A DNA stretch of 64,000 bases from an uncultured Roseobacter sp. (GTDB lineage: Bacteria > Pseudomonadota > Alphaproteobacteria > Rhodobacterales > Rhodobacteraceae). Shown piece after piece: positions 1 through 64,000 of this stretch. Position 1 is the first letter of the stretch. Each line of letters begins with the position of its first letter. The stretch covers positions 62,001 through 126,000 of the forward strand of contig NZ_CANMDB010000013.1 in the NCBI RefSeq assembly GCF_947496515.1, written 5' to 3'. The position numbers and the translations under genes are program-made. The notes under the pieces were generated by a model. The model was not told where the DNA came from. It was given only the letters and a program-made list of their open reading frames with translations, and searched no databases.

Positions 1-290
1 CGTGCGACCACCGGCCAACTCGCATTCAGCAGACGCACCCGAACAGTCTCATCCGGTCCGGTCCGCGACACCAAAAGGGCGAGCCCCCGCCAGCGGGCTT
101 CGAGTTGGACGAAGGCCGCGTGGCGCAGGATCTGTTCGGCCTGACGCGTGATTGCCGCGTCGATTATCGCGATCACGCGGTCTATCTGCGCAAAAACTGC
201 CCGGTGTCTGTCTGCGTCATCCGGCACAGGAACATGCGCATCTGTCCCGGCGGCGGTCGGCCGAGACAGCGTATCTGCGCTGTGCTGCAT
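1..290 (-). CDS. Second TssC-like T6SS sheath protein, 5' part only
   Basis: Reading the minus strand from the ATG at 290-288 gives an open frame of 96 codons running off the window start. It contains a stretch LEARWRGLALLV followed by VRVRLLNASWPVV. The complete tssC just upstream has RLEGSWRGLWHLV followed by IRVLNASKRDL, so this is a TssC (VipB/ImpC) family N-terminus, shifted by about the same distance from the start. The ATG lies one base after the tssC stop codon (294-292), so the two are almost certainly co-translated. Some proteobacterial T6SS loci carry two tssC-like genes. Whether this copy builds sheath or is a shorter accessory form cannot be told because the rest lies outside the window. 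Confidence 0.8.
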   Translation of the reverse strand, partial: MQHSADTLSRPTAAGTDAHVPVPDDADRHRAVFAQIDRVIAIIDAAITRQAEQILRHAAFVQLEARWRGLALLVSRTGPDETVRVRLLNASWPVVA

Positions 291-291
291 G

Positions 292-1779
292 TCAGTTCTT
301 TTCTGGAATCCGTGCGACCATTCGCAACGACGTCGTCAATTCTTCCATCTGGAGCCAGGGGCGCAGCCAGACGACGGCATTGTAGCTGCCGGGTTTGCCG
401 GGGATCTCTTCGACGGATACGCTCGCCTCCCGCAGAGGGTAGGATGCCCGTGCCTCGGGGCCTGCATTGTCGTTGGCGTTGACGTAGTTGTTGATCCAGC
501 GGTTCAGCCAGTCTTCGCAATCATCCGCTTCCATGAAGGAGCCGATCTTGTCGCGCCCGATCACTTTGAGGTAATGAGCAAAACGCGATGTCGCCATCAT
601 GTAGGGCAGACGTGCCGAAATCGCGGCATTAGCAGTAGCCTCGGGCCGGTCGAACTTCTTGGGCTTGTGGGTCGTCTGTGCGCCGAAAAACACCGCGTAA
701 TCGGTGTTCTTGTAGTGACACAGCGGCAAAAAGCCCATGTTGCCCAGCTCTGAGTCGCGCCGGTCGGTAATGCCGATCTCAGTGGGGCATTTGATGTCGG
801 TGTCACCTTCGTCCGTTGAGAAGAGATGCGTTGGCAAGCCTTCGACCTTGCCGCCGTTCTCTGTGCCGCGGATGGCTGTGCACCACCCGGTTTGAGTGAA
901 CGCTTCGGTCATGCGGCTGGCCATCACATAGGCCGCGTTCATCCAGCAGTAGTTATTGTGCGGGATCTTGTCGCCCTCGTAGCCGATGGCCTCATTGTAA
1001 TCGAAATCATCAATCCGCTTGCTGTCTTCGCCGTAGGGCATCCGGGCCAGAACCCGGGGCAGGGTGAGCGTCACGAAACGGCTGTCGTCGCTCTCTCGGA
1101 AACTGCGCCACTTGGCGTATTCCGTGCTGTCAAAGACCTTGGACAAATCGCGGGGCTTGGACAGTTCGGTGTAGTCATCAAAGCCAAACAGCTTGGGCGA
1201 AGCGGCAGAGATGAAGGGTGCGAATGCCGCAGCCGAGACTTGGCTGAGCCCGGACAGCGTCTCAATGTCGTCAAAACTGTTGTCGAACTCATAGTCACCA
1301 ATCAGCGCTCCGATCGGCTCACCTCCCGGCGTGCCGAATTCATCCTCGTAGATCGACTTGAACAGCCGCGACTGGTCGAATTCAACGGCCTTGGCCAGAT
1401 CGCGGCCCAGGTCTCGTTTGGATGCGTTGAGCACGCGGATCTTGAGGTTTGAGCCTGTATTGCTTTCGCGGACAAGGTGCCACAACCCGCGCCAGGATCC
1501 TTCGAGCCGCGAAAATTCGGGCGTCTGCATAACCACTGCGAGTTGCCGCGAGATCTTGGCGTCGACCGCCTCGATCGCCTTTGTCAGGGTCACGGTCAGG
1601 TTGCGATCGTAGGTCACGGTTCCGGCAAGTGCTGCATCGGTCAGCGTCCGCATCAACTCTGCGGCGCGGTCAGGTTCGGTCTGGCGGGTTGCCCCGATGA
1701 CCTGCGTCAGCAAGCTGCCATCCGCTATCTCGGGGGCCGCTGTCTCCGTCCTGGTCTGCTGTTCTGTCATGTCTGGCAT
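292..1779 (-). CDS. tssC: T6SS contractile sheath large subunit TssC (VipB)
   Basis: TssC polymerises with TssB into the cytoplasmic contractile sheath that drives the Hcp tube. The 495-residue length matches the family. Visible hallmarks are the RLEGSWRGLWHLV segment near residue 93, IRVLNASKRDLGRDL, the YEDEFGTPGGEPIGALIGDY block and the C-terminal YPLREASVSVEEIPGKPGSY with PWLQMEELTTSLRMVARIP. The start ATG (1779-1777) shares one base with the tssB stop, so translation is coupled. A second tssC-like gene follows immediately. The in-frame ATG three codons in (1770) is an alternative start. Confidence 0.96.
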   Translation of the reverse strand: MPDMTEQQTRTETAAPEIADGSLLTQVIGATRQTEPDRAAELMRTLTDAALAGTVTYDRNLTVTLTKAIEAVDAKISRQLAVVMQTPEFSRLEGSWRGLWHLVRESNTGSNLKIRVLNASKRDLGRDLAKAVEFDQSRLFKSIYEDEFGTPGGEPIGALIGDYEFDNSFDDIETLSGLSQVSAAAFAPFISAASPKLFGFDDYTELSKPRDLSKVFDSTEYAKWRSFRESDDSRFVTLTLPRVLARMPYGEDSKRIDDFDYNEAIGYEGDKIPHNNYCWMNAAYVMASRMTEAFTQTGWCTAIRGTENGGKVEGLPTHLFSTDEGDTDIKCPTEIGITDRRDSELGNMGFLPLCHYKNTDYAVFFGAQTTHKPKKFDRPEATANAAISARLPYMMATSRFAHYLKVIGRDKIGSFMEADDCEDWLNRWINNYVNANDNAGPEARASYPLREASVSVEEIPGKPGSYNAVVWLRPWLQMEELTTSLRMVARIPEKN

Positions 1780-2300
1780 CAGTTTGTCCCCCCGCCGCTG
1801 GGCGCCTGGTCGGATTTCAACTCTTCGACCATGCGGCGCACGGCATCATTGTCCTGCAGGATTTCTTCGAGCAGCGTTTCCAGCTTTTCGGACCGATCCG
1901 CCTTGGTCAGCAAATCGCGCAGCTGATTGCGACTTTCCAGAAGTGACTTCAGTGCCGGGATCTGGTCAACCACTGCCGCTGGGTCGAAATCATCCATCGA
2001 TTTGAAGGACAGGTTCACCGGCATCTCGCCACCGTCGTCGCTGAGCGTGTTCTCTACTTTGAGGTTCAGACCGGGCGTCATGCGCTCCATCACCTGGTCG
2101 AAGTTGTCCTTGTCGATCTGAACGAATTTGCGGTCCCCAAAGGATGGCAGCTCTTTGGTCGGATCGCCGGAAAAGTCGCCGAGGACACCAACCACGAATG
2201 GCAGTTCCTTCTCGACCATCGCGCCTTCGGTTTCGACTTCATATTTGATGTGGACGCGCGGTTTGCGCATCTTGTCGAGCTTGTCGTGGATACTGGCCAA
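1779..2300 (-). CDS. tssB: T6SS contractile sheath small subunit TssB (VipA)
   Basis: TssB is the small sheath subunit that pairs with TssC. The protein is 173 residues, normal for the family, with the typical beginning [20 protein letters not shown], the [12 protein letters not shown] block and the [20 protein letters not shown] segment. The start is a TTG (2300-2298), chosen because it begins the conserved N-terminus and has GGGAGA about six bases upstream. The gene sits between tssA, 154 bases upstream, and tssC, which overlaps it by one base. Confidence 0.95.
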
Positions 2301-2454
2301 TGTGAATCTCCCATAGTCCTAAAACGGAGTTGCTTTTTCTTGAATTGCGCCGCGACGACCACGCATCGCATGGCGTGGAGTCTGTAAGGCTAAGGGATAT
2401 GTTGTCTAGACGGCGACCCTGTCGCACCGGCGGAGACCCACTCACAAGGGGTGC

Positions 2455-3510
2455 TTAGTCGGCGGAATCAAGCCCATCTTCGGCACGCTTGATGCCAGCT
2501 GTCGTCAAAACAGATTCTCTTGCGCTCTCGTCGGGGATCAACTCGGCAAGCAGTGCCATGAAATCCATGCGTCCGCGCCGCACCAGTGTCTCGAGCGTGT
2601 GCGACATAGGCGAATGTGGTTCGGTCCGGCGGAAAAAAGCTGCGACCTCTGACAATGCTTGCAGCGCATCCTCCCGTGTTTCGATTCGTTCCAGTCCCGC
2701 ACGCACCGCTGGCGCCGCGACCTGGCCAGCAGGGGACGATGCAGCGGATGCCTCCTCGACCTGCTGGCCGAGGTTGGACAGCCGTTGGACCGTGCGCGCC
2801 GTATCGTCCAGCAAATCGATCAGCCGCGCAAAGGGCGGCGCGTCCCGACCCCGCAGATCGGTCAGCGCACCATCGAGCGCGACAAAGGCGTCACGCGCGG
2901 CGATCACCTGCGCGAGGTGTTCGCGCATCGCGGTCTCGCCCACGGCGGTCATTTCCGCCCGGATCGCGCCTGCGTCGGTTTCGGTCTCCACTTGCCACAG
3001 GGTGCAGGATCCATAGGGCTGACCCGGCACGAGCGGCAGCAGCCTGAAGGGCTGTACCAACGTGCCGTCGCGTCCAACGCCGTTCAGCCCGCCAAGTGCC
3101 TCGAATGTATCATCATCCGGCTCTTCTGGCTGCGGGTGAAGTGCTGCGCCATGAGCCTCGATCATGGCGGTAATCGACGCGGTGACCTCAGACACGCCTT
3201 TGTAATATTCGGTGCGCGTAACGGCCTCCACCAGCCAGACTGCGACCTCCACATCGAGCGCGTGTTCGCAAAGAATCGTCATCGCGTCGCGGCGCACATC
3301 CGTCCAGGCGAGCGGTACAGACATTATAATGTCACCCTCTTCGTTCGGTGTCTCCTGTGCGCGCTCTTCCGCGCGTGCCCGAGAGCGGGAGTCGCGAAGT
3401 TTGCGGTAAATCGCCTGAATTCTGGAATCGGTGCGCGGGTTCTCGCCAAGGTCTTTCGTGAAGTTATAAGTCGTTGTTGTATAATAACTATTAGACCGAT
3501 CACCCGTCAT
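2455..3510 (-). CDS. tssA: T6SS protein TssA (ImpA N-terminal family)
   Basis: TssA proteins cap or organise the T6SS baseplate and the growing tail. The 351-residue product has the ImpA-type N-terminal region with WTDVRRDAMTILCEHALDVEVAVWLVEA and LPLVPGQPYGSCTLWQ (about residues 68-190) and a C-terminal part with TREDALQALSEVAAFFRRTEPHSP and MDFMALLAELIPDE, the usual end of this family. The open frame continues upstream to 3597, but the ATG at 3510 has AAGGAAG eight bases before it and is preferred. It diverges from tssH across a 209-base gap. Confidence 0.88.
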   Translation of the reverse strand: MTGDRSNSYYTTTTYNFTKDLGENPRTDSRIQAIYRKLRDSRSRARAEERAQETPNEEGDIIMSVPLAWTDVRRDAMTILCEHALDVEVAVWLVEAVTRTEYYKGVSEVTASITAMIEAHGAALHPQPEEPDDDTFEALGGLNGVGRDGTLVQPFRLLPLVPGQPYGSCTLWQVETETDAGAIRAEMTAVGETAMREHLAQVIAARDAFVALDGALTDLRGRDAPPFARLIDLLDDTARTVQRLSNLGQQVEEASAASSPAGQVAAPAVRAGLERIETREDALQALSEVAAFFRRTEPHSPMSHTLETLVRRGRMDFMALLAELIPDESARESVLTTAGIKRAEDGLDSAD

Positions 3511-3719
3511 GAAAAGACTTCCTTTTTGTCGTTTACGCGTCTTCGAGAGGCTCAATTCACTTGTATCAGCTTTCGCGGAGGAAACCGGGAAATACAAGCT
3601 GTTGCGCGTTCGGCAATAGTTTGAAATCCGTAAAGAAGGATTTCGAACTTGTAGCGGAGCGCCGCGGGGTGAGCGGCGAAAATCATGATTGTTTCATTGG
3701 TTATTTGACGAGGCTGAAC
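3511..3719. promoter_or_regulatory. Divergent promoter region between tssA and tssH
   Basis: This gap separates the start codons of two divergent T6SS operons and is more AT-rich than its surroundings, so it should carry both promoters. The exact -35/-10 boxes cannot be assigned with confidence by eye. Both ORFs extend into it upstream of their preferred starts, but those extensions carry no recognisable domain. Confidence 0.55.
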
Positions 3720-6308
3720 GTGGTCACCATTGATCTTCACATATTGTTTCAGCGGCTCAGCGATACCGCGTCCGCCGCGCTGGAAGGGGCCGCAGCACTT
3801 GCGGTTCGGCACGCCCATAATTCGGTCGAGTTGGAGCATTTCGTCGCGAGTCTCACGCAGGAAAGCGCCTTTGCCGAGTTGCTGGAAAAAAGCGGCATCA
3901 ACCCCGGTCAGGTCAACGCCGAAGCGATGGAGGCGGTGCAACATTTTGCGCGCGGATCGTCTGGCGCGCCGTCGCTGTCGCAGCCATTGATCTCGCTGTC
4001 ACGCGAGGCCTGGCTCAGCGCGTCGCTGCGGTTCAACCAAGAGCGCGTCAGCCCTGCGGTCTTGTTGCTCACACTGATTGCCGAGACGGAGCTTCGCGCG
4101 ATCCTGCGCCGGGCCGTGCCGTCGTTACTGGCGCTCGATACCGGAGTTCTGGAGGCTGCGATCAAGGCTGAGCCAACCGGGGCCACCGCTTCCGCCCGGC
4201 CACGTCAGCCGCACCAGGGAGATGCGGACTTTCTGGCTGACTATGCCGTCGATCTGACGGAACAGGCGCGCGCTGGTCAGATCGACACCATTGTCGGCCG
4301 TGACGCGGAGCTGCGGCAGATGATCGATATCCTGGTGCGGCGGCGGCAGAACAACCCCATTCTCGTAGGCGAGGCGGGTGTGGGCAAGACGGCCATCGTC
4401 GAAGCTTTCGCGCTTGCCATCGCGCGCAAGGAAGTGCCCGCGCGGCTCGCTGATGTGGCGCTGCATGTGCTGGATCTCAGCCTTTTGCAGGCTGGTGCAG
4501 GCGTGAAGGGGGAATTCGAACGGCGTCTCAAGGGGGTGGTGGATCAGGTGGTGGGATCGGCCTCTCCGGTGATCCTCTTCATTGACGAGGCGCACACGAT
4601 GATCGGCGCTGGCGGTGCGGCGGGGCAGGGCGATGCTGCCAATATCCTCAAACCCGCACTGGCCCGTGGGGAGCTGCGGACCATCGCGGCCACGACCTGG
4701 TCTGAGTACAAGAAATACTTTGAAAAGGATCCCGCTCTCAGCCGCCGGTTCCAGACGGTCAAGGTAGATGAGCCCGATATAGAGCGGGCGGTGAGGATGA
4801 TCCGCGCGGTGGCGCCAGAGTTTCAGGGCCACCATGGCGTGGCGATCCGCGACAGCGCCGTGCGTGCGGCGGTGGAGCTGTCGGCGCGCTATCTGCCAGA
4901 GCGTCAATTGCCCGACAAGGCGGTGAGCCTGATCGACACCGCCGGGGCCGCCGTATCCATGAGCCGTGAAACCGATCCGGAAGCGCTGGAACAGCGGCGG
5001 CGCGAGGCCGCCTATCTGCGCAGTGAAATGGATGCCTTGGCCGAGGAACCGGAGACACCCGGTCTGGCTGACCGGATGGCGGGATTGAAGCGCGACCTTG
5101 ACGCGGCGGAGGCCGAAGCCGTCACGATTGCCGAGGCGCTTGATCAGCAGCGGGCGCTGGCAGACGAAGCCGATGCCATGGCTGCCGAAGACCGGCCGGA
5201 CCGGATGGTACGGCTCGCCGAGATCGAGGCGCGACTGTCCGAGGCGGGTGGCGAGACGCCGCTGGTTCACCGGGTTGTCGACGCGGAGGCTATTGCAGGC
5301 GTCATCGCGCGCTGGACGGGTATCCCCGCCGGGCGCATGTTGCGCAGCCAGATTGACGCCGTTACCCGCCTGCCGGACCGGATGAAGGCCCGCGTGCTGG
5401 GGCAGGACCGGGCCATCGACGCGCTGTGTGAGCAGGTTTCGGTGTCACGCGCGGGGCTGCGCGATCCACGCAAGCCGCAGGGCGTATTCCTGATGCTGGG
5501 CACCTCCGGCATCGGCAAGACGGAAACCGCTCTTACGCTGGCCGATGAATTGCACGGCGGCAGTTCTGCGCTGACCGTGATCAATATGTCAGAGTTCAAG
5601 GAAGAGCATAAAGTCTCTTTGCTGATGGGCTCGCCGCCCGGATACGTCGGCTATGGCGAAGGCGGCGTGCTGACCGAAGCCGTGCGCCGTCGTCCGCATG
5701 GGATCCTGCTGCTGGATGAGATCGACAAGGCCCATGAGGGTGTTCAGGAGATCTTTTACCAGGTGTTCGACAAAGGTGTGCTGCGCGACGGCGAGGGCAG
5801 GGATGTGGATTTCCACAATGTCACGATCCTGATGACGGCCAATTCCGGCACGGAAATGCTGGCGACACTCGCCGAAGACCCCGAAGCCATGCCCGAAGGA
5901 GACGCGCTGGTGGAGATGTTGCGACCCGAGTTGTCACAGCAGTTTAAACCGGCATTTCTAGGACGGCTGGACGTTCTGCCCTTCCTGCCCCTCACGCCCG
6001 AAATCCTTGGCGGCATCGTCGATCTTCAGATCAGCCGCATCGTGGATCGGACAAGAACGACCCACGGTACTGATCTGACCATCTCTGCCGCCGCAAGGGA
6101 TGCCATGATTGAGCGCGCGGTGGCCGGTGACACCGGGGCGCGCGCCATCGAATCCATGCTCGCCCGGCAGGTTTTGCCACGGTTGGCCGATTACTTCCTG
6201 AACTCGTTGGCGCGCGGACTGGCTCCGCCCGCGGCCGAGGTCGATCTGGGCAAGGAGGGCGCTTTTGTCGTGTCCGACGGTACCGAAGATCGACGCAAGG
6301 TGAGCTGA
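3720..6308 (+). CDS. tssH: T6SS AAA+ ATPase TssH (ClpV)
   Basis: ClpV disassembles contracted TssB/TssC sheaths so they can be reused. The 862-residue protein has an N-terminal Clp repeat domain, AAA-1 with Walker A GEAGVGKT at about 217-224 and LFIDEAHTMIGAGG, a coiled middle domain, and AAA-2 with Walker A GTSGIGKT at about 594-601 and LLLDEIDKAH. It is ClpB-like but carries the ClpV-type NMSEFKEEHKVSLLMGSPPGYVGYGEGG. The frame opens at 3561, but the GTG at 3720 gives the usual (M)VTIDLHILFQRL start and has GAGG six bases upstream. First gene of the plus-strand T6SS operon. Confidence 0.95.
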   Translation: MVTIDLHILFQRLSDTASAALEGAAALAVRHAHNSVELEHFVASLTQESAFAELLEKSGINPGQVNAEAMEAVQHFARGSSGAPSLSQPLISLSREAWLSASLRFNQERVSPAVLLLTLIAETELRAILRRAVPSLLALDTGVLEAAIKAEPTGATASARPRQPHQGDADFLADYAVDLTEQARAGQIDTIVGRDAELRQMIDILVRRRQNNPILVGEAGVGKTAIVEAFALAIARKEVPARLADVALHVLDLSLLQAGAGVKGEFERRLKGVVDQVVGSASPVILFIDEAHTMIGAGGAAGQGDAANILKPALARGELRTIAATTWSEYKKYFEKDPALSRRFQTVKVDEPDIERAVRMIRAVAPEFQGHHGVAIRDSAVRAAVELSARYLPERQLPDKAVSLIDTAGAAVSMSRETDPEALEQRRREAAYLRSEMDALAEEPETPGLADRMAGLKRDLDAAEAEAVTIAEALDQQRALADEADAMAAEDRPDRMVRLAEIEARLSEAGGETPLVHRVVDAEAIAGVIARWTGIPAGRMLRSQIDAVTRLPDRMKARVLGQDRAIDALCEQVSVSRAGLRDPRKPQGVFLMLGTSGIGKTETALTLADELHGGSSALTVINMSEFKEEHKVSLLMGSPPGYVGYGEGGVLTEAVRRRPHGILLLDEIDKAHEGVQEIFYQVFDKGVLRDGEGRDVDFHNVTILMTANSGTEMLATLAEDPEAMPEGDALVEMLRPELSQQFKPAFLGRLDVLPFLPLTPEILGGIVDLQISRIVDRTRTTHGTDLTISAAARDAMIERAVAGDTGARAIESMLARQVLPRLADYFLNSLARGLAPPAAEVDLGKEGAFVVSDGTEDRRKVS

Positions 6309-6375
6309 GACCCGGCGAACCCGCTCACCCACCCCGAGAACCTTCACCAGAAAACCAACCAACGGAGAAGAACCT

Positions 6376-6852
6376 ATGCCAATCTACGTACAACTCGACG
6401 GGATCCCCGGCGACGCAACCCACGAGACGCACAAGAAGTGGATGGACATCGAATCCATGCACTGGAACGTGTCGCGCAACATGACAACCTCTGCAGGCTC
6501 CACTGCCAACCGTGAAGCGTCTGAGCCCACGGTGAGCGAAGTGACCCTGACAAAAGTGTCCGACAGCTCTTCCACCAAGCTCTTTGCCGAGGCCTGCACC
6601 GGGCGTACCGGCAAGACCACGGTCATCCATCTAGTCACCACCGGCAATCCCGGTGACACTTACATCGAGTACAAGCTGACCAACACGCTGGTCGCCAACT
6701 ACTCGGTGGACACTTCGGGTGATCGTCCCGTGGAGACCATCCGGCTGAACTTTACCAAGATGGAAGTGAAGTACATCCCACACGATGAAAACCACAAGCC
6801 GATGTCGCCGATGATCGCAAGCTACGATCTGACAACGACAAAAGCGTCCTAG
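6376..6852 (+). CDS. hcp: T6SS tube/effector protein Hcp (TssD)
   Basis: Hcp forms the hexameric rings of the inner tube and chaperones small effectors. The 158-residue protein begins MPIYVQLDGIPGDATHETHKKWMDIES and contains SEVTLTKVSDSSSTKLF and YIEYKLTNTLVANYSV, all typical of the Hcp1/DUF796 family. A GGAGAAG ribosome site lies seven bases before the ATG. It sits between tssH and an amidase effector/immunity pair, which suggests it carries the amidase. Confidence 0.96.
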   Translation: MPIYVQLDGIPGDATHETHKKWMDIESMHWNVSRNMTTSAGSTANREASEPTVSEVTLTKVSDSSSTKLFAEACTGRTGKTTVIHLVTTGNPGDTYIEYKLTNTLVANYSVDTSGDRPVETIRLNFTKMEVKYIPHDENHKPMSPMIASYDLTTTKAS

Positions 6853-6922
6853 GCGCCATGCAGGCAGCGGGAGAGCAATGCCCCGCTGCCGCCCCCCAAC
6901 GCCGCGACAGGAGCAACAGGCG

Positions 6923-7291
6923 ATGTCACTGAAATCCTGGGTAACGGCAGCATCAGTTGCCATCGCCCCGACCGCCTGTGCCTTTGCCGGCGGCACCGAA
7001 GACGCCGCCGCGCTGACCGCGGGCGAGCTTGCGACGGCAATCCGGGGACAGGAAATCTCCTACCGTGGGCGTCTCTTTGAGGGTGATCCCGCCGCCGCCT
7101 TTGCTGATGGCTATATCTTTGCCCTGGCCGAAGCGGCGGGTCGCGACAAAACCTGGTGCGGTCAGAATCTGATCGCGCCGCATGAGCTTGTCGCGCGGGT
7201 TTTCGACAGGATCGTCGACGATGAGATGGCCACGCAACCGGCCGACCTGGCCGTCATGGATGTTCTCGGGACACTTGGCCCCTGCGACTAG
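6923..7291 (+). CDS. Rap1a/Tai-family T6SS immunity protein
   Basis: Members of this family are periplasmic proteins that bind and block peptidoglycan amidase effectors, protecting the producer and its kin. The 122-residue product has a cleavable signal (MSLKSWVTAASVAIAPTACA), then the family pattern of a GYIFALAEAAG helix, a WCGQNL cysteine and a terminal GPCD cysteine, which probably form a disulfide. The frame opens earlier at 6878, but the ATG at 6923 has CAGGAG upstream and starts the signal peptide. It lies 10 bases before the tae4 gene; immunity and effector genes are usually paired this way. Confidence 0.8.
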   Translation: MSLKSWVTAASVAIAPTACAFAGGTEDAAALTAGELATAIRGQEISYRGRLFEGDPAAAFADGYIFALAEAAGRDKTWCGQNLIAPHELVARVFDRIVDDEMATQPADLAVMDVLGTLGPCD

Positions 7292-7301
7292 AAGGTAGCG
7301 T

Positions 7302-7808
7302 ATGACCCTCTCTATCTCTTACCCCACACTCAAAAGCGGCTATCCCTCCTCCAACCCCAGAAGCGATGCCTATGTTTCGCAAGGCGATCTCTTCCGCTCG
7401 ATTGGCTGGGACGCATTCATCGGAAACCCGAACTACCACAACACCTGTGCAATCCGGGTCAGCCTGGCGCTGGTGCGGGCGGGCGTGAAGATCAGCCCAA
7501 AATCGCACAACATCCTCAAAGGCGATCACAGCGGAAAAGGGGTCGAGGTCAACATGAACCGGCTGGCGAATCTTCTGGCAGGGCCGGGGTATCTCGGTGC
7601 CTATCAGGTGCTGGAGGCTGCGACGCTCGGCAACGCCCGGACGGCGCGGCAGGGGATCATCGCCTTTGTGGGTATTCCCGGGTACGCAGGAGGTGGCCAC
7701 ATCGACTTGATCGACAATCACAACACTGCCGATCAATGCGCCTCCGCGTGCTATTTCGGATCGGAGGAAGTCCGGTTCTGGCCCTTGTCCCCAGGCGGTA
7801 CTGGCTGA
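7302..7808 (+). CDS. tae4: T6SS peptidoglycan amidase effector Tae4
   Basis: Tae4 effectors are delivered by the T6SS to a rival's periplasm, where they cleave the D-Glu-mDAP bond of peptidoglycan stem peptides. The 168-residue protein has the NlpC/P60-type catalytic pair expected of the family: Cys49 in NTCAIRVSLAL and His133 in GGHIDLI, with Asp135 nearby. Cys146 and Cys150 near the C-terminus match the family disulfide. There is no signal peptide, as expected for a T6SS cargo. The immunity gene lies directly upstream and hcp before that. Confidence 0.92.
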   Translation: MTLSISYPTLKSGYPSSNPRSDAYVSQGDLFRSIGWDAFIGNPNYHNTCAIRVSLALVRAGVKISPKSHNILKGDHSGKGVEVNMNRLANLLAGPGYLGAYQVLEAATLGNARTARQGIIAFVGIPGYAGGGHIDLIDNHNTADQCASACYFGSEEVRFWPLSPGGTG

Positions 7809-7876
7809 GCAACGGTCGAGCGCACCCGAAAGAGATCATCCCAACAAAACCCGTACTCCGACAGGAGAGACAGCAG

Positions 7877-8716
7877 ATGCCGGATTTTACTGAACTGAAC
7901 GTCGACGGAACCAACGGTAACGATGGGGTGACCGGCGATTACCGCATGAACCGCCACCGGATTTATTTTTGCAAGACCTCAGCACCCCGGCCCTATGCGG
8001 TGCAGCTCTTTCAGAACTTCCCGCAGCATTTCAACCAGAAGGCTGCGGAGGTCAAAAAAGGCGCGCATAAGCACCACGGCCAGCCTACATTCGAGTTCTC
8101 AGGGTACATCGACCTGAGTGAAATCAATGACAACCTCCCCGAGACCAAGGATGCCTCTTTTGGCGCGCATGACGACTGGGTTGCGGTCAAGCACTACGAC
8201 AAGTCCCGGGGCTTCACCGCCCAGACGCTGAAGCGCAACTATCTGGAAGCGGGTGAGAAGGCCGCGCGGGCTGCAGCTGATACCAGCTGGCACAAGATAG
8301 ACGATGCTGCGATAGAAAAATTCATTTCCGTCAATCAGTATCATTTCCTCGCCGGTCGACGGTCGTGGGTGATCGGTCCCGCTTGCGAGTTTGATCATGA
8401 TATTGTGCCGTCCGACATCGACACACTGATGGTTTTCGAAACCGCCGCCATCGAGCGTGTGTCACGATGGGAATACCTGCCCGGCGCGAAATTTTTCGAC
8501 AAGCAGACCAAGGTTATCTGGGCGACCCTGCTGCGCAACTATGTACAGAACATGGGTCTGCAGCGGCAGGACCACCGGCCCTGGGCGGGTTGCACTCAAA
8601 AGGACGGCGTGTCTTTCGTCTACAAGCACGTGGGCACCAAAGATGAGATGATCGCCGCCAGTCGCAAGATGTGTCGGATCCACCGTAATCTGTGGCCATC
8701 CGCGAACACCTCCTGA
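7877..8716 (+). CDS. Unrecognised 279-residue protein at the end of the T6SS effector operon
   Basis: I do not recognise this family. The protein is soluble, with no signal peptide or membrane segment, and is rich in aromatic and charged residues. Features that might matter are several histidines (KKGAHKHHGQ), a GPACEFDHD stretch and a C-terminal half with WATLLRNYVQNMG and HRPWAGCTQKDG. The frame opens at 7736, overlapping tae4, but the ATG at 7877 is preceded by AGGAGA at a good distance. It lies 68 bases after tae4 on the same strand, so it may be a further effector, an adaptor or an unrelated passenger. Confidence 0.7.
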   Translation: MPDFTELNVDGTNGNDGVTGDYRMNRHRIYFCKTSAPRPYAVQLFQNFPQHFNQKAAEVKKGAHKHHGQPTFEFSGYIDLSEINDNLPETKDASFGAHDDWVAVKHYDKSRGFTAQTLKRNYLEAGEKAARAAADTSWHKIDDAAIEKFISVNQYHFLAGRRSWVIGPACEFDHDIVPSDIDTLMVFETAAIERVSRWEYLPGAKFFDKQTKVIWATLLRNYVQNMGLQRQDHRPWAGCTQKDGVSFVYKHVGTKDEMIAASRKMCRIHRNLWPSANTS

Positions 8717-9395
8717 CGTCAGAAAATCCGATCAGAAAAGGGTCGTTTCCGACAAGTGTTCCATGATGGGATCGTTCGTTTCGGGATGAGCTGCCATGCA
8801 GCGCCACGGTTGATGCAAAGGCTGTCTTTTTTCTGGATGGCCGCTTTTCTCCTTGAAGGCCGTCGGATTGCCGATGGTCGCCTGAGGGACGGCGACATTC
8901 ATCGCTTAATATGCCCGGCGCGCCGCCCTTAGACGAAACCTGCATCCCTGTCCGCTGAAAGCAGCGTGATCTGTGGCAACGGGCTTATGATTGACTTTCG
9001 CCTGGCGATCCCTGCAAACGGCCAACGCAGTGCTGACTGGCATCCTTACGAGCCTAACCCTGAGGCAAGGCCATGGTCATCGCAACAAACCGGGCGTCCC
9101 GGGCGAGATTCTGGTCGGAAATGTACTGCTTGACGCTGTGTGATTGAAGGTGCGGGCCGGATACCGGAGCGCTCGAAATCGACCAGCGCAAAAGACGTCA
9201 CCGCCTGTTCACCCGACAGGCGAGACGGCGTCACTCGGGAGCGGTCAGAGCGCTTTATCTCAAAAATTCAAAAAAACTTTGAACCATTTCGCGTCGGGGG
9301 AGGACTAACGGTTATCTCGGCGACCTGAAGCACATGAGGCTTCGATGTGAGGGGACGGCGAGGGTTTTGAAGATATTTTATGAATGGAGAATCCA
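8717..9395. other. Gene-free stretch upstream of the RTX gene
   Basis: No convincing reading frame on either strand. The last 150 bases before the RTX gene are AT-rich, with A and T runs around 9260-9290, and probably hold its promoter. A short inverted repeat GAAGC/GCTTC lies at 9327-9343. Confidence 0.5.
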
Positions 9396-11051
9396 ATGCC
9401 GCTCTTTAACTTTCCCAATCTGATTTTTGGTAACGGCAATATTCACGGCACGAATAGGAATGACCTCATTATCGGATCGTTCGGCGATGATTACGTGAAC
9501 GCTAAGGATGGGAACGACCTGGTCTTTGGTCTGTCTGGCGACGACAAGCTGGCAGGTGGTCTCGGTGATGACACGATGTTTGGCGGTGCAGGTGATGACA
9601 CCGTCGAAGGCGGCAACGGAGAGGACTATCTTTCCGGTGGCTCTGGCGACGACATCGTTGTGGGCAACAAGGGCAACGACGAGATGTTCGGTGGGCGCGG
9701 CGATGACCTGCTGGTCTGGAACAACGGTGACGGCTCGGACCTGATGGACGGTGGCGATGGCTATGACATCCAGCAGGTGAATTTCGACACCGATCTGGTG
9801 AACAATGATCTGCAGAACGATGACGTGGCCGAGTTTTCCGTGACCGACGAGGGTATTCAGTTCGCCCGCATCGAGGTGAACGGCCAGACGGAAGCCGGTC
9901 TCTTCCAGCTCGATATCCGCAACACCGAAGTGCAGGAAACCAACTTTGGCGGGGGCGACGACACCGCGGTGATCACCGGCGACGTACTGAACGAGATCAA
10001 GCTCGATCTGGATGGTGGTGACGGCGTCGATACGCTCGACCTGAGCCAGGCGGCAGAGGCGGTCAAGGTGAACCTGAAGAAAGGCACGCTGAACGACGCG
10101 CATGCGGTGAACTTCGAGAATGTCGTGGGCACCGCCTTTGATGACAAGATCATCGGGGACAATGGCGCCAACGTCCTTTCCGGTCAGAACGGTGATGACA
10201 AACTCGTCGGTCGTGGTGGCGACGACACGATCATTGGCAACAAGGGCAACGACGAGATGTTTGGTGGGCGCGGCGATGACCTGCTTGTCTGGAACAACGG
10301 TGACGGCTCGGACCTGATGGACGGCGGCAGGGGATACGACATCCAGCAGGTGAACTTCGACACCGATCTGGTGAACGACGATCTGCAGAACGATGACGTG
10401 GCCGAGTTTTTCGTGACCGACGAGGGCATCCAGTTCGCCCGCATCGAAGTGAACGGCCAGACGGAAGCTGGGCTCTTCCAGCTCGACATCCGCAACACCG
10501 AGGTGCAGGAAACCAACTTCGGCGGCGGCGAGGACACTGCAGTGATCACCGGCGATGTGCTGAACGAGATCAAGCTCGATCTCGACGGTGGTGACGGCGT
10601 GGACACGCTGGACTTCGATCAGGCATCTGGGCCCATCAGCGTGAACCTCGAGACTGGCGCGATCGAGATCGACAACGGGGCTGGCCAAGACGCCTCTGCC
10701 GTCAACTTCGAGAACGTCACCGGGACCGACAGCAATGATGTCATCGTCGGCAACGACTTGGACAACGTCATTCGCGGCGGTGCGGGGGATGACATCATGT
10801 CGGGCGGCAAAGGGGCCGACACCTTTGTGTTCTTCGAAGAAGATATCGGTGTCGATGTCATCCTCGACTTCGAAGTCGGTGTGGATCAACTGGCATTCTT
10901 GACGACAGACCCTGACGTCACGACGGAAAACCTGCTCGCCAACCTGAGCCAGGTCGGAGACGACGTCGAGTTGGCCTTCAATGACAAGGTGATCACGTTC
11001 GAAGATGCTGTGGTCACAGACTTTGGCGCCGATGATTTCATGATTGCGTAA
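9396..11051 (+). CDS. RTX calcium-binding protein with internal duplication
   Basis: The 551-residue acidic protein contains several blocks of RTX nonapeptides (GGxGxDxU type, for example GGLGDDTMFGGAGDD) that fold into Ca2+-binding beta rolls outside the cell. It has no N-terminal signal. The C-terminus (GADTFVFFEEDIG, VILDFEVGVDQL, then about 50 residues ending DFGADDFMIA) looks like a type I secretion signal, but no type I exporter genes are in the window. The centre consists of two nearly identical 130-residue units. The ATG at 9396 has GGAGA five bases upstream; the ATG at 9384 has no such site. No enzymatic domain is visible, so adhesin, surface-layer or biofilm roles are all possible. 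Confidence 0.88.
   Translation: MPLFNFPNLIFGNGNIHGTNRNDLIIGSFGDDYVNAKDGNDLVFGLSGDDKLAGGLGDDTMFGGAGDDTVEGGNGEDYLSGGSGDDIVVGNKGNDEMFGGRGDDLLVWNNGDGSDLMDGGDGYDIQQVNFDTDLVNNDLQNDDVAEFSVTDEGIQFARIEVNGQTEAGLFQLDIRNTEVQETNFGGGDDTAVITGDVLNEIKLDLDGGDGVDTLDLSQAAEAVKVNLKKGTLNDAHAVNFENVVGTAFDDKIIGDNGANVLSGQNGDDKLVGRGGDDTIIGNKGNDEMFGGRGDDLLVWNNGDGSDLMDGGRGYDIQQVNFDTDLVNDDLQNDDVAEFFVTDEGIQFARIEVNGQTEAGLFQLDIRNTEVQETNFGGGEDTAVITGDVLNEIKLDLDGGDGVDTLDFDQASGPISVNLETGAIEIDNGAGQDASAVNFENVTGTDSNDVIVGNDLDNVIRGGAGDDIMSGGKGADTFVFFEEDIGVDVILDFEVGVDQLAFLTTDPDVTTENLLANLSQVGDDVELAFNDKVITFEDAVVTDFGADDFMIA
9663..10052 (+). repeat. Direct repeat copy 1 inside the RTX gene
   Basis: A 390-base unit that recurs 573 bases (191 codons) downstream. 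The two protein copies differ at few positions, while the DNA copies differ mostly at third codon positions, so both copies seem to be under selection. Confidence 0.9.
10236..10625 (+). repeat. Direct repeat copy 2 inside the RTX gene
   Basis: Second copy of the 390-base unit. It encodes the NKGNDEMFGGRGDDLLVWNN block, a non-RTX segment of about 75 residues, and a TGDVLNEIKLDLDGGDGVDTL block, as in copy 1. Confidence 0.9.
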
Positions 11052-11078
11052 GTAAATGTAGCATCGCGGCGCACGAGG

Positions 11079-11113
11079 CCCCGCCAGCTGTCGGCTGGCG
11101 GGGCTTTTCTTTG
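11079..11113 (+). terminator. Rho-independent terminator after the RTX gene
   Basis: A perfect 10-bp stem (CCCCGCCAGC, loop TGTCG, GCTGGCGGGG at 11094-11103) followed by a T-rich tract CTTTTCTTT. It ends 60 bases after the RTX stop codon and isolates that gene as a single transcription unit. Confidence 0.9.
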
Positions 11114-11668
11114 ACTGTCAGCCTTGAAGCGGGCTGTTGCATCATGGATCCAAGATCGCGTTTGGGCTGCCATGCTGTGTCAGTCGCCAGTGGAGCACAT
11201 CCCGAACGTCATTCGCACTGATCCGGGGCCGCACTGCTACGCAGAGCGCCGCGCAGGCAGGCGCTCCGGCATCACCAGCTTTTTGTATGTACGGCCATTG
11301 CTGAACTTGTATCGCCCGAAAGCCCCGCCTTCCGACATGCGTTCACGACAGCCAATCCATCGCGCCAATAGGCGTCAATCGCGTGCAGCAGCGTTGGGGC
11401 GTTCTCATCAAGATACTGCTTCCCAATAACCTCTATTTCCTCTTGTAACACTGAAATGCTGACACGGTTTTCGGGGCTAAGACAGATGGGGGCTATCCCT
11501 GTGAAATTGTCGACTACTTTCTCATCTGACCCAAAAAGCTTTGTCCCGGGTGCCAGCTGCACCGAACCGGCGGCCAAATTGGCATAACTACATCTGCGCC
11601 ACCGTCTGCTTGCGATGAGTTGGGCTGACGTCGTCTTCGTGCATTGACCTTTTTCCGGCAATCGTTTT
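11114..11668. other. Gene-free stretch before the riboswitch
   Basis: No intact gene is supported. On the minus strand around 11240-11450 there are short open pieces in two frames (for example GRYKFSNGRTYKKLV) that could be a decayed coding sequence, but I cannot name a family. The promoter for the riboswitch RNA should lie near the 3' end of this stretch. Confidence 0.4.
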
Positions 11669-11868
11669 TGGTCGTGCCGATGGTTCTCAGCAGCCCAAAG
11701 CGCAGATGAGATGAAAAGGGAACACGGTGCGGCGTCTCCAGTAGACACCAAGTCCGTGACTGCCCCCGCAACTGTGAGTGGTGAGTGACCCCGATATGAC
11801 CACTGGACGGAATGTCCGGGAAGGTTCGGGCAAACAGCGACCCGCGAGTCAGGAGACCTGCCATCACC
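11669..11868 (+). ncRNA. Cobalamin (B12) riboswitch
   Basis: The leader contains the conserved cobalamin riboswitch elements in order: ATGAAAAGGGAACACGGTG (11711-11729), CCCCCGCAACTGTGA (11763-11777) and the B12 box GAGTCAGGAGACCTGCC (11846-11862). These RNAs bind adenosyl- or hydroxocobalamin and switch off the downstream genes when B12 is plentiful. The next genes are the DUF1636 protein and an ABC importer, so that import system should be induced by B12 shortage. Confidence 0.93.
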
Positions 11869-11977
11869 GGCGCACATGTGCGTCGGCATTTCAACACGGT
11901 GCGGGCGGGGTGCCTGGTCAGGAGAATATGATGGCAATGCGGTTCTTCCCGCGACAACATGGTTCTTTTTCCTTCGC

Positions 11978-11996
11978 CCGCCCGAAAGGCGGAGGG
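11978..11996 (+). promoter_or_regulatory. Hairpin overlapping the ribosome site of the DUF1636 gene
   Basis: CCGCC (11978-11982), loop CGAAA, GGCGG (11988-11992). The Shine-Dalgarno sequence GGAGGG (11991-11996) starts inside the 3' arm, so the hairpin could hide it. This would suit translational control by the upstream cobalamin riboswitch. Confidence 0.45.
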
Positions 11997-12000
11997 CCAG

Positions 12001-12396
12001 ATGGAACACCAAATTACAATCTGCACATCTTGTCGGCACACAGGCACGGAATGTCGTCCCGGCTATCAACTGATCAAGCGGCTGCGTGAGGCGATTGCCC
12101 TCGCCGGGGACGCGATCCCCCAGGACTTTGCGGTGTCAGGCGTTGCCTGCATGGCCGGATGTGACCGCCCCTGCACCGTTGCTTATCACGGGACGCGGAA
12201 AGCGACTTATCTTTTCGGTGACATAGATCCGGAGACCGACATCGAAGACCTCGTCGCATTTGCCGGACAATACGCTCATTTGCATGACGGCTGGTGTTCT
12301 TCGTGCGATCGACCGGGCAAGTTGCGCAAGTCGACCCTTGCGCGGGTGCCTGCGGCGATTGTGGCCATCGAAGAGAGCAAGGCTAAGGCGTCGTGA
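12001..12396 (+). CDS. DUF1636 cysteine-rich metal-binding protein
   Basis: A 131-residue DUF1636 family protein. It has the family pattern of clustered cysteines: CTSCRHTGTEC near the start, VACMAGCDRPCTVA in the middle and WCSSCDRPGKLR near the end, plus the YLFGD block. The cysteines suggest a bound metal or Fe-S cluster. The family is commonly found beside cobalamin or cobalt genes; here it is the first gene behind a cobalamin riboswitch and its stop overlaps the start of the ABC ATPase. The ATG at 12001 is chosen over 11959 for its GGAGGG site and the conserved start. Its biochemical role is not established; cobalt or cobalamin handling is an inference. Confidence 0.88.
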   Translation: MEHQITICTSCRHTGTECRPGYQLIKRLREAIALAGDAIPQDFAVSGVACMAGCDRPCTVAYHGTRKATYLFGDIDPETDIEDLVAFAGQYAHLHDGWCSSCDRPGKLRKSTLARVPAAIVAIEESKAKAS

Positions 12397-13193
12397 CCGC
12401 GGCGGTGCTTTCCGTACAGGATTTGTCATGGTCACCGGCCCGCGGCACCGAAACGCTGCTGCATCAAACCAGCTTTGATCTGGCCGCGGGGCGGATACTG
12501 GGCATCGTTGGCCCGAACGGAGCCGGGAAAACCACTTTGCTTCGGCTGCTTTACCGGTTTCATCGCCCGGTTACCGGCAAAGTATGCATAGACGGCGAGG
12601 ATATCTGGACACTCTCGGCGCGCAGTGTTGCGCGGCGCGTCGCCGCGGTCTTGCAGGAACAACCGAATGACTTTGCCCTGACCGTGCGCGAAATCGTGGC
12701 CCTTGGACGCACGCCACACCGGCGTGGGTTCGGCGCAGGTGCCGGGTCGCGTGACGAGGAGATGGTTAACGGTGCATTGGAACGGCTCCGCCTGCATGGC
12801 CTCGCGGGCCGCCCCCTGAGCACGTTATCGGGCGGCGAACGCCAACGGGTAATGGTTGCTCGCGCCCTCGCGCAAGAGCCGCGGCTCCTGATCCTCGATG
12901 AGCCGACCAACCATCTCGACATCCGCCATCAGCTCGAAGTGTTGGACCTGATCCGCACCCTGCCGCTCACGATTGTCACATCGCTCCATGATTTGAACCT
13001 CGCCGCAGGCGTTTGCGACGATGTTCTGCTGCTGCGCTCAGGCCGAACCGTCGGGTTTGGCCCCCCGTCTCAAGTCTTGTCCGAAGACTCCGTCGGAGAA
13101 GCATTTCAAGTCATCGCTTGCCGCGAACGGCTTTCCCTCAGCGATACCGATCACCTCACGTTCCACCTCAGAAACAAGGTATTTAGTCCATGA
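12393..13193 (+). CDS. ABC importer ATPase, BtuD/FecE type
   Basis: A 266-residue ATP-binding subunit with Walker A GPNGAGKT (40-47), signature LSGGE (145-149), Walker B LLILDEP from 165 and a switch histidine in TSLHDLNL. It belongs to the class II (siderophore/heme/B12) importers. The GTG start overlaps the DUF1636 stop (GTGA) and the gene overlaps the binding-protein gene by four bases. The riboswitch points to cobalamin, a precursor or cobalt as cargo. The sequence alone does not exclude an iron chelate. Confidence 0.92.
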   Translation: MTAAVLSVQDLSWSPARGTETLLHQTSFDLAAGRILGIVGPNGAGKTTLLRLLYRFHRPVTGKVCIDGEDIWTLSARSVARRVAAVLQEQPNDFALTVREIVALGRTPHRRGFGAGAGSRDEEMVNGALERLRLHGLAGRPLSTLSGGERQRVMVARALAQEPRLLILDEPTNHLDIRHQLEVLDLIRTLPLTIVTSLHDLNLAAGVCDDVLLLRSGRTVGFGPPSQVLSEDSVGEAFQVIACRERLSLSDTDHLTFHLRNKVFSP

Positions 13194-14125
13194 GAATGAC
13201 CCTCCAGACGTCCGCCGCCATCATCCTGTCCGCTGGCATTGCAGCTGCCGAAACCACCGTGCGAAGCTGCGACCGGACCGTCACCTTCGATGCACCGCCA
13301 GAACGGGCAGTCTCGCACGATGTCAACTTGACCGAGATGATGCTGGTGCTTGGTCTCGCTGACCGCATGGTCGGCTATACGGGTATCTCCGGCTGGAAAA
13401 CGCTGGACGAAGAGATGCGGGCCGGCGTTGAAGAGCTTCCGGAGCTGGCTGCCAGATACGCCTCCAAGGAGGTGTTGGTCGGCGCTGACGTGGATTTCTT
13501 TTTCGCAGGGTGGAATTACGGGATGAGGGTTGGCGGCGAGGTCACGCCAGAGACATTGGAACCCTTTGGCATCAATGTCTACGAGCTCACGGAGTCCTGC
13601 ACCCATATCATGAACAAAGGCAAAGCGAGCATTGAAGACATGTATGTGGATTTGACGAACCTCGGTCGCATCTTCGGTGTCGCGGAGAAGGCAAGCGAAC
13701 TGGTCGAAGGCTACCGCAGGGATCTCGCCACTTTCACACAAGATCTGGAGACGGGCGAACCACCACGTGTGTTCGTCTATGACAGCGGTGAAGATGCCCC
13801 GTTTACCGCTGGCCGCTACGCCATGCCGACCGCACTGATCGAAGCGGCGGGTGGGGTCAACATCATGGACGATTTTGAAAAGAGCTGGGCCACAGTGACC
13901 TGGGAAGAAGTGGTCGAGCGGGACCCGGAAGTCATTGTTATCGTCAATTACGGCGACGTCACAGCCGAACAGAAACGGGATTTCATGATGTCCAACCCGG
14001 CATTGGCCGAACTGGCAGCGGTCAAAAGCGACCGGTTCGTCACGCTGGAATATGTCGAGGCGACACCCGGTCCACGTAATATTCAGGCAATCAAGACACT
14101 CGCCGACGCTTTCTGGGCAGATTAG
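13190..14125 (+). CDS. ABC importer substrate-binding protein, BtuF/FecB type
   Basis: A 311-residue periplasmic binding protein with a signal peptide (MRMTLQTSAAIILSAGIAAAE) and the class III fold layout: a PPERAVSHDVNLTEMMLVLG lobe, a long connecting helix around 160-185 and a second lobe with VTWEEVVERDPEVIVIVNYG. It captures the substrate for the permease that follows. It lies between its ATPase and permease under the cobalamin riboswitch. The family also includes ferric-siderophore binders, so the ligand is inferred from context. Confidence 0.9.
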   Translation: MRMTLQTSAAIILSAGIAAAETTVRSCDRTVTFDAPPERAVSHDVNLTEMMLVLGLADRMVGYTGISGWKTLDEEMRAGVEELPELAARYASKEVLVGADVDFFFAGWNYGMRVGGEVTPETLEPFGINVYELTESCTHIMNKGKASIEDMYVDLTNLGRIFGVAEKASELVEGYRRDLATFTQDLETGEPPRVFVYDSGEDAPFTAGRYAMPTALIEAAGGVNIMDDFEKSWATVTWEEVVERDPEVIVIVNYGDVTAEQKRDFMMSNPALAELAAVKSDRFVTLEYVEATPGPRNIQAIKTLADAFWAD

Positions 14126-14128
14126 CCC

Positions 14129-15184
14129 ATGGGCCGGGTCCAAGGCGGCCAAACCCGGATCAGTCGCAGCGGCAGGTTACCTGCCGTTGCTTTGGGCGGT
14201 CTGGCGGTCCTTTTGGTGTCGCTCTCTTTTGCGATCTCCGTCGGGGCCGTTCAGGTTCCGTTGACCACCGTTTGGGGGGTGTTTCTGAACAAGCTGGCGC
14301 CGGGTCTGGTCGAGCAAACCTGGTCTCAGGGCAGGGCAGCCATTGTCTGGGAGATCCGCTTTCCACGCGCATTCCTCGCTATGATCGTCGGGGCGGGCCT
14401 CGCGATGGTCGGGGCCAGTCTGCAGGCCGTCACAAGGAACCCGCTGGCGGATCCCCACCTTCTCGGGATTTCCTCCGGTGGCGCATTCGGTGCGATATTG
14501 GCACTGCTTCACACCGGCCTTTTCGTCGGTCTCTTGACGGTACCGCTGCTCGCTTTCCTTGGCGCGCTCGGTGCGACTGCCATCGTGCTCGGTGTCTCGC
14601 GTTTTGCGGATGCGACGAGCGCTGACCGTCTGGTTCTGGCCGGTGTCGCAGTGTCGTTTATCATCATGGCAGCAGCAAACCTCTTGATCTTTCTGGGCGA
14701 CCCGCGGGCGGCACATACTGTCGTTTTCTGGATGCTGGGTGGGCTTGGTCTCGCGCAGTGGGGCCAATTGATGTATCCGTTTGTGGTTCTTGCGGGATGC
14801 GCCGCCTGGCTGATGCTTCGCGCCGGTGACCTGAACGCGATGACGGTGGGCGATGAAACGGCATCGACGCTGGGGATCCCCGTTTCCCGGTTTCGCCTGC
14901 TGGTATTTGTGGTCGGTGCGTTGATGACCGGGGTCATGGTCGCCTTTTCCGGTATCATCGGCTTTGTCGGCTTGATGGTTCCGCACCTCGCCCGCATGTT
15001 TGTGGGGGGCGATTACACCCGCGTCCTGCCTGGATCTGCCTTGATCGGCGCCATCTTTCTTCTCTGGGCTGACATCGCGGCTCGAACGGTGATGGCACCA
15101 GAGGACATGCCCATCGGCATCGTTTCCGGATTGATCGGCGGCCTATTTTTCATTTGGCTGCTGGGACGAAAGCGACGCACCTGA
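14129..15184 (+). CDS. ABC importer permease, BtuC/FecCD type
   Basis: A 351-residue polytopic membrane protein of the FecCD family with about ten hydrophobic segments. Family blocks seen are IVWEIRFPRAFLAMIVGAGL, AVTRNPLADPHLLGISSGG, VAFSGIIGFVGLMVPHLAR and LLWADIAARTV plus MPIGIVSGLIGGLFF. Two copies form the channel for the ligand released by the upstream binding protein. It starts three bases after that gene and ends the riboswitch-controlled operon. Confidence 0.93.
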   Translation: MGRVQGGQTRISRSGRLPAVALGGLAVLLVSLSFAISVGAVQVPLTTVWGVFLNKLAPGLVEQTWSQGRAAIVWEIRFPRAFLAMIVGAGLAMVGASLQAVTRNPLADPHLLGISSGGAFGAILALLHTGLFVGLLTVPLLAFLGALGATAIVLGVSRFADATSADRLVLAGVAVSFIIMAAANLLIFLGDPRAAHTVVFWMLGGLGLAQWGQLMYPFVVLAGCAAWLMLRAGDLNAMTVGDETASTLGIPVSRFRLLVFVVGALMTGVMVAFSGIIGFVGLMVPHLARMFVGGDYTRVLPGSALIGAIFLLWADIAARTVMAPEDMPIGIVSGLIGGLFFIWLLGRKRRT

Positions 15185-15349
15185 ATTCATACGAGCTGCA
15201 GGTCTTGACGAAGGGCTCAGCGGCACAAGGCCGGGTGCTGGATAGATCCGGACTGAGGGTTCAGGTTGTGATTTGGACTAAACCACGAGGCTGCAACCAT
15301 GCCAGTCCACTACCGAAGCCAAGGCGCCATCCGCTGTGCAAGGGATCTT

Positions 15350-15362
15350 TACTGAAACAGTA
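15350..15362. promoter_or_regulatory. 13-bp palindrome upstream of hmuR
   Basis: TACTG-AAA-CAGTA is a perfect inverted repeat 72 bases before the hmuR start, in the only gap between the B12 operon and hmuR. It could be an operator for iron- or heme-responsive control. No known consensus is claimed. Confidence 0.35.
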
Positions 15363-15434
15363 GGTTATTCTATACCACTCGAAACGCGCCCCACCCACCC
15401 TCAGGCAGGCTTTGCGCTGACTTAGGAGATGGAT

Positions 15435-17489
15435 ATGGGAAAAAAGATGCGTCGAGCGGTTTGTGCCACAGTGACATTGAGCATGCTGCCAACCGGTTCT
15501 GGCCTCGCGCAGGAAGCCGTATTCGAACTGCCACCACTCACTATCGGGACAGCGCTGCGGGATGATCGCGATATCCTCGACACACCGGTGGCCGGGACGG
15601 TCCGGCAAGGCGAGGAACTGGAGCGGCGCCAGGCGGACACATACCAGGAGTTGATCGGCGATATCCCCGGCGTGGTGATCGAAGGCGGCCCGCGCGGCAT
15701 CTCGCAAGAGCCCAACATTCGTGGATTCCAGGATGAGCAGGTCGTTCTGCGGCTGGACGGGGGTCGGTTGAATTTCAACCAGGCACACCGGGGCAGGTTC
15801 TTTTTCGATCCCGACATCGTACAGCGGGTGGAGGTGGTCCGCGGGGGCGGCTCGACGCTCTTTGGATCGGGCGCGATCGGGGGGGTGATTGCCGTCGAAA
15901 CCAAGGACGCCGCGGATCTGCTGGATCCCGGTCAAACCACCGGTGCGCGGCTTCGCTTTGGGTTTTCCGACAACGGACGGGTCGCCAGCCCGACGGCCAC
16001 TGTCTACGGCGACTGGGGCCGGTTCGACGCGCTCGGGTTTCTGGGCGCGCGAGAGTTCGGTGAGGCATTGGCGGACGGCAATGGCAATGACATCCTGCGC
16101 TCGGAGGTCGACAGCCTGAACGGGCTTTTGACCCTGGGGTTCGAGCCGGCGCCGGATCAGCGGTTCGAACTGGCGTTGTCCTATTACGACGATGAGGGCA
16201 TCACACCTCCCAACGCGAATGCGGCCTCCACCGCGACTGGCGATGTAGAGCGTGAGGCGGAGGTTCTGACCGGCCGTCTGTCCTGGGATTGGGCGCCGGA
16301 GAATTCCGATGTGCTGGATCTCAGCGTGCTGCTTTACGGCAACAGGTTGGAAATCGGAGAGGACCGGTTGTCGGATGGCCGGAGGGACAACACCGAATAT
16401 GACACAGTCGGTTTCGAGGTGGTCAACAGATCGGCGTTCGACATCGGCATACCGGTCAGTTTGGTCTACGGGCTGGAAGCGTTTCGTGACACCCAGACGG
16501 GGACCCGCGACGGCAGCGCGCGCCCCCAGTTTCCCGATGCGGAGGCGGACACCATCGGCGCCTTCGTCGAAGCGACCTTTGCCGTGGCACCGCGCCTCGA
16601 TCTGATCGCGGGCGTGCGGTTCGACGACTACAGCCGGGATGTGGACGACCCGGCCCTCGCGGATGTGAGCGAAGAATTCGTCTCTCCCCGGATCGGCTTC
16701 AGCTTTCGCCCCGACCCCCGCTGGCAGCTCTATGGCAATGTCGCGCGGGCCTACCGCGCGCCCTCGCTCACCGAACTCTTTAATGACGGCGAGCATTTTG
16801 CGGATGACATCAACGTCGGCCCGCCCTTTGGCTCCGTTCGCTTCATCAATAACTTCGTGCCGAACCCGGATCTGAAGGAGGAGAAATCGACCCAGGCGGA
16901 GCTCGGGATGCGATTTGATCAGGCCGGGGTGTTCCGCGACAGCGATACTCTGCGCCTGTCCGCCAACGCCTACTACGCAGAGGTCGATGACTTCATCGAT
17001 TCCGTTGTATCGGGGCCGGATTTTTCAACCGTGGCGACCGGAACGGTCTTTGGAACGACCACGACGCGCAACGTGGATGCGGAACTCTACGGGTTGGAAG
17101 CCGAGGTGGATTACGATGCCGGGCGATGGTTCGGTGGTCTTGGGTTGAGCCTGCCGCGCGGGAAACAGACGAACGGAGAGGCTCTGGGGTCGATCCCACA
17201 GGAGAGGCTGGTCGCCACGCTGGGTTTTCGACCGACTGACGAGACGGAGCTTGGACTGCGCGCAACCTTTGCCTCGGAGCAGGAGGATGTCCCGGCGGGC
17301 GCGACCACCGGCCAGTCCTACAGTGTGCTTGATGTCTTTGGCTCCTGGTCACCGGAGAAGGGTCCCTTGGCGGGGTCGGTCTGGCGGGCGGGGGTCGATA
17401 ACCTGTTGGACGAGCAGTATACAATCTATCCCAATGACCTGCCGCAAGCCGGGCGGACACTGAAGGTTTCTGTCTCGTACAAATTCTGA
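15435..17489 (+). CDS. hmuR: TonB-dependent outer membrane heme receptor HmuR
   Basis: A 684-residue outer membrane receptor: signal peptide ending near GLAQ, plug domain with PGVVIEGGPRGISQEPNIRG and VEVVRGGGSTLFGSGAIGGV, then a 22-strand beta barrel ending in the aromatic VSVSYKF. The YRAPSLTELFNDGEHF block and following PNPDLKEEKS match the conserved FRAP/NPNL region of heme and hemoglobin receptors, and hmuSTUV follow. The ATG at 15435 is used because TAGGAG sits six bases before it; the ATG at 15429 abuts that site. It takes heme across the outer membrane using TonB energy. Confidence 0.9.
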   Translation: MGKKMRRAVCATVTLSMLPTGSGLAQEAVFELPPLTIGTALRDDRDILDTPVAGTVRQGEELERRQADTYQELIGDIPGVVIEGGPRGISQEPNIRGFQDEQVVLRLDGGRLNFNQAHRGRFFFDPDIVQRVEVVRGGGSTLFGSGAIGGVIAVETKDAADLLDPGQTTGARLRFGFSDNGRVASPTATVYGDWGRFDALGFLGAREFGEALADGNGNDILRSEVDSLNGLLTLGFEPAPDQRFELALSYYDDEGITPPNANAASTATGDVEREAEVLTGRLSWDWAPENSDVLDLSVLLYGNRLEIGEDRLSDGRRDNTEYDTVGFEVVNRSAFDIGIPVSLVYGLEAFRDTQTGTRDGSARPQFPDAEADTIGAFVEATFAVAPRLDLIAGVRFDDYSRDVDDPALADVSEEFVSPRIGFSFRPDPRWQLYGNVARAYRAPSLTELFNDGEHFADDINVGPPFGSVRFINNFVPNPDLKEEKSTQAELGMRFDQAGVFRDSDTLRLSANAYYAEVDDFIDSVVSGPDFSTVATGTVFGTTTTRNVDAELYGLEAEVDYDAGRWFGGLGLSLPRGKQTNGEALGSIPQERLVATLGFRPTDETELGLRATFASEQEDVPAGATTGQSYSVLDVFGSWSPEKGPLAGSVWRAGVDNLLDEQYTIYPNDLPQAGRTLKVSVSYKF

Positions 17490-18192
17490 GGGTGCCGGGT
17501 CGGCGTGCCGCATAGAGGCCTGCTGCGGTTGAGATGCCCGCGCGTTCTGCCGTCGTGGATCCCGAGGAAACCTCTGCAGCGTCCCCTCAGGACCTCTGCG
17601 CATGAACGTGACGCCCTCCAAAAAGGCCCCGCGGACCTTGCGCTCGACGGTCTCCGATATGATCTAAGATTATACTTTTGCGCCCCGGCATGCCGCTGGT
17701 CCGCAGGTGGTTGAACCGATGCTATCTTCTGCAAAACGACACGCCGTGTTCAAACGCCACGCGGTTCGGCATTTTGCCGGACCTCGGCCTTACGATATTT
17801 GAAGTCGCCCCCGATCGCGGGTGGTGACTGGCCTATGGAGGGTATCCGGTTGTCGCGCAGAGCCCTGCCACGGACCTGCGTTTGCAAACCCACCTGCCTT
17901 CCTTCAGCTTGAGCTGAATTTGCACTATTGGTCGACATGACCATTCCCAAAGAATGCATTGCTATGTGAAGTCTTCCTACTTTTGCTCATTTGGCCGCGC
18001 GAGCCGTGCTACATCAGGGGTGCGTAGCAGACGAGTGGCATAAGCGGATACTCTGACAGACGCAGTAAAGAATTTCCTCCGCCCATTGCACCGTCGCGCT
18101 AATCCGACTAAATTCGTCAAGAAACCTTCCATAGCCACGCCGTCCGGCCCAGCCACTGGGACACCCTCTCCATTCACGTGAGGACAGACGCC
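17490..18192. other. Gene-poor stretch between hmuR and hmuS
   Basis: No intact gene is supported. Around 17600-17700 one plus-strand frame reads LALDGLRYDLRLY, which faintly resembles the end of a HemP/HmuP hemin uptake peptide, but there is no good start and the usual GKLILTK tail is absent. A promoter for hmuSTUV is expected in the 3' part, from about 17900 onward. Confidence 0.45.
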
Positions 18193-19233
18193 GTGCAAAA
18201 TGTGACGCTCACAGCCGAAGACATCCGCATACGCCGTGCCGAAACACCCCAACCGCGAGATCGGGATTTCGCCGAAGCACTGGGGGTGAGCGAGGCCGCC
18301 CTCGTGGCTGCCTATTGCGGGATGGGCGTCACCCGGATTGCCCCGCATCCCGATGTGGTGATGGGCGCTGCGCAGGAGTTGGGAGAGGTGATGGCGCTGA
18401 CCCGCAATGCCTCATGCGTGCACGAAAAGATCGGCGTTTACGATCATTACCATCCCGGCCAGCATGCCGCGATGATACTGACCGACGACATTGATCTGCG
18501 TATCTTTCCAAGCCACTGGCAGCACGCATTCCTCGTCGAACGCGAAAGCGAGGCAGGAAAACGGCAGAGCATTCAGGTGTTCGACGCTGCAGGTGATGCC
18601 GTGCACAAGATCATTTTGCGCGACGGATCGAACCGCGAGAGGTTCACGCAATTGACCCGCACGCTGGCGGTGGACAACCAGTCGCCAGAAGAAACATTCG
18701 CGCACCGTCAGCCCACCGAACCCGCCAAGATCGCCGAAGACAAGATCGACATCTTGCGCAAGGAATGGCGGCGGATGACGGACACGCACCAGTTCCTGCG
18801 TCTCGTGTCCAAGCTCAAGATGAACCGACTTGGTGCGTATCGTGCGGCCGGGTTGCCCTTTGCCCGCAAGTTGACACCGGATGCCACCGACGCACTGCTG
18901 ACCAAACTGCAAAGCTCCGGCACCGAAGTGATGCTGTTTGTCGGCAACCGTGGTTGCATCCAGATCCATACCGGGGCGTTGCACACGCTGAAACCGATGG
19001 GGCCGTGGCAGAACGTGATGGACCCGCGCTTTAACCTCCACCTGCGCCGCGACAAAGTGGCCGAGGTCTGGGCGGTGGACAAGCCCACGCAGCGCGGCAC
19101 TGCGACATCGGTAGAGGCGTTCGACGCCTACGGCGCGCTCATCTTTCAGGTGTTCGGCGTGCCCAAGGAAGGACGCGACAGCCGCCCCGCGTTTCGCGTC
19201 ATTGTTGAAAATCTGCAAGAGGTGGCCGCCTGA
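18193..19233 (+). CDS. hmuS: Hemin-degrading/heme-trafficking protein HmuS
   Basis: A 346-residue HemS/HmuS family protein made of two tandem related halves, with MALTRNASCVHEKIGVYD in the first and EVMLFVGNRGCIQIHTGAL plus FNLHLRRDKVAEVWAV in the second. Family members bind heme in the cytoplasm and release its iron or hand it on. The GTG at 18193 has GAGGA eight bases upstream; the frame also opens at a GTG at 18178 without such a site. Its stop overlaps the hmuT start by one base. Confidence 0.93.
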   Translation: MQNVTLTAEDIRIRRAETPQPRDRDFAEALGVSEAALVAAYCGMGVTRIAPHPDVVMGAAQELGEVMALTRNASCVHEKIGVYDHYHPGQHAAMILTDDIDLRIFPSHWQHAFLVERESEAGKRQSIQVFDAAGDAVHKIILRDGSNRERFTQLTRTLAVDNQSPEETFAHRQPTEPAKIAEDKIDILRKEWRRMTDTHQFLRLVSKLKMNRLGAYRAAGLPFARKLTPDATDALLTKLQSSGTEVMLFVGNRGCIQIHTGALHTLKPMGPWQNVMDPRFNLHLRRDKVAEVWAVDKPTQRGTATSVEAFDAYGALIFQVFGVPKEGRDSRPAFRVIVENLQEVAA

Positions 19234-20084
19234 TGGACCGTCGCAGTTTCCTCAGCCTTTTGTTTACGTTCGGTACTCTGCGCACACAGCTGTGGGCGGC
19301 AAGCGGCGCGAAGGATGTCATTGCCATCGGTGGCGATGTCACCGAGATCATCTTTGCTCTGGGCCAGGGTCACCGCCTGCTAGCGCGGGACGCGACCTCG
19401 ACCTTTCCAGCGGCAGCCCGGGATTTGCCCGACGTCGGATACATGCGGCGCCTCTCCGCCGAAGGTGTGTTGTCTTTTGCCCCAAGCCTTATCGTGTCGG
19501 CCGAAGGCGCTGGCCCGCCCGAGGTGATCGACATTCTGCGCTCCGCCTCCGTTGAATTTGCAGAAGTGCCTGAAGGCTATGACGGCGATGCCATCATGCG
19601 CAAAATCGAAGCGGTGGGTGCCGCGCTTGAGGTGCCGGACAGGGCGGCGGCGCTGGCCATTGAGACCCGCACCGCGCTGGATAGGGCAGTGGACCGTGCC
19701 GTGCGCCGCGTCAGCGACCAGACCCGCGTGATGTTCATCCTGTCCACGCAAGGGGGCCGCATTCTCGTCTCGGGCACCGGTACAGGTGCAGACGGGATCA
19801 TCCAGATGGCAGGCGGTGTGAACGCTGTCTCCAGCTTTGAAGGATATAAACCCCTCTCGGATGAGGCGGCGAGCGCCGCCGCCCCCGACGTGATACTGAT
19901 GATGGATCACAGCGGCGATCATGCCTCGACCGACGAAGACCTGTTCGGCTTGCCTGCTTTGTCGGTCACCCCGGCAGCGGAAAGGCGAAACGTTGTTCGG
20001 ATGGACGGTCTGTTCTTGCTGGGCTTTGGCCCTCGCACCGCGGACGCGGTCACCGCGCTCAACCGGGCGCTCTACCCCGCATGA
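19233..20084 (+). CDS. hmuT: Periplasmic heme-binding protein HmuT
   Basis: A 283-residue class III binding protein with a signal-like start (MDRRSFLSLLFTFGTLRTQL). It carries the HmuT features IGGDVTEIIFALGQGHRL, ARDATSTFP, DVGYMRRLSAEGVLSFAPSL and ASEGAGPP-like SAEGAGPPEV. It shuttles heme from the outer membrane receptor to HmuU. Genes on both sides (hmuS, hmuU) and the one-base overlap with hmuS support the call. Confidence 0.93.
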   Translation: MDRRSFLSLLFTFGTLRTQLWAASGAKDVIAIGGDVTEIIFALGQGHRLLARDATSTFPAAARDLPDVGYMRRLSAEGVLSFAPSLIVSAEGAGPPEVIDILRSASVEFAEVPEGYDGDAIMRKIEAVGAALEVPDRAAALAIETRTALDRAVDRAVRRVSDQTRVMFILSTQGGRILVSGTGTGADGIIQMAGGVNAVSSFEGYKPLSDEAASAAAPDVILMMDHSGDHASTDEDLFGLPALSVTPAAERRNVVRMDGLFLLGFGPRTADAVTALNRALYPA

Positions 20085-20088
20085 GTCT

Positions 20089-21147
20089 ATGGCGGTAGCC
20101 GATCATATCCCTCACAGCCGGGTCGCTCGTGCCCGGCAGATGCACCTGTGGCTGTCTTGTGCGCTTGTCATTGCAGGTGTCTTCAGCCTGACAATTGGTG
20201 CCACGGACGTGTCCCTTGGGCCCGCACTTCTGAAACTGGTCCAGGGGGAGGCTCTCACGCGGATGGAGGCCATCGTCTTGTGGGACATTCGCGCCCCGCG
20301 CCTTGTGCTGGGCCTGCTGGTGGGCGCGGCGCTGGCCGTGGGCGGTGCGGTTATGCAGGGCCTCTTTCGCAATCCGCTGGCCGACCCCGGTCTGGTCGGT
20401 GTGAGTGCCGGTGCCGGTCTGGGGGCGATCACCGCGATTGTACTGGCCGGCTTGGCTCCGCTCTGGCTTGCTGCTGCGGTGGGGGACCAACTGGTGCCGG
20501 TCGCCGCCTTTCTGGGAGGATGGGCCAGCACGATGATCTTGTACCGGGTGTCCACCCGCCGCGGGCGGACCTCTGTCGCAACGATGCTGCTGGCGGGCAT
20601 CGCGCTCGGCGCGCTGGTAGGGGCATTGTCCGGCATTCTCGTCTACATCTCTGACGACCGACAGTTGCGCGATCTCACCTTCTGGGGGCTTGGATCGCTT
20701 GGGGGTGCCAGTTGGACAAAGGTCATTGCCGCAGGACCCATCATCCTGATCTCGGTTCTTGCGGCCTGCGCGCTCGGGCGCGGGCTGAACGGCCTGGCTT
20801 TGGGCGAAGCGACGGCGGCGCATATCGGTCTCAACGTCCAACGGGTCAAGAACCTTGCGATCCTCACGGTCGCCGCCGCCACGGGCGCGGCGGTAGCCGT
20901 CTCGGGCGGTATCGGTTTCATCGGCATCGTGGTGCCACATCTTCTGAGACTGGGCACAGGGCCGGACCACCGTCCCTTGCTGATCAATGCAGCGCTTCTG
21001 GGCGCGTTGCTGCTGGTACTGGCTGACGTGATTGCGCGGGTCATCATCGCGCCAGCCGAGTTGCCGATCGGCATCGTGACAGCCGTTCTGGGTGCACCGG
21101 TCTTTTTGTGGATCCTTCTGCGTCAGCGCGGGATGGTGGATCTGTGA
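20089..21147 (+). CDS. hmuU: Heme ABC importer permease HmuU
   Basis: A 352-residue FecCD-type permease with about ten membrane segments and the blocks LWDIRAPRLVLGLLVGAAL, GLFRNPLADPGLVGVSAG, GGIGFIGIVVPHLLR and ELPIGIVTAVLGAPVFLW. It forms the inner-membrane heme channel with HmuV. The open frame begins at 19921 inside hmuT, but the ATG at 20089, four bases after the hmuT stop, starts the real protein. Confidence 0.94.
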   Translation: MAVADHIPHSRVARARQMHLWLSCALVIAGVFSLTIGATDVSLGPALLKLVQGEALTRMEAIVLWDIRAPRLVLGLLVGAALAVGGAVMQGLFRNPLADPGLVGVSAGAGLGAITAIVLAGLAPLWLAAAVGDQLVPVAAFLGGWASTMILYRVSTRRGRTSVATMLLAGIALGALVGALSGILVYISDDRQLRDLTFWGLGSLGGASWTKVIAAGPIILISVLAACALGRGLNGLALGEATAAHIGLNVQRVKNLAILTVAAATGAAVAVSGGIGFIGIVVPHLLRLGTGPDHRPLLINAALLGALLLVLADVIARVIIAPAELPIGIVTAVLGAPVFLWILLRQRGMVDL

Positions 21148-21944
21148 CGCTCGACGTGCGCGATCTGTCCGTGTCCTACGGTCGCAAAGAGGTCTTGCGC
21201 GGGTTCGGGATGGCCGCGCAACCCGGCGCGCTAACAGCCATTGTCGGCCCCAACGGGTCTGGCAAATCGACACTGGTAAAGGCGATCTGCGGGGATCTGC
21301 CCTATGACGGCAGTATCCGCCTGAATGGCATCGAAGTGGCGCAGGCCAAACCATGGGAGCTGGCGGCCATGCGCGGGGTGCTGCCGCAGGCATCGACCCT
21401 CGCCTTCCCCTTTCACGCCATTGAAGTTGTGCGGATCGGCCTGACTTCCGGCGCGGGTGGTGATCACGCGGGCCGCGCCGAAGCGGCACTTGCGCGAGTG
21501 GGTCTGCAGGACTTTGCCAACCGCTATCATCAAGAGCTTTCGGGTGGCGAACAACAACGCGTGCAATTGGCCCGCGTCCTGGCCCAGATCTGGGAACCAA
21601 CGACGTCAGACGGACCGCGCTGGCTCATGCTGGACGAACCTGTCTCCTCGCTTGACATTGCGCATCAGCTCCAGGTGATGACCATCGCACGTGACTTTGC
21701 CCATGCAGGCGGTGGTGTTGTGGCGGTCATGCATGATCTCAATCTCACGGGCCTTTTTGCGGACCATGTTCTGGTGATGACCGAAGGAAAGTTACTGGCA
21801 GCGGGTCCTCCGCCGGAGGTGATGACCGATGATATTCTGTCGCGCGCCTATGGATGCAGGCTCCAGGTCGGCAAGGTGCCCACCGGTGTCGCACCCTTTG
21901 TGCTGCCGCACGGCGCGCAGGTCGGTGCGGAGAACGGGCGTTGA
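21144..21944 (+). CDS. hmuV: Heme ABC importer ATPase HmuV
   Basis: A 266-residue ATPase with Walker A GPNGSGKST (35-43), signature ELSGGEQQRVQLARVL and the characteristic HmuV insertion (about ten residues after LAQIWEP) before Walker B RWLMLDEPVSSLD. It powers heme import through HmuU. The GTG start overlaps the hmuU stop (GTGA), so the four hmuSTUV genes form a tightly coupled operon. Confidence 0.94.
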   Translation: MTLDVRDLSVSYGRKEVLRGFGMAAQPGALTAIVGPNGSGKSTLVKAICGDLPYDGSIRLNGIEVAQAKPWELAAMRGVLPQASTLAFPFHAIEVVRIGLTSGAGGDHAGRAEAALARVGLQDFANRYHQELSGGEQQRVQLARVLAQIWEPTTSDGPRWLMLDEPVSSLDIAHQLQVMTIARDFAHAGGGVVAVMHDLNLTGLFADHVLVMTEGKLLAAGPPPEVMTDDILSRAYGCRLQVGKVPTGVAPFVLPHGAQVGAENGR

Positions 21945-22532
21945 CGTGCGATCATTGGCCAAAGGCGCTTTGAAGGTTCCCCGAACGCTCTACTGCGCGA
22001 AAAAAGTCCAAGACCTGGACAAAGCTAACCGATGGGCGCGGACTCTGGTCGGAGCAGAGCAGTAGATTGCCTTTAAAACCTCATTCATTGAGGTTCTGAA
22101 AGTACTTTTGGTGAGTGCCACAGCGTCCGTGTCGAAGCCGCCCTGTATACTTTTCCGCGCGTTTTTTGATGCAGCCTTATGCCGGATGGGACGCATCAGA
22201 CGCTCCAACCCTTGATGCGGCTTTCTTGGAATATGAATTCCGATCGTGTAGCCTTTCCCGCGTTGGCTTAGCAGAGCTACTAGATCGACACGCTAGGTTG
22301 GCAGCGCTGTGCTGTTCTTTGCAGTGAGTCCCGTTGACGAAGTTGCCGCCGCGATAGGACATGGTACAAATTAGCTGATTATCGCCGCCCGTACAGTGAC
22401 CATCGTCAATGACCTGTGCAGACGTGGCTACGTGGCCCGCTTTCACGTTGAACTGGCGATTGCAGGTTTTGCCGTCAGTTACGCTCAACCAGCCAAACGG
22501 TTCGGGACGCGAGGCGCACAGAAAGGTTCGCA
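21945..22532. other. Gene-free stretch between hmuV and the Crp/Fnr gene
   Basis: No supported gene on either strand. The composition is less GC-biased than neighbouring genes. The promoter of the regulator should lie near its 3' end. Confidence 0.5.
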
Positions 22533-23204
22533 ATGATCGACAGCGCTGAATGGGTCGAACGGTTCCCCGGTCTTTCCCGTCTTGATGAACCGACCAAGCA
22601 ACTGCTGTTGAAACAGAGCGCGCATGTTGCCCTGCCGAAAGACGCGGAGATCTTTGGTCCCGGCAGGTCGCCCGAACACATGCTGTTTCTTTTGGATGGC
22701 ACCGTGCGGGTTCAGCAAGTGTCCGAAACCGGTCATGAAATCGTGCTCTACCGGATCGAAGCGGGGCAGAGCTGTGTTTTGACGACGGCCTGCCTGTTAT
22801 CCTATGATGATTACTCCGCAACCGGTCTTGCAGAGACAGCGGTCCATGCCGCCGCGGTCCCACGAGACGTCTTCGACGATCTGGTGGCGAGTTCCAAACC
22901 GTTTCGCAGTTTTGTCTTTGCCGCGTTTTCAAAACGGATCACGGATCTTTTCCTGATGATCGACGAGGTCGCGTTCCAACGGCTTGATGTGCGTCTGGCA
23001 GACAAGCTGATAAAGCTATCCGGCGGGACGGATCAGGTTGCAACGACCCATCAGAAACTATCGGTGGAACTTGGGACAGCGCGGGAAGTGATCTCGCGCC
23101 AGTTGCAGGAATTTCAGAGACGCGGCTGGATCAAACAGGCCCGTGGCAGCGTCACCCTGCGCGACCGACTGCAGCTTCAACAACTGGCAAAACACAACAC
23201 CTGA
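22533..23204 (+). CDS. Crp/Fnr-family transcription regulator with two cysteines
   Basis: A 223-residue regulator: an N-terminal cyclic-nucleotide-like beta barrel (about 20-120), a dimer helix, and a C-terminal winged helix with TTHQKLSVELGTAREVISRQLQEFQRRGWI. It has no Fnr-type Fe-S cysteine cluster. Its only two cysteines, Cys81 and Cys87 in SCVLTTACLL, sit close together in the sensor domain. The next five genes encode sulfur-compound handling, so a thiol-based persulfide/sulfane-sulfur sensor is a reasonable inference. It may bind the palindrome just downstream at 23222-23234. Confidence 0.88.
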   Translation: MIDSAEWVERFPGLSRLDEPTKQLLLKQSAHVALPKDAEIFGPGRSPEHMLFLLDGTVRVQQVSETGHEIVLYRIEAGQSCVLTTACLLSYDDYSATGLAETAVHAAAVPRDVFDDLVASSKPFRSFVFAAFSKRITDLFLMIDEVAFQRLDVRLADKLIKLSGGTDQVATTHQKLSVELGTAREVISRQLQEFQRRGWIKQARGSVTLRDRLQLQQLAKHNT

Positions 23205-23221
23205 AGAAACCTGAGCCTTCA

Positions 23222-23234
23222 GTGACAAAGTCAC
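23222..23234. promoter_or_regulatory. 13-bp palindrome between the regulator and the sulfur genes
   Basis: GTGAC-AAA-GTCAC is a perfect inverted repeat, 18 bases after the regulator stop and 64 before the next start. The GTGA/TCAC arms resemble Crp/Fnr half-sites, though the spacing (five rather than six between the arms) is not the standard one. It is a likely operator for the adjacent Crp/Fnr protein. Confidence 0.5.
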
Positions 23235-23297
23235 CGAGTGTCCGCCGCTAGAAGGGCTATCCTTTGCGTAGCCTTTTGAGGAGAACACGACAGGACA

Positions 23298-23504
23298 ATG
23301 AACGTTGGCAATCTTGACCGCATCTTCCGCCTTGTTCTGGGGGTGGTGCTTTTGGCGGCCCCATTTATCGGCAGCATGCCGCTGTTTGAGAGCACCGCCG
23401 CAACCGTCATCAGTGTAATCGCGGGTCTGATCATGGTTGGAACCTCGGCCATGAAGTTCTGTCCGCTCTACCGTCTCTTTGGTATCCAGACCTGCAAGCT
23501 ATGA
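23298..23504 (+). CDS. DUF2892 small membrane protein (YgaP-like)
   Basis: A 68-residue protein with two hydrophobic segments and the DUF2892 pattern: MNVGNLDRIFRLVLGVVLL at the start and FCPLYRLFGIQTCKL at the end, including the conserved CPLY and final Cys. The same domain forms the membrane part of the rhodanese YgaP and often accompanies sulfur-oxidation genes. Its stop overlaps the next start (ATGA). Function beyond membrane association is not known. Confidence 0.85.
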   Translation: MNVGNLDRIFRLVLGVVLLAAPFIGSMPLFESTAATVISVIAGLIMVGTSAMKFCPLYRLFGIQTCKL

Positions 23505-23935
23505 TCGAGACGCTCTTTACGCCGCTTCAGTCCTTGGCAGGCGGGGTCCTGATCGGGCTGGCCGCCGTCCTGTTGATGGCAACGATGGGCCGGGTCATGG
23601 GCGCGACCGGGGTGCTTGCAGGGCTGTTGCAACCGCTCAGCCGCTCTGACCTGGGCTGGCGGGCGGCGGTCCTGCTTGGCATGGTGTCAGGCCCGATCGG
23701 TTTCACCCTCGTCACGGGCAGCATGCCTGCGGTGCAGGTGCCTCACTCAACACCCATGCTGGTGATCGGTGGCTTCCTGGTTGGCATCGGTGTCACCTTT
23801 GGCGCCGGGTGCACATCGGGTCACGGGGTCTGCGGCATCGCTCGTCTGTCACCACGCTCCATCACGGCGACGCTCACATTCATGCTGACGGCTGGTGTCA
23901 CCGTCTACCTGATCGGCCGCGGTATGGGGACCTGA
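23501..23935 (+). CDS. YeeE/YedE-family sulfur transporter half, first gene
   Basis: A 144-residue membrane protein of the YeeE/YedE (TsuA-like) family, carrying the conserved GAGCTSGHGVCGIARLSPRS motif in which the cysteines contact thiosulfate or sulfane sulfur in characterised relatives. It has about four hydrophobic segments. The next gene encodes the complementary half, so the two probably assemble one transporter moving a sulfur compound across the inner membrane. Confidence 0.9.
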   Translation: MIETLFTPLQSLAGGVLIGLAAVLLMATMGRVMGATGVLAGLLQPLSRSDLGWRAAVLLGMVSGPIGFTLVTGSMPAVQVPHSTPMLVIGGFLVGIGVTFGAGCTSGHGVCGIARLSPRSITATLTFMLTAGVTVYLIGRGMGT

Positions 23936-23938
23936 TCC

Positions 23939-24376
23939 ATGCGGCTGATCACGTGTTACATCATCGGCCTTGTCTTTGGTCTCGGCATTTCTCTCTCGGG
24001 CATGGCGAACCCCGCCAAGGTGCTCAATTTCTTTGATGTCGCCGGGAGTTGGGACCCCAGCCTCGCGTTTGTCATGGCGGGTGCGCTGATCGTAACGTTC
24101 GTCGGTTACCGCCTTGTGTTGAAGCGGCACGCACCGCTCCTTGCGGCTGATTTTCAGCTACCCAAGCGACGCGATCTGGATCTGTCTCTCATTGGCGGCG
24201 CCACGGTTTTTGGCGTAGGGTGGGGCATCGCAGGCTTTTGCCCCGGTGGGGCATTGCCCGCACTTGGGACCGGAAACAGTGACGTCGTAGTTTTTGTCGC
24301 AGCCCTGGTGGCAGGCATCCTTGCCGCCAAACGCGTCCAGTCCGGATGGAGAAAAAGGGCCGGAATGCCCGCCTGA
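23939..24376 (+). CDS. YeeE/YedE-family sulfur transporter half, second gene
   Basis: A 145-residue membrane protein beginning with a MRLITCYIIGLVFGLGISLS segment, with SGMANPAKVLNFFDV and the second family motif GIAGFCPGGALPALGTG. It starts three bases after the first YeeE/YedE half. Together they equal one full-length TsuA-type transporter. Confidence 0.9.
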   Translation: MRLITCYIIGLVFGLGISLSGMANPAKVLNFFDVAGSWDPSLAFVMAGALIVTFVGYRLVLKRHAPLLAADFQLPKRRDLDLSLIGGATVFGVGWGIAGFCPGGALPALGTGNSDVVVFVAALVAGILAAKRVQSGWRKRAGMPA

Positions 24377-24392
24377 TTTTGGAGGAGATCAA

Positions 24393-25274
24393 ATGACCTA
24401 CCCGATAGACCTGTCCGTCAAACCGGAGGTTTCAGGCCATTTTGACGAGGCAACAAATACGATCACCTACATCGTGAAAGATCCGGGCAGCAATCATTGC
24501 GCGATCATTGATAGCGTGATGGACATAGACTATGCCGCTGGCCGGATCACCTATGAGGCGGCCGACAAGCTGATTGCCGAGATTACGGATCGTGGTCTGA
24601 CCCTCGACTGGATCATCGAGACCCACGTACACGCCGACCACCTGAGTGCCGCACCCTATCTTCAGGATAAGCTGGGCGGTAAAATCGGCGTCGGCGAAAA
24701 GATCATGGTGATCCAGGAAACCTTTGGCAAAGTCTTCAACGAGGGTACTGAGTTTCAGCGCGACGGGTCTCAGTTCGATGCGCTCTTCAAGGACGGGGAC
24801 ACCTACATGATCGGAGGCATGCAGGCCTTTGCGATCTACACACCGGGTCACACACCGGCCTGCATGGTGCATGTGGTGGGGGATGCTGCCTTTGCCGGTG
24901 ATACGCTTTTCATGCCGGACGGCGGCTCTGCGCGCTGTGATTTCCCGGGCGGTTCGGCCGGTGATCTCTATGACAGCATCATGAAGGTTCTGTCCTTGCC
25001 CGACGAGACCCGCCTTTTCATGTGTCATGACTACGGCCCGAACGGTCGCGCCATCCAGTGGGAGACGACGGTCGCAGATCAAAAGGCCCACAACATCCAT
25101 GTGGGGGGCGATAAAACACGTGAGGACTTCATCAAATTCCGCACCGAACGCGACGCGCAGTTGAGCATGCCGAAACTGATCATCCCGTCCTTGCAGGTGA
25201 ACATGCGCGCGGGCGAAGTGCCGACCGACGCGCAGGGTAACCCAATGCTGAAAGTACCCGTCAACGGCATCTGA
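24393..25274 (+). CDS. Metallo-beta-lactamase-fold persulfide-dioxygenase-like protein
   Basis: A 293-residue protein with the metal site THVHADH (His78, His80, Asp82, His83) and later GHTPACMVH and FMCHDYGP, as in the ETHE1/Blh persulfide dioxygenases, which oxidise glutathione persulfide to sulfite with a mononuclear iron. It has the YxVxDPGSNHCAIID start of this family. The ATG at 24393 follows a GGAGGAGATCAA leader; the longer upstream frame overlaps the previous gene. It lies between a sulfur transporter and an SQR, which supports a role in sulfide detoxification. Confidence 0.88.
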   Translation: MTYPIDLSVKPEVSGHFDEATNTITYIVKDPGSNHCAIIDSVMDIDYAAGRITYEAADKLIAEITDRGLTLDWIIETHVHADHLSAAPYLQDKLGGKIGVGEKIMVIQETFGKVFNEGTEFQRDGSQFDALFKDGDTYMIGGMQAFAIYTPGHTPACMVHVVGDAAFAGDTLFMPDGGSARCDFPGGSAGDLYDSIMKVLSLPDETRLFMCHDYGPNGRAIQWETTVADQKAHNIHVGGDKTREDFIKFRTERDAQLSMPKLIIPSLQVNMRAGEVPTDAQGNPMLKVPVNGI

Positions 25275-25296
25275 TGAATGGGGGAGGAGGAAGACC

Positions 25297-26970
25297 ATGA
25301 AAGCGAAGACACTCACCTCGGGCGTGTCCGTCAGTGGACAGATCGTGCCCGCGGACATGCGAGCGATCAAGGACGCGGGGTTTCGCGCGATCCTGTGCAA
25401 CCGTCCCGATGGCGAAGGCCCGGATCAGCCAACGTTCCAGGAGATCGCCAAAGCGGCACAGAACATGGGGCTGGAGGCATCCTATCTTCCTGTCACGGCA
25501 GGCAAGGTTACCGATGAAGATGCGGCGGCATTTGCCCAAGCACTGACCGAATTGCCAGGCCCGGTTCTGGCATTTTGCGGAACGGGAATGCGTTCAGCCA
25601 CGCTCTGGTCCCTGTCCCAGGCCAGGCAGCGTAGTCTGGCTGGTATCCTCGCGACGACGAAAGCGGCAGGCTATGATATGGCCGGGGTTGTGCGCCGCAT
25701 CGTGAACGGTGGCAAGACATCCACGGACAGGGGCGATGCCAGTTTCGAGGTGGTGATCGTGGGTGCGGGTGCTGGTGGCATCGCGGCGGCGGCCAGCCTC
25801 AAGGCCCGCAAACCCGATCTTGAGATCGCAATCATCGACCCGGCGGACATTCACTACTACCAACCCGGCTGGACGATGGTTGGCGGGGGAATTTTCGAGC
25901 CGCACCAAACATCGCGCACGATGGGGTCGCTCATTCCGCGGGGGGTCCACTGGATTCAGGCCGCCGTCGCCGCTTTTGAGCCTGAGAACAACGCGATTGT
26001 CCTCGATGAGTGCCGTGTGGTGAAATATACGCGCCTGATAGTGTGCCCTGGGTTGAAGCTGGACTGGAACAAGGTCGACGGGCTGGTTGACACGCTTGGT
26101 CAAAACGGGGTGACCTCTAATTATCGTTATGATCTAGCGCCTTACACCTGGAAGTTGGTGCAGAGCATGAAAGAGGGTCGCGCGATTTTTACGCAGCCGC
26201 CGATGCCGATCAAATGCGCGGGCGCGCCCCAAAAGGTGATGTATCTGTCGGCGGACACGTGGCATCGCAGGGGTGTGTTGAACAGGATAGATATTGAGTT
26301 CAACACAGCCGTCGGTGTCTTGTTCGGGGTCAAGGACTACGTGCCGGCGCTGATGGAGTACGTGAAAAAGTACGATGCAGGGTTGAACTTCTTCCACAAC
26401 CTCGTTGCGGTGGACGGCCCGGCGAAAAAGGCGTGGTTTGACGTGGCAAAACCTGACACCCCGGTCGAGAGGGTTGAGATGGACTTTGACATGATGCACG
26501 TCTGCCCCCCGCAAACAGCACCTGATTTCATCCGCGTCTCGCCTTTGGCGGATGCTGCCGGTTGGGTTGACGTGGATCAGGCCACGTTGCGCCACACGAC
26601 CTACGACAATGTCTGGTCACTGGGTGATGTGATGAGCGCACCAAACGCCAAGACGGCGGCCGCTGCACGCATTCAGGCGCCGATCGTGGCCGAAAACATC
26701 GTTGCCGATATGCGGGGCGGCGCGCCTGTTGCGCAATACAATGGCTACGGTTCGTGCCCGTTGACGGTCGAGCGCGGCAAGATCGTTCTGGCAGAGTTCG
26801 GCTACGGCGGAGCGATCCTGCCAAGTTTTCCCAAGGTGCTGCTGGACGGCACAAAGCCGACCCGTGCGGCATGGTTTCTGAAAGAACGCATGCTGCCGCC
26901 TGTCTATTGGAAAGGCATGCTCAAAGGGCGTGAGTGGCTGGCCAAACCGGAAAAGATTGCCGCTGAATAG
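25297..26970 (+). CDS. Fusion of a TIGR01244-type sulfurtransferase domain with a sulfide:quinone oxidoreductase-like enzyme
   Basis: A 557-residue two-domain protein. Residues 1-140 are the beta-lactamase-hydrolase-like/phosphatase-like domain with the active loop CGTGMRS (Cys94 to Arg99). The six-residue C-x4-R loop matches rhodanese rather than the C-x5-R of phosphatases. Residues 150-557 are an FAD oxidoreductase with GAGAGGIAAAASL (156 onward), HYYQPGWTMVGGG, IKCAGAPQK and YGSCPL, all typical of SQR-like enzymes. Sulfide would be oxidised with electrons passed to quinone, and the sulfur passed to the fused rhodanese or to glutathione, then to the upstream dioxygenase. Confidence 0.9.
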   Translation: MKAKTLTSGVSVSGQIVPADMRAIKDAGFRAILCNRPDGEGPDQPTFQEIAKAAQNMGLEASYLPVTAGKVTDEDAAAFAQALTELPGPVLAFCGTGMRSATLWSLSQARQRSLAGILATTKAAGYDMAGVVRRIVNGGKTSTDRGDASFEVVIVGAGAGGIAAAASLKARKPDLEIAIIDPADIHYYQPGWTMVGGGIFEPHQTSRTMGSLIPRGVHWIQAAVAAFEPENNAIVLDECRVVKYTRLIVCPGLKLDWNKVDGLVDTLGQNGVTSNYRYDLAPYTWKLVQSMKEGRAIFTQPPMPIKCAGAPQKVMYLSADTWHRRGVLNRIDIEFNTAVGVLFGVKDYVPALMEYVKKYDAGLNFFHNLVAVDGPAKKAWFDVAKPDTPVERVEMDFDMMHVCPPQTAPDFIRVSPLADAAGWVDVDQATLRHTTYDNVWSLGDVMSAPNAKTAAAARIQAPIVAENIVADMRGGAPVAQYNGYGSCPLTVERGKIVLAEFGYGGAILPSFPKVLLDGTKPTRAAWFLKERMLPPVYWKGMLKGREWLAKPEKIAAE

Positions 26971-28864
26971 CGCGGAGGGTGAGTTTGGCTACTTCTGTTG
27001 GGTCAAATGCGCAAAGTACCGTGCCACCGCATCGGCAAAATCCAAACTGCGGCTATGCAGGCCCGCCAAGTCGCCTTGGCGGATAAGTATAAGGCACTCT
27101 GGACGCGCCTCCAACATGTCCGCGAAATCCTCAGCGACGAGGTGACATGGCGTGTCATCGTCGATGGCTTTCCCTCCACGACCAGCGGCGGAGGCGACAT
27201 GCCCGCTCCGCCCACGGATTTCAAAGCAGAAGTCATCGACTGATGCCAGAAAAAGGCATTTCCGGAAAGGAACGAGCCCGGTGGCCCGTCGGGCAAAGTA
27301 GGAAGCGAGTAGACCTCCGAAATGTCGACCCGCTCGTCACCATCGTAAGACCGCGCTCGCGGATGTGTCGCGCAGCACCGAACAGCATGATCGTGCGCCC
27401 AGCGTGATCAATGGCATGCAGAGCGACAGGTTTTCTTCGTAAACCGGCAGGGCGTCCACATTTGCTCGGAGCCCCGCCCCCCGCTGCCGGAGGTCAGGTC
27501 GTTTTGGGTAAATCCGCGATGGATCTCGCCCACCCTGAACGCTTCAATGCGATGAGTAATGGTATCCGCCGTTTTGTGACACCCAGATCCAGAACCAAAA
27601 ACTCCGTGTTGAGGCGCATCGCGTCCGGGGGCGCTCGTCAATTCGGATAGCGCCATCGGGATTTCGCTTTGGGTGGTCAGACTGTTGGTGCCTTCGATTA
27701 AGTCTGGTTCTTCGGACGAGGTATAATTTCTGTCGCTGCGCCCGGGCGCATGGCGTTGTTCAAAAGCCTCTGCTGCGGTGCGTTGACATCAACAGCGTGC
27801 AACCTGTCCGCCGCTTTCTGGGAGGGCCTGCGGCGGATGGCATACGTAATGTGTAGTCTGGGCTCGTTTCGAGCGGATCCTCGATGCTGTCTGGGCGCGG
27901 GCGCGCCAGGCTGACTGACATCGGAAAGTCAAAACGAGGCAGATGGTCCGAAAAACGTGGGTCGCGGCGGCAAACGGCAGCGGTTTATAGATGCGACGAG
28001 CCTCCTGTCGAATGAAGAAATGGACGCCATAAAGGTGACCGACCGTGATGCTCACGGCTAGGTCTTAAGGAAAGAGCGAGCCGAGCCCGTAGGAGGCCGG
28101 CCAGAGCCGGATCAACAACACGTTGCTGCGAATGAGTGTGCAAAAATCGCCTGCCAACCAGACCATCAGCTGCCCTGCGCCTCACCGCTGCGCGGCGGCC
28201 TCTCCAGCAACCCAGAGGACCGTGTCGAGGTAAGACACAGCAAGTCACCCCCTAGGTAGAACGTCAGAGACCCGTCCATTGCACCTGCCGTTTGGCGGGT
28301 TGCCAGCGCTCTATGCGGGCGGCTGCAAGACCAGCATGTTCAAGACTTCCTGATCCGGGGAGGCTGGTGCAGGATCGCTCTAACATCCTCAGCGTTAATC
28401 AGCGACGAGAAGACGAGGTTCTGCCGCAGCGCCGGTTCTGACGTCAGCCAGGCCCGCAATTTCAGTAACTATCAGTTTGGCTGATAGAGAATTGCTTTTG
28501 AACGGGTTTTTCATCAGTATCTACCGGTCGGCTATGAAGGATCACGAGCGCTGGTAAACGCCGGGCTGCATTGCAGTGCCCGGTCTCAGCTAACGGATAC
28601 GATCATACCCGTCATCAAGGGACCGTGGCTGGAGTACGGCATGGACCCAACCCGCATGTCTCCCGGAGATGCCATCCAGTGTATCCATTACTTCGGCGCC
28701 TGTGTTTTAATACTTGTCAGTAACCGATTGAACCCTTTCAGATAATCGGAAAAGGACCACTCGGTGTCCGGCGCTGTCTGGTGGTCTTGCCAACCGTGCT
28801 GCTCAGGCTGCGTCTCTACCGGGCTGAAGTTGCGCCGGAACCGTCCGGTTCATAGGAAGGCGAT
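26971..28864. other. 1.9-kb gene-poor region
   Basis: No intact gene is supported. Open frames here are short, lack ribosome sites and match no family I recognise. An 81-codon plus-strand frame at 26998-27243 is the best of them but is weak. A stem-loop CCGCCAAG/CTTGGCGG lies at 27063-27082 without a T tract. The sequence looks like decayed accessory DNA, but no insertion-sequence ends or transposase motifs can be pointed to. Confidence 0.45.
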
Positions 28865-29035
28865 GTGCAGCGGTACCATGTTTTTAACCCACCAATCGAC
28901 CAGCCCAACACGACCGAGAACATAGAGGCGGGTTGCACCGTTACGCAGTGCAAGGCGCCGCTGGCCGAGGGCGATCTGGAAAAGCTTTTCGCCTCAGCCC
29001 CACGTGCCTTGAGGGATCAAACCAGACAGATATAA
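28865..29035 (+). CDS. Possible 56-residue small protein
   Basis: A GTG-started frame with AGGAAGG four bases upstream encodes a 56-residue acidic peptide ending LEKLFASAPRALRDQTRQI. It has two cysteines (GCTVTQC) and a third-position GC bias somewhat like neighbouring genes. I do not recognise a family. It is reported because of the ribosome site and position, and may be spurious or the tail of a decayed gene. Confidence 0.3.
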   Translation: MQRYHVFNPPIDQPNTTENIEAGCTVTQCKAPLAEGDLEKLFASAPRALRDQTRQI

Positions 29036-29140
29036 CGCACAGAGATCAGACGCTGGGATATGTGACAACGCCGGGTGACATTGCGTGGCCCTTGTTTCCC
29101 CGCCACCATCGGCAGACCTGCCCGGAGACTGACGCGACCC

Positions 29141-29608
29141 ATGCAAGACCAGTTCAGCCACAGTGACAGCCGCTTTTTGCAGGCCTTCCTGCGCCCTGCC
29201 TGGGTGGTGATGATGGTTGCGCAGATGGTGCTGGGGCTCGGGCTGGCGGTCACGCTGATCGTGAAATACTACATGCTGGTGGTGGGAACGAGCGTCTGCA
29301 CGGCGGATGCGAACACGTTGGGCAACCTGATCCGCTGTACGCCGACGCTGAACATCGTCGCACACTTCGTCCTGGCGGTAGCGGCCTTTCGCTTTGCGGC
29401 ATTTATGTTCGCTGACCGCCCCCAGGCGCTTTTGGGGCCGTTGATGGTCGCCTTGGGCGGAACCCTTCTGAAGGTCTTGTCCGACCTTACGCATGGGTCC
29501 GCCAGCTGGGCGGGGGCTGCCACCATCGTGACCTTGATGTTGGGGATCTCGGCGATTTTCGGCGCCCAGGTCTATTTGCGCAACAGCGCACGGCGCAGCG
29601 ACAGCTGA
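29141..29608 (+). CDS. Hypothetical membrane protein, about four transmembrane segments
   Basis: A 155-residue protein, clearly hydrophobic, with segments around WVVMMVAQMVLGLGLAVTLI, LNIVAHFVLAVAAF, LLGPLMVALGGTLLKVL and AATIVTLMLGISAIFGAQVY. The family is not recognised. The ATG at 29141 begins the hydrophobic protein; the frame also extends back to 29075. Hydrophobic periodicity and GC-rich third positions argue that it is real. It precedes the catabolic island but is separated from it by about 200 bases. Confidence 0.6.
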   Translation: MQDQFSHSDSRFLQAFLRPAWVVMMVAQMVLGLGLAVTLIVKYYMLVVGTSVCTADANTLGNLIRCTPTLNIVAHFVLAVAAFRFAAFMFADRPQALLGPLMVALGGTLLKVLSDLTHGSASWAGAATIVTLMLGISAIFGAQVYLRNSARRSDS

Positions 29609-29816
29609 TCCCCTTCAACAATGAAATCATGTGGTGGGGTAGGGTTCTCCGGTGTGCCCGGCAGCGGGCGTCGGTCCCCAAAAAAGAGACGACCGGGTAC
29701 GCAGCCGCACTTGTCGTGATCCGGGATCAGCCTGCCATGGGGCACGATTATGCCACGCCCGATGCGCCTTTCCAAAGGCCGCTCTGGGGGATCAACATGA
29801 ACGGGAGGAGAACTTC

Positions 29817-31073
29817 ATGAAGAAGACATTGCTTGGTACACTATCGGTTGCCGCGCTGATGAGCGCCGGTGCGACCGCCGCGCAGGCCGAGGCCGTCAAG
29901 ATTGGCGTTCTGGCCACACTCGAAGGAACCTATACGGCCTTGGGCGAAGACGGCGTTCGCGGGATGCGCACGGCATTGGCGCAGATCGGCGATACAGTCG
30001 GCGGCCGCGAGATCGAGCTGATCATCCAGTCCACCGATGCGTCACCGGATTCAGCCCTGCGCGGGGCGCGCAAGCTGGTCGAGCAGGATGGCGTCGATAT
30101 CATCCTGGGGCCACTGTCTGGGTCCGAGGGGATCGCGATCCGGGACTATTCCAAGACCCAGCCGGGTGTGACCTTTATCAATGGCATCTCCGGCGCGATG
30201 GAGACGACATTCGTCACCCCGTCGGAGAACTTCTTTCGGTTCAACACCGATGGGGCGCAGTGGTCGGTCGGTCTGGGCGACTATGCCTTCAATGAGAAGG
30301 GCTATGAGACCGTCGCCACCGTCGGCGAGGACTATTCCTTTATCTACACCCAGGTCTTCGGCTTCACGACAGAGTTCTGTGCCGCGGGCGGTGAAGTGAC
30401 GGAGCGGCTCTGGGTCCCGCTGGGCACCAAGGATTTCGGCTCGATCATCGCGGCGCTGCCCGACGATGTGGACGCGATCTATCTGGGGCTCGGGGGCGGT
30501 GACGCGGTCAACTTCCTCAACCAGTACCAGCAGGCGGGTGGTGATGCCAACCTGATCGGCGGCTCGATCATGGTGGACGGGACGGTCCTGTCGTCTGAAG
30601 GTTCTGCCAAGGATGCGTTGATCGGCGTGCCGTCCGCAGGCCCGCAGGCTGACACCTGGGACGATCCAAAATGGCAGTCCTATGTGAAGGCCTACCAGGA
30701 TACCTTCCCGCCCGATCAGCGGTTTCCGTCCCCGTCGCTGCTGGCCACCGGGTACTATAACGCGACCACGGCCATGGCGCAGTGCATGGACAACGTGAAC
30801 GGCGATCTGAGCGATGGCCACGCGGCCTTCCGGGACTGCCTGAGCACGCTGGAACTGGACGCGCCCAACGGCAAGATCACCCTGGATGAAAACCGCCAGG
30901 CCATCGGCGCCAATTTCGTCTCCGAAGTGATTGAACTGGATGACGGCACGTTGGCCACTCAGATGGTCAAAAAGGTCGATGATGTGAACCAGACGCTGGG
31001 CATCGACAAGGCGGCCTTCACCGCAATCGGTCTGCCGGGGCGTGACACGCCCGAGTGCAAATCCTCCTACTGA
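29817..31073 (+). CDS. ABC transporter substrate-binding protein, branched-chain amino acid type
   Basis: A 418-residue periplasmic binding protein (type I fold, LivJ family): signal peptide MKKTLLGTLSVAALMSAGA to AQA, then VKIGVLATLEGTYTALGEDGVRG and ILGPLSGSEGIAIRDYSKTQ. The ATG has GGGAGGAG upstream; the frame opens earlier at 29652. It is the first gene of the plus-strand island, and its permeases and ATPases lie at 34764-39777. The family binds amino acids, amides, aromatic acids and urea, so the ligand cannot be read from sequence. Confidence 0.93.
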   Translation: MKKTLLGTLSVAALMSAGATAAQAEAVKIGVLATLEGTYTALGEDGVRGMRTALAQIGDTVGGREIELIIQSTDASPDSALRGARKLVEQDGVDIILGPLSGSEGIAIRDYSKTQPGVTFINGISGAMETTFVTPSENFFRFNTDGAQWSVGLGDYAFNEKGYETVATVGEDYSFIYTQVFGFTTEFCAAGGEVTERLWVPLGTKDFGSIIAALPDDVDAIYLGLGGGDAVNFLNQYQQAGGDANLIGGSIMVDGTVLSSEGSAKDALIGVPSAGPQADTWDDPKWQSYVKAYQDTFPPDQRFPSPSLLATGYYNATTAMAQCMDNVNGDLSDGHAAFRDCLSTLELDAPNGKITLDENRQAIGANFVSEVIELDDGTLATQMVKKVDDVNQTLGIDKAAFTAIGLPGRDTPECKSSY

Positions 31074-31153
31074 GGGGGTTGGATCTGTCCGGGCCGGATC
31101 GTGTTGCCCGGACAGGTCCGTCTTACACAACATCTCACCCCGGGGCGGGAGCC

Positions 31154-32179
31154 ATGACGCTCATCACCTATCCCACACGCGTTCACTTTGCGGACGACGT
31201 GATGCAGGAAGCTTTGCACTCTGAACTGGAGCGCGCGGGTGTCGCCGCACCGCTGCTGATCTGCCGCAGTGAACTGAATGAGAGCGAGTTCTCCTTTCGT
31301 GTCCGGGAAGGGGTGCCCGGCAAGACGGCCGTTCAGAGTTTGTTGTTCGACGAAAAGAGCGATCTGCGAGATCTGGCCCGCACGGCGATTGATCTGCGCA
31401 ATACGCCCGATGCGCTGATTGCGTTTGGGTCCGCGCGGGCGATCGAGCTGGCCCGCAAGTGCCGGTTCGCGCTGACCCAGGTGACCGGGACGCGCCCGGC
31501 GCTTTATGCCATTCCGGGTGTTGACGGTCTGCCCGGACCCTGCACGCGCAATCTGGAGACCTGGCGCGCGGGGCTGCCGACGGTGCTGATCTGCGACCCG
31601 ACGTTGACGCTGAATGCGGACCCGGGCCAGTCGTGGCGCAGCGTCGTGCTGAGCCTTGTCCGTTGTGTGGAATCTTACCTGGCGCAGTCTTTCAATCCGC
31701 CTGCCGATGGTATGGCGCTGGATGGGGTAGGGCGGTCCTTGGGCATGTTGCCGCGGATCAACAGCGCCCGGCGGGGCGCCGGTGGCCTTGATCTGCAACG
31801 GGATATGATGGCGGCGAGCCTGAATGCGTCGCTGTCTCAGGAAAAGGGCGTGGGCCCGGCGCTTACCCTCGCCGATGCCCTGGCGCGGGAGCAGCGCGGG
31901 CTGGAAGTGCCGGATATGGCGCGCCTGCTGTTGCCAGAGATCATCCGGCGGGGCAGCGTCAGCGCCGACCGGGCGGACATGTTGCTCAAGCTGCTGGGCC
32001 GGGGGCAGGCCGACCTTGGCGATGCGATGGAGGATGTATTGGCGGGGGCGCCGCTCGCAGCGAGCCTGTCGGATATGGGTGTCGAACGAGCGACCCTGCA
32101 GCAGGTGGCGCAACGCACGCAGGACAAGACCGGGCTTAGCTTTGAGGCTACCTGCGATGTGCTGGCAGCGGTGTATTAG
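31154..32179 (+). CDS. Iron-alcohol-dehydrogenase-fold protein lacking the metal ligands
   Basis: A 341-residue protein that follows the Fe-ADH/maleylacetate reductase layout: a nucleotide-binding half with DALIAFGSARAIELA, then the helical half with FNPPADGMALDGVGR. The usual metal site is missing. Asp185 is kept, but the next ligand position (189) is Leu, and the HxxAH and HG blocks are replaced by GVGPALTLADAL and LEVPDMARLLLP, with no histidines. Either it works without metal, as some maleylacetate-reductase-like enzymes may, or it is not an oxidoreductase. It lies seven bases before an aldehyde dehydrogenase gene. ATG at 31154. Confidence 0.75.
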   Translation: MTLITYPTRVHFADDVMQEALHSELERAGVAAPLLICRSELNESEFSFRVREGVPGKTAVQSLLFDEKSDLRDLARTAIDLRNTPDALIAFGSARAIELARKCRFALTQVTGTRPALYAIPGVDGLPGPCTRNLETWRAGLPTVLICDPTLTLNADPGQSWRSVVLSLVRCVESYLAQSFNPPADGMALDGVGRSLGMLPRINSARRGAGGLDLQRDMMAASLNASLSQEKGVGPALTLADALAREQRGLEVPDMARLLLPEIIRRGSVSADRADMLLKLLGRGQADLGDAMEDVLAGAPLAASLSDMGVERATLQQVAQRTQDKTGLSFEATCDVLAAVY

Positions 32180-32186
32180 GACGGAT

Positions 32187-33617
32187 ATGAAACCGAATTT
32201 GATCAACGGAAAGTGGGAGGCCACGGGCCACGGTGTTGAAAACATCAACCCGTCCGACATCATGGATGTAATCGACGTCTATGCGCAGGCGGGTCGGGCA
32301 GAAACCGAAGCGGCCATTGCCGCCGCTGCCGAGGCCTTTCCCGCCTGGTCATTGAGCACACCGCAGCAACGGCACGATATTCTGCACCGCGCGGGCGACG
32401 AAATCCTGACGCGCTGCGAGGAACTGGCCACCCTGCTGGCGCGGGAGGAAGGCAAGATACTGGCCGAGGCCCGCGGCGAGGTAACCCGTGCAGGGCATAT
32501 CATGTTGTTTTTCGCGGGCGAGGCGCTGCGGCAGCGCGGCGAGCTGAGGGAGTCTGTGCGCCCCGGTGTGCAGGTCGATGTCACGCGCGAACCGGTGGGC
32601 GTTATCGGGGTCATCACGCCGTGGAATTTCCCCATCGCAATCCCCGCGTGGAAAATCGCACCGGCGTTGTGTCACGGCAACACGGTGGTTTTCAAACCGG
32701 CGGAACTGGTACCCGGTTGCGCTTGGGCCTTGGTCGATATCCTCCACCGGGCGGGCATGCCCCCGGGTGTGCTCAATCTGGTGATGGGAAAGGGCGCGGT
32801 TGTCGGCCAGACCATGCTGGAGGATGCCCGTGTCGATGCGATTACCTTCACCGGATCACAGGTCACGGGCGCACGTGTGGCAGCCGCCAGCCTACCTTTG
32901 ATGCGCAAGGTGCAGCTTGAGATGGGCGGGAAAAACCCGTTGGTGGTGCTGGATGATGCGGATCTCGATGTGGCGGTGGACTGTGCGCTGGATGGCGCCT
33001 TCTATTCGACCGGGCAGCGGTGCACGGCCTCCTCCCGTCTGATCGTGACGCGCGGTATCCATGACCGGTTTGTCGCAGCACTGGCCGAGCGTGTGTCGCA
33101 GCTGCGGGTGGGCCCTGCGCTGGCGGAAAACACGCAAATCGGTCCTGTGGTCGATTCGATTCAACTGTCCCAAGACATCGACTACATCGCCACCGCCCGG
33201 CGTCAGGGCGGTGTTTTGCGCGCGGGCGGAGACACCGTGCGATTGCAGACAGAAGGGTACTTTCTGCAACCCGCGCTGATCACCGAGACCCACCCCGACA
33301 TGCAGATCAACCGCGAGGAGGTTTTTGGCCCTGTCGCCTCTGTCATCGCGGTAGAGGATTACGAGGCAGCGCTGGCGATGGCAAATGACACGCCCTTCGG
33401 TCTCAGCGGCGGGATCTGTACCACCAGTCTGAAATATGCCAGCGATTTCAAGCGCAAAGCCCAGGTGGGAATGGTTATGGTCAACCTGCCAACCGCCGGC
33501 GTGGACTATCACGTGCCCTTCGGCGGGCGCAAAGCGTCGAGTTTCGGGCCGCGCGAACAGGGAAGCCATGCGGCGGAGTTCTTCACGGTGGTCAAGACGG
33601 CCTACACGCGGCCCTGA
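32187..33617 (+). CDS. NAD(P)-dependent aldehyde dehydrogenase (alpha-ketoglutaric semialdehyde type)
   Basis: A 476-residue ALDH superfamily enzyme with ITPWNFPIAIPAWKIAPAL, FTGSQVTG, catalytic Glu245 in LEMGGKNP and catalytic Cys279 in GQRCTASSR. The GQRCTASSR loop and overall length resemble 2,5-dioxovalerate (alpha-ketoglutaric semialdehyde) dehydrogenases, though the real substrate may differ. The ATG has AGGA five bases before it. It oxidises an aldehyde to an acid, probably late in the pathway encoded by the surrounding genes. Confidence 0.93.
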   Translation: MKPNLINGKWEATGHGVENINPSDIMDVIDVYAQAGRAETEAAIAAAAEAFPAWSLSTPQQRHDILHRAGDEILTRCEELATLLAREEGKILAEARGEVTRAGHIMLFFAGEALRQRGELRESVRPGVQVDVTREPVGVIGVITPWNFPIAIPAWKIAPALCHGNTVVFKPAELVPGCAWALVDILHRAGMPPGVLNLVMGKGAVVGQTMLEDARVDAITFTGSQVTGARVAAASLPLMRKVQLEMGGKNPLVVLDDADLDVAVDCALDGAFYSTGQRCTASSRLIVTRGIHDRFVAALAERVSQLRVGPALAENTQIGPVVDSIQLSQDIDYIATARRQGGVLRAGGDTVRLQTEGYFLQPALITETHPDMQINREEVFGPVASVIAVEDYEAALAMANDTPFGLSGGICTTSLKYASDFKRKAQVGMVMVNLPTAGVDYHVPFGGRKASSFGPREQGSHAAEFFTVVKTAYTRP

Positions 33618-33671
33618 AGAGTGTCGCTGGCGGGGCTTCGGGTGCTTTGCAGGCGGGCGCCGGGATACCCT

Positions 33672-33700
33672 CAAGTCTGATTTTTGGTCCCCGAGACTTG
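33672..33700. promoter_or_regulatory. Inverted repeat upstream of the AraC gene
   Basis: CAAGTCT (33672-33678) and AGACTTG (33694-33700), a perfect 7-bp inverted repeat with a 15-base spacer, about 95 bases before the AraC-family start. It could be an operator or a weak ALDH-gene terminator. Confidence 0.3.
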
Positions 33701-33793
33701 TCAGGTCCTTGCCTTTCGTGCCCCGATGAGTGACCACCGCCGCTGCCCGATCTTCCGGTGCTCGGCGCTGCTTTGACTGGGAGGATCAGAGCA

Positions 33794-34636
33794 ATGAGTC
33801 AGGCAATCGCAGTGTGCCACGGTGAATTCGGCCGTGCCGCGCTCTACAATCTTAACAAGGCCATCATCACACACGCGCACCGCGAGGGGCATCTGATTTT
33901 CCACGTAGACGGCAACCCGGCACGGGTTCCGACCGGGGATCAGGTGGTCGATATCTCGCCGGGCAAGGCAGCCGCCATCAGCCCGTGGGAGCCGCATGGA
34001 TTCGAGGTCACCGAAGACGGTCACAACATCTGTCTGGTGCTCTACATCAAGCCGATGTGGTTTCTCGAAAACAGCACCTCGGCTGAGTTTGCGCTGAAAT
34101 TCGGGCGCAGCGATCTGGAACTCACCCAGGAGATGCGCGGCCTGGTGAACAGGCTGACGGCACTGCTTCTGGATGACGAGGATCAGACCGGGTTTGACCA
34201 GCTGCTGTTTGGTCTGACCCGCGAGAGCTTTGATCTGTCCTGGCGCAATGATGCGGCGACGTTGCGCAGCAAGACCTATGACCGGTTCAGCGATTTCCGG
34301 GTGCGTCGGTCGTTGCGGCTGATCCAGGAAAAGATGGGGCAGGATATGGACATGGAGCATATGGCCCGGTCCGTAGGGCTGTCGCGTCCGCATTTCTTCA
34401 AGCTCTTCAAGCAGTACATGGGTGTCACGCCGAATGTGTACATGAACACGCTGCGGTCCGAGCGGGCGATCGAAGAGCTGCTACAAACAGAGAAATCAGT
34501 AACGGACATCGCCTTTGATCTGGGCTTTTCCAGCCAGGCGAGCTTTACCCGGTTTTTTTCAAGCAATGTGGGCATCGCCCCGTCGGAATATCGCCGGGTT
34601 GCGCATGTGACCAGCGGCGCTTTTCCGATGATGTGA
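33794..34636 (+). CDS. AraC-family transcription regulator
   Basis: A 280-residue regulator with an N-terminal cupin-like sensor (about 15-110, with HREGHLIFHVDGNPARVP and ISPWEPHGFEV) and two helix-turn-helix motifs at the C-terminus (HMARSVGLSRPHFFKLFKQ and VTDIAFDLGFSSQASFTRFF). The ATG at 33794 has GGGAGG upstream. It lies inside the island, between the aldehyde dehydrogenase and the permease genes, so it probably activates them in response to the pathway substrate. Confidence 0.92.
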   Translation: MSQAIAVCHGEFGRAALYNLNKAIITHAHREGHLIFHVDGNPARVPTGDQVVDISPGKAAAISPWEPHGFEVTEDGHNICLVLYIKPMWFLENSTSAEFALKFGRSDLELTQEMRGLVNRLTALLLDDEDQTGFDQLLFGLTRESFDLSWRNDAATLRSKTYDRFSDFRVRRSLRLIQEKMGQDMDMEHMARSVGLSRPHFFKLFKQYMGVTPNVYMNTLRSERAIEELLQTEKSVTDIAFDLGFSSQASFTRFFSSNVGIAPSEYRRVAHVTSGAFPMM

Positions 34637-34731
34637 AAACCGAGCAGACTATTGGGTACGCCCGGGTCTGCACCCTTGCCCTAAGCTGACCCCCGAGAGA
34701 GTACCCGTCGAGGGCACCAGGGAGGTCAGAT

Positions 34732-34767
34732 TTGAAAAGCCCGCCGATGATAGGGGTCGGGGCGTGA
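34732..34767 (+). promoter_or_regulatory. 11-codon leader ORF coupled to the LivH-like gene
   Basis: A TTG codon six bases after GGAGG opens an 11-residue frame whose TGA overlaps the GTG start of the permease gene (GTGA). The permease's own GTG lacks a strong ribosome site, so ribosomes finishing this leader may restart there. Confidence 0.4.
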
Positions 34768-35777
34768 GGCGGTTCGCCAATACGCATCCCGTCTGGACCG
34801 CGCTGATTGCGCTGGTCGTCGTGATCCTGTTGTGGCTGATTTTTGCCATATGGCCGCCCGGTCTGGTCGACGTGATCGGCAGAAAGAAAGTGTTCCTCGC
34901 CGCGCTTTTCAACGGCATCACGCTGGGGGGGCTCTATTTCCTTGTGGCCAGTGGCTTTACGCTGATCTTCGGGCTGATGCGCAACGTGAACCTCGCGCAC
35001 GGAACGCTCTACCTGCTGGGCGGATACATCGGGTTCCACACGGCCGATATCACCGGGTACTGGCTGCTGGCCTTCCCGGTGGCCTTTGTGGTCGTGGGGT
35101 TCTGCGGGGTGCTGCTGCAAGTACTGGTGTTCCGACGAATGGAAGGGCAGGACCTGCGCCAGACCCTTGTGACCATTGGCATTTCGATCGTGATGGCTGA
35201 TCTGATGCTCTGGGGCTTCGGAGGGGACTTTTTCAACATTTCGCCGCCCTCATGGCTCAGCGGCCCGGTGGAGACTTTTCTGGTCACCACAGTCAAGCGC
35301 TCCGGTGATCTGGTCTATATGAAGTATCCGATGGTGCGGATCGTGATCTTTATCGCGGCGGTCGTGGTGGGCGTGGCCATGTGGCTGGCGCTGAACCGCA
35401 CACGGATCGGCATGATGATCCGCGCGGGCGTCGATGACCGTGACATGCTGCAGGCCACCGGCGCACGTATCCAGATCGTCTTTGTCGGGGTCTTTGCCTT
35501 TGGCGCGGGGCTTGCTGGCATCGCGGGTGTGGTGGGCGGGACCTTCCAGTCGGTCGCCCCGGGAGAGGACATCCGATTTCTTCTCGCCTCGCTGGTGGTG
35601 GTGATCGTGGGTGGCATGGGGTCTATCCCCGGCGCGGCTCTGGGCGCGTTGCTGATTGGCTTGGCCGAGCAGTTCGGGTCTGTCTATTTCCCGACGTATG
35701 CGGTGGTTCTGACCTTCCTCATCATGGTTGTCGTGCTGGCGTTCCGGCCACAGGGCCTGATGGGCTCGGAGGGCTGA
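34764..35777 (+). CDS. ABC transporter permease, LivH type
   Basis: A 337-residue polytopic membrane protein. The conserved LivH blocks are FNGITLGGLYFLVASGFTLIFGLMRNVNLAHG, here broken up as NGITLGGLYFLVASG followed by LMRNVNLAHGTLYLLGGY, and GGMGSIPGAALGALLIGLAEQ near the end. An extra hydrophobic segment precedes the usual start. With LivM and the two ATPases it forms the inner membrane importer for the ligand of the binding protein at 29817. GTG start, coupled to a short leader ORF. Confidence 0.93.
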   Translation: MRRFANTHPVWTALIALVVVILLWLIFAIWPPGLVDVIGRKKVFLAALFNGITLGGLYFLVASGFTLIFGLMRNVNLAHGTLYLLGGYIGFHTADITGYWLLAFPVAFVVVGFCGVLLQVLVFRRMEGQDLRQTLVTIGISIVMADLMLWGFGGDFFNISPPSWLSGPVETFLVTTVKRSGDLVYMKYPMVRIVIFIAAVVVGVAMWLALNRTRIGMMIRAGVDDRDMLQATGARIQIVFVGVFAFGAGLAGIAGVVGGTFQSVAPGEDIRFLLASLVVVIVGGMGSIPGAALGALLIGLAEQFGSVYFPTYAVVLTFLIMVVVLAFRPQGLMGSEG

Positions 35778-35781
35778 GGCG

Positions 35782-36848
35782 GTGGTGGACGTGACCCCCG
35801 ATCTGGCACGGAGCCGCCCCCGCAATGGCGGTACATGGGTCGAACGGGTGCCCCCCGCCTACTGGGTGCTGAGCGTGCTTTTGCTGGTCATCCCGGCCTT
35901 TGTGAGCCCCTTCGTGATGTTCCAGATCATGGGATGGACGTTCATCCTCGGGATCATATCGCTGAGCCTGATGTTTCTCGCAGGCTATGGCGGCATGGTG
36001 AGCCTCGCGCAGATGGCCTTTGCGGGGTTCGCGGGCTACATGATGGCGATTTTCGGAGACAGCGCCATCGCGACGATCTCGCAGGGCTGGCCGTGGTGGA
36101 TCGCAATCCCCCTGGCGCTGCTGCTGACGACGCTCTTTGCCACGCTGGTCGGCTGGTTGGCTGTGCGCACCGAAGGCATCTATACCATCATGATCACGCT
36201 GGCGATTGCGGCTGCCTTTTTCTATTTCACCCGGCAGAATTATGACCTCTTCAACGGGTTTCAGGGGTTCAACTCCGTGCTGCCGCCGCAGCTGTTTGGG
36301 GTGGACTGGCGCGGACCCTACGCGTTTTACTATCTGACGCTCGGCTTCGCCGTGCTGGCCTATGCGCTGGTGCTCTATATCAGCCGCGCACCGTTCGGGC
36401 TGAGCCTGCAGGGCGTCCGCGACAATCCGCGCCGCATGGCGGCGTTGGGCTACAATGTGACGGCGCACCGGGTCGCGGCCTACGCTTTTGCGGGCTGTCT
36501 GGCCGGGGTGGGGGGCATATTGCTGACTTGGCAGTCGAGCCAGATCTCGCCCGGCACGGTGGGCATCGGTCCGGCCATCGACATCCTCATCATCGCGGTC
36601 ATCGGTGGTCTTCGCCATCCAATCGGTCCGTTCATCGGGGCTTTCATCTACGTCATTCTCAAGACCTTTGCGGTGGATTTCCTGCTCAGCCTCGGTCTCG
36701 CGGGGGAGCGCTTTCAGCTGGTGATCGGGCTGGGATTTCTGGTGATCGTGTTCTTTTCACCCGATGGCGTGCTGGGCCTGTGGGAGAAGCTCCGCGCGTC
36801 CCGCAACCGCGATCCGCTGACGGGCCAGGACCGCGGGAGGGACCCGCT

Positions 36849-36852
<4 letters not shown>
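35782..36852 (+). CDS. ABC transporter permease, LivM type
   Basis: A 356-residue membrane protein with the LivM blocks ISLSLMFLAGYGGMVSLAQMAFAG, seen as SLSLMFLAGYGGMVSLAQMA, then GWLAVRTEGIYTIMITLAIA, and GVRDNPRRMAALGYN with GGLRHPIGPFIGAF. It pairs with the LivH-type permease four bases upstream. A GTG start is used, and its stop overlaps the next ATG. Confidence 0.93.
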
Positions 36853-39777
<2,925 letters not shown>

Positions 39778-39780
39778 GCC

Positions 39781-40605
39781 ATGTTTGACCGCGACCAACT
39801 GATGCAGAAATTCCGCGCCATGCGCGACGCGGGCGAGCCGATCATCGGCGGCGGCGCTGGCACCGGGCTCAGCGCCAAATGCGAAGAGGCAGGCGGGATC
39901 GACCTGATCGTCATCTACAATTCCGGACGCTACCGTATGGCTGGCCGCGGCTCGCTTGCCGGGCTGATGCCGTATGGGGATGCCAACGGCGTGGTCATGG
40001 AGATGGCGGGCGAGGTGTTGCCGGTGGTCAGCAAGACCCCGGTGCTCGCCGGTGTCTGCGCCTCCGATCCCTTCCGACTGATGGACAAGTTCCTCGATCA
40101 GGTGAAGGACGCGGGCTTCTCCGGCGTACAGAACTTTCCGACCGTGGGGCTGATCGACGGCAATTTCCGGGCCAACCTCGAAGAGACGGGCATGTCCTAC
40201 CAGCTGGAGGTCGATATGATCGCGGCAGCGCATAAAAAGGGCCTGCTGACCACGCCTTATGTCTTCAGCGAAAAGGACGCGCGCGCCATGGCCGCAGCAG
40301 GTGCGGACATCATAGTGGTCCATCTGGGGCTGACCACGGGCGGCGCCATCGGGGCGGAGACCGGTTGCACGCTGCAAGAGGCACCCGCGCTCACCGACGC
40401 CTGGGGCAAGGCGGCGCTCGATGTGAATCCCGATGCCATCGTTCTGGTGCACGGCGGGCCGGTCGCGATGCCCGAAGACGCCGCCTTTGTCCTGAAGAAC
40501 ACGCAATACTGTCACGGCTTTTATGGCGCTTCCTCCATGGAGCGCTTACCGACCGAGATCGCGCTGACCGAGCAGACCAGAAAATTCAAGGAGATCGGCC
40601 GCTGA
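39781..40605 (+). CDS. TIM-barrel protein of the phosphoenolpyruvate hydrolase/mutase-like (Tm-1 C-terminal) family
   Basis: A 274-residue protein with [21 protein letters not shown], written here as [19 protein letters not shown], then [31 protein letters not shown] and [14 protein letters not shown]. These identify the TIM-barrel family that forms the second domain of the tomato Tm-1 protein. It starts four bases after the UPF0261 fusion, so the two halves of a Tm-1-like pair are adjacent. The reaction is unknown; the fold suggests lyase or hydrolase chemistry on a small carbon compound. Confidence 0.88.
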
Positions 40606-40629
40606 AGCGACCGGGGAGGAGCAACCGAT

Positions 40630-43600
40630 ATGACCGGTGAACTGATTGGACAATTGATCCTGTGGCTGATTGTGGCCGTGATCGTGGTGTTCATCCTCTA
40701 CTGGGTGATGAACTGGCTCTATCGCCGCTCGACCAAGGAAATCTCCTTTGTGCGCACCGGATTTCTGGGCGAGAAAGTAGTGATCGACGGTGGCGCCTTC
40801 GTCTGGCCGATCATCCATGACATCACGCCGGTGAACATGAACTCCCTCGATCTGCATCTGGTGCGTGAAAAGGGGGACGCGCTGATCACCCGTGACCGGA
40901 TGCGGATTGATGTCGAGGCGACATTCTATGTCCGCGTCGGGCAATCGAAGGAGGCGGTAACGCTGGCTGCCGCGACGCTGGGCCGCCGGACGCTGGAACC
41001 GGAGCGGATCCACCAGTTGCTCAACGGTAAATTCATCTCCGCGCTGCGCACCGTCGCGGCTGAGATGAGCATGGAGGAGCTGCACGAGCAGCGCGGAGAC
41101 TACGTGGCCCGCGTGATCGAAGTGGCGCAGGCGGGGCTCGACAAGAACGGGCTGGATCTGGAAAGCGTCGCCATTCTGGACATCGACCAGACGGAGATCG
41201 AGTATTTCAACCCCTCCAACCGGTTCGATGCAGAGGGTCTGACAAGTGTGATCGCCGCCGTCGAGGAACGCCGCAAGCTGCGCAACGACATCGAACAGGA
41301 CACGATGCTAAAGATCCGCACGCGCAACCTGGAGGCGGAAAAAGAGAGCCTCGACATCGAGCGGGAGAGCGAGGCCGCGCGTCTGGAACAGGAACGCGAG
41401 ATCGAATTCCGACGGGCGCAGCAGCGGGCTGAGCTGGCGCGCGAACGCTCCGAACGGGAAAAGGAGGCTGAACAGGCGACCCTTCTGAGCCGCGAAGCAA
41501 TCGAGACCGCGCGCATCTCGAACGAGGAGCATATCGCGCAGGCGCGCATCGCGTCGGAGCGGACCATCCGCCAGCAGGAGATCGAGCGCCAGCAGGTCAT
41601 TGACGCCGCTGAAATCGCCACCCGCGAGACCATCGAGAAAGCACGCATCGCCCAGGAAAAGACCCTGACGGAGACGCGCATCAAGACCACCAAAGACACC
41701 GAAAGCGCTGACATCGCCGCGCGTGAAGCAGTGGAGAAAGCGCGCATCGCGCAGGAAAAGACCTTGACCGAAGCGCGCATCGCCAAGGATCGCGAAACCC
41801 AGTCGCAGGAGATTGAGCGCAAGAGGACAATTGATGAGGCGGAAATCTCCGCTCGCGAAGTCATCGAAAAAGCGCGAATTGCGCAGGAAAACGCAGTCAC
41901 AGAAGCGCGTATCACCCTGGAGCGGGAAACGCGGGAGCGCGAGATTGCGCGCAACCTCGCTGTCGAAGAAGCCGAGATCGCCGCACGTGAGGCCGCGGAC
42001 AAGCTGCGCATTGCGCAGGAGAAGACTGTCAGCGCCGAACGCATCAGTTCCGACAAGGAGACCAAAGAGCTGGAGATTAGGCGGCGCGAGGCGCTCGATG
42101 CGGCCCAAATCGCTTCGGATCAGGCGATTGAGGCGGCGCGGATTGCCCGCGAAAAGGCCCTGTCGGCGGAGCGGATCGCGTCGGACAAGGACGTCCGCGT
42201 CATGGAAATCGCCGCATCGGAAGTGACGGAGAGAGAGCGGATCGCGCAGGAAGAGCGGGTGCGTGCAGCGGAGATCACACGCAACGAAGCGTTGGATCAG
42301 GCAGCGATTGCCAGCTGTGAGGCGGTCGACAAGACCCGGATCGCCACGGAAGCCCGGACCGCTGTGGAACGGATTGAAAACGAGGAACGGACGCGGGAGC
42401 GGGATCTGGCGCGCGAGCAGGCGATTGAACTCGCCGAAACCGCCAAGGCGGAGGCTGTCGAGGCCAAACGCATCGCCAAGGAGAAAAAGCTCGCAGCAGA
42501 GCGGATCGCATACGAGCAGGACATGCGCGAACGCGAGATTGCGCGCAACAGAGCTGTTGATCTGGCCAACGCCAAGGCAACCGAGATCGTCAAGGCCGCC
42601 AAGATTGCCGAGGATACCAAGACACGGGCTGCTGAGATCGCGCGGGACGCGGAAGTCCGGTCACGCGAGATCGAAAAGCAGGAGGCTATCGAGGCGGCTG
42701 AGATTTCGAGCCGCCGTCTGGTAGAGCAACAACGGATAGAAAAAGAGGCAGAGACCACCGCTGAAAAGATCGCGCGGGACGAGCGGATCCGCAACCTCGA
42801 GATCGCGCGCAACACTGCACTGGATGCAGCCCAGATTGCCGCCGATGAGGCCATCGAGGCCGCCCGGGTGGCCAAGGAAAAGACGGTGGATGCCGAGAAG
42901 ATCCTGGCCGATCAGGAGCTGGATGCGAAAAAGCTGGAGCGCAAAAAGGTCGTGGAGCAGCTGGAGATCGCGCGCGTTCAGGTGCTGCGCGAGGCCGAAA
43001 TCGCCAGCCGCGAAGAAGTGGAGCGCGCGCAGATCGCCTCCGAGCGGGGGCTCGACGATGCACGCATCGGGCATCAGACCGAACGTCGGCGACTGGAGAT
43101 CGAGCGGGAGAAAGCCATCGAAGAGGCAGGCATGGAAAAGGCCATTGCGCTCTATCAGAAGTCGCTGGATGAGAGCGCGGCTGCCGTGGAGGCCGAAAAT
43201 GCCCGCGCCCGTGCGGTCGAAGCCGCCGAGAAAGCCAAGACGGCAGAAGAAACCGAGATCGCGAACCGTGCCAAAACGGTTGGCGTGACAGCCGCCGAGT
43301 TGGAAGCCGAGCGCAACCGGATCACGGCGGAGGCCGACAAGATCCGTGCGGCTGTAGAGGCGGAGGCCGCGCGTCTGATCAACGAGGCGGAGAACGTGCT
43401 GACGGATGAGGCACGTCACAGCCTCTTCAAGCGCAAGATGCTGGAGCACGTCGAAGGCATCGTGACCGCCTCGGCCAAGCCGCTCGAGAAGATCAATGAC
43501 ATCAAGATCATGCAGCTGGGTGGCTCGGGCACACAGGGTCTCGACTGGGCCAATGGTGGCAATGGAGCAGGGGGCTCCGGTGGCGGCGGTGGGGGCGGAG

Positions 43601-43806
43601 GCAGCCCGACGGATGAGGTGATGAATTCGGCCCTGCGTTACCGGGTGCAGGCGCCTTTTGTCGACAGCCTGCTCAACGATATTGGCATCGACGGCGGCAA
43701 CGTGTCGAAATCCGACATCTTCCGCAATGCCAGTGACATGACCCGCGCAACCTCCGAGATCGCCCGGGCTCAGGCATCGAAGAACGCGCCGAAGGGCGGC
43801 AAGTGA
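40630..43806 (+). CDS. Very large SPFH/flotillin-like coiled-coil protein
   Basis: A 1058-residue protein, about twice the usual flotillin length. Residues 6-27 form one membrane helix (LILWLIVAVIVVFILYW); residues 33-190 are an SPFH/Band-7 domain ending ILDIDQTEIEYFNPSN. Residues 208-940 are an almost unbroken charged coiled coil built of repeated units like AREAVEKARIAQEKTLTEAR. A Gly-rich segment (about 977-992) and a short C-terminal domain follow. Flotillins scaffold membrane microdomains. Its place between transporter/TIM-barrel genes and the molybdenum hydroxylase suggests it organises pathway enzymes at the membrane. Its stop overlaps the next ATG by one base. Confidence 0.88.
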   Translation: MTGELIGQLILWLIVAVIVVFILYWVMNWLYRRSTKEISFVRTGFLGEKVVIDGGAFVWPIIHDITPVNMNSLDLHLVREKGDALITRDRMRIDVEATFYVRVGQSKEAVTLAAATLGRRTLEPERIHQLLNGKFISALRTVAAEMSMEELHEQRGDYVARVIEVAQAGLDKNGLDLESVAILDIDQTEIEYFNPSNRFDAEGLTSVIAAVEERRKLRNDIEQDTMLKIRTRNLEAEKESLDIERESEAARLEQEREIEFRRAQQRAELARERSEREKEAEQATLLSREAIETARISNEEHIAQARIASERTIRQQEIERQQVIDAAEIATRETIEKARIAQEKTLTETRIKTTKDTESADIAAREAVEKARIAQEKTLTEARIAKDRETQSQEIERKRTIDEAEISAREVIEKARIAQENAVTEARITLERETREREIARNLAVEEAEIAAREAADKLRIAQEKTVSAERISSDKETKELEIRRREALDAAQIASDQAIEAARIAREKALSAERIASDKDVRVMEIAASEVTERERIAQEERVRAAEITRNEALDQAAIASCEAVDKTRIATEARTAVERIENEERTRERDLAREQAIELAETAKAEAVEAKRIAKEKKLAAERIAYEQDMREREIARNRAVDLANAKATEIVKAAKIAEDTKTRAAEIARDAEVRSREIEKQEAIEAAEISSRRLVEQQRIEKEAETTAEKIARDERIRNLEIARNTALDAAQIAADEAIEAARVAKEKTVDAEKILADQELDAKKLERKKVVEQLEIARVQVLREAEIASREEVERAQIASERGLDDARIGHQTERRRLEIEREKAIEEAGMEKAIALYQKSLDESAAAVEAENARARAVEAAEKAKTAEETEIANRAKTVGVTAAELEAERNRITAEADKIRAAVEAEAARLINEAENVLTDEARHSLFKRKMLEHVEGIVTASAKPLEKINDIKIMQLGGSGTQGLDWANGGNGAGGSGGGGGGGGSPTDEVMNSALRYRVQAPFVDSLLNDIGIDGGNVSKSDIFRNASDMTRATSEIARAQASKNAPKGGK

Positions 43807-44243
43807 TGGCGCGCGTTTTTGTCTCCTCGGTGATCAACGCCGAAGCCTCCGCCGTCTGGGAGCGGGTGCGCGATTTCAACGGGCTGGCCAAGTGGCACCC
43901 GCGGATCCGCGATAGCCGGATCGAGGATGCGCTGCCCGGAGACAAGATCGGCTGCATCCGGAATTTCCACCTGCAGAGTGGTGACAATATTCGCGAGCAG
44001 TTGGTGGGTCTGTCTGATTACGATCTCTTCTACAGCTACACCATGCTCGAAGGTCCGATGCCGCTGTGGGACTACATGGCGACGCTGCGGTTGACCCCGG
44101 TCACGGACGGCGGGCGATGCTTTGCGGAATGGTCAGCGGAGTTCGACTGTGATCCGGCCAATGCCAGCGATCTGCAGAACGGGATTGCGACCAATGTGTT
44201 TCAGGGCGGGTTCGACGCGCTGAAACGGCATTTCGGGGGCTGA
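43806..44243 (+). CDS. SRPBCC (START-like) protein, first of a tandem pair
   Basis: A 145-residue SRPBCC-fold protein of the polyketide-cyclase/MxaD-like type, with VWERVRDFNGLAKWHPRI, GDKIGCIRNFHLQSGDNIRE and a C-terminal helix. The fold makes a hydrophobic pocket for a ligand. It is a clear paralogue of the next protein. CoxG, which accompanies molybdenum hydroxylases, has the same fold, so a role in membrane docking or maturation of the nearby hydroxylase, or in binding the substrate, is plausible. The ATG overlaps the SPFH stop; a GTG at 43803 is an alternative. Confidence 0.88.
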   Translation: MARVFVSSVINAEASAVWERVRDFNGLAKWHPRIRDSRIEDALPGDKIGCIRNFHLQSGDNIREQLVGLSDYDLFYSYTMLEGPMPLWDYMATLRLTPVTDGGRCFAEWSAEFDCDPANASDLQNGIATNVFQGGFDALKRHFGG

Positions 44244-44245
44244 AC

Positions 44246-44689
44246 ATGGTGCATGTGCTGCGCAGTACGATCCTGAAGGCACCGGTCGAAGCGATCTGGG
44301 AGATATTGCGCGATTTCAACGGGCATGACAGCTGGCACCCCGCCATCGCCACCAGCCAGATTGAGCGCGGCCAGCCCGCGGATCGGGTCGGCTGCATACG
44401 TCGGTTCCGGCTGGAGGATGGGTCGGAGCTGCGCGAGCAGTTGCTGGCGCTGTCGGATGCGGATGCGGCCTATTCCTACTGCTTGCTGGAGACGCCCGTG
44501 CCGCTCTTCAACTACGTCAGCCATGTGCGGCTCATTCCGGTCACGGATGTCGATCACACCTATTGGCAATGGGAAGGGCGGTTCGACACCCGCCCCGAAG
44601 AGAAAGAGGAGATGACCGAGCTGGTAGGCGCGGGCATCTATCAGGCGGGGTTCGATGCGATCCGGGCCGAGATGGGACTGGAGGCATAG
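44246..44689 (+). CDS. SRPBCC (START-like) protein, second of a tandem pair
   Basis: A 147-residue paralogue of the preceding gene, sharing the pattern WEILRDFNGHDSWHPAI, DRVGCIRRFRLEDGSELREQ and the LIPVTD block. Two bases separate the pair, suggesting an old tandem duplication and possibly a heterodimer. It ends directly against the ATG of the molybdenum hydroxylase FAD subunit. Confidence 0.88.
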   Translation: MVHVLRSTILKAPVEAIWEILRDFNGHDSWHPAIATSQIERGQPADRVGCIRRFRLEDGSELREQLLALSDADAAYSYCLLETPVPLFNYVSHVRLIPVTDVDHTYWQWEGRFDTRPEEKEEMTELVGAGIYQAGFDAIRAEMGLEA

Positions 44690-45469
44690 ATGGTTGAGGT
44701 TCAAACCTGTCAGACGATGGCCGAGGCGGCGGCCAGCCTGGGCGAAGGTGCGCGCTATCTGGGCGGTGGCACCATCGTGATGCGGCAGGTCAACTACGGT
44801 GATCAGAGCTTTCACCGCATCGTCCGCGCCCTGCAGCCCGAACGGGGCGTGCGCGGCGATGTTCAGGGCTTGCGCATCGGTGCGGGCACCACCATGGCCG
44901 ATCTTTTGGCAAGTTCTGAGGTCCGTTTTCTGCACCCGGTTGCGCGCCAGATCGGCGGTCCGGCGATCCGAAACATGGCAACCCTGGGCGGCAATCTCTT
45001 TGCACAGAACCCTTACGGCGATCTGGCCGTGGCGCTGCTCGCGCTGGATGCCCAAGTCGTGATGTCCGGCGGGCAGGCCCAACCGATGGAGCGGTTTCTG
45101 GCAGAGCGCGGACACCTGCGGGGGCTAGTGGAAGCGGTCAGCCTGCCACGGCCTCAGCCCGGCACGTTTTACTTCCGAAAGGTCAGCCGGGTGAAGCCCA
45201 AGGGCGTATCGGTCATGAGCCTCGCGGGGTGCCTGCGCAGCGGTGACCCGCGCGTTGTCTTCGGCAACATGGGCCCTGCACCGACCCGGGCGCGGGCCGC
45301 GGAACGCGCGCTTGCCGGTGGGCTCTCGGAGGCGGCGATTTCGGCGGCGTGCAGCGTCTGCACAGAAGGGCTGGCGCCCGCTGATGATGCGCTGGCCTCC
45401 GCCTGGTACCGGCGGGAAGTGGCGGCGGTGCATCTGCGCCGGATGCTGGACAGCGGAGCGAGCGACTGA
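44690..45469 (+). CDS. Molybdenum hydroxylase FAD-binding subunit (CoxM/medium subunit)
   Basis: A 259-residue FAD-binding subunit of the xanthine dehydrogenase family, with the flavin loops RYLGGGTIVMR (22-32) and PAIRNMATLGGNLFAQNPYG, and the C-terminal CO-dehydrogenase flavoprotein domain (FYFRKVSRVKPKGVSVMSLA). It passes electrons from the Fe-S subunit to an acceptor. It is slightly shorter than typical (about 280-290). Its stop overlaps the start of the Fe-S subunit. Confidence 0.92.
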   Translation: MVEVQTCQTMAEAAASLGEGARYLGGGTIVMRQVNYGDQSFHRIVRALQPERGVRGDVQGLRIGAGTTMADLLASSEVRFLHPVARQIGGPAIRNMATLGGNLFAQNPYGDLAVALLALDAQVVMSGGQAQPMERFLAERGHLRGLVEAVSLPRPQPGTFYFRKVSRVKPKGVSVMSLAGCLRSGDPRVVFGNMGPAPTRARAAERALAGGLSEAAISAACSVCTEGLAPADDALASAWYRREVAAVHLRRMLDSGASD

Positions 45470-45966
45470 TGGCCAAGACACCCGTGACCTTCACCCTCAA
45501 TGATGCGGAAGCGGCGCTTTTCGTCGACCCCGGAGCTGCGCTCGTGGATGTACTGCGGCGCGGGGCAGGGGACCTGACCCCAAAGCAAGGCTGCGCGCAG
45601 GGCACCTGCGGGGCCTGTACGGTGCTGATCGACGGCGTGCCGCATCTCAGCTGTCTGACGCTGGCTGAAACCGTGCAGGGTCGGCATGTGGAGACCACCT
45701 CTGGTCTGGCCGGTGGGCCGGATCTGCATCCTCTGCAAAAGGCGTTTATCGAAGGCTTCGCAGCGCAATGCGGATTTTGTACATCGGGCATGTTGATGGC
45801 GGCGAAATCCTTGCTCGACCAGACACCCGATCCGACCCGTGATCAGGTGATTGAGGCAATTTCGGGCAATCTGTGCCGCTGTACCGGGTATGAGCCGATC
45901 GTGGATGCGATCCTTACCGCGGCGGCTGAAATGCAGGGCCGCCCGGCACAACAGGGGGTGCGCTGA
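45469..45966 (+). CDS. Molybdenum hydroxylase [2Fe-2S] subunit (CoxS/small subunit)
   Basis: A 165-residue subunit with both clusters visible: the plant-ferredoxin-type site GCAQGTCGACTVLIDG plus a distal SC, and the helical site CGFCTSGM plus LCRCTGYEPI. It moves electrons from the molybdenum centre to the FAD subunit. Overlaps on both sides show tight coupling with the medium and large subunit genes. Confidence 0.95.
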   Translation: MAKTPVTFTLNDAEAALFVDPGAALVDVLRRGAGDLTPKQGCAQGTCGACTVLIDGVPHLSCLTLAETVQGRHVETTSGLAGGPDLHPLQKAFIEGFAAQCGFCTSGMLMAAKSLLDQTPDPTRDQVIEAISGNLCRCTGYEPIVDAILTAAAEMQGRPAQQGVR

Positions 45967-47840
45967 TGTCATCTGTCGAGTTTCGCAAAGACCTTTTCGC
46001 CGATGAGCGGGGCGACACCCTCAAGGAGATCGGCAAGCCGACGATCCGCCAGGACATTCTGGGGCATGTGACCGGGCGCACACCCTACTACGACGACCAC
46101 CTCTTTGACGGGCTGCTGCATATGCGGGCGGTACGCGCGCCGCATCATCACGCGGAGATCCGGTCGATGGACACCTCCGCCGCAGAAACCATGCCGGGGG
46201 TGCGGAAGGTGCTGACCGCGCGGGATGTGCCGCACAATCTCAACACACTCTTGTCCCTGATCAACTTCGGGCGGGATGATGAGCCGCTTTGTGCTGCGAC
46301 CAAGGTGCGTTACCTAGGCGAAACCGTTGCATGGGTGATCGCCGATACCGAACGGCAGGCGCGGGATGCCGTGGCCAAGGTGCGCGTCGATTACACCGTG
46401 CTGCCGCATGTGCTGGATGTCGAAGAGGCCATCGCGCCGGGGGCGCCGGTGATCAACGACGTCTATCCCAACAACACTTTTGATTATCACGAGAAATACG
46501 ACCATCAAAAGCTGCGGTTTGGCGATGTGAATGCAGGCTTTGCCCGCGCCGATCACATTGTCGAGGCCGAATATCAGATGTCACCGATCGAGCAGGCCCC
46601 AATCGAGACCTGCGGTGCCATCGCGGCCCCTGAGACCAATGACCGCTATGTCTGCCACACAAACACGCAGGCGCTATTCTTTTCGCTGGGCACGACGGCG
46701 AAGCTTTTGAATGTGGCCTCGTCGCGGCTGCATTTCATCGGCGGCACGGCGGGGGGCGGCTTTGGCGGGAAGGTCGATTCCATTGTCGAGCCCACCGCTG
46801 TTCTGGGGGCGATGGTCACCGGAAAGCCGGTGAAATTCGCCTGGGACCGCTATGAGGAAATGCAGGTGGGTGCCCCGCGCGGCGGCGAACGCTGGCGGAT
46901 CAAGGACGGGGTGATGAATGACGGGCGCATCATCGCGCGGGAGTTCACCGGCTTCTTTGACAGCGGTGCCTACATGCGCCTGTCGCCCTATGCGATTGTC
47001 AAGGCGACAGGGCATTTGCCGGGACCGTACTCGATCCCCAACGTGGCATCGAACGTCTACTGCTGCATCACCAATCGCACCCCCGCGACAGCGATGCGCG
47101 GGTTTGGGATCACGGCGGCGGATTTCGCTATCGAGTGTCACATGGACCGGGTGGCAGAGGCCGTTGGCATGAACCCGATCGAGCTGCGCATCCTGAATGC
47201 CTACCGCGATGGCGACATGAAGGCGCACCGACGAGCGGCCAAGAACACGGCCCTGATCGAATGCTGTCAGGTAGCCGCAGGCAAGGCGGCGTGGCCCATC
47301 TCGGCGGAGGCTGCGGCGCAGTCCTCGCGCGCCGGTGGCGGAACTCCAGAGCGCGCTGCGATCCCTGAGACAGCGGTCGACGAGGAAGGCCGGATCGGAG
47401 AGCGGCGGCAGGGTCGGGTGGCGCACACCGCACCCAGCCCGCAGCCCACGCGGCGGGTGGCCGCGGGAATCCACGGCGAGACCCACAAGGGCGCTCCGGT
47501 CCAGAACCCGGATATGCAGATTGACGCAGAGCGGATCGGGCACAGGATGGGCTCACCAACGCCTGCGGCGACACCTGCACCCGCAGCACCGGTGGCCGCT
47601 CCCGCCAGGCCAACGGCAGCACCGCCCGCGCCACCGATTGCTACTCCGCCCGCACCTGGGGCCAGCACGCCGACAGTGCCAGCCGCAAACCCGGCACAAC
47701 CTGCCGCGCCAGACCCGCAGGCGGCCCCACCTGTCCCGGCACCAGAGAAACCGGCCGCCTATGCGCCAGCCGAAAAATTCTCTCGCGGGATCCGGCGACC
47801 CGGGTCTTCGCCCTTCACCTCCGGTTTCAGGAAACGCTGA
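45966..47840 (+). CDS. Molybdenum hydroxylase large subunit, N-terminal half with Pro/Ala-rich tail
   Basis: A 624-residue protein with the N-terminal part of a CoxL/XdhB large subunit (residues 1-440): GHVTGRTPYYDDH, the molybdopterin loop GGTAGGGFGG (259-268) and TAMRGFGITAADFAIE (around 376-390). The loop is xanthine-dehydrogenase-like, not the copper-binding AYxCSFR of true CO dehydrogenase, so an organic substrate is expected. From about 440 the usual domain gives way to a low-complexity tail rich in Pro and Ala (about 528-605) and a basic end, then a stop. The rest of the large subunit is the next gene. Confidence 0.9.
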   Translation: MSSVEFRKDLFADERGDTLKEIGKPTIRQDILGHVTGRTPYYDDHLFDGLLHMRAVRAPHHHAEIRSMDTSAAETMPGVRKVLTARDVPHNLNTLLSLINFGRDDEPLCAATKVRYLGETVAWVIADTERQARDAVAKVRVDYTVLPHVLDVEEAIAPGAPVINDVYPNNTFDYHEKYDHQKLRFGDVNAGFARADHIVEAEYQMSPIEQAPIETCGAIAAPETNDRYVCHTNTQALFFSLGTTAKLLNVASSRLHFIGGTAGGGFGGKVDSIVEPTAVLGAMVTGKPVKFAWDRYEEMQVGAPRGGERWRIKDGVMNDGRIIAREFTGFFDSGAYMRLSPYAIVKATGHLPGPYSIPNVASNVYCCITNRTPATAMRGFGITAADFAIECHMDRVAEAVGMNPIELRILNAYRDGDMKAHRRAAKNTALIECCQVAAGKAAWPISAEAAAQSSRAGGGTPERAAIPETAVDEEGRIGERRQGRVAHTAPSPQPTRRVAAGIHGETHKGAPVQNPDMQIDAERIGHRMGSPTPAATPAPAAPVAAPARPTAAPPAPPIATPPAPGASTPTVPAANPAQPAAPDPQAAPPVPAPEKPAAYAPAEKFSRGIRRPGSSPFTSGFRKR

Positions 47841-47841
47841 G

Positions 47842-48864
47842 ATGACCATTCACAAAGGGCGCGGGTTCGCCTGTATCAACTATCCCATCGGTATGAACCT
47901 CGGCGGTGATCCGTCGCAGGCGCTGGTGCATTCCACGCCGGACGGCAAGTTCATGGTGGCGCTGTCGTCGATTGATCTGGGGCAGGGGATGAAGTCCGTC
48001 ACCCGGCAGATCGCCTCCGAGACGCTCGGGGTGCCGGTGGAGGATGTCTATGTGGATACAGCCGATAGCGATACCGGGCCCCATTGCATGGGATCCTTTG
48101 CCTCGCGCGGGACGCACCGCGTTGGCAACGCAGTGATCCGGGCCGCGGCCGAGGCGCGCAAGCAGATGATGGAGGCCGCCGCCGAAGAGCTGGAGGTCAA
48201 CGCCAGCGATCTCGATACCGACGGTGCAGGCAACATCCACGTCAAGGGGGCTCCCGGGCGCTCGATCACGGTGGCGGAGACGGCGATTGCCGCGCAGTTC
48301 AAACAGGGGCGGACCCTGTCGGGCCGGGGCATCTTTCTGGTGCCGCCCAACGAGGCGGATCCGGACACCGGTGACATGACACCGGTTACCTGCTTTGCGC
48401 ATGCAGCACTGGTGGTTGATCTTGAGGTCGATGACGAGACCGGAGAGGTCGAGGTGACCGAGATCAACTCCGCCTATGAGGTGGGCCGCGCGCTGAACCC
48501 GAAACTGGTGGAGCAGCAGCTTATCGGGGGCGCGTGGATGGGGGTCAGCCACGCGCTTTATGAAACCACCGAACCTTATTATCCGCAGCGGGACCACGGG
48601 CCGGAGGATTTCAACACCTATCTGCAACCGGGTCCCGGCCAGATCGTTCCGCATCACGTGGCCGTGCTGGAACGTCCGGCAGAAGACGCTCCTTTCGGTG
48701 GCAAGGGTCCCGGCGAGATGTGCGCGAATCCGGTGCTGCCTGCGGTGGCCAATGCGGTCTATAACGCGGTCGGTGTGCGCTGTGACCAGTTGCCGATCAC
48801 GCCGGAAAAGGTGCTCAAGGGCATCCGTGCCAATGGCGGCGCCCGTCCGCAGGGCATCCGTTAG
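47842..48864 (+). CDS. Molybdenum hydroxylase large subunit, C-terminal half
   Basis: A 340-residue protein equal to the C-terminal molybdopterin-binding half of a CoxL/Xdh large subunit: KGRGFACINYP, SSIDLGQGMKSVTRQIASE, ASRGTHRVGNAV and GGKGPGEMCANPVLPAVANA, in which Glu292 matches the catalytic glutamate. The ATG lies one base after the stop of the N-terminal half, with AGGAAA upstream, so this looks like a coupled split gene and not a sequencing error. The frame is open upstream to 47335, but that extension reads as an arginine-rich shadow of the Pro-rich tail. Confidence 0.9.
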   Translation: MTIHKGRGFACINYPIGMNLGGDPSQALVHSTPDGKFMVALSSIDLGQGMKSVTRQIASETLGVPVEDVYVDTADSDTGPHCMGSFASRGTHRVGNAVIRAAAEARKQMMEAAAEELEVNASDLDTDGAGNIHVKGAPGRSITVAETAIAAQFKQGRTLSGRGIFLVPPNEADPDTGDMTPVTCFAHAALVVDLEVDDETGEVEVTEINSAYEVGRALNPKLVEQQLIGGAWMGVSHALYETTEPYYPQRDHGPEDFNTYLQPGPGQIVPHHVAVLERPAEDAPFGGKGPGEMCANPVLPAVANAVYNAVGVRCDQLPITPEKVLKGIRANGGARPQGIR

Positions 48865-48866
48865 CG

Positions 48867-49748
48867 ATGGTGGTGACCCCGAATATTGCCGGGATCGGCG
48901 ATCCCGCTGCTCTGCAAAAAGCGCTGACCGACGCGCAGTATCTGGCGGATGATGCACTGGCGACCTCCGGCTATCTGGCACTGGCGCTTGGCAAACCCTT
49001 GCTGTTGGAAGGGGCGCCCGGCGTGGGGAAGACCGAAGCAGCAAAGGCGCTTGGCGGGGTGCTGGGGCGCAATGTGGTGCGGCTGCAGTGTTTCGAGGGG
49101 ATTGATGCGGCCGCCGCCCTTTACGAATGGAACTACCCGCGTCAGATGCTCGCCATCCGTCAGGCCGGTGAAGACTATCTGAACCTCTACTCGGAGGATT
49201 TCCTGCTGGAACGCCCTCTGCTGGAGGTTCTGCGCAACCCGACGGCCTCTTTGCTGCTGATCGACGAGATCGACCGTGCCGATCATGAGTTCGAGGCATT
49301 TCTGCTGGAGTTCCTGTCGGATTTCACGATCTCGATCCCCGAAACAGGCACGGTGCGCGCAACGCAGGCGCCGGTGGTTGTCCTGACGTCAAACCGGACC
49401 CGCGATTTGCATGAGGCCTTGCGCCGGCGCTGTGTCTACCACTGGATTGACTACCCGGATGCCGCTTTGGAGGCGCAGATCGTGATGACCCGCGCCAGTT
49501 CGGTGGCGGAGGCAACGGCCCGCGCAGTTGTGGCAAGCGTCGGCCACCTGCGGGCCGAGCCGCTGGCAAAACCGCCCGGTGTCGCCGAAACCGTTGAGTG
49601 GGCCGAGGCGGCGACCTTGCTGAATGCACAGGGCGCGCGCTGGCCCGAGGCATTCCGCCGCTCTATCGGGGTAGCGCTGAAGGATCACGACGACCTGACC
49701 TACATGGCCGATCGTCTGTCCACTGTCCTGCCGGGAGAGGCCGCATGA
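48867..49748 (+). CDS. MoxR-type AAA+ ATPase (CoxD-like)
   Basis: A 293-residue MoxR-family ATPase with Walker A EGAPGVGKTEAAKAL and Walker B SLLLIDEIDRAD. CoxD, its closest functional analogue, works with a VWA protein to mature the metal cluster of CO dehydrogenase. Here it follows the large-subunit genes by two bases and overlaps the VWA gene by four, so a maturation role for the split hydroxylase is likely. Confidence 0.92.
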   Translation: MVVTPNIAGIGDPAALQKALTDAQYLADDALATSGYLALALGKPLLLEGAPGVGKTEAAKALGGVLGRNVVRLQCFEGIDAAAALYEWNYPRQMLAIRQAGEDYLNLYSEDFLLERPLLEVLRNPTASLLLIDEIDRADHEFEAFLLEFLSDFTISIPETGTVRATQAPVVVLTSNRTRDLHEALRRRCVYHWIDYPDAALEAQIVMTRASSVAEATARAVVASVGHLRAEPLAKPPGVAETVEWAEAATLLNAQGARWPEAFRRSIGVALKDHDDLTYMADRLSTVLPGEAA

Positions 49749-50839
49749 CGGCCCCGCGCGCACTGGATCCGTTCCTGCGGTTTGCGCAGGCGCTGCGCGG
49801 TGCGGGCTATCCGGTGTCGCCTGATCAGACCACGGATTTCATCGCCTCTGTCGGGCTTTTGGGCCCGCGCGACATGACGGACATCTACCGGTCGGGCCGT
49901 GCGCTCTTTGCGATCCAGCCGGAGCGGGTGGCGGAATATGACGCGCTCTTTCGGGCAGTGTTTCTGGACCAGGTGATCCAGGCCCCCGCCGATGGCGACG
50001 ACGAAGACGAACTCGACGCCTATGAGCCCCGGTCCGAGCACGTCGAGGTGGAGGCAGATACCGACGACAGCCCCATCGGGGCCGAACCAACCGGGGCCGA
50101 AAAACTGAGCCAGCGGCAGTTGAGCCGAGGCGGATCCGAGGCGCTGCACCGGTTGCTGCGCGAAGGCGCGCGCGCTTTGCCCCGACGGATGTCCTATCGG
50201 CGGCGGCGGGCAAAGAACGGCGATAGGATGGACATGCGGCGCACGCTGCGCGAGGCCGCGAAACGCGACGGCGAGGTGATCCGCCTGCTGCAGACACGGC
50301 GGGTGATGCGGCAGCGTCGGGTTGTGGTGCTGATTGATGTCTCGGGCTCGATGAAGGAGCGATCAGAGGACCTTTTGCGTCTGGCCCATGCGGTGGTGCA
50401 GACGGCGGATCGCGCCGAGGTGTTCACGCTGGGCACGCGTCTGACACGGATCACGCAGTCGCTCAAACCGGATGACCCGGCGCAGGCACTGTCCCGCGCC
50501 AGTCAGGCAATCGCGGATTTTGACGGCGGCACACGGATCGGCGACGCGCTCGGGGCCTATCTGGCGGTACCGCGGTACGCCGGGTTTGCCCGAGGGGCTG
50601 CCGTGATCGTGCTGTCGGACGGGCTGGAGCGGGGAGATCCGGCGGCCATGATCGACGCTGTGCGCCGTCTGTCGCGCACGGCCTGGCGGGTGGATTGGCT
50701 GACCCCGCTGGCCGCTGATCCCGACTACCTGCCACGGACCGAGGGGCTGAGCGCGGTGCTGCCGGTGCTCGATCATCTTGGTGATGGCGACAGCATCGCC
50801 GCGGTCACGGATCATATCCTCACCATGGCGAGGCTCTGA
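49745..50839 (+). CDS. VWA-domain protein (CoxE-like)
   Basis: A 364-residue protein with an acidic linker (ADGDDEDELDAYEP) and a C-terminal von Willebrand A domain carrying the MIDAS motif DVSGSM. It partners MoxR/CoxD-type ATPases in inserting metals or activating molybdenum hydroxylases. The ATG at 49745 overlaps the MoxR stop; the frame opens earlier at 49598 inside that gene. Its stop overlaps the start of the amidohydrolase. Confidence 0.92.
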   Translation: MTAPRALDPFLRFAQALRGAGYPVSPDQTTDFIASVGLLGPRDMTDIYRSGRALFAIQPERVAEYDALFRAVFLDQVIQAPADGDDEDELDAYEPRSEHVEVEADTDDSPIGAEPTGAEKLSQRQLSRGGSEALHRLLREGARALPRRMSYRRRRAKNGDRMDMRRTLREAAKRDGEVIRLLQTRRVMRQRRVVVLIDVSGSMKERSEDLLRLAHAVVQTADRAEVFTLGTRLTRITQSLKPDDPAQALSRASQAIADFDGGTRIGDALGAYLAVPRYAGFARGAAVIVLSDGLERGDPAAMIDAVRRLSRTAWRVDWLTPLAADPDYLPRTEGLSAVLPVLDHLGDGDSIAAVTDHILTMARL

Positions 50840-51714
50840 TGATTGACGCGCACCATCATATCTGGCTGCAACAGGATCTGCCGTGGCTCATGGGCCCGGA
50901 ACAGCCGCGCATCTTTGGCCCCTACCGGGCGATCATGCGCGACTACACCACGCGCGAGTTTCTGGCGGATCTGGCGGGGACCGGTATCACCAAATCCGTC
51001 TACGTACAGGCCAACTGGGCACCAGACCGGTTCGAGGATGAGGTCGCATGGGTGCAGGCGCAGGCAGAGGCCCATGGCACGATTGAGGGGATCGTTGGCT
51101 ACGCGGATTTCACCGGCGATGACGTGCGCCCACAGCTGGACCGGCTGAGGAAATACCCTTTGATGCGGGGCATCCGGCAACAGTTTCACTGGCACGAGAA
51201 CCCGCTCTACCGCTTTGCGCAGGACCCGGATCTGTGCCGCAATCCGGCCGTACAAAGAAACGTGGCCAGGCTGGCCGACTATGGCTGGAGCTTTGATCTG
51301 CAGGTCTTTGCGGGGCAGATGGCGGGCGCGGCTGAACTGGCACAGGCCTGCCCCGGGGTGACGTTCATCCTGCAACACGCCGGGATGAAAGAAGACACCT
51401 CGGACGCCGGGCACGAGCTTTGGACGGAGGGCATGAAACGGCTCGCGGCCTGTCCCAATGTTGTCAGCAAGCTGTCGGCCTTTGGCACATTTATCCACCG
51501 CAATGACCGGGCATTCATCGCGCAGATGGTGCCGGACACTGTCGCGATCTTTGGCGCGGACCGCTGCCTTTATGGCTCGAACTATCCGATCGAAAAGCTC
51601 TGGACCAGCTACCTTGAGCTTTTCAACGCCTTTCAGGACGCCACACGGGATCTGCCCGACGCTCAGAGATCGGCGATTTTCCATGATACCGCAGCCCGCG
51701 TGTACCGGCTGTGA
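50839..51714 (+). CDS. Amidohydrolase-2 family hydrolase (lactonase-like, COG3618)
   Basis: A 291-residue TIM-barrel metal-dependent hydrolase beginning MIDAHHHIW, with RGIRQQFHWHEN, FILQHAGMKED and a late YGSNYPIEKLW. Relatives include L-fuconolactonase and 2-pyrone-4,6-dicarboxylate lactonase, so ring opening of a lactone made after hydroxylation is a fair guess. It overlaps the VWA gene by one base (TGATG). Confidence 0.9.
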   Translation: MIDAHHHIWLQQDLPWLMGPEQPRIFGPYRAIMRDYTTREFLADLAGTGITKSVYVQANWAPDRFEDEVAWVQAQAEAHGTIEGIVGYADFTGDDVRPQLDRLRKYPLMRGIRQQFHWHENPLYRFAQDPDLCRNPAVQRNVARLADYGWSFDLQVFAGQMAGAAELAQACPGVTFILQHAGMKEDTSDAGHELWTEGMKRLAACPNVVSKLSAFGTFIHRNDRAFIAQMVPDTVAIFGADRCLYGSNYPIEKLWTSYLELFNAFQDATRDLPDAQRSAIFHDTAARVYRL

Positions 51715-51735
51715 CGCACTTAAGGGAGTAAGACA

Positions 51736-52584
51736 ATGGCTTTGCAAATTCACGTGCTCGACTACGGCGACATCGAGCTGGAGACGAGTTTTCTGGTGCT
51801 GGGTCACGAATGCGGCCGCACACGCCGGGTGCCTGTCTACGGGTTCCTGATCACCGGCGGCGAATACCCGGTGCTGGTGGATACAGGCTACCGCGACAAC
51901 GCCATCATGGAGAGCCTCGGCATGCGGGGGCTGCAGTTTCACGACAACATGATGGAACAGCAGCTGGGCAGACACGGGCTGAAGCTGGGCGACATCCGCT
52001 ATATCCTGCATACCCATCTGCACATTGATCATGCAGGCCAGGACGACAAGTTCCCCATGAATACCACTGTCGTTCTGAACCGGCGTGAGATGGAGTTCAG
52101 CGTGTCGGGCATCATGTTCCCGCAGTATCCAAAGCCCGACATCAAGCATCTGGTGGACCGGATCTACGAGCCTGAAGCGATCCGGTTCCTGGATCTCGAT
52201 ATCACCACCGCAGAGGAAATCATTCCCGGTGTCTGGTGCGAATACGCAGGCGCCCACACCGAAGGATCCATGAACGTCGTGGTCGAGACAGCCGAGGGGC
52301 TCGCCTGCATTTGCGGTGACGTGATCTATGACTTCAATGATCAGATCGTGAACCACGTCTATACAAACAACTGGATGGAGCCGCGCGTCACCGGCAACCA
52401 TTCCCAATCCAAACGGGAGGAGAAGGGGGCGATCAAGAAGCTGCTGAACAACTATACCTTCCTTTTGCCCATCCATGACAAACCGGCAAAGATCGAGCGG
52501 CAGCGCGTCGTCGGGCGGTTAGGGATGCAGGTGCCCGGGCCGATGACCGAAACACTGCCGGACCGGCACTGGTTTCCGGCATAA
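51736..52584 (+). CDS. Metallo-beta-lactamase-fold lactonase-like hydrolase
   Basis: A 282-residue protein with the dinuclear metal motif HTHLHIDHAG, a later AGAHTEGSMNVVVE and ICGDVIYDF, all typical of N-acyl homoserine lactonase-like enzymes. A GGGAG site precedes the ATG. Quorum quenching is possible, but within a catabolic operon with two other lactonase-type enzymes, hydrolysis of a pathway lactone is more likely. Confidence 0.9.
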   Translation: MALQIHVLDYGDIELETSFLVLGHECGRTRRVPVYGFLITGGEYPVLVDTGYRDNAIMESLGMRGLQFHDNMMEQQLGRHGLKLGDIRYILHTHLHIDHAGQDDKFPMNTTVVLNRREMEFSVSGIMFPQYPKPDIKHLVDRIYEPEAIRFLDLDITTAEEIIPGVWCEYAGAHTEGSMNVVVETAEGLACICGDVIYDFNDQIVNHVYTNNWMEPRVTGNHSQSKREEKGAIKKLLNNYTFLLPIHDKPAKIERQRVVGRLGMQVPGPMTETLPDRHWFPA

Positions 52585-52647
52585 CAATTGCGTGTCAAGG
52601 TAGCTGCCCGCATATCAACAGGCTCCAGCCGATGGAAAGGCCCAGCC

Positions 52648-53466
52648 ATGACCGATGATGTTCGCGCGCAATATGCCACGAATAGCAACCTGACAAAGCG
52701 CGCCAACTTGCATGTCGCCTACAGCCGCGTCGGGTGGTTTGACTGGTTGGCCCGGCGCATGGCGCTGCCGGAGGGGGCGGCCGTGCTTGATGTTGGCTGC
52801 GGACCGGGCTGGATGTGGCGGCGTATGGGGGCATCGCTGGCCCCGGGGTTGCGGCTGACGCTGCTCGATACCTCTTCGGCTATGGTGAAAGAAGCGCAGG
52901 CAGCGCTTGCGGCCGAGACACATTGGGGCAGCGTTGAGGGTGTCGAGGGCGATGCATTGGATCTGCCTTTCGCGGCGGAGAGCTTCGATGCGGTGGTGAT
53001 GATGCACATGCTCTACCACGTGCCCGATATTCCCGCCGCGTTGGCTGAGGCCGCCCGTGTCTTGCGCCGGGGCGGGCGGATCTATACCACCACCAACACC
53101 TGCGAGAACCTCGTTGAGCTGACCGAGATGACAGGCACGGTTTTTGGCGTCGAGCCCTACGATATCGCTGCAATGATCTTTTCGCTCGATGATGCAGAGC
53201 GATTGCTTGCGCGCGATTTCGAGGCCGTGACACGGCACGATCTGCAGGAGGCGTATCGCTGCGATGATGCGGATATCATCCTCGATTTTCTGTTGTCGAT
53301 GCCACCAGCCAATGCGGGCACGCCCGAGCAGAAGTCGGCCCTGCGCGCGCTGGTCGAGACACGCCTTGAGAGCGCCGGTGGTGTGATCGCGGCGTCCAAG
53401 CAAACCGGACTGGTTGCTGCGATCAAACCGGCAAACGATCCTCTTTCCGACGGAGACGTGCGATGA
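52648..53466 (+). CDS. Class I SAM-dependent methyltransferase
   Basis: A 272-residue methyltransferase with motif I VLDVGCGPGWMWRRM, an acidic SAM-binding strand end (LTLLDTSSAM), GDALDLPFAAESFDAVVMMHM and an ARVLRRGGRIYTTTN segment. The ATG at 52648 follows GGAAAGG; an upstream in-frame start at 52588 has no site. Its target is unknown; it may modify a pathway intermediate. It overlaps the next gene by four bases. Confidence 0.88.
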   Translation: MTDDVRAQYATNSNLTKRANLHVAYSRVGWFDWLARRMALPEGAAVLDVGCGPGWMWRRMGASLAPGLRLTLLDTSSAMVKEAQAALAAETHWGSVEGVEGDALDLPFAAESFDAVVMMHMLYHVPDIPAALAEAARVLRRGGRIYTTTNTCENLVELTEMTGTVFGVEPYDIAAMIFSLDDAERLLARDFEAVTRHDLQEAYRCDDADIILDFLLSMPPANAGTPEQKSALRALVETRLESAGGVIAASKQTGLVAAIKPANDPLSDGDVR

Positions 53467-55070
53467 CACATACCGCATTGGCTGATGCGTTTCACACGCT
53501 GATCGACGTGAACGCACCGCTGCACCATCTTGGCAGCGGTTTTACGTTCACCGAAGGGCCGATTTGGCACCCCGAAGAGCAGATGCTGCTGTTTTCGGAT
53601 ATGCCCGGGGATGTGCGCCGCTGCTACCGCCCCGGCCAAGGGGTATCAGAGGTGCAGCGTCCCACGCACAAGGCCAACGGCATGACCTATGATGCGGATC
53701 TCCACCTGCTGGTCTGCGAACATGCTACCTCCTCCGTGGTGCGCCTCCGCACCGATGGCACGCGCGAGACGCTGTGCACACATTTCGAGGGTAAGGAACT
53801 CAACAGCCCCAATGACATTGTTGTCGGGGCGGACGGCAGCATCTACTTCACGGATCCGACCTATGGCCGGATGGAACACTTCGGCGTGCCCCGCCCGCTG
53901 GAACAGGGGTTTCAGGGGGTTTACCGACTGCCACCGGCGCATACTCCGGGCGATGAGCCGGAGCTTGTGGTTGAACGCAGCCTGTTTTCGCAACCGAACG
54001 GGCTGTGCTTTTCGCCTTGCGGAAAGTGGATGTGGGTCAACGATACCGAACAAGCCAATATCCGCATGTTCGACGTGGCCGCAGACGGGCGTCTGACCCA
54101 CGGTCGTGTCTTTGCCGGCGGGATCGCGGATGATGCGCTGGCCGGGGTGCCTGACGGCATGAAGGCGGATAAGGACGGGAATGTCTGGGTGACGGCGCCC
54201 GGCGGCATCTGGGTCTATTCCTTCGAAGGGCAGTTGCTGGGCAAGGTGCGCTGCCCTGAACTGGTAGCCAATATGCACTGGGGCGGGCCGGATTGGTCCA
54301 CGCTCTACATCTGCGCGACCACATCGCTCTATGCGCTCGACACCAAAACCCGAGGGCGCGAGGAACCTTTCATGCGCGGTATCACACACACTCCGGCCGC
54401 GCCGGTGGTGCGGTCTCAGGGAACAGTATCCATGACCAATGACCTGCTGATACAGGATCGCCTTGATTTCCGGATTGATCCTGCCCGTACCGCGATGCTT
54501 CTCCAGGATCTGCAGAACGACGTTATGATCGACGGCGGGGCGTTTGCCGCGACCGGCTCGCCCGATCATGCGCGCCAGCAAAACGTGGTGACCAATGCCC
54601 GCAGGCTGGCCGATGCACTGCGTGGACGGGGCGGGATGATCATTCACGTCTGGATGGTGCTGGAGCCTGGCGCGCCCTATCTGTGTCAGCACGCGGAATT
54701 GCAGCGGGGCTTGAAGGACAACAAGGCTCTTGTGCGCGGCACATGGGGGGTGGCGCCCGCTGCCGGGCTGGAGCCGCAGGCAGGGGATCTGGTGGTCGAG
54801 AAAATGAGCATGAGCGCCTGGGAAACCTCCCGCCTGGACGCATATCTCAGCCATGGCGGGCGCGATACGATCATCAATACCGGTAGCTGGACCAACATGA
54901 GTGTTGAGCATACGGCGCGGACCGGTGCGGACAAAGGATACCGGATGATCGTCCCGGAAGATGCCTGCTCCACCATGAACGCTGACTGGCACCGGGCGTC
55001 AATCAACTACGCCATGCAGAATGTCGCCACTGTCACCCGGACGGACGCGGTGATCGCCGCGCTGAGCTGA
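53463..55070 (+). CDS. SMP-30/gluconolactonase domain fused to an isochorismatase-like hydrolase with Ser at the nucleophile position
   Basis: A 535-residue fusion. Residues 1-310 are an SMP-30/gluconolactonase beta propeller (FTFTEGPIWHPEEQMLLFSD, NSPNDIVVGADGSIYFTDPTYG, FSQPNGLCFSP). Residues 325-535 are an isochorismatase-like cysteine-hydrolase domain with catalytic Asp349 (LLQDLQNDV) and Lys447 (VVEKMSMSAW), but the usual CV of the third motif reads SV: Ser480 in TNMSVEHTAR. The fusion suggests sequential lactone and amide (or imide) cleavage. Ser480 raises the question whether the second domain is an active amidase. Last gene of the island. Confidence 0.9.
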   Translation: MTHTALADAFHTLIDVNAPLHHLGSGFTFTEGPIWHPEEQMLLFSDMPGDVRRCYRPGQGVSEVQRPTHKANGMTYDADLHLLVCEHATSSVVRLRTDGTRETLCTHFEGKELNSPNDIVVGADGSIYFTDPTYGRMEHFGVPRPLEQGFQGVYRLPPAHTPGDEPELVVERSLFSQPNGLCFSPCGKWMWVNDTEQANIRMFDVAADGRLTHGRVFAGGIADDALAGVPDGMKADKDGNVWVTAPGGIWVYSFEGQLLGKVRCPELVANMHWGGPDWSTLYICATTSLYALDTKTRGREEPFMRGITHTPAAPVVRSQGTVSMTNDLLIQDRLDFRIDPARTAMLLQDLQNDVMIDGGAFAATGSPDHARQQNVVTNARRLADALRGRGGMIIHVWMVLEPGAPYLCQHAELQRGLKDNKALVRGTWGVAPAAGLEPQAGDLVVEKMSMSAWETSRLDAYLSHGGRDTIINTGSWTNMSVEHTARTGADKGYRMIVPEDACSTMNADWHRASINYAMQNVATVTRTDAVIAALS

Positions 55071-55527
55071 ACGCAGCGGGCCGAACCCGGGCAGATGCCC
55101 GCAGTCTTCGGTCAAATGCGAAAGTGCTCCTTGCGATAGGCCCTTCGCGGCGACGGCGCCGTGGCGATCATCAAGAGCACAGGTGAAGAGGACGGAAGAC
55201 GGCTTCTTCGCTCTCGATACTGTCACAAGGCGTTTCAGCCAGCGCGCCGCACGTTGCATTCAACGCGAAAAGGCACTGGTCTCTCATTTTCGGGCTATCA
55301 GTTCATTCCCAGACTGCCTCGGTTTCGGTACGGAACAAGACCATACGTCGGATCTTTGTTGCGACCAGTACAGCCGTGGCAGCCGTGCATCTCTCACATA
55401 CCGGGATAACCTGATCGTCCAACCGCGACCCGGCCACTGCATGCAGTGGGCTTGGAGGACCTCGGCGATCTGGCGGACAGGGCCTGACTGTCTCCGTTTG
55501 GTTGGCTGCCAACCCCTGGGGAAATTC
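55071..55527. other. Gene-free stretch between convergent operons
   Basis: No supported gene. It separates the plus-strand island from the minus-strand GntR gene. A small stem CGGGC-AGAT-GCCCG lies near 55090-55110 but without a T tract, so no clear bidirectional terminator can be named. Confidence 0.5.
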
Positions 55528-56232
55528 TCAGGGCGTGCTGTCTGTCCCCAAGCCATTTCGCAAGGCGGTCCGCCGTGTCTCAAGGTGGTCCCGCATGGCA
55601 ACGCGAGCCGCCTCCGCATGACCGGCCTCTATCGCGTCAACCACTGTGGTGTGCTCATTGTGGGTGACCTGGAGCGAGGTCTCCGTTCGACCCCTGGCCC
55701 GAAGCTGAACCCAGGACGGATTGGACCTGATCCTGTCCAGCATCGCGTATGCGGTCAGCAGCGGGCGGTTCCGGGCACATTGCGCAATCAGCCGGTGCAG
55801 CGATCCGTCCCAGAGTTCCATGGCCTGAGCATCGGTGGCCTCCCATTGCCGGCGGACCAGTATCCGCAACCGCGTCACCTCATCTGGCAGCACCCGTTGA
55901 GCGCACAAAGCCGCCAGTTCCGGTTCAATGCAAAGCCGCGCCTCCATGACTTCCAGCGCGTTGGTCTCGCCCGTGATCTTGGCCGCAAGATCGCCCATCG
56001 GATCCGTGGGCTGGCCCACAAAAGTGCCCTTGCCTTGCTTGCGCCAGACGAGGCCCTCGGTCTCCAGCGCGTCGAGAGCTTGCCGCACAAAACGTCGCCC
56101 GACCCCGAAACGGTCCACCAAAGCGCGCTCCGTCGGCAGCTTGCCGCCGGATCCCAGATCTCCGGACTGGATCAACTCAAGCAGGCGTTCGCGCACCTGT
56201 TGCTGAGGGCCTTTGGGCTGGATGAGATTCAT
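55528..56232 (-). CDS. GntR-family regulator, FadR/FCD subgroup
   Basis: A 234-residue regulator with an N-terminal winged helix (about 10-75: GGKLPTERALVDRFGVGRRFV) and a C-terminal FCD helical sensor (about 92-215, with ARLCIEPELAALCA and the metal/ligand-site residues around DGSLHRLIAQCARN and NEHTTVVDAI). It is the last gene of the minus-strand peptide operon and probably represses it until its ligand is present. Confidence 0.9.
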   Translation of the reverse strand: MNLIQPKGPQQQVRERLLELIQSGDLGSGGKLPTERALVDRFGVGRRFVRQALDALETEGLVWRKQGKGTFVGQPTDPMGDLAAKITGETNALEVMEARLCIEPELAALCAQRVLPDEVTRLRILVRRQWEATDAQAMELWDGSLHRLIAQCARNRPLLTAYAMLDRIRSNPSWVQLRARGRTETSLQVTHNEHTTVVDAIEAGHAEAARVAMRDHLETRRTALRNGLGTDSTP

Positions 56233-56286
56233 GTCGGTTCCCGTATCTTCGGACGCTTGCAGGGTTCTTAGAGCAAGGGCTCCGCC

Positions 56287-57036
56287 CTAATGTTCAAACT
56301 CGACCGCATGGGACCGGCTGAGCCGCCCCGCTGCTTTCCGGTCTGCTTCGGCGCGGGCGATATCGGCATCAATTCCCGCGCGGGTCGGCAAACCCGAAAA
56401 CCGCTCGGCCGTGGGCATGCTCTTGGCAAAGTGCACGTATCGCTCCTGCGCCACCTCCCACAGGCGCGCCAGTTCGCCGAGCGGATCCGCATGATCATCC
56501 GCCCGCAGATCAAGCCAAGGGTGGGACTGTCCGCGGTGGATCACAAGGCCCGCGGCCTGACGTCCGCGCTTGTCTCCGCCCGCGGCTTCGCCGGACTGCA
56601 TCGCCTTGATCAAACGCGCTGCAAATGGCAGATCCGCGCCTTTTGAGTAAGCCTCGGATACGGCCTCAAGCACGCCTGCGCCTGCCAGCATATTGCCCGC
56701 AACCGAATGATCGTCGCCGATCAGATGACCGGCCCAGTCCACGCAGTCAGACCCGGTGTAGGCAGCAAACCGGCCGTCCCTATCCATCATGTGAGCCTGC
56801 CGGATCGCGCGCCCGTCATCGCGCGCAACCAGATCATCAAGCACCGCCTCCGCGGCCTCGCCCGCCATCATGCGCGCACGGCCTTCGGTGCCCCAGATCG
56901 GGTTGCAAAACGCCTGACTGGCGACGGCGACCTTGTTCGAGACAAAGGGCACAACGGCACCGCAGGCAAAGAACTTGCTGGCGACAATCAGACCGATGCT
57001 GCCATCCGCTTCCCGGGCAATCAGCGAAAAGGTCAT
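56287..57036 (-). CDS. DUF1028 protein (Ntn-hydrolase-like)
   Basis: A 249-residue DUF1028 family protein beginning MTFSLIAREADGSIGLIVAS, with SNKVAVASQAFCNPIWG and YTGSDCVDWAGHLIGDDHSVAGNML. The family has an Ntn-hydrolase-like fold and often lies beside gamma-glutamyltransferase and peptide importer genes, as here. The ATG overlaps the GGT stop (ATGA); the longer frame to 57135 lies inside GGT and is not used. Its activity is unproven. Confidence 0.88.
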   Translation of the reverse strand: MTFSLIAREADGSIGLIVASKFFACGAVVPFVSNKVAVASQAFCNPIWGTEGRARMMAGEAAEAVLDDLVARDDGRAIRQAHMMDRDGRFAAYTGSDCVDWAGHLIGDDHSVAGNMLAGAGVLEAVSEAYSKGADLPFAARLIKAMQSGEAAGGDKRGRQAAGLVIHRGQSHPWLDLRADDHADPLGELARLWEVAQERYVHFAKSMPTAERFSGLPTRAGIDADIARAEADRKAAGRLSRSHAVEFEH

Positions 57037-58814
57037 CGGCCCACCGCATAGGCTTGCATCAAACGGGGGGTGGCTGCCGCGCGCAGGATGCCGCCCGGCT
57101 CGCGCAGGGCCGCCGTCAGACGCCCCACCGTCCAAGGGTCCGCCACGGTCACACGGTGCCCGCGGGCCCGCAGATCCTCTATCAGATCGCTGCCGATATC
57201 AGCTTCGATCATCATCTCACCTGTCTTGACCTCTCTGGGAAAGAATGAACTCTGGAAGTGCATGGAGTGAAACAGCGGTTGGTCCATGCCTTCCTGCAAG
57301 CCCGTGCCAAAATGGACAAACCGCAAGAACCAGATCAGTTGCCACTGGTCCTGCTGGTCACCGCCCGGCGTGCCGAACACCAGCTGCGTCCCGTCCTTTT
57401 CGGCGTAACTGGGCGTGAGCGTCGTGCGCGGTCGGCTTTTGGGAGCGAGCGATGTGGGCAGGCCCTTCTCCAGCCAGTACATCTGCGCCCGGGAGTTCAG
57501 CGCAAACCCGAGACCGGGAATGACCGGGTTGCTCTGGAGCCAGCCGCCCGATGGCGTCACCGCCACCATGTTGCCCCAGCGATCAATGACATCCAGATGC
57601 ACCGTATCGCCGCGTTTCTCCGTCAGATGTGACATCGTGGGTTCCTGGGCGGCCACGTCACCGACGTTGAAATCACGTTGCGCGCGCTGGATGTAGGCCT
57701 CCGCTTGCCGCTCGAACCCCGGCACCCGCCCGGGGCGCTGCGCCATGGAGGCCTCAGACCCGATCAGCTTGCGGCGCTCGGCGTTGTAGTCGTCGCTCAG
57801 CAGCACATCCATCGGGATCTCGCTGAAATCGGGATCACCGTAATAGGCCTCCCGGTCTGCATAGGCGAGCTTCATGGCTTCGATCACCGTGTGCACGAAC
57901 TCGGCCCCGTTGGGATCCATCGCACCCAGGTCGATCCCTTTCAGGATCGCCAGCGCCTGCAACATCACCGGCCCCTGAGACCAGGCCTGCGTCTTGTAAA
58001 CGTGCCAGCCGTGGTAATCGTAGCTCAGCGGCACCTCAAAGCTCGCCCGCCAGTCCGCCATGTCGGAGGGTGCCAGAACGGCTGCATGTCTCGCCCCTGA
58101 TACATCCATGACCTTGGCGTTGCTGAGGTAGTCGAAAATCGCTTCGGCCACGAAACCAGTGCGCCATGCGCGCCGTGCCGCGTCGATCTGTGCGGCGCGC
58201 GTGTCGCCAGTGGCGGAGGCCAGACGATCATACGTCGCCGCCAGATCAGGGTTTTTGAACAGCGCGTGCGGCTCGGGCGCTTGACCACCGGGTGTCCAGA
58301 CCGCGGCGGACGTGGGCCATTCCGTATCAAAGAATTCCTGCAGCCCCGCGATGGTGTTGGCGACACGCGGCAGGATGGGATGCCCGTCGCGGGCGTAGTC
58401 GATGGCCGGTTGCATCACCTGCCGCAGGCTCATCGTGCCGTGATCGCGCAGCATCAGCATCCAGCCGTCGAACGCCCCTGGCACAACGGTCGCAAGCAGC
58501 CCCGAGCCCGGTATCAGGGTTAGACCCTGCTGGGTGTAATGCTCGATCGTTGCGGCCTCTGGCGCCACGCCCTGGGCACAGAGCACCTCGACCTCGCCCG
58601 TCCTGGCTGAGTAGAAAATCGCGGGCATGTCCCCTGCGGGCCCGTTCAGATGCGGTTCCACCACCTGAAGTGTCAGCCCCATCGCCACAGCCGCGTCAAA
58701 GGCGTTGCCGCCTTTCTCAAGGATGCTCATCCCCACCGCCGATGCGATCCAATGGGTCGAGGTTGCGACGCCAAAGGTGCCTCTGATCTCGGGGCGGGTT
58801 GTGAAATCGGACAT
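57033..58814 (-). CDS. Gamma-glutamyltransferase family protein
   Basis: A 593-residue Ntn hydrolase of the GGT family: GGNAFDAAVAMGLTLQVVEPH near the start, a self-processing site in the segment KRGDTVHLDVIDRWGN where the Thr would become the new N-terminus, and LAPKSRPRTTLTPSYAEKDG further on. No signal peptide is visible, so it probably acts in the cytoplasm on imported gamma-glutamyl compounds or as an acylase. GGAG lies six bases before the ATG. It follows the permease gene by 12 bases. Confidence 0.92.
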   Translation of the reverse strand: MSDFTTRPEIRGTFGVATSTHWIASAVGMSILEKGGNAFDAAVAMGLTLQVVEPHLNGPAGDMPAIFYSARTGEVEVLCAQGVAPEAATIEHYTQQGLTLIPGSGLLATVVPGAFDGWMLMLRDHGTMSLRQVMQPAIDYARDGHPILPRVANTIAGLQEFFDTEWPTSAAVWTPGGQAPEPHALFKNPDLAATYDRLASATGDTRAAQIDAARRAWRTGFVAEAIFDYLSNAKVMDVSGARHAAVLAPSDMADWRASFEVPLSYDYHGWHVYKTQAWSQGPVMLQALAILKGIDLGAMDPNGAEFVHTVIEAMKLAYADREAYYGDPDFSEIPMDVLLSDDYNAERRKLIGSEASMAQRPGRVPGFERQAEAYIQRAQRDFNVGDVAAQEPTMSHLTEKRGDTVHLDVIDRWGNMVAVTPSGGWLQSNPVIPGLGFALNSRAQMYWLEKGLPTSLAPKSRPRTTLTPSYAEKDGTQLVFGTPGGDQQDQWQLIWFLRFVHFGTGLQEGMDQPLFHSMHFQSSFFPREVKTGEMMIEADIGSDLIEDLRARGHRVTVADPWTVGRLTAALREPGGILRAAATPRLMQAYAVGR

Positions 58815-58826
58815 ACAGTCTCCGGA

Positions 58827-59714
58827 TCAGTGTTCGCGCGGATCGAGCGCGTCGCGCAGACCGTCGCCCAAAAGGTTAAAGCCCAGCACCACGAAGAAGA
58901 TCGACAACCCGGGCCACATCGCCATCCAGGGAGCCTGATTGAGGAAATTCTTTGCGGTATTCAGCATCGACCCCCAGCTGGGCGCGGGCGGTTGCTGGCC
59001 CAGCCCCAGAAACGACAGGGACGCTTCGGCAATGATGGCCGTCGCGATTGTCAGCGTCGCCTGCACGAGGATGGGGGGCAGCACATTGGGAAAGATGTAG
59101 CGCGACAGGATCTTGGGCGTCGGCAGGCCAACCGCCTGAGCGCTTTCGACATAGTCCTCCGCCTTGATGCTCAGAACCTGACCCCGGGTGAGCCGGACGA
59201 AGATCGGCGTTGCCGAGATCCCGATGGCGATCATGGCGTTGCTGAGGGACGGCCCCAGAAACGCTGCCAATGCAATGGCGAGGATCAGGAAGGGCACGGC
59301 GAGAAGCGCCTCGGTGCAGCGCGAGATAACCGCATCGGTCCAGCCACCGAAATAGCCCGCGAGGATGCCAAGGGGCACGCCGAACACAACCGCGATGCCA
59401 ACAGAGACAACGCCCGCCAGCAAGGACGCCTGTGCCCCCCAGATCAACCGGGCCATCACATCGCGCCCAATCTCATCGGTGCCCATCCAATGCGCCCAGC
59501 TTGGTGCCTTGCGCACAGCACCCCAATCTGTTGCCGCGGGATCGGGGATCGGCAACAACGGGGCCGCCAGCGCCATGAGGATGAAAAAGATCACGAGCAC
59601 GCCGCCGACCATCGCGCTTTTGTGGCTGCGGAATTTTTTCCACACGCGGTTCTCGGGGCGAGCTTCGGACATGGGGTCAGCGGGCAGGGGCGCCGTGGGT
59701 GCGGTCCGGCTCAT
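58827..59714 (-). CDS. Dipeptide/oligopeptide ABC permease, DppC/OppC type
   Basis: A 295-residue inner membrane permease with an N-terminal helix (MVGGVLVIFFILMALAAPLL), the binding-protein-dependent transport region with MGTDEIGRDVMARLIWGAQ, and the EAA loop around QVLSIKAEDYVESAQAVGLP. The ATG at 59714, one base after the DppB stop, is chosen over an upstream start at 59765 that lies within dppB. Confidence 0.93.
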   Translation of the reverse strand: MSRTAPTAPLPADPMSEARPENRVWKKFRSHKSAMVGGVLVIFFILMALAAPLLPIPDPAATDWGAVRKAPSWAHWMGTDEIGRDVMARLIWGAQASLLAGVVSVGIAVVFGVPLGILAGYFGGWTDAVISRCTEALLAVPFLILAIALAAFLGPSLSNAMIAIGISATPIFVRLTRGQVLSIKAEDYVESAQAVGLPTPKILSRYIFPNVLPPILVQATLTIATAIIAEASLSFLGLGQQPPAPSWGSMLNTAKNFLNQAPWMAMWPGLSIFFVVLGFNLLGDGLRDALDPREH

Positions 59715-59715
59715 G

Positions 59716-60660
59716 TCAGTGCCCCCGCAGACGCGGGTTAAGAACGAAATACATCGCATCCGCAAAGAGGTTCATAAAGATGAAGCCCACAGCCGTCACC
59801 AGCACGATGCCCTGCACCACGGCGTAATCGCGGTTGAAGACCGCATCGACGACCAGCTTGCCAAAGCCGGGGATGGTAAAGATCTGCTCGGTCAGGACGG
59901 CGCCCGCCACCAGCTCACCGAACAAGAGTGCCGTCAGCGTCACGATGGGGGTGAGCGCGTTACGCAGCGCGTGTTTGAGGATGACGACGCGCTCGGTCAG
60001 CCCCTTGGCGCGCGCCGTGCGCACATAGTCCGCGCTGAGCACACCGATCATCGAGGACCGTGTGTGCCGCATCAATGTCGCGGCCAGCGCTGTGCCCAGA
60101 ACAAAGGACGGCATCAGCATGGTTCGGATTGATTGCCACAAATCCTCGGATGGCGGCACATAGCCCGAAGCGGGCAGCAACTGCCATTTCACCGACACCA
60201 GCAGGATCAGCATGATCCCGAGCCAGAAATTGGGGATCGACAGCCCCGAGAGGGCCACGACATTGGCGATGTAATCGGTGGCCGTGCCCTTCTTGGCCGC
60301 CGACAGGATGCCCGCAGGGATGCCGATCACAAGGGCAAAGACCATCGACATCAGCGCGAGTTGAATGGTCACGGGCAGCTTTTGCGCCATCAACTCCGTC
60401 ACCGGCTGATTGGTCCGCAGCGAGACGCCCAGATCACCTTGCAGGGCATTCCCGACCCAGGCCAGATACTGCACCGGGATCGGATCGTTCAGGCGGTATT
60501 TCTCGCGCAAGGCCTCCAGAACCGCCGGATCACGCTCTTCCCCCGCCAAGACCAGAAGGGGATCGCCCGGCAGCAGATGTTGCAGCCCGAAGACCATGAT
60601 CGAGATGATCACGACCGTCGGAATGGCAATCAGGATACGTCGGAGCAGGAATGCAAGCAT
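59716..60660 (-). CDS. Dipeptide/oligopeptide ABC permease, DppB/OppB type
   Basis: A 314-residue permease with the family start MLAFLLRRILIAIPTVVIISIMVF, the FGLQHLLPGDP block and the EAA loop (YVRTARAKGLTERVVILKHALRNALTPIV, shown in part as YVRTARAKGLTERVVI). It forms the channel with the DppC-type protein encoded immediately after it. Confidence 0.94.
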   Translation of the reverse strand: MLAFLLRRILIAIPTVVIISIMVFGLQHLLPGDPLLVLAGEERDPAVLEALREKYRLNDPIPVQYLAWVGNALQGDLGVSLRTNQPVTELMAQKLPVTIQLALMSMVFALVIGIPAGILSAAKKGTATDYIANVVALSGLSIPNFWLGIMLILLVSVKWQLLPASGYVPPSEDLWQSIRTMLMPSFVLGTALAATLMRHTRSSMIGVLSADYVRTARAKGLTERVVILKHALRNALTPIVTLTALLFGELVAGAVLTEQIFTIPGFGKLVVDAVFNRDYAVVQGIVLVTAVGFIFMNLFADAMYFVLNPRLRGH

Positions 60661-60720
60661 GTCACAGCCTCAGCATTAAAGCGCCCGCGCCACCCTGAAA
60701 GGCAGCGCAGGCAGGAAAGG

Positions 60721-62241
60721 TCACTCTTCCCAGGTCACGTTTTCAAGGCGGATCATGCCATCGGGATAGGGGGTGAAGCCCTTCATGTTGTTGCTGTAGG
60801 CCCAGATCCAGTTGACGTGGTACAGGAACACGCGGTTCAGATCGTCCAGCATGATGGTCATGGCTTCATCGTAGAGCGCCTTGCGCTCTTCCGTGCTGCC
60901 CGCCACGCGGGCCGCATCCATCAACTCGTCCATCTTCGGGTTGGCGTATTTGGAATCGTTGATGCCGCCATTTGTCGTCACGAACTGGTGGTTGTTTCCG
61001 TCGGGGTCAACGCGGCCCGACCAGCCGATCTGGCTCGCCGTATAGTCACCGGCGGATTGGTCCGCCAGCAGCGTCGCAAACTCCTTGGAGGTCAGCTTGA
61101 TGTCGATCCCGGCCTCGGCGGCCATGGCCTGCACGACCTGCATCACGGCCAGCGGTTCGGTGGAATTGGGCACCTGAACCTCCAACTCCAACCCATCGGG
61201 AAAGCCAGCCTCGGCCAGCAGGGCCTTTGACTTGTCGATGTCGCGCGCCTCAAGGGGCAGGGACTGGTTGTACCAGGGCGATGTCGATGGGAAGGACTGA
61301 TTGCCCGGTGCAAATGCCCCCTCGAAAACGACCTGGTTCAGCGCCTCGCGATCTACCGCATAGCTCAGCGCCTGACGCAGACGTTTGTCATTGCCCCAGG
61401 GGTTGTCGCCACGCGGGCCGTTGTTGATGTTGAAGGTGATCGCCTGATAGCCGAGCGAGACGGCACTATCGACAACGATGCTGCTGTCGTCATTTGCCTG
61501 TGCCAGGTCGGTCGCATTCAGGCGTTCCAGCATGTCGATATCGCCCGCCTGCAGGTTCGCCAGACGCACGGTCGTGTCGGGGATCGGCAGGAAGGTGACG
61601 CTGTCAAAGTGGATTGCCTCGGCGTTCCAATAGTCATCGAATTTGGTCAAGACGATCTTATCCTGCGCCACGCGCTCGGTGAAGCTGAATGCGCCGGAGC
61701 AGACCGGGTTCAGGCCGAAATCATCTCCCGCAGCCGCGGCAGCGGTGGGTGAGACCATCATGCCAGCGCGGTCTGCCAGCTGCGCCATCAGAGTGGCATC
61801 CGGACCTGCGAGGGTCAGCACAATCTCATGCTCACCGGTGACTTCGGTCCCGGTGATCGAGGCCAGCTCCGACTTGCGCCGGGACGTCTCCAGCGTTTGC
61901 GAGCGTTCGATATTGGCGGCGACGGCCTCGGCGTTGAAGGGCGTGCCATCGTGGAAGACGACGCCTTCACGCAGCTGCATCGTGATCGCGGTGCCGTCGT
62001 CAGAGGTAGTCCAGGACGTGGCCAGCTGTGGGATGATTTCAAGGTCGGGCGTGATGTCGACCAGCTTGTCGCAGAGCGAGGCATAGACAATCCGCCCGAC
62101 AAATGTGCGCGACTGGTCGGGGTCCAGCACGTCGGCGTCCGATTGCAAAGCGATGCGCAAATCCTTGGCAAACGCCGGGCTCGCGGTGAGCGCGGTTGCG
62201 CCAACCAGCGCGGTGATCACGGCCTTTTTCATATATGACAT
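60721..62241 (-). CDS. Peptide ABC transporter substrate-binding protein (family 5)
   Basis: A 506-residue periplasmic binding protein with a signal peptide (MSYMKKAVITALVGATAL to AFA), then the SBP family 5 pattern LDPDQSRTFVGRIVYASLCDKL, LREGVVFHDGTPFNAEAVAANI and DKRLRQALSYAVDREALNQV. GAGAGGA lies six bases before the ATG. Family 5 members bind di- and oligopeptides, glutathione or opines; neighbouring GGT suggests a gamma-glutamyl ligand. Confidence 0.94.
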   Translation of the reverse strand: MSYMKKAVITALVGATALTASPAFAKDLRIALQSDADVLDPDQSRTFVGRIVYASLCDKLVDITPDLEIIPQLATSWTTSDDGTAITMQLREGVVFHDGTPFNAEAVAANIERSQTLETSRRKSELASITGTEVTGEHEIVLTLAGPDATLMAQLADRAGMMVSPTAAAAAGDDFGLNPVCSGAFSFTERVAQDKIVLTKFDDYWNAEAIHFDSVTFLPIPDTTVRLANLQAGDIDMLERLNATDLAQANDDSSIVVDSAVSLGYQAITFNINNGPRGDNPWGNDKRLRQALSYAVDREALNQVVFEGAFAPGNQSFPSTSPWYNQSLPLEARDIDKSKALLAEAGFPDGLELEVQVPNSTEPLAVMQVVQAMAAEAGIDIKLTSKEFATLLADQSAGDYTASQIGWSGRVDPDGNNHQFVTTNGGINDSKYANPKMDELMDAARVAGSTEERKALYDEAMTIMLDDLNRVFLYHVNWIWAYSNNMKGFTPYPDGMIRLENVTWEE

Positions 62242-62257
62242 GGTCTATCCTCTCTGT

Positions 62258-63361
62258 TCATGGGTCGTCTTGGTGTGTTTTATGCGTGACGGTGCCACCT
62301 TCTGTCGCCGCGCGGTAAAGCGCGAAACGTGCCTCGGCAGTCTTTGATTTCCGGGGTGCGGTCTGGGGGAGATGTGGGCGCTGCAGGGTCTCCGCGAAAT
62401 GACAGGCCACTTGATGAGAGCCGTCCTGCGCTGCTGCCAGTTGCGGCGTCTTGGTTTTGCAGAGATCCTGAGCGTGCGGGCACCGCGTATGAAACCGGCA
62501 GCCCGGTGGCGGATCCGAGGGGCTGGGCATTTCGCCGTGCACCGTGGCGCTATGATCTGTGACTGGTCCGTCCATCGACGGGATCGCAGCCAAGAGCGCC
62601 TGGGTGTAGGGATGCTTGGGGTCGGTAAAGACCTGCTCCGTCGCACCAATTTCGACGATCCGGCCCAAATACATCACAGCCACGCGGTCGCTCATATGCC
62701 GGATCACGCCCAGATCATGCGCGATGATCACCAGTGTCAGCCCAAGATCACGGGACAGGTCGCCCAAGAGGTTAATCACCTGCGCCTGCACCGAGACGTC
62801 CAGGGCGGACACCGGCTCATCCCCGATGATCAGTTTCGGCCCCGACGCCAGCGCGCGGGCGATGCCGATGCGTTGCCGCTGACCTCCGCTGAATTCATGC
62901 GGATACCTGTCGGCGTGTTCCGCGCGCAGTCCCACCTGACGCAACAATTGCGCCACCCGGTCGCGACGCTCCTGCACCGATAGCTCAGGGGCATGGATTT
63001 CCAGCGGTTCGGCCACCAGCCGCGCCACCGTCATACGCGGGTTGAGAGAGGAGAAGGGGTCCTGGAAAATAAACTGCATATCGCGGCGCAGGGTGCGGAG
63101 TTCCGCCCCCTGGATTGCACTGACCTGCCGTCCGTCAAAGAGCACATCCCCTGAGGTCGGCGTCAGCAACCGCATCAATACCCGGGCAAGCGTGGATTTC
63201 CCGCAGCCACTCTCACCCACGATCGCAAAGGTTTCGCCGCGCCGCACCTCAAGAGACACGCCCGCCACGGCCTGTATCACCGGTCCGCGAGACATCCAGC
63301 CAGCGTCGGTTCCGAAGTATTTCACCACATCAATCGCTTCGAGGATGACGTCCTGTTTCAC
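62258..63361 (-). CDS. Oligopeptide ABC transporter ATPase, OppF/DppF type
   Basis: A 367-residue ATPase with Walker [15 protein letters not shown], signature [15 protein letters not shown] and Walker [19 protein letters not shown]. The C-terminal oligopeptide-transporter extension has clustered cysteines ([17 protein letters not shown] and VACHF), which bind an Fe-S cluster in some relatives. GTG start overlapping the OppD stop (GTGA). It ends with about 40 extra residues, longer than usual. Confidence 0.93.
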
Positions 63362-64000
63362 CCGGTCACCTCGACGCTGTCCTCAAGAGGGGCGAAATGG
63401 CATGCGACGTCATGCTGCGGCGCAATCTCGGACAGCGGCGGTCGCTGGGCACATATCCCGGCGGCAAAGGCACAGCGGGTGCGAAACCGGCAGCCTTCGG
63501 GCATGTTGGCGATCGTAGGCACGGTGCCGGGGACGATGGCCAGTCGCTCACCCGGGCGGTCGAGCCCGGGCATCGCGCTCATCAGGCCAATCGTGTAGGG
63601 GTGCTGCGGGTTGTCGAACACCTCTCTGACAGGGCCTTGCTCAACCACTTGACCACCGTACATCACGGCGACACGGTCTGCGATTTCCGCAACGACACCA
63701 AGGTCATGGGTGATCATGATGGTGCTCATCCCCGTCGTGTCGCGCAGGTCCCGGATCAGATCGAGGATTTGCGCCTGGATGGTCACATCGAGCGCGGTCG
63801 TCGGTTCATCTGCGATCAGAACCTGGGGATCATTGGCCAGCGCCATCGCGATCATGACCCGCTGCCGCATACCACCGGACAATTGGTGCGGATACTCAAA
63901 GAGCCGCTGTGAGGGATTGGCAATGCCGACACGCTGCAGCATCTCCTCCGCGCGGGAGAGCGCCTCCCTGCGCAGAACACCGCTGTGCCGAATGATTGTC
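63358..64000 (-). CDS. Oligopeptide ABC transporter ATPase, OppD/DppD type (5' end outside window)
   Basis: The open frame runs off the window end. Codons upstream of the first internal ATG continue to read family sequence ([20 protein letters not shown]), so the real start is beyond 64000. Visible parts are the signature [17 protein letters not shown], Walker [19 protein letters not shown] and the C-terminal [17 protein letters not shown]. It pairs with the OppF-type ATPase that follows. Confidence 0.93.

What the first reader, a model, noticed from the sequence alone, without database searches (positions are those of the whole stretch)
29817..55070. A 25-kb one-way gene island that looks like an undescribed catabolic pathway with its own importer, regulator, scaffold and split molybdenum hydroxylase
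Twenty-one genes on one strand, many overlapping by 1-8 bases, combine a Liv-type importer, AraC regulator, aldehyde dehydrogenase, degenerate Fe-ADH-fold protein, Tm-1-like pair, giant SPFH protein, two SRPBCC proteins, a split Mo hydroxylase with MoxR/VWA factors, three lactonase-type hydrolases, a methyltransferase and an isochorismatase-like domain. Seen: gene families and overlaps. Known: Mo hydroxylases hydroxylate heteroaromatic rings, and lactonases and amidases open the products. Inferred: uptake and breakdown of a cyclic N- or O-heterocyclic compound ending in an aldehyde that is oxidised. I know of no described pathway with this set.
Basis: partly seen in the sequence, partly recalled or inferred. 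Interest (0 to 1): 0.8.

Follow-up and report, generated by a model that had tools for sequence, protein, structure and literature searches.

The report
Flotillin-linked molybdenum hydroxylase uptake operon
A 25-kilobase bacterial gene cluster found in many unrelated marine and soil bacteria appears to import a ring-shaped compound and oxidise it at the membrane, using a molybdenum enzyme whose peculiar tail is seen only where a membrane-scaffold gene sits in the same operon.

Summary
The island is real: 22 same-strand genes, 29817-55070; from LivH on no gap exceeds 63 nt. It is conserved as a unit: of 51 relatives with full flanks, 44 keep all 14 genes from LivF::UPF0261 to SMP30-isochorismatase, and all 51 keep the order of those present. 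The methyltransferase is not conserved. The Mo subunits form one clade crossing orders and are patchy: 14 of 390 genomes of the order, 0 of 9 others of the genus.

It joins two older modules. A: a split Mo hydroxylase, nearest in PDB to split nicotinate dehydrogenase 3HRD, which also occurs alone. B: a Liv importer fused to UPF0261, with flotillin and SRPBCC proteins; without A, SRPBCC2 is fused to a quinone-reductase-like enzyme.

Where A and B are joined, the Mo N-half carries an 86-202-residue tail ending near F-x-S-G-x-R-R-R (87 of 87). Ten loci without B beside A lack it, including two genomes that hold B elsewhere. Best reading: a membrane-tethered import-and-oxidation assembly with a docking peptide. 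The substrate is unproven, most likely N-heteroaromatic.

The parts
29817..31073 (+). Liv-type substrate-binding protein
   Evidence: Peripla_BP_6 E 9e-53; nearest PDB chains 4zpj, then 4ey3/4eyg/4eyk
31154..32179 (+). Fe-ADH-fold protein that has lost its metal ligands (pseudo-enzyme)
   Evidence: no Pfam hit; weak 4-hydroxybutyrate dehydrogenase NCBIfam hit; 0 of 4 ligands
32187..33617 (+). aldehyde dehydrogenase, nearest named family 2-oxoglutarate semialdehyde dehydrogenase (below cut-off)
33794..34636 (+). AraC-type regulator with N-terminal cupin
34764..35777 (+). LivH-type permease
   Evidence: BPD_transp_2
35782..36852 (+). LivM-type permease
   Evidence: BPD_transp_2
36849..37646 (+). 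LivG-type ATPase
   Evidence: ABC_tran
37639..39777 (+). LivF ATPase fused to UPF0261 (Tm-1 N-terminal-like)
   Evidence: fused in 70 of 70 loci where SPFH module and both parts are in view
39781..40605 (+). TIM-barrel PEP_hydrolase-like protein (Tm-1 C-terminal-like)
   Evidence: PF09370 E 6e-129; PDB 2p10 E 1e-112
40630..43806 (+). giant SPFH/flotillin protein with an 11-residue repeat in its coil
   Evidence: Band_7 and Flot; identity 0.34 at lag 44 against at most 0.174 in 200 shuffles
43806..44243 (+). SRPBCC protein 1
   Evidence: Polyketide_cyc2; the start at 43806 overlaps the stop of SPFH
44246..44689 (+). SRPBCC protein 2
   Evidence: Polyketide_cyc2; nested among SRPBCC2 domains that elsewhere are fused to an oxidoreductase
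44690..45469 (+). FAD subunit (CoxM-like)
   Evidence: FAD_binding_5
45469..45966 (+). 2Fe-2S subunit (CoxS-like)
   Evidence: Fer2_2
45966..47840 (+). N half of split Mo subunit, with long tail
   Evidence: Ald_Xan_dh_C and MoCoBD_1; best PDB hit 3hrd_A
47301..47837 (+). variable Pro/Ala-rich tail of the N half, ending SSPFTSGFRKR
47842..48864 (+). C half of split Mo subunit
   Evidence: MoCoBD_2; best PDB hit 3hrd_B
48867..49748 (+). MoxR-type AAA ATPase (CoxD-like)
49745..50839 (+). VWA protein (CoxE-like)
   Evidence: VWA_CoxE E 2e-45
50839..51714 (+). amidohydrolase_2, nearest named family L-fucono-1,5-lactonase (below cut-off)
51736..52584 (+). metallo-beta-lactamase-fold lactonase-like protein
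52648..53466 (+). methyltransferase-like gene, local insertion, not part of the conserved unit
   Evidence: 1 of 51 loci, other strand
53463..55070 (+). SMP30 lactonase fused to isochorismatase-like hydrolase
   Evidence: SGL and Isochorismatase; present in 50 of 51 loci

Best explanation
It is a horizontally spread catabolic operon that works as a membrane-tethered import-and-oxidation assembly. The Liv importer takes up a cyclic, probably N-heteroaromatic or aromatic-acid-like compound. Its ATPase is covalently fused to UPF0261, which works with the TIM-barrel protein encoded next to it. A flotillin forms a scaffold at the inner membrane. SRPBCC proteins hold the oxidoreductase at the membrane or near the quinone pool. 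A split XDH-type Mo hydroxylase, matured by the MoxR and VWA proteins, hydroxylates the ring; its C-terminal tail peptide docks it on the flotillin/UPF0261 module. Lactonase- and amidase-type enzymes then open the product. Shown here: gene content, fusions, conservation, module merger, tail and its pattern of occurrence, active-site residues. Inferred: physical assembly, docking partner, electron route, substrate and step order.
For: Conserved set and order. Both Mo halves match 3HRD nicotinate dehydrogenase best, keep the Glu and Arg of the heterocycle enzymes in the N half and the Glu in the C half, and lack the VAYxCSFR loop of CO dehydrogenase (residue roles recalled). Chain of physical hints: LivF::UPF0261 fused in 70 of 70 SPFH-module loci and in 0 of 14 UPF0261 places without SPFH beside them; UPF0261 and its partner co-evolve and are fused in plants (PMC5028733, passages); SRPBCC2 is fused to a quinone-reductase-like enzyme in 7 of 7 B-only loci, and the island SRPBCC2 is nested among those (support 98/83 and 96/73). 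CoxG-like proteins anchor soluble dehydrogenases to membranes (PMC11962113, passages). The tail is in 87 of 87 island enzymes and in 0 of 10 others, is coding (codon-position differences 150, 78, 501 over 1065 codons), and its end is conserved (0.62 against 0.17-0.25), also in the 9 of 9 loci where the terminal codons lie too far from the next start to serve as its ribosome site. In two genomes with both modules unlinked the Mo enzyme has no tail.
Against: In 63 of 71 representatives the RRR codons hold a Shine-Dalgarno-like core for CoxL-C, so part of the RRR conservation is at the DNA level. The island is one clade, so tail and module B may have come together once and need not be functionally tied. 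Two of the ten tail-less loci (L177, L178) are contig ends where the upstream side was not seen, although their genome has no SPFH match at E 1e-20. The island SRPBCC proteins match Polyketide_cyc2 and not the Pfam CoxG family. Nearest named families of the ALDH, amidohydrolase and (in B-only loci) FAH enzymes belong to sugar-acid pathways. No binding, localisation or substrate data.
Confidence: 0.48

Rival explanations
1. An ordinary catabolic operon without a physical assembly: soluble Mo hydroxylase and hydrolases, with a flotillin that only affects membrane fluidity. The tail is a spacer whose end is shaped mainly by the ribosome-binding site of the next gene.
For: Shine-Dalgarno-like core in the last codons in 63 of 71 representatives; AGG, a codon rich in that signal, is the commonest at -3 and -2. 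Most of the tail is variable. Clades share inherited features.
Against: The F..SG part lies upstream of the site; Gly at -5 in 67 of 71 uses four synonymous codons. RRR stays in 9 of 9 loci freed of the site, with codons such as CGA CGA CGA. Tail absent where the enzyme stands alone.
Confidence: 0.3
2. The substrate is a sugar-like or O-heterocyclic lactone former rather than an N-heterocycle; the Mo enzyme oxidises an aldehyde or hemiacetal, and three lactonases with an aldehyde dehydrogenase finish a non-phosphorylative sugar-acid type route.
For: Nearest NCBIfam models: L-fucono-1,5-lactonase, 2-oxoglutarate semialdehyde dehydrogenase, and 2,4-didehydro-3-deoxy-L-rhamnonate hydrolase for the FAH enzyme of B-only locus L037. 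SDR genes follow the island in 12 of 63 loci, an FAH cluster in 2 of 63; SDR-FAH-SDR in Yoonia.
Against: All these scores are far below the curated cut-offs. Aldehyde-oxidase type PDB chains rank below nicotinate dehydrogenase. Nearest binding-protein structures after 4zpj are R. palustris aromatic-acid receptors (ligands recalled).
Confidence: 0.3
3. Aerobic CO dehydrogenase with its accessory genes.
For: CoxM/S/L, MoxR and CoxE-like genes, SRPBCC proteins.
Against: Active-site loop reads AMRGFG, not VAYxCSFR, in the alignment with M. smegmatis CoxL; CO dehydrogenase models score far below cut-off; Mo subunit is split.
Confidence: 0.02

Closest known systems
Nicotinate dehydrogenase of Eubacterium barkeri (NdhF, S, L, M; PDB 3HRD)
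   Same: Four polypeptides with the Mo subunit split into N and C halves; best PDB hit for both halves. The review PMC10331938 (passages) gives 23, 33, 37 and 50 kDa subunits and two Mo proteins.
   Different: No tail in the 425-residue NdhL chain; no MoxR/VWA, flotillin or UPF0261 known to me there (recalled); about 30% identity by eye, not measured.
3-Hydroxypyridine dehydrogenase HpdA of Ensifer adhaerens HP1
   Same: Mo hydroxylase on an N-heterocycle for which a CoxG-like anchor was proposed (PMC11962113, passage). I recall that its SRPBCC component is a separate subunit.
   Different: The paper (PMC7499040) is not held, so identity with the Mo-only Rhizobiaceae loci was not tested.
CO dehydrogenase cox cluster with CoxG
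   Same: MoxR (CoxD), VWA (CoxE) and small SRPBCC-fold proteins beside a Mo hydroxylase; CoxG is described as quinone-binding and as a membrane anchor (PMC13240472 and PMC11962113, passages).
   Different: No CO active-site loop; SRPBCC proteins are PF10604, not CoxG; Mo subunit split.
Tomato Tm-1 / Tm-1-like proteins
   Same: UPF0261 plus TIM-barrel partner.
   Different: In the island UPF0261 is fused to an importer ATPase; the plant protein fuses it to the TIM barrel and blocks a virus (PMC5028733, passages).
Flotillin / SPFH scaffolds
   Same: Band_7 and Flot domains; SPFH proteins form membrane-attached cages (PMC11260169, abstract and introduction).
   Different: Window protein is 1058 residues with a long 11-residue-repeat coil; cage formation not tested.
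Encapsulin cargo-loading peptides (analogy only, recalled)
   Same: Short conserved C-terminal peptide after a variable Pro-rich linker.
   Different: None of the 22 genes got an encapsulin-type hit in the scans made (the methyltransferase was not put through Pfam); the sequence motif differs.

Membership tests
XDH-family molybdenum hydroxylase | FAD, 2Fe-2S and both Mo-cofactor-binding domains encoded together | tested here: met
XDH-family molybdenum hydroxylase | Catalytic Glu in both halves and the Arg of the RGFG loop | tested here: met
   HMMER alignments with human XOR and NDH and with NDH and HBCR; residue roles recalled
Split nicotinate dehydrogenase (NdhL/NdhM) | Mo subunit as two chains, cut between MoCoBD_1 and MoCoBD_2 | tested here: met
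Split nicotinate dehydrogenase (NdhL/NdhM) | Hydroxylates nicotinate; labile selenium | not testable with these tools
   needs enzyme assay
Mo-Cu CO dehydrogenase | VAYxCSFR active-site loop | tested here: not met
   AMRGFG at that place
CoxG | Match to the CoxG Pfam family | tested here: not met
   both SRPBCC proteins hit only Polyketide_cyc2
CoxG | Membrane anchoring or quinone binding | not testable with these tools
   needs fractionation
Flotillin | SPFH (Band_7) domain plus flotillin C-terminal domain | tested here: met
Flotillin | NCBIfam FloT equivalog score | tested here: not met
   37 bits against cut-off 700
Iron-containing alcohol dehydrogenase (functional) | Four metal ligands Asp, His, His, His | tested here: not met
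   0 of 4 in the window; 6 of the 31 island-adjacent copies compared keep all four, 10 keep none
Tm-1-like pair | UPF0261 and PEP_hydrolase-like genes side by side | tested here: met

The most novel reading that the evidence does not exclude
The island encodes a cargo-loaded flotillin metabolon: the C-terminal F-x-S-G-x-R-R-R peptide of the Mo hydroxylase is a docking signal for a flotillin/UPF0261 scaffold physically fused to the importer, and the scaffold accepts exchangeable oxidoreductase heads (quinone-reductase-like enzyme through SRPBCC2 fusion, Mo hydroxylase through the tail). UPF0261 and the TIM-barrel protein, the bacterial parts of plant Tm-1, would be its substrate-handling core.
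Probability: 0.27. Interest if true: 0.85.

Novelty: new variant of a known kind. Interest (0 to 1): 0.62.

Why it matters
UPF0261 and its TIM-barrel partner are widespread and have no established function in bacteria that I know of; this operon ties them to an importer, a flotillin and an oxidoreductase and so gives a testable setting. If the tail docks the enzyme, it would be a case of a bacterial flotillin with a defined enzyme cargo and address signal. The operon also marks a widely shared, unassigned catabolic capacity of marine and soil bacteria.

Tried and rejected
CO dehydrogenase: rejected on the active-site loop. Frameshift or assembly error as cause of the split subunit: rejected. 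RRR as a pure Shine-Dalgarno effect: considered, partly true, not sufficient. Methyltransferase as a pathway enzyme: rejected. Tail motif on other proteins: in the window's genome the corrected pattern occurs once, at the N-half end, with 0 in the reversed control. A first pattern was wrongly made (it demanded CGN at -3), missed the window's own site and hit one other place. In 9 other island genomes the corrected pattern gave 8 hits in 5 genomes; 3 are at the N half, 5 lie elsewhere and were not examined, and 4 genomes gave none since their ends are spaced differently. So the peptide is not shown to be unique in all genomes. The homarine idea led nowhere. Literature; among the listings seen none describes this cluster, and subscription papers are mostly not held.

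Superseded steps: (loci not oriented; replaced by 58), the LivF fusion table (picked LivG; replaced by 84), the start-distance part (found nothing; replaced by 78; script stopped after one locus; replaced by 16).

Not done: the fold comparison tools; PADLOC and PHROGs scans; FeADH copies of the 14 of 44 genomes for which no locus was returned.
Full report
OBSERVATION. The window holds 22 genes on the + strand from 29817 to 55070. Families were checked by Pfam and NCBIfam. From LivH (34764) to the end, spacing is -8 to +63 nt; upstream of LivH there are gaps of 176 and 127 nt around the AraC gene, so the regulator and the upstream genes may have their own promoters.

CONSERVATION. A search with the C half of the Mo subunit (alignment A1) gave 406 confirmed relatives among 437 candidate stretches, of which the best 80 were kept. 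Of these 80, 51 have full flanks. In those 51, counts per gene are: CoxL-N, CoxL-C, MoxR, CoxE and amidohydrolase 51; LivF::UPF0261, SPFH, SRPBCC1, SRPBCC2, CoxM, CoxS and SMP30-isochorismatase 50; PEP_hydrolase-like 49; MBL 46; methyltransferase 1. All 14 core genes are present on the same strand in 44 of 51, and order is kept among those present in 51 of 51. Of the 7 exceptions one (L074) has a run of 1262 N upstream, five lack MBL (one of these also lacks the PEP_hydrolase-like gene) and one lacks SMP30-isochorismatase. The flanks do not reach the upstream genes in most of these loci, so importer counts there are not informative. The upstream part is seen in L036, L038, L044, L135 and L180-L186. 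The Fe-ADH-like gene lies 3-7 kb from the locus edge in 29 of the 30 genomes compared, and 117 kb away in one; 44 genomes had been searched.

DISTRIBUTION. With the C half as probe: 14 of 390 genomes of the order (13 of 139 genera; E up to 1e-90; own genome counted; 0 of the 9 listed same-genus genomes), 16 of 398 of the phylum sample and 8 of 385 of the class sample, both at E up to 1e-70. Named carriers include Roseobacter-group bacteria, Roseibium, Aurantimonas coralicida, Mesorhizobium, Shinella, Aquibaculum and gammaproteobacterial assemblies (Granulosicoccaceae, Arenicellales). In a tree of 103 concatenated halves the island-type rows form one clade (SH-aLRT 100) in which gammaproteobacterial and alphaproteobacterial rows are mixed, which suggests horizontal transfer. 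Several of these are metagenome bins, where misbinning is possible. The tool warns of long branches, chiefly among the unsplit paralogues.

TWO MODULES. Module A alone: five Rhizobiaceae-like loci of one family (L172-L176) read AraC, SRPBCC, CoxM, CoxS, CoxL-N, CoxL-C, MoxR, CoxE, amidohydrolase with no importer, flotillin or UPF0261 beside them. Nonomuraea has CoxM to amidohydrolase, and the haloarchaeon Salinigranum has CoxM to CoxL-C plus a cyclase-family gene and an SRPBCC gene. The f148 (Rhizobiaceae-like) loci are sister to the island clade. Module B alone: of the 17 other PEP_hydrolase-like genomes found among 190 of the class, 3 have the island, 6 have importer, LivF::UPF0261, flotillin and two SRPBCC genes without the Mo enzyme, and 8 have neither. 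A Variovorax plasmid is a seventh case, and two genomes of the Mo-only set have module B on another contig. Order differs in one B-only locus (L045). In 7 of 7 B-only loci SRPBCC2 continues into a zinc-ADH-superfamily domain (Pfam run on four of them), nearest to NADPH:quinone reductase, though below the cut-off (264 and 239 bits against 348). In the two further loci the same domain lies downstream of SRPBCC2 in the same frame, but stops between them were not checked. In the SRPBCC tree the island SRPBCC2 (15 of 15 rows, one clade, 96/96) is nested among the fused ones (98/83, then 96/73). The simplest reading is that the island arose when a module-B operon exchanged its fused oxidoreductase for module A.

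THE SPLIT AND THE TAIL. Both halves match nicotinate dehydrogenase 3HRD best in PDB: 188 bits (next 162) and 147 bits (next 134). In island-type enzymes the N half runs on for 86-202 residues past the conserved core. Of 90 loci examined 86 gave a complete N half; with the window 87 of 87 have the tail, 86 end in RRR and the window in RKR. Among 71 representatives (tails under 70% alike) Gly is at -5 in 67, Ser at -6 in 61, and Phe at -8, -9 or -10 in 65. Mean pairwise identity is 0.62 in the last ten residues and 0.17-0.25 in the five blocks before. The tail is coding: 150, 78 and 501 differences at codon positions 1, 2 and 3 in 7 pairs. Control for the ribosome site: the RRR codons often read AGG AGG CGC, and a Shine-Dalgarno-like core is there in 63 of 71. 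In 9 loci whose next start lies 11 or more nt after the stop, RRR is kept in 9 of 9 and often uses other codons.

WHERE THE TAIL IS ABSENT. Ten loci with the split enzyme but no module B seen beside it end 13-25 residues past the core, without the motif: L172-L179, L133 and L134. L136 (Sinorhizobium) was left out because its N half is interrupted. For L177 and L178 the upstream side is a contig end, but no SPFH match at E 1e-20 was found in that genome. Two of these genomes (G667, G728) carry a complete-looking module B elsewhere, with its own quinone-reductase-like head, and their Mo enzyme still has no tail. So the tail goes with operon linkage, not with mere presence of a flotillin. LivF::UPF0261 is fused in 61 island and 9 B-only loci where both parts were in view (12 island loci were cut at the edge, 18 of 91 gave no usable match), and not fused in 14 of 14 UPF0261 places without SPFH beside them, a second UPF0261 copy in L041 aside. 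These counts are not independent events.

PSEUDO-ENZYME. In 31 island-adjacent Fe-ADH-like proteins (window, Yoonia and 29 loci) the number with 4, 3, 2, 1 and 0 of the four ligands is 6, 3, 3, 9 and 10 (the 32nd row, L162, with 3 ligands, is the one 117 kb away). So an active ADH was part of the operon and has been degenerating in place in several lineages.

MECHANISM. Import, then ring hydroxylation by a membrane-tethered Mo hydroxylase, then hydrolysis. The Mo enzyme keeps the residues of heterocycle hydroxylases. SRPBCC/CoxG-like proteins are shown to anchor soluble dehydrogenases (PMC11962113, passages), and CoxG is described as a quinone carrier (PMC13240472, passages). Flotillins form membrane cages (PMC11260169, abstract and introduction). 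In the window the flotillin has one N-terminal hydrophobic stretch followed by YRRSTK, which by the positive-inside rule puts its body in the cytoplasm (my reading of the sequence). Substrate: N-heteroaromatic is favoured by the Mo enzyme's relatives, aromatic-acid-like by the binding protein (ligands recalled), sugar-acid-like by the hydrolases. I put N-heteroaromatic or aromatic acid at about 0.55.

VERDICT. Observation confirmed; interpretation partly supported. A new variant of a known kind (Mo-hydroxylase catabolic operon), with an unusual scaffold module and a candidate docking peptide that deserve experiment.

Noticed in passing
L039:139-2052, L041:17728-19518, L138:6070-7920: PEP_hydrolase-like domain fused to a sigma-54 activator (or its lid) and a Fis-type HTH, close to other UPF0261/PEP_hydrolase genes. 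This suggests the TIM barrel can act as a ligand sensor.
   Followed up: partly
window 31154-32179: Fe-ADH-like gene that keeps its place in the operon while losing its metal ligands in several lineages.
   Followed up: yes
window 52648-53466: Methyltransferase-like gene inserted between MBL and SMP30 genes, absent from relatives.
   Followed up: partly
window 12393-21147: Haem uptake genes: ABC ATPase, periplasmic binding protein, TonB receptor, HemS/ChuX, FecCD permease.
   Followed up: no
window 9384-11051: Protein with RTX calcium-binding repeats.
   Followed up: no
window 25297-26970: Protein with a beta-lactamase-hydrolase-like phosphatase domain.
   Followed up: no
window 57033-63361, - strand: Gamma-glutamyltranspeptidase and oligopeptide ABC transporter genes.
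   Followed up: no
L096, L100 between CoxL-N and CoxL-C: A small reading frame beginning CHCGAVR lies between the two Mo halves, so the halves can be separated by another gene.
   Followed up: no
L199, L200: Module B copies in which no PEP_hydrolase-like match was seen beside LivF::UPF0261.
   Followed up: no
L084 and L078 downstream of the island: Gfo/Idh-like and TIM-barrel isomerase-like reading frames follow the island in a few relatives (4 and 3 of 63 loci; names are my reading of the sequence).
   Followed up: no
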